The notes under the pieces were generated by a model. It worked only from the letters and a program-made list of their open reading frames with translations. It was not told the DNA's origin and ran no database searches. Made by a program: the position numbers and the translations under genes. From Owenia fusiformis (Eukaryota > Annelida > Polychaeta > Sabellida > Oweniidae), in NCBI GenBank assembly GCA_903813345.2, contig CAIIXF020000007.1:21129564-21193563 (forward strand): 64,000 nt of DNA, read 5' to 3'. Shown piece by piece: positions 1 to 64,000 of this stretch (position 1 is the first letter of the stretch; the number at the start of each line of letters is the position of its first letter).

Positions 1-301
1 TTGTTTTCTGCATATCTGCATGCGTAATGTTTATAAAATCATTTTGATCTCAAACCAGTAACCGTAACTGTTCATTTCATTTTAGTCCTGTCAAATAAAT
101 AATGAAAACATATTTGAGCATCTAACTGTAACATGTTCAATATACTACATTTATTATAACAGACTATTATACACAGGAAAGCATTTATCTTATAAAAGCA
201 GATTTTAAAAAGTTCCATTTTCATTCAATATCGCTGTTAGATTCTGTTTTCTCCATATATGCATGTGTAACGTTTAAAAAATCGTTCAAATCTCCTTTCA
301 G
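1..301 (+). other. Intron upstream of unit 1, diverged from the array
   Basis: This is the intron before exon A of unit 1, ending in a TTTCAG acceptor. It aligns with the other C-to-A introns but with many substitutions and indels, unlike the near-identity elsewhere. Positions 1-50 also resemble the last 60 bases of the same intron (about 238-298), suggesting an internal partial duplication. No exon seen. Confidence 0.6.
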
Positions 302-1766
302 GAACAGGGAATACTGTTGTTACAACACAAGGTACTGCCATCACAACTGCAGTACAATGCATAGAATCAATTGGCATGGATGATGCACAGAAGATTGATG
401 AGGAAAATACCAAAGTATTGAATAACCAAGATGACTTCAGTGGAGTACAACCAAACCTGGATGCTTTGAAAGATAATGATCCAAACACAAAACTCCAAGC
501 ACAATTTAAACCATCGACTGAACCTAAAGAGTTAAACATATCAACAAAACTGAAAACTGACGTGTCTGTTCCAATTACCAAAGTGGAATTAACAGGCATG
601 GAAAATGTTGCATCAGTTACTGTCATTATCAAGGATGAAAATGGTGAAATAGTGACACAGGTATGAATGCGTGACGTTTTTGAAACTCCCTGAAACTAAA
701 ATATAATAGATATCCGAGTGTGGAATACATGCTTTTCCTTGTAATTAATTTAAAGAATGCTAAATATGATTTCATTTTTATTTTTGTCAAGATGGTTTAA
801 GATTATTTCAAAAACAAAGTATTGTAATTATGTAATTTATTTGGTTTCTTTTAGACACCCAAAACAACTGTTGATGTTGATTCTGCAATTGTAAATCTTG
901 AGAATACTGAAGGGGTTGAAATCATTGTGATCTTCACTTCAAAACCAAATGATATGCCCATGGAAATTGGAGATTTGAGACCAACTGCTTGCTTGAAAAT
1001 ACAAACAACACCCGGAGCAACGACTGTACCATCAACATCCCAGGGTACAAATATTTTATAAACATAAAGCATGCCTGAGTTTTATACTTAAATAGAAGAT
1101 CCCATCATTTTTAAAAGAAAATCTTATAACTATATCCAGTGAAGTAATGGATAATTAAAACCGAAAATCCAACAAGTACAGTGGTACAATTCCAAACCAT
1201 ATCCTTAAGGATGTTCCCTGGACGAAGTTGAAAACGATGAACACCAACCCCTAATTTTTCTTTTCAAAATGTGAAGTACATAGCATAACTAAGTGTTTCT
1301 GTGAGTTTAAGAAAAAGTTAAATATTCAAAAGTGTGTTTTGGGGTGAAAACCTGATTTTTAACATGGGTTTCAATGAGAAAGTGCCACGCCCACATTTGT
1401 CAAATATTGACACTTTAGAGGCCTCTTGCTCAGAAAAAAGCACACTAACATATGGTTTTTAAAGTTTTAATATTCTTTGTTGCCCGTGAGAATCCCAGAA
1501 AACCATTTTTGAGAAAAAGTTAAATACTATTGAATATTTTCCTATCTGACCAGGGAACATCCTTAAATCGAGTAAAGCTTCTATTGCGCTTATCATTGGT
1601 GTAAAATGAACTTACTTAACACAATTCTTCATTTAAGTCTATAATACAAGAGAAAGCTGAGCATAAATCTTAATTCTAAAATATACATTAATTTCAGTTT
1701 CTACTGTACCAAGCACTTCCTCGCCTAGTACATTAACGTCAGCCTCTACAACACAGCCATCCACGG
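302..1766 (+). CDS. Array 1 unit 1 (exons A, B, C)
   Basis: Exons A 302-660, B 855-1044, C 1698-1766. Exon A starts with a Thr-rich linker, then the first domain cysteine (in VQCIES, codon at 358), a conserved NDPNTKL motif, an N-glycosylation sequon (NIST) and the strand-like ITKVELTGMENVASVTV. Exon B carries EGVEIIVIF and ends the domain with EIGDLRPTAC. Exon C encodes a Ser/Thr/Pro linker. The two cysteines of each module are likely partners in one disulphide (inference). Phases are 1, 0, 1, 1. The intron after B carries a 354-bp TTAA-flanked element; the donor after C is GTAAGT. Exon A ends in Gln. Confidence 0.88.
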
Positions 1767-4700
1767 GTAAGTATATCCAAAAATGGTGATGAAGTTTCGA
1801 TATTTCCCCTTAAAATATAAAATCGGTAACGTTGTAATCAAATGATTTCCAATAAAAATTTTACTGATAGCACTAGTCAATGCTTGATTTCGAGATTCTA
1901 GAAGATATGTACTTTGTTTATTTTCCAGCTTAAAATTACATTTGAACCATTTCATTTTTTTGTTTACTATACAGAAAGTCGACATTACGTGTGAAACATT
2001 TTCATGATAATTGTTTTCAAGGAAGTAAAAATCTCATATAACATGAACTACAAGTGAAGAAGAATTATTCCTAAATTACATCAGATAATTCTCAGAACTG
2101 TACAGACCATACTCTAGATTCTAGTTACCCCACTTTTATGTTCATCTTAAGTGTTAAGTATTAAATTCATTTTATTCCTGCTCAATAAATAATTACACAA
2201 TATTTTAGCATCTAACTTTAATACGTTCAATATAATACATTTCTGATAACGAAGCTATTGTACACAGTAAATCATTTATTTTTTAAAAGCATATTTTAAA
2301 CCTTTCAATCTTCAATTCAAAATCGAAATTAGATTCTGTTTTCTGCACATCTACATCTGAAACGTTTAAACGTATTTTAATCTCCATTCAGGAACAGGAA
2401 ATACTGTTGTTACAACACAAGGTACTGCCATCACAACTGCAGTACAATGCATAGAATCAATTGGCATGGATGATGCACAGAAGATTGATGAGGAAAATAC
2501 CAAAGTATTGAATAACCAAGATGACTTCAGTGGAGTACAACCAAACCTGGATGCTTTGAAAGATAATGATCCAAACACAAAACTCCAAGCACAATTTAAA
2601 CCATCGACTGAACCTAAAGAGTTAAACATATCAACAAAACTGAAAACTGACGTGTCTGTTCCAATTACCAAAGTGGAATTAACAGGCATGGAAAATGTTG
2701 CATCAGTTACTGTCATTATCAAGGATGAAAATGGTGAAATAGTGACAGAGGTATGAATGCGTGACGTTTTTGAAACTCCCTGAAACTAAAATATAATAGA
2801 TATCCGAGAGTGGAACACATGCTTTTCCTTGTAATTAATTTAAAGAATGCTAAATATGATTTCATTTTTATTTTTGTCAAGATGGTTTAAGATTATTTCA
2901 AAAACAAAGTATTGTAATTATGTAATTTATTTGGTTTCTTTTAGACACCCAAAACAACTGTTGATGTTGATTCTGCAATTGTAAATCTTGAGAATACTGA
3001 AGGGGTTGAAATCATTGTGATCTTCACTTCAAAACCAAATGATATGCCCATGGAGATTGGAGATTTGAGACCAACTGCTTGCTTGAAAATACAAACAACA
3101 CCCGGAGCAACGACTGTACCATCAACATCCCAGGGTACAAATATTTTATAAACATAAAGCATGCCTGAGTTTTATAGTTAAATAGAAGATCCCATCATTT
3201 TTAAAAGCCAATCGTATACCTATATCCAGTGAAGTAATGGATAATTAAAGCCAAAAATCCAGCTAGTACAGTGGTACAATTCCAAACCATATCCTTGAAT
3301 CGAGTAAAGCTTCTGTTGCGCTTATCATTGGTGTAAAATGAACTTACTTAACACAATTCTTCATTTCAGTCTATAACACAAGAGAAAGCTGAGCATAAAT
3401 CTTAATTCTAAAATATACATTAATTTCAGTTTCTACTGTACCAAGCACTTCCTCGCCTAGTACATTAATGTCAGCCTCTACAACACAGCCATCCACGGGT
3501 TAGTATATCCAAAAATAGTGATGAAGTTTCGATATTTCCTCTTAAAATATAGAATCGGTAACGTTGAAATCAAATGTTTTCCAATAAAAATTTTACTGAT
3601 AGCACTAGTCAATGCTTGATTTCGAGATTCTAGAAGATATGCACTTTGTTTATTTTCCAGCTTAAAATTACATTTGAACCATTTCATTTGTTTGTTTACT
3701 ATACAGAAAATCGACACTACGTGTGAAACATTTTCATGATAATTGTTTTCAAGGAAGTAAAAATCTCATATAACATGAAGTACAAGTGAAGAAGAATTAT
3801 TCCTAAATTACATCAGATAATTCTCAGAACTGTACAAACCATACTCTAGACTCTAGTTACCCCACTTTTATGTTCATCTTAAGTGTTAAGTATTAAATTC
3901 ATTTTATTCCTCCTCAATAAATAATTACACAATATTTTAGCATCTAACTTTAATACGTTCAATATAATACATTTCTGATAACGAAGCTATTGTACACAGT
4001 AAATCATTTATTTTTTAAAAGCATATTTTAAACCTTTCAATCTTCAATTCAAAATCGAAATTAGATTCTGTTTTCTGCATATCTACATCTGAAACGTTTA
4101 AACGTATTTTAATCTCAATTCAGGAACAGGAAATACTGTTGTTACAACACAAGGTACTGCCATCACAACTGCAGTACAATGCATAGAATCAATTGGCATG
4201 GATGATGCACAGAAGATTGATGAGGAAAATACCAAAGTATTGAATAACCAAGATGACTTCAGTGGAGTACAACCAAACCTGGATGCTTTGAAAGATAATG
4301 ATCCAAACACAAAACTCCAAGCACAATTTAAACCATCGACTGAACCTAAAGAGTTAAACATATCAACAAAACTGAAAACTGACGTGTCTGTTCCAATTAC
4401 CAAAGTGGAATTAACAGGCATGGAAAATGTTGCATCAGTTACTGTCATTATCAAGGATGAAAATGGTGAAATAGTGACACAGGTATGAATGCGTGACGTT
4501 TTTGAAACTCCCTGAAACTAAAATATAATAGATATCCGAGAGTGGAACACATGCTTTTCCTTGTAATTAATTTAAAGAATGCTAAATATGATTTCATTTT
4601 TATTTTTGTCAAGATGGTTTAAGATTATTTCAAAAACAAAGTATTGTAATTATGTAATTTATTTGGTTTCTTTTAGACACCCAAAACAACTGTTGATGTT

Positions 4701-7700
4701 GATTCTGCAATTGTAAATCTTGAGAATACTGAAGGGGTTGAAATCATTGTGATCTTCACTTCAAAACCAAATGATATGCCCATGGAAATTGGAGATTTGA
4801 GACCAACTGCTTGCTTGAAAATACAAACAACACCCGGAGCAACGACTGTACCATCAACATCCCAGGGTACAAATATTTTATAAACATAAAGCATGCCTGA
4901 GTTTTATAGTTAAATAGAAGATCCCATCATTTTTAAAAGCCAATCTTATACCTATATCCAGTGAAGTAATGGATAATTAAAGCCGAAAATCCAGCTAGTA
5001 CAGTGGTACAATTCCAAACCATATCCTTAAATCGAGTAAAGCTTCTATTGCGCTTATCATTGGTGTAAAATGAACTTACTTAACACAATTCTTCATTTAA
5101 GTCTATAATACAAGAGAAAGCTGAGCATAAATCTTAATTCTAAAATATACATTAATTTCAGTTTCTACTGTACCAAGCACTTCCTCGCCTAGTACATTAA
5201 CGTCAGCCTCTACAACACAGCCATCCACGGGTTAGTATATACAAAAATGGTGATGAAGTTTCGATATTTCCTCTTAAAATATAGAATCGGTAACGTTGAA
5301 ATCAAATGTTTTCCAATAAAGATTTTACTGATAGCACTAGTCAATGCTTGATTTCGAGATTCTAGAAGATATGCACTTTGTTTATTTTCCAGCTTAAAAT
5401 TACATTTGAACCATTTCATTTGTTTGTTTACTATACAGAAAATCGACACTACGTGTGAAAATTTTCATGATAAATGTTTTCAAGGAAGTAAAAATCTCAT
5501 ATAACATGAAGTACAAGTGAAGAAGAATTATTCCTAAATTACATCAGATAATTCTCAGAACTGTACAGACCATACTCTAGACTCTAGTTACCCCACTTTT
5601 ATGTTCATACTTAAGTGTTAAGTATTAAATTCATTTTATTCCTGCTCAATAAATAATTACACAATATTTTAGCATCTAACTTTAATACTTTCAATATAAT
5701 ACATTTCTGATAACGAAGCTATTGTACACAGTAAATCATTTATTTTTTAAAAGCATACAGGGTGTCCGGAAAGTAAAGATACAAATGCTCTAATTTCATT
5801 TGATTTACCTGTTGTGAGATGAAATTGCTACAGATTGTGGAATTACATTGTAACAATTTCTCCTGCAACTGTCATGACAAATTGTTTCAAAATAAAAAAG
5901 TTATGGTTGTTATGGTAACATGAGTCATGGGTATGTGGAGCAGCGTCACAATTATGTTTTATATTTCTTTTCTCCTGTTCATATCATCTTGACGCTCGAT
6001 CGTCTGTTGCTATTATGCATCAAATTATGTACCACCACAGCGAAAGGATTAGTACTGTAACATTATTTAATCATTTGACATTACTACTGTTATCCAGTAT
6101 TACTAGTTTGTATTTTCCACCTTTATCTAAACATTCTTGGTGCATTTTGACCGGAAATTCAAAGACCTGACAAAACCATTGCTGTCAGTCTCTAAGATTG
6201 CCAATATCATTGGCTTCCAGCCTAGTCTCATTTTTATGTTGAACTTCTCACAAATATTGCTTTAACATATTCATTAATGTTGAAGTCCAACGGTACATCC
6301 TCAGGAAAATATGGGCCATTGTACAAAAAGGTTAATGTCAAGATATTCAATTGTAAGATTTGTTTTCTTTGCTTTGTGCATTGAACATTGACTGTGGATG
6401 TGCACTATTGACTTTCCTATTAATCCAGGGACCCTTTTTCTAAGCACTATTATACCCTTTTTTCTTTGATTATACTTGTGACATTACATAATTCTGATAT
6501 GTATCAATGATACCGTTAATACTAAAGATAATACTATGGCAGCAAGAATATAATATTGAACAGAAAAAACTGATAAGAAATACAATAATAAACACTATTT
6601 CAAATGGTTATATTTTAGCAATTTATGACAATTTAGCGATATCCTGGAACTGCTCCGCATACCCCTCACCCCCGTAACCATGACAACTGTAACTTTAACA
6701 CATTTAGACTATATTGTTATAAAGGTTGGTAGATGTATTCTACTGTAGTTCCTCTACAATCTGTAGTGATTTCATTACAAAAAAACTAAATCTCATAAAA
6801 TTAGAGTATTTGTATCTTTACTTTCCGGACACCCTGTATTTTAAACCTTTCAATCTTCAATTCAAAATCGAAATTAGATTCTGTTTTCTGCACATCTACA
6901 TCTGAAACGTTTAAACGTATTTTAATCTCCATTCAGGAACAGGAAATACTGTTGTTACAACACAAGGTACTGCCATCACAACTGCAGTACAATGCATAGA
7001 ATCAATTGGCATGGATGATGCACAGAAGATTGATGAGGAAAATACCAAAGTATTGAATAACCAAGATGACTTCAGTGGAGTACAACCAAACCTGGATGCT
7101 TTGAAAGATAATGATCCAAACACAAAACTCCAAGCACAATTTAAACCATCGACTGAACCTAAAGAGTTAAACATATCAACAAAATTGAAAACTGACGTGT
7201 CTGTTCCAATTACCAAAGTGGAATTAACAGGCATGGAAAATGTTGCATCAGTTACTGTCATTATCAAGGATGAAAATGGTGAAATAGTGACAGAGGTATG
7301 AATGCGTGACGTTTTAGAAACTCCCTGAAACTAAAATATAATAGATATCCGAGAGTGGAACACATGCTTTTCCTTGTAATTAATTTAAAGAATGCTAAAT
7401 ATGATTTCATTTTTATTTTTGTCAAGATGGTTTAAGATTATTTCAAAAACAAAGTATTGTAATTATGTAATTTATTTGGTTTCTTTTAGACACCCAAAAC
7501 AACTGTTGATGTTGATTCTGCAATTGTAAATCTTGAGAATACTGAAGGGGTTGAAATCATTGTGATCTTCAATTCAAAACCAAATGATATGCCCATGGAA
7601 ATTGGAGATTTGAGACCAACTGCTTGCTTGAAAATACAAACAACACCCGGAGCAACGACTGTACCATCAACATCCCAGGGTACAAATATTTTATAAACAT

Positions 7701-10700
7701 AAAGCATGCCTGAGTTTTATAGTTAAATAGAAGATCCCATCATTTTTAAAAGCCAATCTTATACCTATATCCAGTGAAGTAATGGATAATTAAAACCGAA
7801 AATCCAGCTAGTACAGTGGTACAATTCCAAACCATATCCTTAAATCGAGTAAAGCTTCTATTGCGCTTATCATTGGTGTAAAATGAACTACCTTAACACA
7901 ATTCTTCATTTAAGTCTATAATACAAGAGAAAGCTGAGCATAAATCTTAATTCTAAAATACACATTAATTTCAGTTTCTACTGTACCAAGCACTTCCTCG
8001 CCTAGTACATTAACGTCAGCCTCTACAACACAGCCATCCACGGGTTAGTATATCCAAAAATGATGATGAAGTTTCGATATTTCCTCTTAAAATATAGAAT
8101 CGGTAACGTCGAAATCAAATGTTTTCCAATAAAAATTTTACTGATAGCACTAGTCAATGCTTGATTTCGAAATTCTAGAAGATATGCACTTTGTTTATTT
8201 TCCAGCTTAAAATTACATTTGAACCATTTCATTTGTTTGTTTACTATACAGAAAATTGACACTACGTGTGAAACATTTTCATGATAATTGTTTTCAAGGA
8301 AGTAAAAATCTCATATAACATGAAGTACAAGTGAAGAAGAATTATTCCTAAATTACATCAGATAATTCTCAGAACTGTACGGACCATACTCTAGATTCTA
8401 GTTACCCCACTTTTATGTTCATCTTAAGTGTTAAGTATTAAATTCATTTTATTCCTGCTCAATAAATAATTACACAATATTTTAGCATCTAACTTTAATA
8501 CGTTCAATATAATACATTTCTGATAACGAAGCTATTGTACACAGTAAATCATTTATTTTTTAAAAGCATATTTTAAACCTTTCAATTTTCAATTCAAAAT
8601 CGAAATTAGATTCTGTTTTCTGCACATCTACATCTGAAACGTTTAAACGTATTTTAATCTCCATTCAGGAACAGGAAATACTGTTGTTACAACACAAGGT
8701 ACTGCCATCACAACTGCAGTACAATGCATAGAATCAATTGGCATGGATGATGCACAGAAGATTGATGAGGAAAATACCAAAGTATTGAATAACCAAGATG
8801 ACTTCAGTGGAGTACAACCAAACCTGGATGCTTTGAAAGACAATGATCCAAACACAAAACTCCAAGCACAATTTAAACCATCGACTGAACCTAAAGAGTT
8901 AAACATATCAACAAAACTGAAAACTGACGTGTCTGTTCCAATTACCAAAGTGGAATTAACAGGCATGGAAAATGTTGCATCAGTTACTGTCATTATCAAG
9001 GATGAAAATGGTGAAATAGTGACAGAGGTATGAATGCGTGACGTTTTTGAAACTCCCTGAAACTAAAATATAATAGATATCCGAGAGTGGAACACATGCT
9101 TTTCCTTGTAATTAATTTAAAGAATGCTAAATATGATTTCATTTTTATTTTTGTCAAGATGGTTTAAGATTATTTCAAAAACAAAGTATTGTAATTATGT
9201 AATTTATTTGGTTTCTTTTAGACACCCAAAACAACTGTTGATGTTGATTCTGCAATTGTAAATCTTGAGAATACTGAAGGGGTTGAAATCATTGTGATCT
9301 TCACTTCAAAACCAAATGATATGCCCATGGAGATTGGAGATTTGAGACCAACTGCTTGCTTGAAAATACAAACAACACCCGGAGCAACGACTGTACCATC
9401 AACATCCCAGGGTACAAATATTTTATAAACATAAAGCATGCCTGAGTTTTATAGTTAGATAGAAGATCCCATCATTTTTAAAAGCCAATCGTATACCTAT
9501 ATCCAGTGAAGTAATGGATAATTAAAGCCGAAAATCCAGCTAGTACAGTGGTACAATTCCAAACCATATCCTTAAATCGAGTAAAGCTTCTGTTGCGCTT
9601 ATCATTGGTGTAAAATGAACTTACTTAACACAATTCTTCATTTCAGTCTATAACACAAGAAAAAGCTGAGCATAAATCTTAATTCTAAAATATACATTAA
9701 TTTCAGTTTCTACTGTACCAAGCACTTCCTCGCCTAGTACATTAACGTCAGCCTCTACAACACAGCCATCCACGGGTTAGTATATCCAAAAATAGTGATG
9801 AAGTTTCGATATTTCCTCTTAGAATATAGAATCGGTAACGTTGAAATCAAATGTTTTCCAATAAAATTTTTACTGATAGCACTAGTCAATGCTTGATTTC
9901 GAGATTCTAGAAGATATGCACTTTGTTTATTTTCCAGCTTAAAATTACATTTGAACCATTTCATTTGTTTGTTTACTATACAGAAAATCGACACTACGTG
10001 TGAAACATTTTCATGATAATTGTTTTCAAGGAAGTAAAAATCTCATATAACATGAAGTACAAGTGAAGAAGAATTATTCCTAAATTACATCAGATAATTC
10101 TCAGAACTGTACAGACCATACTCTAGACTCTAGTTACCCCACTTTTATGTTCATCTTAAGTGTTAAGTATTAAATTCATTTTATTCCTGCTCAATAAATA
10201 ATTACACAATATTTTAGCATCTAACTTTAATACGTTCAATATAATACATTTCTGATAACGAAGCTATTGTACACAGTAAATCATTTATTTTTTAAAAGCA
10301 TATTTTAAACCTTTCAATCTTCAATTCAAAATCGAAATTAGATTTGTTTCTGTTTTCTGCACATCTACATCTGAAACGTTTAAACGTATTTTAATCTCCA
10401 TTCGGGAACAGGAAATACTGTTGTTACAACACAAGGTACTGCCATCACAACTGCAGTACAATGCATAGAATCAATTGGCATGGATGATGCACAGAAGATT
10501 GATGAGGAAAATACCAAAGTATTGAATAACCAAGATGACTTCAGTGGAGTACAACCAAACCTGGATGCTTTGAAAGATAATGATCCAAACACAAAACTCC
10601 AAGCACAATTTAAACCATCGACTGAACCTAAAGAGTTAAACATATCAACAAAACTGAAAACTGACGTGTCTGTTCCAATTACCAAAGTGGAATTAACAGG

Positions 10701-13700
10701 CATGGAAAATGTTGCATCAGTTACTGTCATTATCAAGGATGAAAATGGTGAAATAGTGACAGAGGTATGAATGCGTGACGTTTTTGAAACTCCCTGAAAC
10801 TAAAATATAATAGATATCCGAGAGTGGAACACATGCTTTTCCTTGTAATTAATTTAAAGAATGCTAAATATGATTTCATTTTTATTTTTGTCAAGATGGT
10901 TTAAGATTATTTCAAAAACAAAGTATTGTAATTATGTAATTTATTTGGTTTCTTTTAGACACCAAAAACAACTGTTGATGTTGATTCTGCAATTGTAAAT
11001 CTTGAGAATACTGAAGGGGTTGAAATCATTGTGATCTTCACTTCAAAACCAAATGATATGCCCATGGAAATTGGAGATTTGAGACCAACTGCTTGCTTGA
11101 AAATACCAACAACACCCGGAGCAACGACTGTACCATCAACATCCCAGGGTATAAATATTTTATGAACATAAATCATGCCTGAGTTTTATAGTTAAATAGA
11201 AGATCCCATCATTTTTAAAAGCCAACCTTATACCTATATCCAGTGAAGTAATGGATAATTAAAGCCGAAAATCCAGCTAGTACAGTGGTACAATTCCAAA
11301 CCATATCCTTAAATCGAGTAAAGCTTCTATTACGCTTATCATTGGTGTAAAATGAACTTACTTAACACAATTCTTCATTTCAGTCTATAACACAAGAGAA
11401 AACTGAGCATAAATCCTAATTCTAAAATATACATTAATTTCAGTTTCTACTGTACCAAGCACTTCCTCGCCTAGTTCATTAACGTCAGCCTCTACAACAC
11501 AGCCATCCACGGGTTAGTATATCCAAAAATGGTGATGAAGTTTCGATATTTCCTCTTAAAATATAGAATCGGTAACGTTGTAATCAAATGTTTTCCAATA
11601 AAAATTTTACTGATAGCACTAGTCAATGCTTAATTTCGAGATTCTAGAAGATATGTACTTTGTTTATTTTCCAGCTTAAAATTACATTTGAACCATTTCA
11701 TTTGTTTGTTTACTATACAGAAAATTGACACTACGTGTGAAACATTTTCATGATAATTGTTTTCAAGGAAGTAAAAATCTCGTATAACATGAAGTACAAG
11801 TGAAGAAGAATTATTCCTAAATTACATCAGATAATTCTCAGAACTGTACAAACCATACTCTAGACTCTAGTTACCCCACTTTTATGTTCATCTTAAGTGT
11901 TAAGTATTAAATTCATTTTATTCCTGCTCAATAAATAATTACACAATATTTTAGCATCTAACTTTAATACGTTCAATATAATACATTTCTGATAACGAAG
12001 CTATTGTACACAGTAAATCATTTATTTTTTAAAAGCATATTTTAAACCTTTCAATCTTCAATTCAAAATCGAAATTAGATTCTGTTTTCTGCACATCTAC
12101 ATCTGAAACGTTTAAACGTATTTTAATCTCCATTCAGGAACAGGAAATACTGTTGTTACAACACAAGGTACTGCCATCACAACTGCAGTACAATGCATAG
12201 AATCAATTGGCATGGATGATGCACAGAAGATTGATGAGGAAAATACCAAAGTATTGAATAACCAAGATGACTTCAGTGGAGTACAACCAAACCTGGATGC
12301 TTTGAAAGATAATGATCCAAACACAAAACTCCAAGCACAATTTAAACCATCGACTGAACCTAAAGAGTTAAACATATCAACAAAACTGAAAACTGACGTG
12401 TCTGTTCCAATTACCAAAGTGGAATTAACAGGCATGGAAAATGTTGCATCAGTTACTGTCATTATCAAGGATGAAAATGGTGAAATAGTGACAGAGGTAT
12501 GAATGCGTGACGTTTTTGAAACTCCCTGAAACTAAAATATAATAGATATCCGAGAGTGGAACACATGCTTTTCCTTGTAATTAATTTAAAGAATGCTAAA
12601 TATGATTTCATTTTTATTTTTGTCAAGATGGTTTAAGATTATTTCAAAAACAAAGTATTGTAATTATGTAATTTATTTGGTTTCTTTTAGACACCCAAAA
12701 CAACTGTTGATGTTGATTCTGCAATTGTAAATCTTGAGAATACTGAAGGGGTTGAAATCATTGTGATCTTCACTTCAAAACCAAATGATATGCCCATGGA
12801 GATTGGAGATTTGAGACCAACTGCTTGCTTGAAAATACAAACAACACCCGGAGCAACGACTGTACCATCAACATCCCAGGGTACAAATATTTTATAAACA
12901 TAAAGCATGCCTGAGTTTTATAGTTAAATAGAAGATCCCATCATTTTTAAAAGCCAATCTTATACCTATATCCAGTGAAGTAATGGATAATTAAAACCGA
13001 AAATCCAGCTAGTACAGTGATACAATTCCAAACCATATCCTTAAATCGAGTAAAGCTTCTATTGCGCTTATCATTGGTGTAAAATGAACTTACTTAACAC
13101 AATTCTTCATTTAAGTCTATAATACAAGAGAAGCTGAGCATAAATCTTAATTCTAAAATATACATTAATTTCAGTTTCTACTGTGCCAAGCACTTCCTCG
13201 CCTAGTACATTAACGTCAGCCTCTACAACACAGCCATCCACGGGTTAGTATATCCAAAAATGGTGATGAAGTTTCGATATTTCCTCTTAAAATATAAAAT
13301 CGGTAACGTTGTAATCAAATGATTTCCAATAAAAAATTTACTGATAGCACTAGTCAATGCTTGATTTCGAGATTCTAGAAGATATGTACTTTGTTTATTT
13401 TCCAGCTTAAAATTACATTTGAACCATTTCATTTGTTTGTTTACTATACAGAAAATCGACACTACGTGTGAAACATTTTCATGATAATTGTTTTCAAGGA
13501 AGTAAAATTCTCATATAACATGAAGTACAAGTGAAGAAGAATTATTCCTAAATTACATCAGATAATTCTCAGAACTGTACAGACCATACTCTAGACTCTA
13601 GTTACCCCACTTTTATGTTCATCTTAAGTGTTAAGTATTAAATTCATTTTATTCCTGCTCAATAAATAATTACACAATATTTTAGCATCTAACCTTAATA

Positions 13701-16700
13701 CGTTCAATATAATACATTTCTGATAACGAAGCTATTGTACACAGTAAATCATTTATTTTTTAAAAGCATATTTTAAACCTTTCAATCTTCAATTCAAAAT
13801 CGAAATTAGATTCTGTTTTCTGCACATCTACATCTGGAACGTTTAAACGTATTTTAATCTCCATTCAGGAACAGGAAATACTGTTGTTACAACACAAGGT
13901 ACTGCCATCACAACTGCAGTACAATGCATAGAATCAATTGGCATGGATGATGCACAGAAGATTGATGAGGAAAATACCAAAGTATTGAATAACCAAGATG
14001 ACTTCAGTGGAGTACAACCAAACCTGGATGCTTTGAAAGATAATGATCCAAACACAAAACTCCAAGCACAATTTAAACCATCGACTGAACCTAAAGAGTT
14101 AAACATATCAACAAAACTGAAAACTGACGTGTCTGTTCCAATTACCAAAGTGGAATTAACAGGCATGGAAAATGTTGCATCAGTTACTGTCATTATCAAG
14201 GATGAAAATGGTGAAATAGTGACAGAGGTATGAATGCGTGACGTTTTTGAAACTCCCTGAAACTAAAATATAATAGATATCCGAGAGTGGAACACATGCT
14301 TTTCCTTGTAATTAATTTAAAGAATGCTAAATATGATTTCATTTTTATTTTTGTCAAGATGGTTTAAGATTATTTCAAAAACAAAGTATTGTAATTATGT
14401 AATTTATTTGGTTTCTTTTAGACACCCAAAACAACTGTTGATGTTGATTCTGCAATTGTAAATCTTGAGAATACTGAAGGGGTTGAAATCATTGTGATCT
14501 TCACTTCAAAACCAAATGATATGCCCATGGAGATTGGAGATTTGAGACCAACTGCTTGCTTGAAAATACAAACAACACCCGGAGCTACGACTGTACCATC
14601 AACATCCCAGGGTACAAATATTTTATAAACATAAAGCATGCCTGAGTTTTATAGTTAAATAGAAGATCCCATCATTTTTAAAAGCCAATCGTATACCTAT
14701 ATCCAGTGAAGTAATGGATAATTAAAGCCGAAAATCCAGCTAGAACAGTGGTACAATTCCAAACCATATCCTTAAATCGAGTAAAGCTTCTGTTGCGCTT
14801 ATCATTGGTGTAAAATGAACTTACTTAACACAATTCTATATTTCAGTCTTTAACACAAGAGAAAGCTGAGCATAAATCTTAATTCTAAAATATACATTAA
14901 TTTCAGTTTCTACTGTACGAAGCACTTCTTCGCCTAGTACATTAACGTCAGCCTCTACAACACAGCCATCCACGGGTTAGTATATCCAAAAATAGTGATG
15001 AAGTTTCGATATTTCCTCTTAAAATATAGAATCGGTAACGTTGAAATCAAATGTTTTCCAATAAAAATTTTACTGATAGCACTAGTCAATGCTTGATTTC
15101 GAGATTCTAGAAGATATGCACTTTGTTTATTTTCCAGCTTAAAATTACATTTGAACCATTTCATTTGTTTGTTTACTATACAGAAAATCGACACTACGTG
15201 TGAAACATTTTCATGATAATTGTTTTCAAGGAAGTAAAAATCTCATATAACATGAAGTACAAGTGAAGAAGAATTATTCCTAAATTACATCAGATAATTC
15301 TCAGAACTGTACAAACCATACTCTAGACTCTAGTTACCCCACTTTTATGTTCATCTTAAGTGTTAAGTATTAAATTCATTTTATTCCTCCTCAATAAATA
15401 ATTACACAATATTTTAGCATCTAACTTTAATACGTTCAATATAATACATTTCTGATAACGAAGCTATTGTACACAGTAAATCATTTATTTTTTAAAAGCA
15501 TATTTTAAACCTTTCAATCTTCAATTCAAAATCGAAATTAGATTCTGTTTTCTGCACATCTACATCTGAAACGTTTAAACGTATTTTAATCTCAATTCAG
15601 GAACAGGAAATACTGTTGTTACAACACAGGGTACTGCCATCACAACTGCATTACAATGCATAGAATCAATTGGCATGGATGATGCACAGAAGATTGATGA
15701 GGAAAATACCAAAGTATTGAATAACCAAGATGACTTCAGTGGGGTACAACCAAACCTGGATGCTTTGAAAGATAATGATCCAAACACAAAACTCCAAGCA
15801 CAATTTAAACCATCGACTGAACCTAAAGAGTTAAACATATCAACAAAACTGAAAACTGACGTGTCTGTTCCAATTACCAAAGTGGAATTAACAGGCATGG
15901 AAAATGTTGCATCAGTTACTGTCATTATCAAGGATGAAAATGGTGAAATAGTGACAGAGGTATGAATGCGTGACGTTTTTGAAACTCCTTGAAACTAAAA
16001 TATAATAGATATCCGAGAGTGGAACACATGCTTTTCCTTGTAATTAATTTAAAGAATGCTAAATATGATTTCATTTTTATTTTTGTCAAGATGGTTTAAG
16101 ATTATTTCAAAAACAAAGTATTGTAATTATGTAATTTATTTGGTTTCTTTTAGACACCCAAAACAACTGTTGATGTTGATTCTGCAATTGTAAATCTTGA
16201 GAATACTGAAGGGGTTGAAATCATTGTGATCTTCACTTCAAAACCAAATGATATGCCCATGGAGATTGGAGATTTGAGACCAACTGCTTGCTTGAAAATA
16301 CAAACAACACCCGGAGCAACGACTGTACCATCAACATCCCAGGGTACAAATATTTTATAAACATAAAGCATGCCTGAGTTTTATAGTTAAATAGAAGATC
16401 CCATCATTTTTAAAAGCCAATCGTATACCTATATCCAGTGAAGTAATGGATAATTAAAGCCGAAAATCCAGCTAGTACAGTGGTACAATTCCAAACCATA
16501 TCCTTAAATCGAGTAAAGCTTCTGGTGCGCTTATCATTGGTGTAAAATGAACTTACTTAACACAATTCTTCATTTCAGTTTATAACACAAGAGAAAGCTG
16601 AGCATAAATCTTAATTCTAAAATATACATTAATTTCAGTTTCTACTGTACCAAGCACTTCCTCGCCTAGTACATTAACGTCAGCCTCTACAACACAGCCA

Positions 16701-19700
16701 TCCACGGGTTAGTATATCCAAAAATAGTGATGAAGTTTCGATATTTCCTCTTAAAATATAGAATCGGTAACGTTGAAATCAAATGTTTCCAATAAAAATT
16801 TTACTGATAGCACTAGTCAATGCTTGATTTCGAGATTCTAGAAGATATGCACTTTGTTTATTTTCCAGCTTAAAGGGACAATACCGGAAATCGGGAATAA
16901 TTCCTTAGAAAAACTTCAAAATAAATCATTGGTGCCTCAAACCTGCCCCTAAGAATGGCTACGACGTGAACTTACTTTTGTCAAAATACCGGAGCCTGAA
17001 AAAAATCACTCACCTAGATATCAACGAAAGAAGTGTCAGTTTCGTTCGACTGCGAGAGCAAAATTGAAGCTGAGCTAAACGGTTTTCGTTTGTCGTAAAA
17101 TTGACCTCATTTAACTGCGCCATCTGGCGAATGAATCATTGTTTCGTGTCATATGATTCGTTGTTTTTTGTCACGTGACCTACCTTTAGACCTTTTGCCA
17201 CCTATCGCAAGTTAATCGAATTAAAATGAAATTTTTCGATTCAAGAAGAAAATTTGCACAAAAATTATAAACCCCGCTTGGCATAATCTTTGTCACTCTA
17301 TCGTCTTCTTGATGAGACACATCGGAACTTGGGATTAATAGCCTTTCAACCAAGCCACAAAAAGTATGTATATTAGTTGTTCAACATGTTCAATTGTGTT
17401 AATATTTCCCGGAACTCGGCCTTTAAAATTACATTTGAACCATTTCATTTGTTTGTTTACTATACAGAAAATCGACACTACGTGTGAAACATTTTCATGA
17501 TAATTGTTTTCAAGGAAGTAAAAATCTCATATAACATGAAGTACAAGTGAAGAAGAATTATTCCTAAATTACATCAGATAATTCTCAGAACTGTACAAAC
17601 CATACTCTAGACTCTAGTTACCCCACTTTTATGTTCATCTTAAGTGTTAAGTATTAAATTCATTTTATTCCTCCTCAATAAATAATTACACAATATTTTA
17701 GCATCTAACTTTAATACGTTCAATATAATACATTTCTGATAACGAAGCTATTGTACACAGTAAATCATTTATTTTTTAAAAGCATATTTTAAACCTTTCA
17801 ATCTTCAATTCAAAATCGAAATTAGATTCTGTTTTCTGCACATCTACATCTGAAACGTTTAAACGTATTTTAATCTCAATTCAGGAACAGGAAATACTGT
17901 TGTTACAACACAAGGTACTGCCATCACAACTGCAGTACAATGCATAGAATCAATTGGCATGGATGATGCACAGAAGATTGATGAGGAAAATACCAAAGTA
18001 TTGAATAACCAAGATGACTTCAGTGGAGTACAACCAAACCTGGATGCTTTGAAAGATAATGATCCAAACACAAAACTCCAAGCACAATTTAAACCATCGA
18101 CTGAACCTAAAGAGTTAAACATATCAACAAAACTGAAAACTGACGTGTCTGTTCCAATTACCAAAGTGGAATTAACAGGCATGGAAAATGTTGCATCAGT
18201 TACTGTCATTATCAAGGATGAAAATGGTGAAATAGTGACACAGGTATGAATGCGTGACGTTTTTGAAACTCCCTGAAACTAAAATATAATAGATATCCGA
18301 GAGTGGAACACATGCTTTTCCTTGTAATTAATTTAAAGAATGCTAAATATGATTTCATTTTTATTTTTGTCAAGATGGTTTAAGATTATTTCAAAAACAA
18401 AGTATTGTAATTATGTAATTTATTTGGTTTCTTTTAGACACCCAAAACAACTGTTGATGTTGATTCTGCAATTGTAAATCTTGAGAATACTGAAGGGGTT
18501 GAAATCATTGTGATCTTCACTTCAAAACCAAATGATATGCCCATGGAAATTGGAGATTTGAGACCAACTGCTTGCTTGAAAATACAAACAACACCCGGAG
18601 CAACGACTGTACCATCAACATCCCAGGGTACAAATATTTTATAAACATAAAGCATGCCTGAGTTTTATAGTTAAATAGAAGATCCCATCATTTTTAAAAG
18701 CCAATCTTATACCTATATCCAGTGAAGTAATGGATAATTAAAGCCGAAAATCCAGCTAGTACAGTGGTACAATTCCAAACCATATCCTTAAATCGAGTAA
18801 AGCTTCTATTGCGCTTATCATTGGTGTAAAATGAACTTACTTAACACAATTCTTCATTTAAGTCTATAATACAAGAGAAAGCTGAGCATAAATCTTAATT
18901 CTAAAATATACATTAATTTCAGTTTCTACTGTACCAAGCACTTCTTTGCCTAGTACATTAACGTCAGCCTCTACAACACAGCCATCCACGGGTTAGTATA
19001 TACAAAAATGGTGATGAAGTTTCGATATTTCCTCTTAAAATATAGAATCGGTAACGTTGAAATCAAATGTTTTCCAATAAAGATTTTACTGATAGCACTA
19101 GTCAATGCTTGATTTCGAGATTCTAGAAGATATGCACTTTGTTTATTTTCCAGCTTAAAATTACATTTGAACCATTTCATTTGTTTGTTTACTATACAGA
19201 AAATCGACACTACGTGTGAAAATTTTCATGATAAATGTTTTCAAGGAAGTAAAAATCTCATATAACATGAAGTACAAGTGAAGAAGAATTATTCCTAAAT
19301 TACATCAGATAATTCTCAGAACTGTACAGACCATACTCTAGACTCTAGTTACCCCACTTTTATGTTCATACTTAAGTGTTAAGTATTAAATTCATTTTAT
19401 TCCTGCTCAATAAATAATTACACAATATTTTAGCATCTAACTTTAATACTTTCAATATAATACATTTCTGATAACGAAGCTATTGTACACAGTAAATCAT
19501 TTATTTTTTAAAAGCATACAGGGTGTCCGGAAAGTAAAGATACAAATGCTCTAATTTCATTTGATTTACCTGTTGTGAGATGAAATTGCTACAGATTGTG
19601 GAATTACATTGTAACAATTTCTCCTGCAACTGTCATGACAAATTGTTTCAAAATAAAAAAGTTATGGTTGTTATGGTAACATGAGTCATGGGTATGTGGA

Positions 19701-22700
19701 GCAGCGTCACAATTATGTTTTATATTTCTTTTCTCCTGTTCATATCATCTTGACGCTCGATCGTCTGTTGCTATTATGCATCAAATTATGTACCACCACA
19801 GCGAAAGGATTAGTACTGTAACATTATTTAATCATTTGACATTACTACTGTTATCCAGTATTACTAGTTTGTATTTTCCACCTTTATCTAAACATTCTTG
19901 GTGCATTTTGACCGGAAATTCAAAGACCTGACAAAACCATTGCTGTCAGTCTCTAAGATTGCCAATATCATTGGCTTCCAGCCTAGTCTCATTTTTATGT
20001 TGAACTTCTCAGAAATATTGCTTTAACATATTCATTAATGTTGAAGTCCAACGGTACATCCTCAGGAAAATATGGGCCATTGTACAAAAAGGTTAATGTC
20101 AAGATATTCAATTGTAAGATTTGTTTTCTTTGCTTTGTGCATTGAACATTGACTGTGGATGTGCACTATTGACTTTCCTATTAATCCAGGGACCCTTTTT
20201 CTAAGCACTATTATACCCTTTTTTCTTTGATTATACTTGTGACATTACATAATTCTGATATGTATCAATGATACCGTTAATACTAAAGATAATACTATGG
20301 CAGCAAGAATATAATATTGAACAAAAAAACTGATAAGAAATACAATAATAAACACTATTTCAAATGGTTATATTTTAGCAATTTATGACAATTTAGCGAT
20401 ATCCTGGAACTGCTCCGCATACCCCTCACCCCCGTAACCATGACAACTGTAACTTTAACACATTTAGACTATATTGTTATAAAGGTTGGTAGATGTATTC
20501 TACTGTAGTTCCTCTACAATCTGTAGTGATTTCATTACAAAAAAACTAAATCTCATAAAATTAGAGTATTTGTATCTTTACTTTCCGGACACCCTGTATT
20601 TTAAACCTTTCAATCTTCAATTCAAAATCGAAATTAGATTCTGTTTTCTGCACATCTACATCTGAAACGTTTAAACGTATTTTAATCTCCATTCAGGAAC
20701 AGGAAATACTGTTGTTACAACACAAGGTACTGCCATCACAACTGCAGTACAATGCATAGAATCAATTGGCATGGATGATGCACAGAAGATTGATGAGGAA
20801 AATACCAAAGTATTGAATAACCAAGATGACTTCAGTGGAGTACAACCAAACCTGGATGCTTTGAAAGATAATGATCCAAACACAAAACTCCAAGCACAAT
20901 TTAAACCATCGACTGAACCTAAAGAGTTAAACATATCAACAAAATTGAAAACTGACGTGTCTGTTCCAATTACCAAAGTGGAATTAACAGGCATGGAAAA
21001 TGTTGCATCAGTTACTGTCATTATCAAGGATGAAAATGGTGAAATAGTGACAGAGGTATGAATGCGTGACGTTTTAGAAACTCCCTGAAACTAAAATATA
21101 ATAGATATCCGAGAGTGGAACACATGCTTTTCCTTGTAATTAATTTAAAGAATGCTAAATATGATTTCATTTTTATTTTTGTCAAGATGGTTTAAGATTA
21201 TTTCAAAAACAAAGTATTGTAATTATGTAATTTATTTGGTTTCTTTTAGACACCCAAAACAACTGTTGATGTTGATTCTGCAATTGTAAATCTTGAGAAT
21301 ACTGAAGGGGTTGAAATCATTGTGATCTTCACTTCAAAACCAAATGATATGCCCATGGAAATTGGAGATTTGAGACCAACTGCTTGCTTGAAAATACAAA
21401 CAACACCCGGAGCAACGACTGTACCATCAACATCCCAGGGTACAAATATTTTATAAACATAAAGCATGCCTGAGTTTTATAGTTAAATAGAAGATCCCAT
21501 CATTTTTAAAAGCCAATCTTATACCTATATCCAGTGAAGTAATGGATAATTAAAACCGAAAATCCAGCTAGTACAGTGGTACAATTCCAAACCATATCCT
21601 TAAATCGAGTAAAGCTTCTATTGCGCTTATCATTGGTGTAAAATGAACTTACTTAACACAATTCTTCATTTAAGTCTATAATACAAGAGAAAGCTGAGCA
21701 TAAATCTTAATTCTAAAATACACATTAATTTCAGTTTCTACTGTACCAAGCACTTCCTCGCCTAGTACATTAACGTCAGCCTCTACAACACAGCCATCCA
21801 CGGGTTAGTATATCCAAAAATGATGATGAAGTTTCGATATTTCCTCTTAAAATATAGAATCGGTAACGTCGAAATCAAATGTTTTCCAATAAAAATTTTA
21901 CTGATAGCACTAGTCAATGCTTGATTTCGAAATTCTAGAAGATATGCACTTTGTTTATTTTCCAGCTTAAAATTACATTTGAACCATTTCATTTGTTTGT
22001 TTACTATACAGAAAATTGACACTACGTGTGAAACATTTTCATGATAATTGTTTTCAAGGAAGTAAAAATCTCATATAACATGAAGTACAAGTGAAGAAGA
22101 ATTATTCCTAAATTACATCAGATAATTCTCAGAACTGTACGGACCATACTCTAGATTCTAGTTACCCCACTTTTATGTTCATCTTAAGTGTTAAGTATTA
22201 AATTCATTTTATTCCTGCTCAATAAATAATTACACAATATTTTAGCATCTAACTTTAATACGTTCAATATAATACATTTCTGATAACGAAGCTATTGTAC
22301 ACAGTAAATCATTTATTTTTTAAAAGCATATTTTAAACCTTTCAATTTTCAATTCAAAATCGAAATTAGATTCTGTTTTCTGCACATCTACATCTGAAAC
22401 GTTTAAACGTATTTTAATCTCCATTCAGGAACAGGAAATACTGTTGTTACAACACAAGGTACTGCCATCACAACTGCAGTACAATGCATAGAATCAATTG
22501 GCATGGATGATGCACAGAAGATTGATGAGGAAAATACCAAAGTATTGAATAACCAAGATGACTTCAGTGGAGTACAACCAAACCTGGATGCTTTGAAAGA
22601 CAATGATCCAAACACAAAACTCCAAGCACAATTTAAACCATCGACTGAACCTAAAGAGTTAAACATATCAACAAAACTGAAAACTGACGTGTCTGTTCCA

Positions 22701-25700
22701 ATAACCAAAGTGGAATTAACAGGCATGGAAAATGTTGCATCAGTTACTGTCATTATCAAGGATGAAAATGGTGAAATAGTGACAGAGGTATGAATGCGTG
22801 ACGTTTTTGAAACTCCCTGAAACTAAAATATAATAGATATCCGAGAGTGGAACACATGCTTTTCCTTGTAATTAATTTAAAGAATGCTAAATATGATTTC
22901 ATTTTTATTTTTGTCAAGATGGTTTAAGATTATTTCAAAAACAAAGTATTGTAATTATGTAATTTATTTGGTTTCTTTTAGACACCCAAAACAACTGTTG
23001 ATGTTGATTCTGCAATTGTAAATCTTGAGAATACTGAAGGGGTTGAAATCATTGTGATCTTCACTTCAAAACCAAATGATATGCCCATGGAGATTGGAGA
23101 TTTGAGACCAACTGCTTGCTTGAAAATACAAACAACACCCGGAGCAACGACTGTACCATCAACATCCCAGGGTACAAATATTTTATAAACATAAAGCATG
23201 CCTGAGTTTTATAGTTAGATAGAAGATCCCATCATTTTTAAAAGTCAATCTTATACCTATATCCAGTGAAGTAATGGATAATTAAAGCCGAAAATCCAGC
23301 TAGTACAGTGGTACAATTCCAAACCATATCCTTAAATCGAGTAAAGCTTCTATTGCGCTTATCATTGGTGTAAAATGAACTTACTTAACACAATTCTTCA
23401 TTTAAGTCTATAATACAAGAGAAAGCTGAGCATAAATCTTAATTCTAAAATATACATTAATTTCAGTTTCTACTGTACCAAGCACTTCCTCGCCTAGTAC
23501 ATTAACGTCAGCCTCTACAACACAGCCATCCACGGGTTAGTATATACAAAAATGGTGATGAAGTTTCGATATTTCCTCTTAAAATATAGAATCGGTAACG
23601 TTGAAATCAAATGTTTTCCAATAAAAATTTTACTGATAGCACTAGTCAATGCTTGATTTCGAGATTCTAGAAGATATGCACTTTGTTTATTTTCCAGCTT
23701 AAAATTACATTTGAACCATTTCATTTGTTTGTTTACTATACAGAAAATCGACACTACGTGTGAAACATTTTCATGATAATTGTTTTCAAGGAAGTAAAAA
23801 TCTCATATAACATGAAGTACAAGTGAAGAAGAATTATTCCTAAATTACATCAGATAATTCTCAGAACTGTACAGACCATACTCTAGACTCTAGTTACCCC
23901 ACTTTTATGTTCATCTTAAGTGTTAAGTATTAAATTCATTTTATTCCTGCTCAATAAATAATTACACAATATTTTAGCATCTAACTTTAATACTTTTAAT
24001 ATAATACATTTCTGATAACGAAGCTATTGTACACAGTAAATCATTTATTTTTTAAAAGCATATTTTAAACCTTTCAATCTTCAATTCAAAATCGAAATTA
24101 GATTCTGTTTTCTGCACATCTACATCTGAAACGTTTAAACGTATTTTAATCTCCATTCAGGAACAGGAAATACTGTTGTTACAACACAAGGTACTGCCAT
24201 CACAACTGCAGTACAATGCATAGAATCAATTGGCATGGATGATGCACAGAAGATTGATGAGGAAAATACCAAAGTATTGAATAACCAAGATGACTTCAGT
24301 GGAGTACAACCAAATCTGGATGCTTTGAAAGATAATGATCCAAACACAAAACTCCAAGCACAATTTAAACCATCGACTGAACCTAAAGAGTTAAACATAT
24401 CAACAAAACTGAAAACTGACGTGTCTGTTCCAATTACCAAAGTGGAATTAACAGGCATGGAAAATGTTGCATCAGTTACTGTCATTATCAAGGATGAAAA
24501 TGGTGAAATAGTGACAGAGGTATGAATGCGTGACGTTTTTGAAACTCCCTGAAACTAAAATATAATAGATATCCGAGAGTGGAACACATGCTTTTCCTTG
24601 TAATTAATTTAAAGAATGCTAAATATGATTTCATTTTTATTTTTGTCAAGATGGTTTAAGATTATTTCAAAAACAAAGTATTGTAATTATGTAATTTATT
24701 TGGTTTCTTTTAGACACCCAAAACAACTGTTGATGTTGATTCTGCAATTGTAAATCTTGAGAATACTGAAGGGGTTGAAATCATTGTGATCTTCACTTCA
24801 AAACCAAATGATATGCCCATGGAAATTGGAGATTTGAGACCAACTGCTTGCTTGAAAATACAAACAACACCCGGAGCAACGACTGTACCATCAACATCCC
24901 AGGGTACAAATATTTTATAAACATAAAGCATGCCTGAGTTTTATAGTTAAATAGAAGATCCCATCATTTTTAAAAGCCAATCTTATACCTATATCCAGTG
25001 AAGTAATGGATAATTAAAACCGAAAATCCAGCTAGTACAGTGGTACAATTCCAAACCATATCCTTAAATCGAGTAAAGCTTCTATTGCGTTTATCATTGG
25101 TGTAAAATGAACTTACTTAACACAATTCTTCATTTAAGTCTATAATACAAGAGAAAGCTGAGCATAAATCTTAATTCTAAAATATACATTAATTTCAGTT
25201 TCTACTGTACCAAGCACTTCCTCGCCTAGTACATTAACGTCAGCCTCTACAACACAGCCATCCACGGGTTAGTATATCCAAAAATGGTGATGAAGTTTCG
25301 ATATTTCCTCTTAAAATATAGAATCGGTAACGTCAAAATCAAATGTTTTCCAATAAAAATGTTACTGATAGCACTAGTCAATGCTTGATTTCGAGATTCT
25401 AGAAGATATGCACTTTGTTTATTTTCCAGCTAAAAAATTACATTTCAACCATTTCATTTGTTTGTCTACTATACAGAAAATCGACACTACGTGTGAAACA
25501 TTTTCATGATAATTGTTTTCAAGGAAGTAAAAATCTCATATAACATGAAGTACAAGTGAAGAAGAATTATTCCTAAATTACATCAGATAATTCACAGAAC
25601 TGTACAGACCATACTCTAGACTCTAGTTACCCCACTTTTATGTTCATCTTAAGTGTTAAGTATTAAATCCATTTTATTCCTGCTCAATAAATAATTACAC

Positions 25701-28700
25701 AATATTTTAGCATCTAACTTTAATACGTTCAATATAATACATTTCTGATAACGAAGCTATTGTACACAGTAAATCATTTATTTTTTAAAAGCATATTTTA
25801 AACCTTTCAATCTTCAATTCAAAATCGAAATTAGATTCTGTTTTCTGCACATCTACATCTGAAACGTTTAAACGTATTTTAATCTCCATTTAGGAACAGG
25901 AAATACTGTTGTTACAACACAAGGTACTGCCATCACAACTGCAGTACAATGCATAGAATCAATTGGCATGGATGATGCACAGAAGATTGATGAGGAAAAT
26001 ACCAAAGTATTGAATAACCAAGATGACTTCAGTGGAGTACAACCAAACCTGGATGCTTTGAAAGATAATGATCCAAACACAAAACTCCAAGCACAATTTA
26101 AACCATCGACTGAACCTAAAGAGTTAAACATATCAACAAAACTGAAAACTGACGTGTCTGTTCCAATTACCAAAGTGGAATTAACAGGCATGGAAAATGT
26201 TGCATCAGTTACTGTCATTATCAAGGATGAAAATGGTGAAATGGTGACACAGGTATGAATGCGTGACGTTTTTGAAACTCCCTGAAACTAAAATATAATA
26301 GATATCCGAGAGTGGAACACATGCTTTTCCTTGTAATTAATTTAAAGAATGCTAAATATGATTTCATTTTTATTTTTGTCAAGATGGTTAAAGATTATTT
26401 CAAAAACAAAGTATCGTAATTATGTAATTTATTTGGTTTCTTTTAGACACCCAAAACAACTGTTGATGTTGATTCTGCAATTGTAAATCTTGAGAATACT
26501 GAAGGGGTTGAAATCATTGTGATCTTCACTTCAAAACCAAATGATATGCCCATGGAAATTGGAGATTTGAGACCAACTGCTTGCTTGAAAATACAAACAA
26601 CACCCGGAGCAACGACTGTACCATCAACATCCCAGGGTACAAATATTTTATAAACATAAAGCATGCCTGAGTTTTATAGTTAAATAGAAGATCCCATCAT
26701 TTTAAAAAGCCAATCTTATACTTATATCCAGTGAAGTAATGGATAATTAAAGCCGAAAATCCAGCTAGTACAGTTGTACAATTCCAAACCATATCCTTAA
26801 ATCGAGTAAAGCTTCTATTGCGCTTATCATTGGTGTAAAATGAACTTACTTAACACATTTCTTCATTTCAGTCTATAACACAAGAGAAAGCTGTGCATAA
26901 ATCTTAATTCTAAAATATACATTAATTTCAGTTTCTACTGTACCAAGCACTTCCTCGCCTAGTACATTAACGTCAGCCTCTACAACACAGCCATCCACGG
27001 GTTAGTATATCCAAAAATGGTGATGAAGTTTCGATATTTCCTCTTAAAATATAGAATCGGTTACGTTGTAATCAAATGTTTTCCAATAAAAATTTTACTG
27101 ATAGCACTAGTCAATGCTTAATTTCGAGATTCTAGAAGATATGTACTTTGTTTATTTTCCAGCTTAAAATTACATTTGAACCATTTCATTTGTTTGTTTA
27201 CTATACAGAAAATTGACACTACGTGTGAAACATTTTCATGATAATTGTTTTCAAGGAAGTAAAAATCTCATATAACATGAAGTACAAGTGAAGAAGAATT
27301 ATTCCTAAATTACATCAGATAATTCTCAGAACTGTACAAACCATACTCTAGACTCTAGTTACCCCACTTTTATGTTCATCTTAAGTGTTAAGTATTAAAT
27401 TCATTTTATTCCTCCTCAATAAATAATTACACAATATTTTAGCATCTAACTTTAATACGTTCAATATAATACATTTCTGATAACGAAGCTATTGTACACA
27501 GTAAATCATTTATTTTTTAAAAGCATATTTTAAACCTTTCAATCTTCAATTCAAAATCGAAATTAGATTCTGTTTTCTGCACATCTACATCTGAAACGTT
27601 TAAACGTATTTTAATCTCCATTCAGGAACAGGAAATACTCTTGTTACAACACAAGGTACTGCCATCACAACTACAGTACAATGCATAGAATCAATTGGCA
27701 TGGATGATGCACAGAAGATTGATGAGGAAAATACCAAAGTATTGAATAACCAAGATGACTTCAGTGGAGTACAACCAAACCTGGATGCTTTGAAAGATAA
27801 TGATCCAAACACAAAACTCCAAGCACAATTTAAACCATCGACCGAACCTAAAGAGTTAAACATATCAACAAAACTGAAAACTGACGTGTCTGTTCCAATT
27901 ACCAAAGTGGAATTAACAGGCATGGAAAATGTTGCATCAGTTACTGTCATTATCAAGGATGAAAATGGTGAAATAGTGACACAGGTATGAATGCGTGACG
28001 TTTGTGAAACTCCCTGAAACTAAAATATAATAGATATCCGAGAGTGGAACACATGCTTTTCCTTGTAATTAATTTAAAGAATGCTAAATATGATTTCATT
28101 TTTATTTTTGTCAAGATGGTTTAAGATTATTTCAAAAACAAAGTATTGTAATTATGTAATTTATTTGGTTTCTTTTAGACACCCAAAACAACTGTTGATG
28201 TTGATTCTGCAATTGTAAATCTTGAGAATACTGAAGGGGTTGAAATCATTGTGATCTTCACTTCAAAACCAAATGATATGCCCATGGAAATTGGAGATTT
28301 GAGACCAACTGCTTGCTTGAAAATACAAACAACACCCGGAGCAACGACTATACCATCAACATCCCAGGGTACAAATATTTTATAAACATAAAGCATGCCT
28401 GGGTTTTATAGTTAAATAGAAGATCCCATCATTTTAAAAAGCCAATCTTATACCTATATCCAGTGAAGTAATGGATAATTAAAGCCGAAAATCCAGCTAG
28501 TACAGTGGTACAATTCCAAACCATATCCTTAAATCGAGTAAAGCTTCTATTGCGCTTATCATTGGTGTAAAATGAACTTACTTAACACAATTCTTCATTT
28601 CAGTCTATAACACAAGAGAAAGCTGAGCATAAATCTTAATTCTAAAATATACATTAATTTCAGTTTCTACTGTACCAAGCACTTCCTCGCCTAGTACATT

Positions 28701-31700
28701 AACGTCAGCCTCTACAACACAGTCATCCACGGGTTAGTATATCCAAAAATGGTGATGAAGTTTCGATATTTCCTCTTAAAATATAGAATCGGTAACGTTG
28801 AAATCAAATGTTTTCCAATAAAAATTTTACTGATAGCACAAGTCAATGCTTAATTTCGAGATTCTAGAAGATATGCACTTTGTTTATTTTCCAGCTTAAA
28901 ATTACATTTGAACCATTTCATTTGTTTGTTTACTATACAGAAAATCAACACTTCGTGTGAAACATTTTCATGATAATTGTTTTCAAGGAAGTAAAAATCT
29001 CATATAACATGAAGTACAAGTGAAGAAGAATTATTCCTTAATTACATCAGATAATTCTCAGAACTGTACAGACCATACTCTAGACTCTAGTTACCCCACT
29101 TTTATGTTCATCTTAAGTGTTAAGTATTAAATTCATTTTATTCCTGCTCAATAAATAATTACACAATATTTTAGCATCTTACTTTAATACGTTCAATATA
29201 ATACATTTCTGATAACGAAGTTATTGTACACAGTAAATCATTTATTTTTTAAAAGCATATTTTAAACCTTTCAATCTTCAATTCAAAATCGAAATTAGAT
29301 TCTGTTTTCTGCACATCTACATCTGAAACGTTTAAACGTATTTTAATCTCCATTCAGGAACAGGAAATACTGTTGTTACTACACAAGGTACTGCCATCAC
29401 AACTGCAGTACAATGCATAGAATCAATTGGCATGGATGATGCACAGAAGATTGATGAGGAAAATACCAAAGTATTGAATAACCAAGATGACTTCAGTGGA
29501 GTACAACCAAACCTGGATGCTTTGAAAGATAATGATCCAAACACAAAACTCCAAGCACAATTTAAACCATCGACTGAACCTAAAGAGTTAAACATATCAA
29601 CAAAACTGAAAACTGACGTGTCTGTTCCAATTACCAAAGTGGAATTAACAGGCATGGAAAATGTTGCATCAGTTACTGTCATTATCAAGGATGAAAATGG
29701 TGAAATAGTGACAGAGGTATGAATGCGTGACGTTTTTGAAACTCCCTGAAACTAAAATATAATAGATATCCGAGAGTGGAACACATGCTTTTCCTTGTAA
29801 TTAATTTAAAGAATGCTAAATATGATTTCATTTTTATTTTTGTCAAGATGGTTTAAGATTATTTCAAAAACAAAGTATTGTAATTATGTAATTTATTTGG
29901 TTTCTTTTAGACACCCAAAACAACTGTTGATGTTGATTCTGCAATTGTAAATCTTGAGAATACTGAAGGGGTTGAAATCATTGTGATCTTCACTTCAAAA
30001 CCAAATGATATGCCCATGGAGATTGGAGATTTGAGACCAACTGCTTGCTTGAAAATACAAACAACACCCGGAGCAACGACTGTACCATCAACATCCCAGG
30101 GTACAAATATTTTATAAACATAAAGCATGCCTGAGTTTTATAGTTAAATAGAAGATTCCATCATTTTTAAAAGCCAATCTTATACCTATATCCAGTGAAG
30201 CAATGGATAATTAAAGCCGAAAATCCAGCTAGTACAGTGGTACAATTCCAAACCATATCCTTAAATCGAGTAAAGCTTCTATTGCGCTTATCATTGGTGT
30301 AAAATGAACTTACTTAACACAATTCTTCATTTAAGTCTATAATGCAAGAGAAAGCTGAGCATAAATCTTAATTCTAAAATATACATTAATTTCAGTTTCT
30401 ACTGTACCAAGCACTTCCTCGCCTAGTACATTAACGTCAGCCTCTACAACACAGCCATCCACGGGTTAGTATATCCAAAAATGGTGATGAAGTTTCGATA
30501 TTTCCTCTTAAAATATAGAATCGGTAACGTCGAAATCAAATGTTTTCCAATAAAAATGTTACTGATAGCACTAGTCAATGCTTGATTTCGAGATTCTAGA
30601 AGATATGCACTTTATTTATTTTCCAGCTTAAAATAACATTTGAACCATTTCATTTGTTAGTTTACTATACAGAAAATCGACACTACGTGTGAAACATTTT
30701 CATGATAATTGTTTTCAAGGAAGTAAAAATCTCATATAACATGAAGTACAAGTGAAGAAGAATTATTCTTAAATTACATCAAATAATTCTCAGAGCTGTA
30801 CAGACCATACTCTAGACTCTAGTTACCCCACTTTTATGTTCATCTTAAGTGTTAAGTATTAAATTCATTTTATTCCTGCTCAATAAATAATTACACAATA
30901 TTTTAGCATCTAACTTTAATACGTTCATTATAATACATTTCTGAAAACGAAGCTATTGTACACAGTAAATCATTTATTTTTTAAAAGCATATTTTAAACC
31001 TTTCAATCTTCAATTCAAAATCGAAATTAGATTCTGTTTTCTGCACATCTACATCTGAAACGTTTAAACGTATTTTAATCTCCATTCAGGAACAGGAAAT
31101 ACTGTTGTTACAACACAAGGTACTGCCATCACAACTGCAGTACAATGCATAGAATCAATTGGCATGGATGATGCACAGAAGATTGATGAGGAAAATACCA
31201 AAGTATTGAATAACCAAGATGACTTCAGTGGAGTACAACCAAACCTGGATGCTTTGAAAGATAATGATCCAAACACAAAACTCCAAGCACAATTTAAACC
31301 ATCGACCGAACCTAAAGAGTTAAACATATCAACAAAACTGAAAACTGACGTGTCTGTTCCAATTACCAAAGTGGAATTAACAGGCATGGAAAATGTTGCA
31401 TCAGTTACTGTCATTATCAAGGATGAAAATGGTGAAATAGTGACACAGGTATGAATGCGTGACGTTTTTGAAACTCCCTGAAACTAAAATATAATAGATA
31501 TCCGAGAGTGGAACACATGCTTTTCCTTGTAATTAATTTAAAGAATGCTAAATATGATTTCATTTTTATTTTTGTCAAGATGGTTTAAGATTATTTCAAA
31601 AACAAAGTATTGTAATTATGTAATTTATTTGGTTTCTTTTAGACACCCAAAACAACTGTTGATGTTGATTCTGCAATTGTAAATCTTGAGAATACTGAAG

Positions 31701-34700
31701 GGGTTGAAATCATTGTGATCTTCACTTCAAAACCAAATGATATGCCCATGGAAATTGGAGATTTGAGACCAACTGCTTGCTTGAAAATACAAACAACACT
31801 CGGAGCAACGACTGTACCATCAACATCCCAGGGTACAAATATTTTATAAACATAAAGCATGCCTGAGTTTTATAGTTAAATAGAAGATCCCATCATTTTT
31901 AAAAGAAAATCTTATAACTATATCCAGTGAAGTAATGGATAATTAAAGCCGAAAATCCAACTAGTACAGTGGTACAATTCCAAACCATATCCTTAAATCG
32001 AGTAAAGCTTCTATTGCGCTTATCATTGGTGTAAAATGAACTTACTTAACACAATTCTTCATTTAAGTCTATAATACAAGAGAAAGCTGAGCATAAATCT
32101 TAATTCTAAAATATACATTAATTTCAGTTTCTACTGTACCAAGCACTTCCTCGCCTAGTACATTAACGCCAGCCTCTACAACACAGCCATCCACGGGTAA
32201 GTATATCCAAAAATGGTGATGAAGTTTCGATATTTCCTCTTAAAATATAAAATCGGTAACGTTGAAATCAAATGATTTCCAATAAATTTTTTACTGATAG
32301 CACTAGTCAATGCTTGATTTCGAGATTCTAGAAGATATGTACTTTGTTTATTTTCCAGCTTAAAATTACATTTGAACCATTTCATTTGTTTGTTTACTAT
32401 ACAGAAAGTCGACACTACGTGTGAAACATTTTCATGATAATTGTTTTCAAGGAAGTAAAAATCTCATATAACATGAAGTACAAGGGAAGAAGAATTATTC
32501 CTAAATTACATCAGATAATTCTCAGAACTGTACAGACCATACTCTAGATTCTAGTTACCCCACTTTTATGTTCATCTTAAGTGTTAAGTATTAAATTCAT
32601 TTTATTCCTGCTCAATAAATAATTACACAATATTTTAGCATCTAACTTTAATACGTTCAATATAATACATTTCTGATAACGAAGCTATTGTACACAGTAA
32701 ATCATTTATTTTTTAAAAGCATATTTTAAACCTTTCAATCTTCAATTCAAAATCGAAATTAGATTCTGTTTTCTGCACATCTACATCTGAAACGTTTAAA
32801 CGTATTTTAATCTCCATTCAGGAACAGGAAATACTGTTGTTACAACACAAGGTACTGCCATCACAACTGCAGTACAATGCATAGAATCAATTGGCATGGA
32901 TGATGCACAGAAGATTGATGAGGAAAATACCAAAGTATTGAATAACCAAGATGACTTCAGTGGAGTACAACCAAACCTGGATGCTTTGAAAGATAATGAT
33001 CCAAACACAAAACTCCAAGCACAATTTAAACCATCGACTGAACCTAAAGAGTTAAACATATCAACAAAACTGAAAACTGACGTGTCTGTTCCAATTACCA
33101 AAGTGGAATTAACAGGCATGGAAAATGTTGCATCAGTTACTGTCATTATCAAGGATGAAAATGGTGAAATAGTGACAGAGGTATGAATGCGTGACGTTTT
33201 TGAAACTCCCTGAAACTAAAATATAATAGATATCCGAGAGTGGAACACATGCTTTTCCTTGTAATTAATTTAAAGAATGCTAAATATGATTTCATTTTTA
33301 TTTTTGTCAAGATGGTTTAAGATTATTTCAAAAACAAAGTATTGTAATTATGTAATTTATTTGGTTTCTTTTAGACACCCAAAACAACTGTTGATGTTGA
33401 TTCTGCAATAGTAAATCTTGAGAATACTGAAGGGGTTGAAATCATTGTGATCTTCACTTCAAAACCAAATGATATGCCCATGGAGATTGGAGATTTGAGA
33501 CCAACTGCTTGCTTGAAAATACAAACAACACCCGGAGCAACGACTGTACCATCAACATCCCAGGGTACAAATATTTTATAAACATAAAGCATGCCTGCGT
33601 TTTATAGTTAAATAGAAGATCCCATCATTTTTAAAAGCCAATATTATACCTATATCCAGTGAAGTAATGGATAATTAAAGCCGAAAATCCAGCTAGTACA
33701 GTGGTACAATTCCAAACTATATCCTTAAATCGAGTAAAGCTTCTATTGCGCTTATCATTGGTGTAAAATGAACACAATTCTTCATTTAAGTCTATAATAC
33801 AAGAGAAAGCTGAGCATAAATTTTAATTCTAAAATATACATTAATTTCAGTTTCTACTGTTCCAAGCACTTCCTCGCCTAGTACACTAACGTCAGCCTCT
33901 ACAACACAGCCATCCACGGGTTAGTATATACAAGCATGATGATGAAGTTTCTTTCGATATGTCATATTTGACTGCCGCATATGCTTTTATCTCAGCTCAT
34001 CAACAGTGACTGAGCGTAATGATTTAAAAGTTGTCCTTTTCACTATTGCTCCAACAAACATAATGCCATCGCACATCTAGCACTCTGCTTGCTATTCGTA
34101 TGTACTGTGACCACCGACGCAGTTTGCGTTACCATCGGGCAGCATTTTTATGTTGTTTGTTACTCTTACTACCATATGCGTAACATTAATCTGGTTTCTA
34201 TGAATTGAAATGTTTCCCAATAAATTTCACTTATTACCCCAATCAATGCTTGTTTTCTATAGTGTAGAACCAAATATTGATATTGCCAAAAAATAAGATT
34301 TATTTGAATTTTTGAAAAAATTGATGCAACCTCCTTCAAAATTGAGCTAGAAGCTTAAAATAAAAAGCATTTTAAGGCTATTTTCTTATTCTTTCTCATG
34401 GTTTTTATTTTTGGTTATTGGTAGGGGGATGCAGCTATCGCACCCCCCCCCCCCCCCCTGGCTACGCCTATGCTATTGGGATTTCATTAAAAATCGTTAA
34501 TTCCAGAATGAAATATTTTGTCAAGAACCATATGATATACTACATCTACAAAGTACAGATGTTGTCACAAAATAAACATCTTAGAGTACAATAAGGAAAA
34601 GAACTCATTATTCAAAAGGAAGGAAAATAAATCGAATGCACTAAGCCATCTCTCCCTTTTTACATATGTATTATCATTGTTGACGTATAAAACAATCGTA

Positions 34701-37700
34701 TAACTATTACACACAATATATATTTATTCTACAATCACATGAATATTTCAACATTGTTTGATTAACATAATCTCATATATTTATAGCTGCGTCCACAATG
34801 GTCACTACAGCAGCTTCTACTCCTGGTATGTAATTCAGGGTGACAGGAAAAAGGAGGCCATTGAAGTAGGCAATATCTCCTTAACAAGTGGCATTAAAGA
34901 AATTTCTCACACAACAGAACCGTTCTATGGGAATTTGTTCCAGAAAGTTTCAAAACAATCATTTCACTGGTTTAAGAGCTTTGATCATTTTCATTACTTG
35001 CTGCAATTTGCCACAATTGAGACCAAGACAGAATTGAATTCATATGGATACCCTTACATACGGTATTCAGCTCTTGTAATGGCATTACATTAAGCAGTGA
35101 TTGCCTTCTTTAGGTCAGCAATTGTCTGGGAATTGTTTTGGTATACACTTTGTCTTTCAAAAAGTCCCATAAAAAGAAACCAGGTGGATTCAAGTATATG
35201 CTGTGTGGAGATGAAGGATCATCTAATCAATGGTTTATGATCCTGTTGCCAAAATGTTGATTTACCCAATCTAGTAAGTCATTTAGGTATTGGGAGTAGT
35301 GCCATCTTGCTAAAATCACTAAATGGCACAATTACATCCAATGTGGCAACCAATGGCTGCCCAAAATTTCCTTAAATTGATACTGTATCTGAGTAACGCC
35401 ACTCCATACACTCCAAACTTGAATCCACCTAATTTGTTTTTGTGGGGCTATTTGAAAGACAGTGTAACAAAACAATCACCAGACAATTGCTGATCTAAAA
35501 AGGCAATCACTGCTAAATGTAATGCCATTACAGGAGCTGAATATGTAAGGGTATCTTGCCATATGAATCCAGCTCTGCCTTGGTCTCAATTGAGGCAAAT
35601 TGGAGCAAGTAATGTAAATGAGCACACTTACTGATCCAGTTGACTGGTTGCATTGAAACTTTCAGGAACGAATTGCCATAGAACTGTCCAGATGTGTGCA
35701 AAATTTCATTGATGTCACTAGTTTAGGAGATATTGCCTACTTCAATGGTCTCCTTTTCCTTGTCACCCTGTATATTAAAAAATATTTTGGATAGGTTAAT
35801 AGAGAGGTTTCGGTATAAGTTTTCAGGCGAACTTAAACTGCAACTTCAACTCCCAATTGACGAAACCCCACTTGGGAGGAACATTTCTCGAAGAAACGAG
35901 GAAAGTACTTTCCCTTGTTTCCAAATCAAGGGAATCAATTTGTGAATATCCCAGCAATTACGGTATCAAGTTCTAAGTTGAGATCATATTTTGCAACCGG
36001 GACTTCAAACTTCCCAAATATTGGAAGGATAAAAAGAACCTTAATTCCTAGTTCCTCCCCAGTGCTTTACTTGCCCACGTCTCGCTATAGAGGGTGTTAC
36101 AAAACATGGACTATTAGTGATAAATCTCCGAATGAAGTTCAAATGCATACATGTATACCATTTGTAACTTTTAAACTGTATTTATTGTCACATGTGTCAA
36201 ATATCTTGGTCTAAAATATACTACTAGGTTCCTGTATGATATATAAGTCATTATAGGTCTGTTTTATCTCAAATTGACTTTGGAGATGGACATTATGAAC
36301 CATGGCTTGCTCCAAGCATCGCGAACACAGATTAGATTGATTAGTTTATTAAATTTGTAGTCAACGTGTTTGATCGGACACTTAACATATTCAGCTTATT
36401 AACGTTAGATAGGGCTCATCGTCACTTGGTCGACACTCATGAGCAGGTTATGCATGGTTTACGTGAAGATCCAATTTTATAAGTTTACCACCATAATGTA
36501 TTGTGTATTCATAGTTGCACAAGCTGTTGACAATGAATTGTTTTTCAATTTCCTTTATAAGATAATACGTGACAAACGAAAGAGTTACAATGGATGGAAA
36601 AATGTTCCAATGTGTACATTATATTATAACTTTGCTATGTTGTCCGAGAAACAAATGCATAAATCTACTCGTATGCGTACATACGAGGGGTGATCCAAAA
36701 GTATATGTTCATAAATATTATTTATATTTACTAAATATAGGTACCACAGTACAGCCACCATCTTGCAATTCTGAAAATGGTGAATACTTGGCAACATGTA
36801 GCGAGACAAATCGATATTGCCCGGATGTTAATATGACAGGTAAGTTCCATAAAGCCACATTCAACCAAGGCGTCGTGGCAAGAGAATTCCTCATGAACAG
36901 ATATACAGTACAAATGTTAACCCGCTCTACCATTATTCAATCTGAGCTATAGATATAGCTGGTCAAAATAATTTGGCCCTTGAGATTCTTGTTCAGAGAA
37001 TACATCAGATACTGCTCGTTGGAAGAGTATTGCCAAGATTTTTTGCGGTATTTCCCCTTCTTGCCCTGCTTTCATTATAAAAATATTATAAAAATATTAC
37101 AAACGCCCGCGAGGGTTTCATTTTGAAATATTGGAGAGTTTAAGCTATAAATCGAAACGGCAACGTGTACAAATTGCCAATATGCAAATACATGTAGCTT
37201 CCTCACTTAAATAGCCAATCGGGCTTCAGTGTTTGTTTAGACTACACCGCAGTATGTGATACGCCATTGGTAGTTCTATAACTGGTTTTCTGATACACAT
37301 TTCAATCAGGCTAGTTTGGTAAGATGGTCGGAGCTAAAACATGCATGACACATACCATCTTCTTCAGAACGAATTCTACTTTGTATCGAAATCAAAATTA
37401 CCAGCCTATGGCAATAGATAGACACGAGACACGAACTTTGGATTTTTCGCGTCCTAAACACGAATCTCTGAAGCTGAATGGGTACCTATCTGAAGTAGAC
37501 TAACTAGCGCTTGTTTTGTATGCGCACTATGTATTGCTATATTGTTACATGTGTTTTCCGGTCACGGTTGCGTTGTAAAAAAAACATTGCAAGCTTAAAC
37601 TCTCCATTGTTTCAGTATCACAAGAAAACAATGAAGTGACAACATTTATCTGATAATCCACATCAGGAAACACTGGTTGAATATGAATCTAAAGCAACTT

Positions 37701-40700
37701 TGAGTTTTATTCTATACAATGGTCCCCGTCTCATTTTTGATTATTTCAAAAACATTATATAGAATGATATTGTGACTGTGATTTTGATACTTCAGACGAC
37801 AGTAACTATCTGGAATGCTGTATGTGCCAAAATGGAAGGCTTTTCAATGATGAAGGAAAATGTGTAGAGCCATGGGCCTGTACTACATGTGAACTAAATA
37901 TTGACGGGAATGTGAGTAGATGCATATTGTTGCATTCGACAATAACATCTTTTTGATTTGATTTTCTCCCATTACTTACCATTACTTACCATGTACAGTC
38001 ATATTTAACCCTTGCCTAACCCTCCTGGCCCAGTTATCTACTCCCTGATGTCGGAGATCATAACTTGCTAGAACGCATGCGTGATACAGGGTGACCAAAA
38101 AGGGAAACCCTTGAAGTAGACAATATCTCCTAAACTAGACAAGTCATATCAATGAAATTTAGTACACACCAGAACAGTTTATGAAAAATTATTCCTGAAA
38201 GTTTCAATATAACCAGTAAACTGGTTCAGGAACTGTCAGCATTTATATTACATGCTTCAAATGTTATGCCATGGTTGAATTGGGTAAGGGTTATTGACAA
38301 TTTAGCCATATGAATGCATCTCTGCCCTTTGCTCAGTTGCTACCATTGACGGCCAGTCGCGGCCAATGGTCTCCTTCTTTCTGGTTACCCTGTATTTATG
38401 CTTTGTCACAAGGAGGGTTGGATCCGAGGGTTCCAACTCAATCCACCTTGACTTTATTCCACCTTGATTTGCGTGCTCAATACTTTAAACGTTTTCGTTT
38501 CGATGTTATATGCAAGCTAACATCCCTATACCTTCTTATTACAGATGGTTAACATGCCATTGTACACACAGTTTGACGAACTTGTATCTGGAACAGAAGA
38601 CTGTACAAGAAAATGTGAATTCAACGATGAAAGTTGTAACAAGACGTGTATGGAAAACGTCATATGCAAAACCACTCCAACTTGTGCTGAGGTATGCATT
38701 TGGAAGATTTTGTGAAGACAAGACACATTTAGAAAAACGATTTCAAAACTGATGGTTATCAACATATTATGCCATTCGAGAATTGAATTGTTTAGTTTAA
38801 TTACTAGTGTTTAATGGAGCCGAAATCTTGAATAAACCAACGCAAAATCTATTTTAGGGCACTATCATGGTGACGGATGTCAACGGTTTACCAATATGCC
38901 AACGAGGTGAGTGAATGAAATTAAAAAAATCACCTGTGCACTACTGTAGATTTTCTCATGGTGGTCTTTTTATATACCAACGAGTACTTGAATAAGGTAA
39001 TAGAATAGGAAGAATTGTGAAACTCCTAGAAATTAGGTTTGACTGCGATTACAGTTTTTTAAATTAATTACAAGAGGAAATACAAAATAATTCATAGAAG
39101 GATTTGTCTCAATGTAAAAATGAACCTATAAAAATACACCTTGTTCAACTAGGAATTCTGGCATATTAACTCCTCTAAAATTGAATATTCCCGAAAACCA
39201 GCTGCAAAATATAGGATAAAACAGGAATTTATAAGATTGTTTGATATATTCTAGTTTTGTTCCCTAGCAGATTCTAACATTGCAATAATTCCTCTTTCAT
39301 TTTACAAAAATAAGTGAACTGTTTTTCAGTGACTACTGCAAGTTATACAACCAGCACGACACCACCCGCCGAATGTGACTCGTGTGGGGAAGGCCAAATA
39401 TCTTGTGAAGATAGCTGTTCTTGTTACACTCCTGATCAAAAGTGCGACGGCAAAGAAGATTGCTTGAATGGTCTTGATGAGCTTGGTTGCGACTGCACAG
39501 AAAAAATGCCCAATGGGACCAATGTGTACATAGAAGTAAGTTTTATTGATGAAGCCTTTTGTTTTCTGAAACAGGGGTGTGAATGAAGAACGCTATTTTC
39601 TCAATCTTATGAGTTGGAAGTTAAATTTCGATTCGATACCAGACTCCATAATATTTCCTGTTCACCACTGTACTTGAATGGTCAACAGTAGAAATATTAG
39701 TGGCGATAAAATAAAGTGTTTTAATTAATTAATTACAGAATGGAGGCGGGCTTCAGTGGAATGAATGTACTTATTGCGAATGTAGTAATGATAGTCCCGA
39801 TGGAAAATGTGTCAAGACATGTAATAAAACGTGTGAAGAAGGAGAGACCCTTGATGCTCACTTTGGCTCGACAGATTGCTGTGAATGTACAAAAGGTGTG
39901 TATACTTTATGGAATAGATAAAACCAAACTAACCGGCCTCGATTCAATATTTGATTGAAGCTAGCACTGATTATCGCTTATTGTCATGGTAACGAATATG
40001 TTATTGTCAGAAACTACCACTTCTTTTTTTATCTCCCTTCATTTCCAACTGCAATGGTTGTATATGACGAGTAATCAAATTCATGCATTTAAAAACACTA
40101 TAATTTTCATGAATTTTTTCCTCGCTATTTTAAAGGACTGGTATCGATATGGCGAACTAAATAGAACACATGCTTCTCTTAAACCAGTCATCAAAACATT
40201 CTGAAAATTTTACACATCGTCAATTTAATGATCATATTTAAATTTACTTTGGCAACAATTTAATTCTTTATATTGTTTTAGAAAACACGTCAGACACTTC
40301 CATTGTTCTTTGTATCATATGTCCGGAATGAAATGAGACATCTATCCGTACCTCATTGGAACAAAAAGACATATACCACCCCATGCAGACAGATCGCCTA
40401 AAATTACATTCGTTTGATGCGAGACTCGACATTCACCAGGAAACTTAAAATATTTTTGACCCATGACGCAAATTAACTTTGAAAAGTGATGGCGGTGATT
40501 TAAATTACTATGTAGATAGACTATGAAACCGCAACGAAATATTTGTAGCTTTCTTTGAAAAACTAAGAAATATACATCACATATCGACTTTTTCAAAACA
40601 GACAAAAACATGTATAAATATAGTAAGGCCTGCAGGTCCGATTCCCTCTGGTATCATTACATTGGTCTCGTGTATGTCAATTAACATTTGAAACACAACT

Positions 40701-43700
40701 ATTATTCGAACTTATGAGCAGATATAAGTATGATGTTACTTCAATCCTCAGCAGTTTTTACAAACATATATGTCATGTAAAGTTTAGATGAACTGAGCTT
40801 CAGTGCGTTCTTATAATTCATATTGTATTCTTTATTCAGGGGAGGGACTAAGCTTTAAGCTCTTTCCCCGAGCCTATGGCCCTTTCGGGGTCCATATCAT
40901 TCCTTGTAGTATATCCATGATCTGTCGTTTGTTTGTTCACCGTCTTATTATACACCTTAATTGAGAGAACAACTTCCATGTTTTTTGGATTCAGCAGAGA
41001 AATTAACTGCACAAAGAAGCAGTTGCCATAGTAACAAGTAAAGCGTATCCAGTCATGTTTTGCATAACACATACCCATGATGTAATGTTTATATCCCTAG
41101 AATATAAAAAAATATTCCTTCAATAATGATGGACATATAGGAGCTTTTATACCCGAGCCCATTGGTGGTATTTCAGGGGAGTAAATCGGAAAAGTCCCCT
41201 TGCACTGAGAATTGGGAACTAAAATTTCAGGAACCAATTCCCTGTTGTATGGCCTAAATGATCATACCAGTTAACATTTTTAGACAACATCACACGAAAA
41301 TACCCCATCACATACTGCAGTTTATGTACATGATATTTCATTTCAAATATGTTTGCATCATGGTCTCACTCAATGGACATATAGTACTGCATTCCGAGGC
41401 CTCGAGATGTATTAGTCGAGACGAACATATAGAGTGTGGAAAAGTCGACTGCGCAATTATAAAATACATTAATTAAAATCACTATTTGTTGTTTCAGAAA
41501 ACACAACCGCTCGCTGTCAACCTGGTGATCCGGGTTATCCCCGGTTATGCAAAGATAGTGATTGTGATCCTGTCAAAAATACTAGCTGCGTATATGTCAG
41601 ACCACCTCCATGCGAAACAAGCATTGTATCTACCATCATCAACAAACAAGGCATTTTCGTGATAACACCAGATCTTGCGACAAAAGCACTGAGTGGCTTT
41701 ACATCTGATGCAAGTTACTCCGATATTAACCTTGCCGATGGTATAAGTAAGTACATTGTTTAAAAAACCACTTCAACTATGGAGTACTTAAAACATACAA
41801 CTACACTCCCCTCCATAAGTTTGGCAACCTTTTTTCCCCATTGAACTATGTGTTAAAGCCTCTTTACGTTTGAATTTTTATTTACTTAACCGGCGATGAA
41901 ATAACTTATAATATTGATGGAAACGTAACTTGACTTTATTTCCAATACCTCCAAATTTTCTCAATTTTTTTCCTCAATTACAATTGGTCGGAAATTGATG
42001 ATAAATTTGATGAATTTTTGAAAATCGTCATTCCCATGTAATCCAATGGGAAATGGAGGGTTCGGGGCAAATCAGAAATCAGGATATCTTTTCAGTAAAA
42101 GATTCAGCAAAAAATATTTTTATATAGAAAATTGAATTGTCTAACTTTTTGGAACACTAAGTGTTTAGTTTATTTGATGAATATTAAAGTTACAGCGCTT
42201 CAAAGTCATTTTTGAAAATAATTTTTCGCCTCCTATGTTATTTCAATGGGAGAGTTTTTTTGAAAAACAATTTTGACTTTAAAGCCCTATAACTTTGTTG
42301 AACCTTAAGATACATATCAATTTTTTGTTAAATAAAGTTAGCAAATTCAATTGCCTGCCTAACTTGTATTTTTTGCAAGGACTCGGATGGATGGATATTC
42401 TGTCATATGACTTGCGGCAAACCTACCATTTCCCATTGGTTAACATGGGAATGACGATTTTCAAAAAATCATCACATTTATCATAACTTTTCGACCTATT
42501 GTAATTGAGGAAAAAAATTGAGAAAATTTTGAGGTATTCGAATTAAAGTTAAATTACGTTTCAATCAATAGTATAAGTATTTTCATCGCAGGTTAAGTAA
42601 ATAAAAATTCAAAGGTAAAGAGGCTTTAACACGTAGTTCAATGGGGGAAAAAGGGTTGCCAAACTTATGGAGGGGAGTGTATATATCGGTAGTTGGTGAT
42701 GTTAAGTTATTATCCCATCGAACGAGTTCGGGGGACATAGGGAACCATTCAGTGCTTCCGTCCCTACGCCTGTACGTCCGTTCGTACGCCCGTCTGTCTG
42801 TGCAATAACTAAATACTTTTGGACCAATATCGTTTAGTTTAGTTAAGTTTTCGGAATGACCGCTTTTGTTCATACTAGATATGTGAAAACGCATAAGCAT
42901 GGCACGAGTGAGTTGAGACAGTTTGGCTGGCAGGCAGCCATTTTGAAAATGGCCACCATTTTGCCATGTTTTATTATACGTTTTTACTGTAGCTCGAAAG
43001 GTATAGGAGTGGATTTGTTCATATTTGATATGTAAATACTCATAAGCATGACACATTGTCTTATTCCATTTTGTCTAGGAGACAGCCATTTTGAATAATG
43101 GCTGCCATTTTTATGTGTGTTATTTTACTCTTGCCACTCAAAAAGTACAGCGGTTTTGTATGTGCCCTCTTAGAAGCATATTACACCTTTTTTTGATAAC
43201 AAGTAAGCTGTCATGTTTGTGTTATTTACTGATTTTTCCTATAACTGAAGAAGTAGTAGAAGAAATTTGTAAAAATGGCTCTTCGATGGGATTTGCTATG
43301 CCTTGGTGTTGCTATTATTTAATTTACTTTTTCACGTTACAGGTTCTGACATAACGATAAATTTCATCGACAACCAATTGCACATTGTCCGCAACATGTC
43401 AGTCAAAGTCACCAATGTCGAGTCTGTTGCTGTAGCGATTGCCTCTACAGCTACATTCTCAGAAAGAGTAAGTACGATCTATTTTATACTACTAGTCCAA
43501 ACTGCTCATTCCGTCTAGAATTAAAGATATAGGTGGCTCTTAGATGGTTTTTGCTTCGTTTTCGTAACATTTTAGTTTTTTGATTTGTCACCTCAAAAAC
43601 TAAAAAACTAGAGCTTAACATAAATAATGTTTCAGCTTTATCTCAAATTAAATCTAATTTTCATCACACTTTGAAATAGTGCCATGTTGTTCTTGTTTCA

Positions 43701-46700
43701 GGTGTTAAATATTTATGACATTTGGCTGTAGCTTCCATAATTAACTACAATATTTTGGGTTACTTGAATTAATGAAGTATATCCTTTCATCTAAAGAGCC
43801 TGTTAACTGGATTTCACGAATTTGTTCTATATGAAATAGACCAAAAATATTTCTTTCCTATGATATATAGTAATTTCAAATGGTGTTTACATGTATGTAT
43901 ATTTGATACACTATTTCAGTATGAATTAGACATCGAAAACGGGGTGGCTAAGGTAGACTTTTTGAACGAATTAAGTGATGGTGTCAATGCAAGAGAAATA
44001 AAGATCACTATCAAGAAGAAAGTTCAAACGGAACCATTCTATCTTTCTAACTTAGAAATACACACTTGTGACCAAGGTAAGTTCTTTTTAAAGTCCCTAT
44101 GTAAATGGTCATATATTTTCCACAAGAAGCCATGGACTCGTATCAAATCAGGAGTTACCATGCTATAATTGACTGATCTAAACTCATCTGAACTCCAAAA
44201 TATGCAAATCATCTCATCAAAAGTATTGTAATATAAAAAGGCATTTAAAATACAAAATGTCAGGATTTTTATAGAATGCTTAGAGCTGCCAACAAAAGAA
44301 TGTGAACCAAAGTGTGGACATAATAGCTGCGCAGAGGATGAATACCAATGGACTATCGAACAATGCTTCTGTCGGTCTGGTTATTCACAGCAGATTTCTT
44401 ATGATTCCTCAGTTCTATACTGTAAAAAGGACACACCAGCTCCATGCGTATGTGAACACAATAATGTGACACTTATGGTAAGCTATACAACAGATACCAT
44501 TAAGTTAATACATGCATCTGTACTGTGCCATTATATATATAATAGGATTTTATTAGTACTGATGCCCTTTTAGGGCCAAACGTACATCCGACATACAATT
44601 TTCAATAACAGTAAATGTAGCAATAAAGTAAAGAAAATAGGATTACATTCTTCAAATGACATATAAAATGTTACTTTGATATTAGAATCCTGTCTCTACC
44701 AATCATTAGATAATTTATCATGTAAGCAGATTCTTTTAATATGCCAAAGCAAAAAAAATTAAAAAGCATCATCATACCAACGTTAAGTAAATACTAACCT
44801 TTCACAAAAACTGAGACTTATTTTGTTAAGTGGCATAATGTAAAAAGGAAATGTAATTTTGTTTTAAGGAAAATATGGTGAGAGAAGTTGGTTGTGAGAA
44901 ATACACTTGTGGCAGTGATGGTATCATGATGATTGATGACAAACTCTGGTAAGCTATTTTATTGTATAAGCTGTTAACAAAACAATGAAATACATGAAAC
45001 CCTAATGTTGATTCTATTTATTCGCATGCACAAATGCTTTTGGTTTTAGTGCAACAACTGCAACCGTACCAACCTTCCCTATAACCTCAACAGGTGCTCC
45101 TACTACAAGTTCTGTGGCTACTACCACTGTTACAATTGAAGAATGCAAAGACATGGGAAACTGCTTCATTGATAACAAATGCATGGTGGTAATTAGACAA
45201 TCCATTTTAATTTATGTCATCATTTATCCCGTATTCAAGCAGGAAGTATTAAAAGGCAGAATCAGATATATGGGGGTGAAAAAATTACAAGCAACATGTA
45301 CAATTGACCTACTAATCTATTCCTTACAATCTCAAGTACAAAATCTCAAAAAAGATTCACAATATGTTATACATTGATGAAGTTATAACGGATTCAAAGT
45401 TCAAAAATGAGTGAAAAATGTTTAATTCTCCCAAATAATAATAATGGTAACCATTCTTATAGAAAAATAATACGTTATTGTAAATATCTTTAGTTTTCCT
45501 GTATGCACTTTGGTGATTTTAAGAAAATAGACTTGAAAAGGAATGACATGAGCCAGAAATATTCTAAAATTGAAACAATTTTTTGTTGGGCTGCTCGCTA
45601 GATCTGATTCTCTCTTTAATAATTAACACAAAGAAAAATATATCTAAAATAGCAGAAACCTACCTACGCTTATTGCTCAATTTGTGAATGTGAGGTCCTT
45701 GATTGTCGCTTGTTTCCACTATTTGTGAAATAACACAGAAAACATTTTATTTCTTGAAATTCGGGCCTATGTCACTGGTGATCCAATGAAATGAAAATGA
45801 AAAAAAAACAGAAATGCATGACATTTTCGGTCACTGTGACATGGCTTGACATTATTCGACCTAAAAATTTACTAAAAACGCCTTACCATTTTCGGAACAT
45901 GCATTCCCGCAGTAGGATTGATTCATATGTTCCTTTGGTAGTTTTGTTATATTCACAGAAGAAAGGATATCTGATGTCCATGGTGCATACATTAGGTTTA
46001 TTTCAGAAGAAATATAATTTAATACAATTTAATAAACATTTTTGAATCATTATGATAATACATGATAATTATTCTGTGTATTGTTTATAGTTTTATGTCC
46101 CCATCACAAAGTTTGGGGCCATATTGTATGTCCATCTGCTGTCTGCTTTATGTATCCTGTTTAATAAATACGGCGGAAATAATCTTCATACAATACCTAC
46201 CTCCTGTCGGCCATTTTGAAGTCAAAACTTGGAATCCTTTGAAACTCCATCATTTTGTATTTTCCGTCTTAAAGACTTATCTGCACGTTTCTAGCTGAAC
46301 TGTTTCATGGATCAATCTGAAACCTTCAGGGTTTTTTCGTATATATTGTTTATTATATCTTTATTTCCCGTATCAGAGATACGGAGCAAAAACATCTACA
46401 ACTGGTTGGTCTTTTGGCATGCAGTCTGTATATAGAAATACCCAATGATGGGGACATGTTGTGCACATATGTGTCATTGTATTGATGTGTATACATGCAT
46501 AATAAATTTCATTGAAATACAGTTGTAGAAAACTATGACAAAAACTTTTTATCAAACATATTTAGAGCGGGTCTTCGTGGAGCCCCGAGGACAATGACTG
46601 CACGACCTATACATGTGAAGATGGTACAATTAGTACTACAATAGAAAGATGTGCTGAAGTGATTTGTAACGAACAAATGGGACAGTATCTGACAAGATCG

Positions 46701-49700
46701 GATGGATCGTGCTGCAGCAAATGCAGTAAGTTACTACAGTAAAGCAACTATTTATACAAATAATACCACATGTAGGTCAAAGAATAATGTACATTTTGTC
46801 ACTGACTTTATGATATATACCGTAAGCCGTTTGAAAGTATGCTTATTATCAAACACCTTGAGATCCTCATCTTATGTCATCTCATGAAATAACCAACATA
46901 GGCATCTAGAATTAGATTTGAGGTATGATTCAAACAGTTATGGCTTGTGTACCGTGGGCTTCATACATATTATTTAAGGAATATAGACTGAAGAGCAGGG
47001 CTACTAGTTTCGAATACACCCCGCAGGTCTAGGCACAAACGTTTTCTGTACCCCGAACGACTGAAGGGAGGAGGTCTATATTACGAATCGAACATGAAAA
47101 CTCACCAGAATATTGCAAAATCGTCAATTTCGATGTTCATTTCCACTTTTTTCATTTCTACTTCCGTTCGAGCGTTTTGCTGTTCGAATTTGTTTACTTA
47201 CCTCCTGACCCCGACTTAAGTATTGACATTTCGGCCTATTTTATTGGTTTCACGCATATCTACATGTACTACGTCACGGCGGATATCCATATAACTGAGT
47301 AATCACTGCATTTTTCTAAGTTCTTTTGATGACCAATGAGTGCACTGAACGAAACAGAGCCGGGGATTTGATCTCGAATATAACCAGCTGAAGCATTGAC
47401 TTTGTTCACAGTTTAAAGAAGGCATGAATGCAGTCATGTTCGAATATATTATACATACAAATTACAAGAATAAATAAAGAAACTATGCTTGACGTGAAAT
47501 TAAATATGCGTGTGGTTTTCAGCCAAGGTCTGTACGGGAACTGGGGTTCATCATTGTGATGGAGTTGATGATTGCATTGATGGGTCTGATGAACAACTCC
47601 TGAAATGTAATGAGACTTATAAATGTCCACACAAGACCATGGAAATGTAAGTGTACAAATCTTACCATTTAATGCATTGTCCTGGATTTTGAGGCTAGCT
47701 TCCCTTTTCATTTCGTTTGATATAGTATTTAGAATTGTTTGTTTAATTATTTCAGCTCTACAAAATGTAATGACGTAGATCTGACAAAAAGTAGGAGCTG
47801 TTCTTACTCTATCGACTTCGATAATTACCCTGTAATGTTGAATACGACTAGTACACATTGCTGCTTGTGTAAGGAAGGTCAACACTACAATGGAACAGAT
47901 TGTGTCCCTATTGATCAATGCGGTTGTGAATTTAATGGCACCATGTATAATGTAAGAGCTTCTGATATAATGTAAGAACGTCTGATATATTTTAGTCATT
48001 CTTTGCAAGTTGTGTGTTGGCAAATGTTTTTTAATACGAAAATAAATGTATATATTTTTAGAACATGGATGTCTGGATTTACGACTGTGTGAAGCATATA
48101 TGTAAGTCTGGCAATGTTGAAAGGGATACAACTCGGGTTCATTGTAATGAGTGTAAGGTAAGTTTTTTAAATCAGATACTACAATACCACTACAAATAAA
48201 AGTTTAATATACAGTGTTCTAGCTAGGCTAGTAGAATAATTAGATTTTGTTTATCACCAAGAATTATCTACGCTACGCTCATTGAATTTATTTCCAAATA
48301 ATTCTCTTTTTATATTTATCAGGAAATTTGAGGCATTATTAGCCATTTTGCAAATTAAGATATCTCTCAATCAACGAAAATCAAAAGTCTGAAAATATAT
48401 ATGACAGTGTAATGTCACTAATAATACAATTGTTGCGTCAATCTGTAGGCCTCGCAAACACCTTTACTGATGGATACTGATGATTGCTGTGAAACATGCG
48501 TCGGTAAGACTATACCTCATTCCATTGGTTTGCTCTATAAATCTACATCTAAATCTGCATCTTTTTGTATTCCGAAGTAAAGTAATTAGTTGTTTTCTCT
48601 GCCATCACATCTTCTCTTCCATTTTCTAAAATAGTAATTTCTTAAATATCACCATGGTTATTCAAATAATAATAATAATATACTTTGGCCCCTTAAATAA
48701 TTCGATTCAATATTTTTTCTTGGTTTATTTAAATTTTAAAGCTAAAAAACAAAATTCCAATGAGAATTTAACGTGGCGTGAACAATAATCAAAAATATGC
48801 AAATCAGGGAGTAAGTATGTTTATGGCAGTTGTACTTCATACGCATAACGTTATTGAGGGGTATGCACTACAATGGACCATCTTAAAGATACAACTAAAA
48901 GCTTTTTATAAGTACTCAATTAGAAAGTCTTAATCACTATCACTTTTTGAATCTGTTTCGAGATGATTACAACGTCCCTTTCCTCAATACGATATTTTCT
49001 CCTACCCATCTCTAAGTAAACTTAATACAACTGGATTTGAAATTATCCATTGGTATATGTACAATAATATTACCGGGCAGGGGATTGCATTGCTTACGAA
49101 AATCACAGTGGTCATCCCATGCATGAAGTTGATTTTCATTTGTCTATGATTTGACATTGGTTGTTCACTTAAATAGGGACCCACTGAAATATTTTCAGAT
49201 TAAATAGATTGTGCCATTTAAAATTCTCATTTGGAATTTTATTTTCTAGCTTTAAGATTAAATCAATTGAATAAAAATTATTGAATCACAAATTCATTTG
49301 CCTTGTCGATAAAATTGTTTTTTGCAAATTATCGCAAAATGATCATTTCTAATGCATTGACTTAGACTTTAATACGTTTCAGAATGCAAGAAAGAATCTG
49401 CCATGACCGATATCTTCACAGTTGTATATCTTAACAACGAAAAATTAGAATCGCCAGAAAACACATTGACACACCTTTCCTTCAATGAAAGCAGCGATTA
49501 CACGATTCGATTTGATTTTGGCTATTACAACAGTGACGTGTCTGTAACGAGTATAAACGTCCGTGCAGTTGACATTGCTGATGGAACTGCAAACGATTAT
49601 TTTAGTCTAACAAGTGTCGATTACTCAAACAATGATGGACCTACAAAATCCGTGGATGTAAGTTTACAAAAATATCGTTTTCTCCAAGCAACTATTTGTG

Positions 49701-52700
49701 TATTGTAACCGCCGAAAATTAGACAAAATAAGTGGAGTAGGGAGTATAGAATTTCTGTTAGAAAATTTGATAAATTTGCAATTTTCAAAACAAAAATTAA
49801 GAATGTATTGGTTAAGTATGTGTTGTTGTCATTAAAGATGCCATTTCATGCACCATTTATATTCTATGATGACGGTTTTTAGGAAAGCGCACTTTTGGAG
49901 ATATCAGTTACAGGTTATGAACCATCACCTGTGTTACAAGCGACGGGATTGTCCATTCATGTGCGAACATTGTCATCAGTTACACTACTCGTTGATGTAG
50001 AAATATGTAAACCTTTAGTGAGCGGATCAACAGTAACATCAAGTGCAACTACAACACCAGTAACAACAACTGAACAAGGTAAAGGGTGACACAAAAATCC
50101 CAACCACTAATTTTGGTATAACTTTCTCAATAAATTAAGGATTCTTCGTGAGTTTTTGTGAAGATAAAATGTTCAATGGATAAAGGTTGTTGTATTTGAT
50201 AGCACGAGATCATATTTTCTCGAGAAAATAGTCTGTTCAACTGTTCAAAAATACAATTTTCTGAAACTGTAATATCTGTCTTAGCCATTTCTGGATTGCT
50301 TTCACTAGCTTTTACATAGGTTATCGGTAATATGCCATATCTACATATCTTTCGTTTTCTAATTTTGTCAAATTTGATGAACTGACTCACTCATTGGGTC
50401 AATTTTAAGAAAGACAGATTTTCTTTTATAGTTCGAATTACCACCCAGGTGCTACACGATTAAGTGAATCCGAAATCTCAATAATACTTTTTCTATAATA
50501 GTCTATATTTCTTTATTTATATTGTGTTATACAAATCAAGATCAATGATCAGGTCATATTTTAAGCCAAAACCTTCTCGCAGCAATCAATATTTCATGAA
50601 AGTTAGTGTGGATGTTGAATAGTTCATACTGATCTAACGTTTTCGTTGTGATCCCTGACTCATTTGAAGCATAATTTTACTTTCAGGCTCTACAGTATCA
50701 AGTTCTGCTTCACCCAGTACAACGACATTAGCTTCGACAGCACAACCTTCCACAAGTAAGACTTTGTAATAGTTTACAGGATTATTGTGTTTTCTGATGT
50801 TTCTAAACCATTTTCGATAAATAAAGTCATATTGGTGCCACTAGATTTAAATACATTATCGTTGTTTCAGAAACCACACAAACTATTACTGAAGAAATTT
50901 CAACAGGAACTAACTCTGGTAAATTTAGTAACTATTGCTTTTAAGAGGTGTTAATGAACAAAGTGTGTGGGGAATTATTGTAACACTAATCAGTCAGAGA
51001 GTTATTGAGTAACGTTCTTCGCAATGTAACCTATAGCCAATACTGAACACATACCTTCTTAAAGAGCCTATGGATGTGAAACGTGTGCTAGGAATATATT
51101 TTGAAGCTATATTTAAAGACGTTTAATGATGGAGATGACAGATAGAAGTCAACTCAACAGTTTTCCAGTAATCTATCTTGAAAAACCTAATATGCTTAGT
51201 TTGATACCCACATACAACATATCAGCATGATCAATAACGGAATACAACTTTACATATTTCATTTATTCAATGTTCACTGTGTTTTTTAATGACAGCGTGT
51301 ATAGATCCTCTTGTAACTGCCTTTGTTAAATTATACCATTTGCGTATTATTTTCAATGCAAGGTACAACATCTGTAACTAGTTTCACAACTGAACAAAGT
51401 ACAACACTTGCACCAGGTACAACATCTACACCAGGTACATCATCTGGAACAAGTACAACATCTGAAACAGGAACAACACTCAGAACAAGTATGCAAAATT
51501 AGTTTATTCATTGACATTTACATCTTAGTTGTCCAGAAAGAAAAGTAGATAAGTTAGACTGCAATTAATACTCCTTCGACGCATGTCCATGCCTTGTGAA
51601 ACTATTGATAATGTTTAATGAAGAGATAATTTCCTTTTAGGGGAATCCACATCTGGAACTCCTGTCGTCACAACCATGGCACCATGTACATATGTTGTCA
51701 AAATGAGTGATGCGAATGTGGTTGACTTGACACAAAGTGAAATATTGAATGAAAATGGAGAATTCACACAAAGACCAGATCTAGGTGCTTTAACCGATGA
51801 TAATCCTAATACAAAACTTGTTGGACAGTTTAGTTCAACGACAGAGTCACAAACTTTAATTATGTCTACAATGCTTAAAACTAACAACCAAGATGTTGAA
51901 ATAAGCAGTGTGCTACTAACAGGACTGCAAAACGTTGAAATCGTTACTGTCACAATCAAGAATACAGATGGCAACAATGTGGAAACGGTATGAACACATA
52001 GTAGTTTCATAGAAATAAATGTTACTGATTAAAACCGAAGACACATGAAAGGAAAAACACTAAAAAATGTAGTGTTGTTCACTTTGTCGAATTAAATTTG
52101 AAATACGTTCCAAAACTTACATCATCCTAAGATAAAAACAAACTTGTTTGAGTTGTCAATGCTTGGTCATCCAGTCAAATTCCAGCTTCTTTCAAGTTAC
52201 CTTTAATTAAAGCAATATTAAACACAAATTTTATAGACCATGTAAATGACATTTGCCTTTAAATGTAAATTTGGTTTACCAATATATCTTATGAGCTTAT
52301 GAGACTAAATGTCCAATTAAATACCAATATATTGAATAATAAAATTTTAGGATGAGTAGCCATGAACATCTAAAGTCAGTACACTATAATAAGGTAATTT
52401 GCTGATTTTTAGAAATCTGAAGACGTTGCTGGCGGGTCTGCCAAGATTACTCTTCCTCAACATACTGAAGGAGTTGAAGTTATCATATCATACAGTGTGA
52501 TGACCGACACAACTTTTGAAATCGGAGATATGACAATAATTGCTTGCATAGAAGAAACAACATCGGTTGGAACAACTGCTGTGCCAGCCACGACAAGCCA
52601 AGGTATGAATTACATGCAGTATTTATTATTAAAGATGAACTAAATCCTTGCAATATAAACTCATATTTTTTAAGCCACATTAGAATCTTAATCGATGAGG

Positions 52701-55700
52701 CATAATAAATATATGCTTTCACTTTTATGATCTGCAGACTAAATTATTAGCCATGAGTTGGAGATATTGGATATATTCCAGCAACAATATTTTATAATTC
52801 GATTTTATTCCCCAGTGTTAGAGGATTTAGTGAATTTAACATCTCAATACTTGGGTATTCATTTTTCTAAACATTAGTCCATATTTATTAACATTGTGTT
52901 ATACAAATCAAAGTCAATGATCAAATTATGTTTTTAGCCAAAATCTTCTAGTAATCAATATATCATGAAGGTTAGTGTTGAAGTTGAATAACTTACCTAA
53001 CGTTTTAGTTGTGATCCTCATCTCATTTGAAGCATACTTTTACTTGCAGCCTCTACAGTATCAAGTACTACTTCACCCAGTACATCATCATTAGCTTCGA
53101 CAACACAGCCCTCCACTAGTAAGACTTTTTTATGATTTACTATATTACTGTATTTTCAGATGTCGTTTAAACCATTTTTCAATGAATAAAGTCACCTTGT
53201 TGCTGTTAACTTTAAATGCAGTATCATTGTCTATGTTCTAGCATCGTCAAGCTCTACATTTACTACAGAGTCTGGTGTTAAAGATCAGACACAAACGACA
53301 ACAACACCATTGATGCCAACAGGTATGCACACTCCAACACAAGGCACAGCTTCAGCACCATCATCAACTGGAGCAACAACACTTTCAGGAACCACACAAA
53401 CTGCTACTGAAGAAATTTCAACAGGAACAAACTCTGGTAAATTAAGTACATAATGCTTTTGAGAGACATTAATAATAGATGAAGGATGTGGGGTTTTATT
53501 GTAACACTTATGAGTTAGGGAGTTATTGACTGATGTTCCATGATATTTAATCTATAGCAAAAACTGAACACATGGAAATGACATCACACCTTTCTCTGGA
53601 GCCATTACGGGTCACAATTATGCTGGAAATTTACTTTGGAAGCTATATTTAACGATATTTAGTGATGAAACTGGTATATAGATATTGAAGATTTCCAGAT
53701 AAAATATCTTGATTTACCTAATATGCTTAGTTCGATACCCACATGCAACATATCAGCATGTTAAGACAATATAACTCCACAAAATTCCTTTATTCAATGT
53801 TCACTCGTGTTTTTAAGATGACGCTTGTGTAGATCCTCGTGTAATTGCTTTTGTTTTATTATACCATGTGTATATTATTGTCAACGCTAGGTACAACGTC
53901 TGTAACCAGTTTCACATCTGCTCAAAGTACAACATTTGCACCAGGTACAACATCTACACCAGGTACATCATCTGGAACAAGTACAACATCTGAAACAGGA
54001 ACAACACTCAGAACAAGTATGCAAAATTAGTTTATTCATTGACATTTACATCTTAGTTGTCCAGAAAGAAAAGTAGATAAGTTACACTGCAATTAATACT
54101 CCTTCGACGCATGTCCATGCCTTGTGAAACTATTGATAATGTTTAATGAAGAGATAATTTCCTTTTAGGGGAATCCACATCTGGAACTCCTGTCGTCACA
54201 ACCATGGCACCATGTACATATGTTGTCAAAATGAGTGATGCGAATGTGGTTGACTTGACACAAAGTGAAATATTGAATGAAAATGGAGAATTCACACAAA
54301 GACCAGATCTAGGTGCTTTAACCGATGATAATCCTAATACAAAACTCGTGGGACAGTTTAGTTCAACGACAGAGTCACAAACTTTAATTATGTCTACAAT
54401 GCTTAAAACTAACAACCAAGATGTTGAAATAAGCAGTGTGCTACTAACAGGACTGCAAAACGTTGAAATCGTTACTGTCACAATCAAGAATACAGATGGC
54501 AACAATGTGGAAACGGTATGAACACATAGTAGTTTCATAGAAATAAATGTTACTGATTAAAACCGAAGACACATGAAAGGAAAAACACTAAAAAATGTAG
54601 TGTTGTTCACTTTGTCGAATTAAATTTGAAATACGTTCCAAAACTTACATCATCCTAAGATAAAAACAAACTTGTTTGAGTTGTCAATGCTTGGTCATCC
54701 AGTCAAATTCCAGCTTCTTTCAAGTTACCTTTAATTAAAGCAATATTAAACACAAATTTTATAGACCATGTAAATGACATTTGCCTTTAAATGTAAATTT
54801 GGTTTACCAATATATCTTATGAGCTTATGAGACTAAATGTCCAATTAAATACCAATATATTGAATAATAAAATTTTAGGATGAGTAGCCATGAACATCTA
54901 AAGTCAGTACACTATAATAAGGTAATTTGCTGATTTTTAGAAATCTGAAGACGTTGCTGGCGGGTCTGCCAAGATTACTCTTCCTCAACATACTGAAGGA
55001 GTTGAAGTTATCATATCATACAGTGTGATGACCGACACAACTTTTGAAATCGGAGATATGACAATAATTGCTTGCATAGAAGAAACAACAACGGTTGGAA
55101 CAACTGCTGTGCCAGCCACGACAAGCCAAGGTATGAATTACATGCAGTATTTATTATTAAAGATGAACTAAATCCTTGCAATATAAACTCATATTTTTTT
55201 AAGCAACATTAGAATCTTAATCGATGAGGCATAATAAATATATGCTTTCACTTTTATGATCTGCAGACTAAATTATTAGCCATGAGTTGGAGATATTGGA
55301 TATATTCCAGCAACAATATTTTATAATTCGATTTTATTCCCCAGTGTTAGAGGATTTAGTGAATTTAACATCTCAATACTTGGGTATTCATTTTTCTAAA
55401 CATTAGTCCATATTTATTAACATTGTGTTATACAAATCAAAGTCAATGATCAAATTATGTTTTTAGCCAAAATCTTCTAGTAATCAATATATCATGAAGG
55501 TTAGTGTTGAAGTTGAATAACTTACCTAACGTTTTAGTTGTGATCCTCGTCTCATTTGAAGCATACTTTTACTTGCAGCCTCTACAGTATCAAGTACTAC
55601 TTCACCCAGTACATCATCATTAGCTTCGACAACACAGCCCTCCACTAGTAAGACTTTTTTATGATTTACTCTATTACTGTATTTTCAGATGTCGTTTAAA

Positions 55701-58700
55701 CCATTTTTCAATGAATAAAGTCACCTTGTTGCTGTTAACTTTAAATGCAGTATCATTGTCTATGTTCTAGCATCGTCAAGCTCTACATTTACAACAGAGT
55801 CTGGTGTTAAAGATCAGACACAAACGACAACAACACCATTGATGCCAACAGGTATGCACACTCCAACACAAGGCACAGCTTCAGCACCATCATCAACTGG
55901 AGCAACAACACTTTCAGGAACCACACAAACTGTTACTGAAGAAATTTCAACAGGAACAAACTCTGGTAAATTTAGTACATAATGCTTTTGAGAGACATTA
56001 ATAATAGATGAAGGATGTGGGGTTTTATTGTAACACTTATGAGTTAGGGAGTTATTGACTGATGTTCCATGATATTTAATCTATAGCAAAAACTGAACAC
56101 ATGGAAATGACATCACACCTTTCTCTGGAGCCATTACGGGTCACAATTATGCTGGAAATTTACTTTGGAAGCTATATTTAACGATATTTAGTGATGAAAC
56201 TGGTATATAGATATTGAAGATTTCCAGATAAAATATCTTGATTTACCTAATATGCTTAGTTCGATACCCACATGCAACATATCAGCATGTTAAGACAATA
56301 TAACTCCACAAAATTCCTTTATTCAATGTTCACTCGTGTTTTTAAGATGACGCCTGTGTAGATCCTCGTGTAATTGCTTTTGTTTTATTATACCATGTGT
56401 ATATTATTGTCAACGCTAGGTACAACGTCTGTAACCAGTTTCACATCTGCTCAAAGTACAACATTTGCACCAGGTACAACATCTACACCAGGTACATCAT
56501 CTGGAACAAGTACAACATCTGAAACAGGAACAACACTCAGAACAAGTATGCAAAATTAGTTTATTCATTGACATTTACATCTTAGTTGTCCAGAAAGAAA
56601 AGTAGATAAGTTACACTGCAATTAATACTCCTTCGACGCATGTCCATGCCTTGTGAAACTATTGATAATGTTTAATGAAGAGATAATTTCCTTTTAGGGG
56701 AATCCACATCTGGAACTCCTGTCGTCACAACCATGGCACCATGTACATATGTTGTCAAAATGAGTGATGCGAATGTGGTTGACTTGACACAAAGTGAAAT
56801 ATTGAATGAAAATGGAGAATTCACACAAAGACCAGATCTAGGTGCTTTAACCGATGATAATCCTAATACAAAACTCGTGGGACAGTTTAGTTCAACGACA
56901 GAGTCACAAACTTTAATTATGTCTACAATGCTTAAAACTAACAACCAAGATGTTGAAATAAGCAGTGTGCTACTAACAGGACTGCAAAACGTTGAAATCG
57001 TTACTGTCACAATCAAGAATACAGATGGCAACAATGTGGAAACGGTATGAACACATAGTAGTTTCATAGAAATAAATGTTACTGATTAAAACCGAAGACA
57101 CATGAAAGGAAAAACACTAAAAAATGTAGTGTTGTTCACTTTGTCGAATTAAATTTGAAATACGTTCCAAAACTTACATCATCCTAAGATAAAAACAAAC
57201 TTGTTTGAGTTGTCAATGCTGTGTCATCCAGTCAAATTCCAGCTTCTTTCAAGTTACCTTTAATTAAAGCAATATTAAACAAATTTTATAGACCATGTAA
57301 ATGACATTTGCCTTTAAATGTAAATTTGGTTTACCAATATATCTTATGAGCTTATGAGACTAAATGTCCAATTAAATACCAATATATTGAATAATAAAAT
57401 TTTAGGATGAGTAGCCATGAACATCTAAAGTCAGTACACTATAATAAGGTAATTTGCTGATTTTTAGAAATCTGAAGACGTTGCTGGCGGGTCTGCCAAG
57501 ATTACTCTTCCTCAACATACTGAAGGAGTTGAAGTTATCATATCATACAGTGTGATGACCGACACAACTTTTGAAATCGGAGATATGACAATAATTGCTT
57601 GCATAGAAGAAACAACAACGGTTGGAACAACTGCTGTGCCAGCCACGACAAGCCAAGGTATGAATTACATGCAGTATTTATTATTAAAGATGAACTAAAT
57701 CCTTGCAATATAAACTCATATTTTTTTAAGCAACATTAGAATCTTAATCGATGAGGCATAATAAATATATGCTTTCACTTTTATGATCTGCAGACTAAAT
57801 TATTAGCCATGAGTTGGAGATATTGGATATATTCCAGCAACAATATTTTATAATTCGATTTTATTCCCCAGTGTTAGAGGATTTAGTGAATTTAACATCT
57901 CAATACTTGGGTATTCATTTTTCTAAACATTAGTCCATATTTATTAACATTGTGTTATACAAATCAAAGTCAATGATCAAATTATGTTTTTAGCCAAAAT
58001 CTTCTAGTAATCAATATATCATGAAGGTTAGTGTTGAAGTTGAATAACTTACCTAACGTTTTAGTTGTGATCCTCGTCTCATTTGAAGCATACTTTTACT
58101 TGCAGCCTCTACAGTATCAAGTACTACTTCACCCAGTACATCATCATTAGCTCCGACAACACAGCCCTCCACTAGTAAGACTTTTTTATGATTTACTCTA
58201 TTACTGTATTTTCAGATGTCGTTTAAACCATTTTTCAATGAATAAAGTCACCTTGTTGCTGTTAACTTTAAATGCAGTATCATTGTCTATGTTCTAGCAT
58301 CGTCAAGCTCTACATTTACAACAGAGTCTGGTGTTAAAGATCAGACACAAACGACAACAACACCATTGATGCCAACAGGTATGCACACTCCAACACAAGG
58401 CACAGCTTCAGCACCATCATCAACTGGAGCAACAACACTTTCAGGAACCACACAAACTGTTACTGAAGAAATTTCAACAGGAACAAACTCTGGTAAATTT
58501 AGTACATAATGCTTTTGAGAGACATTAATAATAGATGAAGGATGTGGGGTTTTATTGTAACACTTATGAGTTAGGGAGTTATTGACTGATGTTCCATGAT
58601 ATTTAATCTATAGCAAAAACTGAACACATGGAAATGACATCACACCTTTCTCTGGAGCCATTACGGGTCACAATTATGCTGGAAATTTACTTTGGAAGCT

Positions 58701-61700
58701 ATATTTAACGATATTTAGTGATGAAACTGGTATATAGATATTGAAGATTTCCAGATAAAATATCTTGATTTACCTAATATGCTTAGTTCGATACCCACAT
58801 GCAACATATCAGCATGTTAAGACAATATAACTCCACAAAATTCCTTTATTCAATGTTCACTCGTGTTTTTAAGATGACGCCTGTGTAGATCCTCGTGTAA
58901 TTGCTTTTGTTTTATTATACCATGTGTATATTATTGTCAACGCTAGGTACAACGTCTGTAACCAGTTTCACATCTGCTCAAAGTACAACATTTGCACCAG
59001 GTACAACATCTACACCAGGTACATCATCTGGAACAAGTACAACATCTGAAACAGGAACAACACTCAGAACAAGTATGCAAAATTAGTTTATTCATTGACA
59101 TTTACATCTTAGTTGTCCAGAAAGAAAAGTAGATAAGTTACACTGCAATTAATACTCCTTCGACGCATGTCCATGCCTTGTGAAACTATTGATAATGTTT
59201 AATGAAGAGATAATTTCCTTTTAGGGGAATCCACATCTGGAACTCCTGTCGTCACAACCATGGCACCATGTACATATGTTGTCAAAATGAGTGATGCGAA
59301 TGTGGTTGACTTGACACAAAGTGAAATATTGAATGAAAATGGAGAATTCACACAAAGACCAGATCTAGGTGCTTTAACCGATGATAATCCTAATACAAAA
59401 CTTGTTGGACAGTTTAGTTCAACGACAGAGTCACAAACTTTAATTATGTCTACAATGCTTAAAACTAACAACCAAGATGTTGAAATAAGCAGTGTGCTAC
59501 TAACAGGACTGCAAAACGTTGAAATCGTTACTGTCACAATCAAGAATACAGATGGCAACAATGTGGAAACGGTATGAACACATAGTAGTGTCATAGAAAT
59601 AAATGTTACTGATTAAAACCGAAGACACATGAAAGGAAAAACACTAAAAAATGTAGTGTTGTTCACTTTGTCGAATTAAATTTGAAATACGTTCCAAAAC
59701 TTACATCATCCTAAGATAAAAACAAACTTGTTTGAGTTGTCAATGCTTGGTCATCCAGTCAAATTCCAGCTTCTTTCAAGTTACCTTTAATTAAAGCAAT
59801 ATTAAACACAAATTTTATAGACCATGTAAATGACATTTGCCTTTAAATGTAAATTTGGTTTACCAATATATCTTATGAGCTTATGAGACTAAATGTCCAA
59901 TTAAATACCAATATTTTGAATAATTAAATTTTAGGATGAGTAGCCATGAACATCTAAAGTCAGTACACTATAATAAGGTAATTTGCTGATTTTTAGAAAT
60001 CTGAAGACGTTGCTGGCGGGTCTGCCAAGATTACTCTTCCTCGACATACTGAAGGAGTTGAAGTTATCATATCATACAGTGTGATGACCGACACAACTTT
60101 TGAAATCGGAGATATGACAATAATTGCTTGCATAGAAGAAACAACAACGGTTGGAACAACTGCTGTGCCAGCCACGACAAGCCAAGGTATGAATTACATG
60201 CAGTATTTATTATTAAAGATGAACTAAATCCTTGCAATATAAACTCATATTTTTTTAAGCAACATTAGAATCTTTATCGATGAGGCATAATAAATATATG
60301 CTTTCACTTTTATGATCTGCAGACTAAATTATTAGCCATGAGTTGGAGATATTGGATATATTCCAGCAACAATATTTTATAATTCGATTTTATTCCCCAG
60401 TGTTAGAGGATTTAGTGAATTTAACATCTCAATACTTGGGTATTCATTTTTCTAAACATTAGTCCATATTTATTAACATTGTGTTATACAAATCAAAGTC
60501 AATGATCAAATTATGTTTTTAGCCAAAATCTTCTAGTAATCAATATATCATGAAGGTTAGTGTTGAAGTTGAATAACTTACCTAACGTTTTAGTTGTGAT
60601 CCTCATCTCATTTGAAGCATACTTTTACTTGCAGCCTCTACAGTATCAAGTACTACTTCACCCAGTACATCATCATTAGCTTCGACAACACAGCCCTCCA
60701 CTAGTAAGACTTTTTTATGATTTACTCTATTACTGTATTTTCTGATGTCGTTTAAACCATTTCTCAATGAATAAAGTCACCTTGTTGCTGTTAACTTTAA
60801 ATGCAGTATCATTGTCTATGTTCTAGCATCGTCAAGCTCTACATTTACAACAGAGTCTGGTGTTAAAGATCAGACACAAACGACAACAACACCATTGATG
60901 CCAACAGGTATGCACACTCCAACACAAGGCACAGCTTCAGCACCATCATCAACTGGAGCAACAACACTTTCAGGAACCACACAAACTGCTACTGAAGAAA
61001 TTTCAACAGGAACAAACTCTGGTAAATTTAGTACATAATGCTTTTGAGAGACATTAATAATAGATGAAGGATGTGGGGTTTTATTGTAACACTTATGAGT
61101 TAGGGAGTTATTGACTGATGTTCCATGATATTTAATCTATAGCAAAAACTGAACACATGAAAATGACATCACACCTTTCTCTGGAGCCATTACGGGTCAC
61201 AATTATGCTGGAAATTTACTTTGGAAGCTATATTTAACGATATTTAGTGATGAAACTGGTATATAGATGTTGAAGATTTCCAGATAAAATATCTTGATTT
61301 ACCTAATATGCTTAGTTCGATACCCACATGCAACATATCAGCATGTTAAGACAATATAACTCCACAAAATTCCTTTATTCAATGTTCACTCGTGTTTTTA
61401 AGATGACGCCTGTGTAGATCCTCGTGTAATTGCTTTTGTTTTATTATACCATGTGTATATTATTGTCAACGCTAGGTACAACGTCTGTAACCAGTTTCAC
61501 ATCTGCTCAAAGTACAACATTTGCACCAGGTACAACATCTACACCAGGTACATCATCTGGAACAAGTACAACATCTGAAACAGGAACAACACTCAGAACA
61601 AGTATGCAAAATTAGTTTATTCATTGACATTTACATCTTAGTTGTCCAGAAAGAAAAGTAGATAAGTTACACTGCAATTAATACTCCTTCGACGCATGTC

Positions 61701-63550
61701 CATGCCTTGTGAAACTATTGATAATGTTTAATGAAGAGATAATTTCCTTTTAGGGGAATCCACATCTGGAACTCCTGTCGTCACAACCATGGCACCATGT
61801 ACATATGTTGTCAAAATGAGTGATGCGAATGTGGTTGACTTGACACAAAGTGAAATATTGAATGAAAATGGAGAATTCACACAAAGACCAGATCTAGGTG
61901 CTTTAACCGATGATAATCCTAATACAAAACTTGTTGGACAGTTTAGTTCAACGACAGAGTCACAAACTTTAATTATGTCTACAATGCTTAAAACTAACAA
62001 CCAAGATGTTGAAATAAGCAGTGTGCTACTAACAGGACTGCAAAACGTTGAAATCGTTACTGTCACAATCAAGAATACAGATGGCAACAATGTGGAAACG
62101 GTATGAACACATAGTAGTGTCATAGAAATAAATGTTACTGATTAAAACCGAAGACACATGAAAGGAAAAACACTAAAAAATGTAGTGTTGTTCACTTTGT
62201 CGAATTAAATTTGAAATACGTTCCAAAACTTACATCATCCTAAGATAAAAACAAACTTGTTTGAGTTGTCAATGCTTGGTCATCCAGTCAAATTCCAGCT
62301 TCTTTCAAGTTACCTTTAATTAAAGCAATATTAAACACAAATTTTATAGACCATGTAAATGACATTTGCCTTTAAATGTAAATTTGGTTTACCAATATAT
62401 CTTATGAGCTTATGAGACTAAATGTCCAATTAAATACCAATATTTTGAATAATTAAATTTTAGGATGAGTAGCCATGAACATCTAAAGTCAGTACACTAT
62501 AATAAGGTAATTTGCTGATTTTTAGAAATCTGAAGACGTTGCTGGCGGGTCTGCCAAGATTACTCTTCCTCGACATACTGAAGGAGTTGAAGTTATCATA
62601 TCATACAGTGTGATGACCGACACAACTTTTGAAATCGGAGATATGACAATAATTGCTTGCATAGAAGAAACAACAACGGTTGGAACAACTGCTGTGCCAG
62701 CCACGACAAGCCAAGGTATGAATTACATGCAGTATTTATTATTAAAGATGAACTAAATCCTTGCAATATAAACTCATATTTTTTTAAGCAACATTAGAAT
62801 CTTTATCGATGAGGCATAATAAATATATGCTTTCACTTTTATGATCTGCAGACTAAATTATTAGCCATGAGTTGGAGATATTGGATATATTCCAGCAACA
62901 ATATTTTATAATTCGATTTTATTCCCCAGTGTTAGAGGATTTAGTGAATTTAACATCTCAATACTTGGGTATTCATTTTTCTAAACATTAGTCCATATTT
63001 ATTAACATTGTGTTATACAAATCAAAGTCAATGATCAAATTATGTTTTTAGCCAAAATCTTCTAGTAATCAATATATCATGAAGGTTAGTGTTGAAGTTG
63101 AATAACTTACCTAACGTTTTAGTTGTGATCCTCATCTCATTTGAAGCATACTTTTACTTGCAGCCTCTACAGTATCAAGTACTACTTCACCCAGTACATC
63201 ATCATTAGCTTCGACAACACAGCCCTCCACTAGTAAGACTTTTTTATGATTTACTCTATTACTGTATTTTCTGATGTCGTTTAAACCATTTCTCAATGAA
63301 TAAAGTCACCTTGTTGCTGTTAACTTTAAATGCAGTATCATTGTCTATGTTCTAGCATCGTCAAGCTCTACATTTACAACAGAGTCTGGTGTTAAAGATC
63401 AGACACAAACGACAACAACACCATTGATGCCAACAGGTATGCACACTCCAACACAAGGCACAGCTTCAGCACCATCATCAACTGGAGCAACAACACTTTC
63501 AGGAACCACACAAACTGCTACTGAAGAAATTTCAACAGGAACAAACTCTG
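302..63550 (+). CDS. Giant modular secreted glycoprotein gene, internal part (101 exons, both ends outside the window)
   Basis: All exons chain in frame on the + strand: each ends at a GT donor, the next follows an AG acceptor, and codon phases match at all junctions, for 18,744 coding nt (6,248 codons). Order of encoded parts: 18 modules of 206 residues, a single-copy core of 1,037 residues with TIL/VWC-like, LDLa and diverged two-cysteine domains, then five modules of 309 residues. Linkers are rich in Thr, Ser and Pro, as in O-glycosylated mucins. The architecture resembles SCO-spondin, hemocytin, gel-forming mucins and large invertebrate adhesive proteins, but no VWD, C8 or thrombospondin domain is seen, so no named orthologue is proposed. 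A secreted location is inferred from the disulphide-rich domains; the signal peptide must lie upstream. That it is one gene rather than two adjacent genes is inferred from phase continuity and from absence of a start or terminal stop. Confidence 0.82.
1209..1562. mobile_element. 354-bp piggyBac-like MITE (TTAA target site)
   Basis: The insertion interrupts the B-to-C intron of unit 1. It is flanked by TTAA at 1205-1208 and 1563-1566, and has perfect 13-bp terminal inverted repeats, GGATGTTCCCTGG and CCAGGGAACATCC. The other 17 units have the empty site with one TTAA, and the unit is exactly 358 bp longer (354 + 4), confirming the boundaries. TTAA duplication is typical of piggyBac-type elements. 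No coding capacity, so non-autonomous. Confidence 0.92.
2392..3498 (+). CDS. Array 1 unit 2 (exons A, B, C)
   Basis: Exons A 2392-2750, B 2945-3134, C 3430-3498. Same two-cysteine domain and linker as unit 1. Exon A ends in Glu. Exon C has one replacement, Thr to Met (ATG at the TTA-ATG-TCA stretch). Units 2, 8 and 9 share an intron subtype (CGTATACC after exon B, CCTCCTCAATAA before the next exon A). Confidence 0.88.
4124..5230 (+). CDS. Array 1 unit 3 (exons A, B, C)
   Basis: Exons A 4124-4482, B 4677-4866, C 5162-5230. Exon A ends in Gln. The following C-to-A intron contains the 1,079-bp TA-flanked transposon at 5758-6836. Unit 3 corresponds to unit 10 at an offset of about 13,761 bp. Confidence 0.88.
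5758..6836. mobile_element. 1,079-bp non-autonomous Tc1/mariner-type element, copy 1
   Basis: Begins CAGGGTGTCCGGAAAGTAAA and ends with its complement, flanked by TA at 5756-5757 and 6837-6838. The empty site in other units is a single TA in GCATATTTTAAAC. The period is 1,081 bp longer (1,079 + TA). The inverted repeat continues imperfectly inward for roughly 190 bp, including GGAGCAG/CTGCTCC blocks. TA duplication and the CAGGGTGTCC end are typical of Tc1/mariner relatives. No transposase reading frame is seen. Confidence 0.92.
6937..8043 (+). CDS. Array 1 unit 4 (exons A, B, C)
   Basis: Exons A 6937-7295, B 7490-7679, C 7975-8043. Exon A has a silent Leu codon change (AAATTG) shared only with unit 11. 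Exon B has Thr to Asn in the VIFTSKP stretch, which creates an N-S-K string but no sequon. Intron differences such as AATTCTAGAAG are also shared with unit 11. Confidence 0.88.
8669..9775 (+). CDS. Array 1 unit 5 (exons A, B, C)
   Basis: Exons A 8669-9027, B 9222-9411, C 9707-9775. A silent GAC codon in exon A is shared only with unit 12, and the intron variant TTAGATAGAAG after exon B is likewise shared with unit 12. Confidence 0.88.
10406..11512 (+). CDS. Array 1 unit 6 (exons A, B, C), exon A acceptor mutated
   Basis: Exons A 10406-10764 by homology, B 10959-11148, C 11444-11512. The usual acceptor TTCAG is TTCGG here (10401-10405), so the AG is missing. The next AG, at 10410-10411, would start the exon at 10412, remove only two linker codons and keep the frame. 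The upstream intron also has a 5-bp insertion near 10345 that makes this period 1,737 bp. Exon B has Gln to Pro (IPTTPG) and a GTATAA donor; exon C has Thr to Ser. Confidence 0.8.
12138..13243 (+). CDS. Array 1 unit 7 (exons A, B, C)
   Basis: Exons A 12138-12496, B 12691-12880, C 13175-13243. Standard module; exon C has a silent GTG. The B-to-C intron is one base shorter than usual. Confidence 0.88.
13869..14975 (+). CDS. Array 1 unit 8 (exons A, B, C)
   Basis: Exons A 13869-14227, B 14422-14611, C 14907-14975. Exon B has a silent GCT; exon C has Pro to Arg (GTA-CGA-AGC). Intron subtype shared with units 2 and 9. Confidence 0.88.
15601..16707 (+). CDS. Array 1 unit 9 (exons A, B, C)
   Basis: Exons A 15601-15959, B 16154-16343, C 16639-16707. 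Exon A has Val to Leu just before the first domain cysteine (ATTACAATGC) plus silent changes. The following intron carries a 548-bp insertion at 16875-17422. Confidence 0.88.
16875..17422. mobile_element. 548-bp insertion with TTAA(A) duplication
   Basis: Interrupts the C-to-A intron of unit 9 inside CCAGCTTAAAATTAC. TTAAA is present on both sides (16870-16874, 17423-17427), and the period is 552 bp longer, matching 548 + 5 less a 1-bp deletion in the same intron. Ends are weakly inverted (AGGGACAATACCGG against the complement of CCGGAACTCGGCCT). More GC-rich than the host intron. Probably a TTAA-targeting MITE; no reading frame. Confidence 0.75.
17885..18991 (+). CDS. Array 1 unit 10 (exons A, B, C)
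   Basis: Exons A 17885-18243, B 18438-18627, C 18923-18991. Near-copy of unit 3, including Gln at the end of exon A. Exon C has Ser to Leu (TCT-TTG-CCT). The following intron carries the second copy of the 1.08-kb transposon. Confidence 0.88.
19519..20596. mobile_element. 1,078-bp non-autonomous Tc1/mariner-type element, copy 2
   Basis: Same element, same position in the unit and same orientation as at 5758-6836, with the same TA flanks (19517-19518, 20597-20598). By eye it differs by a C/G change near 20011 and a one-base deletion in an A-run near 20323. It was copied with its host units, not inserted twice. Confidence 0.92.
20697..21803 (+). CDS. Array 1 unit 11 (exons A, B, C)
   Basis: Exons A 20697-21055, B 21250-21439, C 21735-21803. 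Near-copy of unit 4, sharing its silent Leu codon and intron variants, but exon B keeps the consensus Thr, so the Asn in unit 4 arose after the duplication or was converted back here. Confidence 0.88.
22429..23535 (+). CDS. Array 1 unit 12 (exons A, B, C)
   Basis: Exons A 22429-22787, B 22982-23171, C 23467-23535. Shares the silent GAC of unit 5 in exon A and TTAGATAG after exon B. From about 23243 it stops matching unit 5 and instead matches units 3 and 10 (GTATATACAAAAATGG after exon C), marking a recombination or conversion switch. Confidence 0.88.
24161..25267 (+). CDS. Array 1 unit 13 (exons A, B, C)
   Basis: Exons A 24161-24519, B 24714-24903, C 25199-25267. Standard module with a silent AAT in exon A; the downstream intron is one base longer. 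Confidence 0.88.
25894..27000 (+). CDS. Array 1 unit 14 (exons A, B, C)
   Basis: Exons A 25894-26252, B 26447-26636, C 26932-27000. The exon A acceptor is TTTAG instead of TTCAG, still valid. Ile to Met four codons before the end of exon A (GAA-ATG-GTG-ACA-CAG). Ends in Gln. Confidence 0.88.
27626..28732 (+). CDS. Array 1 unit 15 (exons A, B, C)
   Basis: Exons A 27626-27984, B 28179-28368, C 28664-28732. The most diverged unit at protein level: Val to Leu and Ala to Thr in the exon A linker, Val to Ile in exon B (ACTATACCA), Pro to Ser in exon C (CAGTCATCC). All lie in linkers; the domain itself is unchanged. Confidence 0.88.
29358..30464 (+). CDS. Array 1 unit 16 (exons A, B, C)
   Basis: Exons A 29358-29716, B 29911-30100, C 30396-30464. 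Standard module; a silent ACT in the linker of exon A; ends in Glu. Confidence 0.88.
31090..32196 (+). CDS. Array 1 unit 17 (exons A, B, C)
   Basis: Exons A 31090-31448, B 31643-31832, C 32128-32196. Pro to Leu in exon B (ACACTCGGA) and Ser to Pro in exon C. The intron variants AAAAGAAAATC after B, the GTAAGT donor after C and GAAAGTCGAC are shared with unit 1, 16 units away. Confidence 0.88.
32822..33919 (+). CDS. Array 1 unit 18 (exons A, B, C), last of the array
   Basis: Exons A 32822-33180, B 33375-33564, C 33851-33919. Protein matches consensus; silent changes in B (ATA) and C (GTT, CTA). The B-to-C intron lacks 10 bases (CTTACTTAAC missing near 33771). Array identity ends shortly after exon C. 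Confidence 0.88.
33920..34786 (+). other. Intron at the right edge of array 1, decayed unit remnant
   Basis: The first 30 bases match the array, then identity is lost. Homology to the array intron reappears at about 34204-34270 (TTTCCCAATAAATTTCACTTATTACC, then CAATGCTTG), so this is an old, diverged C-to-A intron with about 240 bp of foreign or diverged sequence. A 16-base C run lies at 34443-34458 beside GGCTACGCCTATGC, probably the decayed end of an interspersed repeat. Confidence 0.55.
34787..34825 (+). CDS. Core exon 1: Thr/Ser/Ala linker
   Basis: A 39-nt exon after TTTATAG and before GTATGT, phase 1 to phase 1, encoding ASTMVTTAASTPG with split codons at both ends. It joins exon C of unit 18 (G + CT = Ala) to the next exon (G + GT = Gly). 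It resembles the linker at the start of exon A and may be a shortened remnant of it. Confidence 0.7.
34826..36740 (+). other. Intron 1 of the core (1.9 kb)
   Basis: About half is the palindromic transposon. The rest (35771-36740) has no convincing exon. Short open frames here begin or end in transposon or intron sequence and show no domain. ACGAGGGGTGATCCAAAAGT at about 36684 resembles a lone end of another mariner-type element. Confidence 0.5.
34836..35770. mobile_element. 935-bp palindromic Tc1/mariner-type element with transposase tails
   Basis: Ends are CAGGGTGACAGGAAAAAGG and the complement of CAGGGTGACAAGGAAAAGG. The two halves are inverted copies along almost the whole length. TA follows the right end; the left flank is TT, so the TA duplication is imperfect. 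The + strand at about 35416-35493 reads NPPNLFLWGYLKDSV and then stops; the minus strand at about 35188-35140 reads PPGFFLWDFLKDKVY. Both resemble the end of a DDE transposase of the Tc1/mariner/IS630 superfamily. It sits 10 bp after the donor of core exon 1. Confidence 0.82.
36741..36839 (+). CDS. Core exon 2: start of a cysteine-rich TIL-like segment
   Basis: A 99-nt exon, phase 1 to 1, after AAATATAG and before GTAAGT. It encodes a short Thr/Pro lead, then cysteines in PPSCNSENGEY, LATCSET and YCPDVNMT. The spacing suits the first part of a TIL domain completed by the next exon. Confidence 0.75.
37133..37605. repeat. Candidate 473-bp MITE in a core intron
   Basis: GGAGAGTTTAAGCT at the left and AGCTTAAACTCTCC at the right are perfect 14-bp inverted repeats in the intron before core exon 3. 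A short ATT flanks both ends. No coding capacity seen. The target duplication is too short to classify it. Confidence 0.5.
37796..37911 (+). CDS. Core exon 3: TIL domain
   Basis: A 116-nt exon, phase 1 to 0, after CTTCAG and before GTGAGT. It reads ...LECCMCQNGRLFNDEGKCV, then W-A-C-T-T-C and NIDGN. The CC-x-C, G-x-x-F-x-x-x-G-x-CV and later C-x-x-C spacing is that of TIL modules in vWF, mucins and SCO-spondin. Those modules help set disulphide assembly in secreted multimers (family knowledge). Confidence 0.82.
38087..38392. mobile_element. 306-bp MITE related to the 935-bp palindromic element
   Basis: Starts CAGGGTGACCAAAAAGGGAA, ends with GGTTACCCTG, and is flanked by TA at 38085-38086 and 38393-38394. 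Internal blocks such as GACAATATCTCCTAAACTAG, ATCAATGAAATTT and CCTGAAAGTTTCAAT match the right arm of 34836-35770 on the other strand, so the two belong to one family. Confidence 0.85.
38545..38691 (+). CDS. Core exon 4: VWC-like cysteine-rich segment
   Basis: A 147-nt exon, phase 0 to 0, after TTACAG and before GTATGC. It encodes a polar lead (PLYTQFDELVSGTEDC) and then C-x3-C, C-x3-C, C and C, ending TPTCAE. It continues the previous TIL module. The frame is fixed by open translation across both junctions. Confidence 0.78.
38858..38906 (+). CDS. Core exon 5: short connector
   Basis: A 49-nt exon, phase 0 to 1, after ATTTTAG and before GTGAGT. It encodes GTIMVTDVNGLPICQR with one cysteine and probably closes the VWC-like segment begun in core exon 4. 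Confidence 0.7.
39330..39535 (+). CDS. Core exon 6: LDL-receptor class A domain
   Basis: A 206-nt exon, phase 1 to 0. A Thr/Ser/Pro linker precedes CGEGQISCEDSCSCYTPD, then QKCDGKEDCLNGLDELGC. Six cysteines have LDLa spacing and the acidic D-x-x-D-C-x-x-G-x-D-E pattern is mostly kept, but with Asn for the usual Asp and Leu for the usual Ser, so calcium binding may be altered. It ends with C-D-C and an N-glycosylation sequon (NGTN is not one because Gly-Thr follow as N-G-T: it is N-x-T). The exon runs straight into the VWC module. Confidence 0.88.
39739..39895 (+). CDS. Core exon 7: VWC domain
   Basis: A 157-nt exon, phase 0 to 1. It reads GGGLQWNECTYCECSNDS, then KCVKTCNKTCEEG and DCCECTK. 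The W-x2-C-x2-C-x-C opening and final CC-x-C are VWC hallmarks. VWC modules mediate assembly and binding of BMP-type ligands or polymer partners in other proteins; which applies here is unknown. N-K-T is a possible glycosylation site. Confidence 0.85.
39896..41497 (+). other. 1.6-kb intron of the core
   Basis: No exon found. A GC-richer patch at about 40840-40900 (CTTTCCCCGAGCCTATGGCC and CTTTCGGGG) and another at about 41140-41250 look like interspersed repeat remnants, without clear ends. Confidence 0.4.
41498..41746 (+). CDS. Core exon 8: diverged two-cysteine domain, first part
   Basis: A 249-nt exon, phase 1 to 1. A cysteine-rich lead (ARCQPGDPGY, LCKDSDCDPVKNTSCVY) is followed by PPPCETSIVSTIINKQG, where the cysteine matches the first cysteine of exon A. 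The rest aligns loosely with exon A, ending at SYSDINLADGI. N-T-T and N-T-S are possible glycosylation sites. Confidence 0.8.
41804..42679. mobile_element. 876-bp palindromic Tc1-type element
   Basis: Ends CACTCCCCTCCATAAGTTTG and its complement, flanked by TA at 41802-41803 and 42680-42681. The arms are inverted copies for several hundred bases, imperfect toward the centre. It could form a long hairpin in RNA. No transposase frame seen. Confidence 0.9.
42682..43342 (+). other. Rest of the intron before core exon 9: interspersed repeat sequence
   Basis: Contains a CGTACG/CCGT/GTCTGTCTG-rich block (about 42760-42800) and two copies of a CAGCCATTTTGAAAATGGC-like inverted motif (about 42935 and 43083). 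These are features of dispersed repeats in marine invertebrate genomes. No gene; the minus-strand open frame here is repeat-derived. Confidence 0.45.
43343..43467 (+). CDS. Core exon 9: diverged two-cysteine domain, middle part
   Basis: A 125-nt exon, phase 1 to 0. It contains NMSVKVTNVESVAVAIAST, which lines up with VPITKVELTGMENVASVTV in exon A. Thus exons 8 and 9 together match exon A with an extra phase 1 intron. It ends at the phase 0 junction equivalent to A/B. N-M-S is a sequon. Confidence 0.82.
43920..44076 (+). CDS. Core exon 10: diverged two-cysteine domain, last part
   Basis: A 157-nt exon, phase 0 to 1, equivalent to exon B. It ends FYLSNLEIHTCDQ, matching EIGDLRPTAC of the array, so the second cysteine and hydrophobic pattern are kept while most residues differ. 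Confidence 0.82.
44275..44477 (+). CDS. Core exon 11: cysteine-rich TIL-like segment
   Basis: A 203-nt exon, phase 1 to 0. Cysteines occur in CEPKCGHNSC, EQCFCRSGY, LYCKK and PCVCEHNN. C-x-C-x3-G followed by spaced cysteines is TIL-like. N-V-T near the end is a sequon. Confidence 0.8.
44869..44948 (+). CDS. Core exon 12: VWC-like connector
   Basis: An 80-nt exon, phase 0 to 2, after TTTTAAG and before GTAAGC. It encodes VREVGCEKYTCGSDGIMM and ends in LW followed by a split Cys codon (TG + T). It continues the cysteine-rich segment of core exon 11. Confidence 0.72.
45050..45188 (+). CDS. Core exon 13: Thr-rich linker then cysteine-rich segment
   Basis: A 139-nt exon, phase 2 to 0. The split Cys is followed by a Thr/Ser/Pro linker (TATVPTFPITSTGAPTT) and CKDMGNCFIDNKCM. 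The donor may be GTAATT at 45189 (used here) or GTGGTA at 45186; both keep phase 0 and differ by one Val. Confidence 0.7.
45189..46565 (+). other. 1.4-kb intron of the core
   Basis: No exon found. ATGTCCCCATCA near 46095 and TGATGGGGACAT near 46446 are 12-bp inverted repeats bounding about 363 bp, a possible MITE. A small hairpin CCGTATCAGAGATACGG lies near 46370. Confidence 0.45.
46566..46725 (+). CDS. Core exon 14: VWC domain
   Basis: A 160-nt exon, phase 0 to 1. With core exon 13 it reads ...SSWSPEDNDCTTYTCEDG, then ERCAEVICNEQ and GSCCSKC. W-x-x-x-x-x-x-C, C-x4-C and terminal CC-x-x-C are VWC features. Confidence 0.82.
46726..47522 (+). other. 0.8-kb intron of the core
   Basis: No exon found. 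A GC-richer block at about 46980-47370 (CCCCGCAGGTCTAGGC, GTACCCCGAACG) looks like an interspersed repeat without clear ends. Confidence 0.4.
47523..47646 (+). CDS. Core exon 15: shortened LDLa domain
   Basis: A 124-nt exon, phase 1 to 2. VCTGTGVHHCDGVDDCIDG followed by SDEQLLKC has the complete LDLa calcium motif (D-x-x-D-C-x-D-G-S-D-E). Only four of the usual six cysteines lie in this exon, so it is an N-terminally shortened LDLa. N-E-T is a sequon. Confidence 0.82.
47756..47951 (+). CDS. Core exon 16: TIL domain
   Basis: A 196-nt exon, phase 2 to 0. It contains HCCLCKEGQHYNGTDCVPI, then DQCGCEFNGTMYN: the CC-x-C-x2-G-x-x-Y-x-x-x-x-CV-x3-x-C-x-C pattern is typical of TIL domains in vWF/mucin/SCO-spondin proteins. 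Two sequons (N-G-T). The donor region is tandemly duplicated (20 bp); the first donor keeps frame with the next exon. Confidence 0.86.
47947..47988 (+). repeat. 20-bp tandem duplication spanning a splice donor
   Basis: TATAATGTAAGAGCTTCTGA is followed at once by TATAATGTAAGAACGTCTGA, giving donors at 47952 and 47972. Use of the second adds 20 nt and breaks frame with core exon 17, so the first is taken as the normal site. Confidence 0.8.
48062..48157 (+). CDS. Core exon 17: VWC first half
   Basis: A 96-nt exon, phase 0 to 0. It reads DVWIYDCVKHICKSGN and VHCNECK. W-x-x-x-C-x3-x-C-x-x-G is the VWC start that follows TIL in this protein class. Confidence 0.78.
48449..48503 (+). CDS. Core exon 18: VWC end
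   Basis: A 55-nt exon, phase 0 to 1, encoding ASQTPLLMDTDDCCETCV. CC-x-x-C closes the VWC module of core exon 17. Acceptor CTGTAG, donor GTAAGA. Confidence 0.75.
48504..49382 (+). other. 0.9-kb intron of the core
   Basis: AT-rich; a short AAT run near 48668. No exon or transposon end recognised. Confidence 0.4.
49383..49657 (+). CDS. Core exon 19: diverged two-cysteine domain, A-like part
   Basis: A 275-nt exon, phase 1 to 0, like exon A. It begins ECKKESAMTDIFTVVYLNN (first cysteine) and continues SVTSINVRAVDIADG, matching ITKVELTG of the arrays in position. N-E-S in FNESSDY is a sequon. Confidence 0.8.
49883..50078 (+). CDS. Core exon 20: diverged two-cysteine domain, B-like part plus linker
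   Basis: A 196-nt exon, phase 0 to 1, like exon B. It reads LSSVTLLVDVEIC (second cysteine) and then a Thr/Ser-rich linker ending TPVTTTEQ. Core exons 19-23 form a diverged 'unit 0' of array 2. Confidence 0.82.
50079..50686 (+). other. Intron between core exons 20 and 21
   Basis: The last 200 bp are clearly homologous to the B'-to-C' intron of array 2 (TATACAAATCAAGATCAATG, then TTTGAAGCATAATTTTAC) with numerous differences. The first part has no recognised feature. Confidence 0.6.
50687..50755 (+). CDS. Core exon 21: C-type linker exon
   Basis: 69 nt, phase 1 to 1, the same length and phase as exon C and C'. It encodes STVSSSASPSTTTLASTAQ and PST, an O-glycosylation-type linker. Proof that arrays 1 and 2 share this exon by descent. 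Confidence 0.85.
50871..50918 (+). CDS. Core exon 22: short D-tail linker exon
   Basis: 48 nt, phase 1 to 1, encoding TTQTITEEISTGTNS with split ends. It equals the last 48 nt of exon D' in array 2. Here it follows a normal TTTCAG acceptor; in D' the same TTTCAG sequence lies inside an open exon. Confidence 0.8.
51363..51488 (+). CDS. Core exon 23: E-type linker exon, left edge of array 2
   Basis: 126 nt, phase 1 to 1, encoding a Thr/Ser/Gly/Pro linker with repeats of the type GTTSTPGTSSGTST. The first half differs from E' of the array at several bases; from about 51419 onward it is identical, so array homogenisation begins inside this exon. Confidence 0.85.
51641..54016 (+). CDS. Array 2 unit 1 (exons A'-E')
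   Basis: Exons A' 51641-51987, B' 52413-52602, C' 53050-53118, D' 53242-53436, E' 53891-54016. A' has a linker, then APCTYVVKMSDANVVDLTQ with the first cysteine, DDNPNTKLVGQF (compare NDPNTKLQAQF in array 1) and ISSVLLTGLQNVEIVTVTI. B' has EGVEVIISY and ends EIGDMTIIACIEE with the second cysteine. C', D' and E' are Thr/Ser/Pro-rich linkers of about 130 residues in all. Unit 1 is distinguished by Ser (TCG) for Thr in B'. D' contains a 66-nt GT...AG in-frame segment (53323-53388). Confidence 0.88.
54169..56545 (+). CDS. Array 2 unit 2 (exons A'-E')
   Basis: Exons A' 54169-54515, B' 54941-55130, C' 55579-55647, D' 55771-55965, E' 56420-56545. Same module. D' has Val (GTT) in QTVTEE where units 1, 4 and 5 have Ala. 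Silent CTC-GTG in A' is shared with unit 3. Confidence 0.88.
56698..59072 (+). CDS. Array 2 unit 3 (exons A'-E')
   Basis: Exons A' 56698-57044, B' 57468-57657, C' 58106-58174, D' 58298-58492, E' 58947-59072. Ser to Pro in C' (GCT-CCG). The A'-to-B' intron is 2 bp shorter (CAC deleted and TGT variant near 57220-57280). Confidence 0.88.
59225..61601 (+). CDS. Array 2 unit 4 (exons A'-E')
   Basis: Exons A' 59225-59571, B' 59997-60186, C' 60635-60703, D' 60827-61021, E' 61476-61601. Gln to Arg in B' (CTCGACATACTG), shared with unit 5 only; the two also share intron variants such as CATAGTAGTGTCATAG, so they are the most recent duplication pair. Confidence 0.88.
61754..63550 (+). CDS. Array 2 unit 5 (exons A'-D'; E' beyond the edge)
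   Basis: Exons A' 61754-62100, B' 62526-62715, C' 63164-63232, D' 63356-63550. Near-copy of unit 4. The intron before E' runs to the window edge; in other units E' would start about six bases after it. Confidence 0.87.
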
Positions 63551-64000
63551 GTAAATTTAGTACATAATGCTTTTGAGAGACATTAATAATAGATGAAGGA
63601 TGTGGGGTTTTATTGTAACACTTATGAGTTAGGGAGTTATTGACTGATGTTCCATGATATTTAATCTATAGCAAAAACTGAACACATGAAAATGACATCA
63701 CACCTTTCTCTGGAGCCATTACGGGTCACAATTATGCTGGAAATTTACTTTGGAAGCTATATTTAACGATATTTAGTGATGAAACTGGTATATAGATGTT
63801 GAAGATTTCCAGATAAAATATCTTGATTTACCTAATATGCTTAGTTCGATACCCACATGCAACATATCAGCATGTTTAGACAATATAACTCCACAAAATT
63901 CCTTTATTCAATGTTCACTCGTGTTTTTAAGATGACGCTTGTGTAGATCCTCGTGTAATTGCTTTTGTTTTATTATACCATGTGTATATTATTGTCAACG

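Follow-up and report, generated by a model that had tools for sequence, protein, structure and literature searches.

The analysis performed in this study very probably places the window (the whole stretch of 64,000 nucleotides of Owenia fusiformis DNA that was analysed; C7:21129564-21193563, part of a 498-Mb, 525-contig genome) in the central part of one giant secreted gel-forming mucin gene, whose Pro/Thr/Ser-rich (PTS) middle would be interrupted by ~39 copies of a domain with only two cysteines (the two-Cys domain). The gene structure is established by prediction; its homologies, the history of its repeats and purifying selection in one repeat array (array 1) are established as well. For gene finding we used a splice-aware dynamic programme, combining codon preference, generic splice-site weights and phase-consistent chaining, which was built independently and fitted with no use of the model of an earlier, sequence-only reading of this DNA. 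It predicted 102 exons on the + strand of the window, comprising 18,813 coding bp (6,271 codons), with a chain score of 1207, versus 123 for the - strand and 5-14 for three Markov shuffles; chance open reading frames were rejected as an explanation. The 101 in-phase exons on one strand proposed by the earlier reading were thus closely reproduced.

When the window was extended by 40 kb on its upstream side and 70 kb on its downstream side, a single phase-consistent chain of ~211 predicted exons emerged, which opens with a signal-peptide exon and closes with a stop codon. It spans ~136 kb (from -23.5 kb to +112.8 kb in window coordinates, which are used throughout) and encodes ~13,700 residues. 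According to this model, the window is the middle portion of a single larger gene with both ends outside it, so that the earlier figure of more than 6,200 residues holds for the window and falls short of the gene total. The introns are predictions. Some short exons with scores under 3 may be mistaken, and because of such exons the total is uncertain by a few hundred residues; the 5' end of the model is one exon found by a scan, and a predicted exon at -1314, resembling part of a mobile element, was excluded. The predicted protein contains ~20% Thr and ~12% Ser (~32% Ser+Thr), and 80 exons with more than 45% P/T/S together supply 4,189 residues. The next recognisable coding sequence, at ~131 kb, is phospholipid phosphatase-like (read by eye).

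The N-terminal region lies upstream of the window, on the + strand. The signal-peptide exon (-23482..-23415; MWPSPLVLLAFLASFPAGLIGQ), in which the signal peptide was judged from hydrophobicity alone, has a strong donor and a phase matching the next exon. The first intron of the gene also contains a frame of ~300 codons resembling a non-LTR retroelement (-22026 to -21115). Three VWD-C8-TIL assemblies follow at -20130..-5968 (Pfam VWD 6e-32, C8 5e-27, TIL 2e-13), the first of the three VWD domains being degenerate and below Pfam detection. In a phmmer comparison with solved structures, the N terminus matched MUC5AC best (1.7e-108), then FCGBP, MUC2 (6e-90) and VWF (2e-88). VWC-like exons and the first PTS exon (-4227..-2261) come next, and the window opens with the intron leading into the first array (1..301, + strand).

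This array (array 1; 302..33951, + strand) consists of 18 copies of a 206-aa module, in which a two-Cys domain encoded by two exons is joined to a PTS linker exon (359+190+69 bp = 206 aa). In the type copy, exon A (4124..4482) encodes a Thr-rich lead and domain residues 1-101, exon B (4677..4866) the C-terminal third of the domain and a linker, and exon C (5162..5230) the PTS linker, all on the + strand; a peptide of the array is LQAQFKPSTEPK. By self-comparison, the unit measures ~1732 bp and the copies are ~98-98.5% identical, introns included. All 54 exons of the array (54/54) are open, with no frameshift or stop, and the splice dinucleotides are intact save for the exon A acceptor of copy 6 (GG for AG, 10404-10405), 6 bp downstream of which an in-frame AG is present. 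Tandem Repeats Finder left the arrays undetected because their period exceeds 500 bp. Every exon A of array 1 (302-33951) also carries, on the minus strand, an antisense open frame of ~139 codons, for which codon composition is the most likely reason.

Array 1 is followed by a cysteine-rich core (34787..50078, + strand), in which TIL/VWC/LDLa-like modules are accompanied by two diverged two-Cys domain copies, one in three predicted exons (41555..44076, + strand) and the other in two (49383..50078, + strand). Array 2 (50687..64000 within the window, + strand) has a 309-aa module (exons of 347+190+69+195+126 = 927 bp; peptide LVGQFSSTTESQTLIMSTMLK), whose unit of ~2.52-2.53 kb is ~98% identical between copies, introns included (self-comparison, in which the repeat extends from 50.9 kb to the window end). 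Five of its domain copies lie inside the window and a sixth just beyond it (64283-65244 or, more narrowly delimited, 64327-65207; + strand). The sequence-only reading had described these three parts, and its 18 x 206 residues for array 1, its at least 5 x 309 residues for array 2 and its single two-cysteine domain per module in both arrays were all recovered. Of the TIL/VWC/LDLa composition that it gave to the core, VWC gained support (E 1.3e-5, slightly short of the Pfam cut-off), while LDLa and TIL could be recognised by their cysteine patterns and gave zero Pfam matches. Its count of two separately amplified arrays was correct as far as it went, with a third array and long mucin exons now placed downstream. 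There, on the + strand, GTTSxx mucin exons (reaching 2016 bp, or 672 aa) accompany two further diverged two-Cys domain copies (67031-79197), array 3 contributes 11 domain copies (80148-105120), and the gene ends with PTS, TIL/VWC-like modules, a cystine knot and the stop (105681-112755). The tail modules gave zero Pfam matches; the C-terminal knot scored above the cut-off (Cys_knot PF00007, 6.1e-8) and the stop lies near 112,755.

The predicted protein therefore combines the features that define a gel-forming mucin: a signal peptide, three N-terminal VWD-C8-TIL assemblies, a long Pro/Thr/Ser region and a C-terminal cystine knot. As modelled, the gene encodes a variant of this known kind of protein and not a new kind. 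The earlier reading was right to propose a single long modular protein that is secreted and belongs to the mucin/VWF class; the terminal domains, which lie outside the window, are those of a canonical gel-forming mucin. It is unlikely that the region instead holds a cluster of mucin-like genes, two or three in number, each with its own array. A cysteine-rich or PTS core precedes each array, gene boundaries between the arrays are conceivable, and the close relationship of arrays 2 and 3 (84% amino acid identity in exon A) could reflect a tandem duplication. However, a single VWD-C8-TIL set and a single cystine knot were found in the 136 kb, situated at opposite ends with all arrays between them, which argues against transcript ends between the arrays. 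Moreover, exon phases are compatible throughout the chain, and a crude scan revealed no convincing signal-peptide exon before either array 2 or array 3.

The copies of array 1 record part of its history. Most of them differ by 1-2% and carry private variants and private insertions, such as those in an intron of copy 1 (1209-1558; inverted ends, TTAA flanks) and of copy 9 (16875-17422; inverted ends). Three pairs are much closer, with differences of 0.12% (copies 3 and 10), 0.18% (copies 4 and 11) and 0.66% (copies 2 and 9). The last introns of copies 3 (5757..6838) and 10 (19517..20598) also contain the same transposon, with a TA target site and inverted ends. This shared insertion, together with the near-identity of the three pairs, indicates a block duplication that involved about seven units. 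In array 2, copies 1-5 are less than 0.8% apart and copy 6 is diverged by 32% (in the stretch compared); array 3 has homogenised inner copies and diverged edge copies, and two of its copies are identical across the compared 2.3 kb. As read from these comparisons, the pattern across the arrays is the usual one for unequal exchange, and the arrays grew through unequal exchange and block duplication. The smallest differences (copies 3/10 and 4/11), the transposon common to copies 3 and 10 and the two identical copies of array 3 would also fit a false duplication during assembly, by which the near-identity of copies would be partly artefactual and the copy numbers wrong. This explanation is quite unlikely, considering that most copies are 1-2% apart with private variants and insertions of their own, and that the region, the window included, is free of N; the array copy numbers may nevertheless be off by a few.

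Selection on the arrays was apparent at two levels. Within array 1 we counted 13 synonymous versus 9 nonsynonymous variants (p=3e-4), and pN/pS was 0.19; both values show constraint on the protein (purifying selection). Between arrays, dN/dS was high (0.38-0.76), i.e. the constraint is weaker.

The two-Cys domain itself comprises ~150 residues and occurs in ~39 copies per chain, 35 of them in the three arrays. Its first and last cysteines are invariant across 13 diverged copies, some of which are only 15-20% identical to an array 1 copy. When these 13 copies were compared with Pfam at E values up to 10, no family was matched, with both PF00754 (F5/8C) and PF13330 absent; moreover, none of the PF13330 matches listed for the whole genome lies at the giant mucin locus. 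Identity with CysD (PF13330/WxxW, many cysteines) was rejected, since the domain has two cysteines only and no PF13330 match. Single-sequence Pfam and PDB searches returned FlgD_ig and alphaRep, which were set aside as chance-like. A profile of the 13 copies gave weak PDB matches to three proteins, namely TXNL1 (in its PITH domain), a fucolectin-related protein (2j22) and a CBM32 module (4a3z), with E 0.05-0.2 for those that are lectin-like. All three matched domains are galactose-binding-like sandwiches.

Gene structure provides a further comparison. An intron cuts the two-Cys domain after residue 101 of ~150 (67%); among the 150 F5/8C matches listed for the same genome, 41 stop precisely at position 82 of the 127-position profile, and 8 start at 83-86 (65-67%). 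A terminal cysteine pair and an intron at about two thirds are common to both domains, which also share a length of ~150 aa and the strand pattern. Several weak signs thus suggest that the two-Cys domain is a strongly diverged F5/8C (discoidin-like) domain, each copy probably forming a galactose-binding (F5/8C-like) beta-sandwich in which a disulfide would join the first and last residues. It differs from F5/8 type C domains in giving no PF00754 match even at E 10, and we have not filed it under F5/8C, because it failed the profile test and its fold is putative. The AlphaFold model of exon A alone (101 aa of a domain split by an intron) was poor (pLDDT 54, pTM 0.47). With this model VIA-align placed no galactose-binding-like lectin prominently, and its best match, the meningococcal factor H binding protein (Z 4.2), was judged meaningless.

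A search of the whole genome with four versions of the two-Cys domain produced matches at two loci only, i.e. the giant mucin gene and a paralogue located 14.5 Mb away on the - strand (C7:35659000-35759000; 35.66-35.76 Mb). The latter has the same plan and the same domain (~60% identical in its 8-copy array), in the order VWD-C8-TIL, LDLa, the 8-copy array, single two-Cys domains alternating with TTTGPV exons, and TSP1. It differs in that its single domains are separated by long TTTGPV PTS exons (370-760 residues), and in having an EMI/EGF-like start (by eye) and TSP1 repeats near its end; its model is incomplete. Another locus (C7:8215500-8249473) contains three C8, ~15 CysD (PF13330) and several F5/8C profile matches with long open frames. 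It resembles the giant mucin gene in the succession of three C8 matches and repeated small domains, and differs in that these are CysD (Mucin2_WxxW) and recognisable F5/8C, the genome search having found no two-Cys domain there. This locus (8.215-8.249 Mb) has the appearance of a protostome gel-forming mucin of the CysD type. Elsewhere the genome shows a Hox cluster arranged in lophotrochozoan order, a Lox5 with the motif KLTGP and the erythrocruorin linker family, features that by themselves point to a lophotrochozoan and probably to an annelid. A mollusc is made less likely by the lack of any match to the hemocyanin beta-sandwich, a weak negative because no positive control responded; a COX1 search gave no match.

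In known gel-forming mucins, the cystine knot (CTCK) dimerises the chains, D3 assemblies join the dimers, and CysD domains lie among the PTS stretches (PMC9169620); mucus is stiffened by repeated CYS domains (PMC6861317). By homology to MUC2, MUC5AC and VWF, the worm chains would pair by disulfide bonding of their C-terminal cystine knots, after which N-terminal D3 assemblies would link the dimers into long polymers, with a Thr/Ser/Pro middle that is presumably O-glycosylated. The two-Cys domains would hold the position of the vertebrate CysD domains, and for this reason they may be expected to act like CysD or to bind glycans. Most likely, they would provide many weak contacts, linking mucin strands to one another or to glycans or surfaces and so stiffening the gel or making it stick. 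We infer that the product functions in mucus, tube or adhesive. Our proposal for its origin is tentative and somewhat more doubtful than not: a diverged discoidin-like domain may have taken the CysD position and been amplified to ~39 copies (35 of them in three homogenised arrays), producing a mucin more than twice the size of MUC5B, in which cohesion or glycan binding would be set by array copy number.

These observations indicate that different domains can serve as the small disulfide domain that separates the glycosylated stretches of a mucin, and that tandem amplification allows worms to scale this design. In one genome that seemingly contains both a CysD type and a two-Cys type, the effect of the inter-PTS domain on gel stiffness or stickiness could be compared directly, and the set of near-identical domains is a natural resource for biomaterial work. 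The occurrence of CysD beside long open frames in an annelid is also relevant to the view that only deuterostomes combine CysD with PTS (PMC9169620).

Two groups of known proteins invite comparison with the giant mucin. The first comprises SCO-spondin and P-vulgata_3, a mucous adhesive of the limpet, which share with it VWD, C8, TIL and LDLa or LDLa-like modules (PMC7333891); SCO-spondin additionally has VWC and a cystine knot. Considering this likeness, and the TSP1 repeats near the end of the paralogue, the gene might encode a matrix protein of the SCO-spondin/hemocytin type instead of a mucin. We regard this as very unlikely: the middle is dominated by long Thr/Ser/Pro exons, the solved structures matched best are those of MUC5AC and then FCGBP, MUC2 and VWF, and TSP1, whose repeats SCO-spondin carries, is absent from the Pfam matches in the scanned parts of the gene (a subset of exons). 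Amplified two-Cys arrays are not reported for SCO-spondin or P-vulgata_3.

The second group, formed by MUC5AC, MUC5B and MUC2, corresponds to the gel-forming mucin that we favour. It shares the three N-terminal VWD-C8-TIL assemblies, a PTS middle with small disulfide domains, and a C-terminal VWC and cystine knot; VWD4 was not found in the worm model. The earlier statement that no described protein has this layout is thus valid for the middle region only, the overall plan being that of MUC2/5AC/5B. Within this plan the worm mucin is distinguished by (i) its length, ~13,700 residues versus 5,654-5,703 aa in the RefSeq entries of MUC5AC/5B (PMC9712336), (ii) its ~39 two-Cys domains, versus 7-9 CysD in vertebrate gel-forming mucins, and (iii) its many, mostly phase-1 exons, whereas the vertebrate genes have one giant middle exon.
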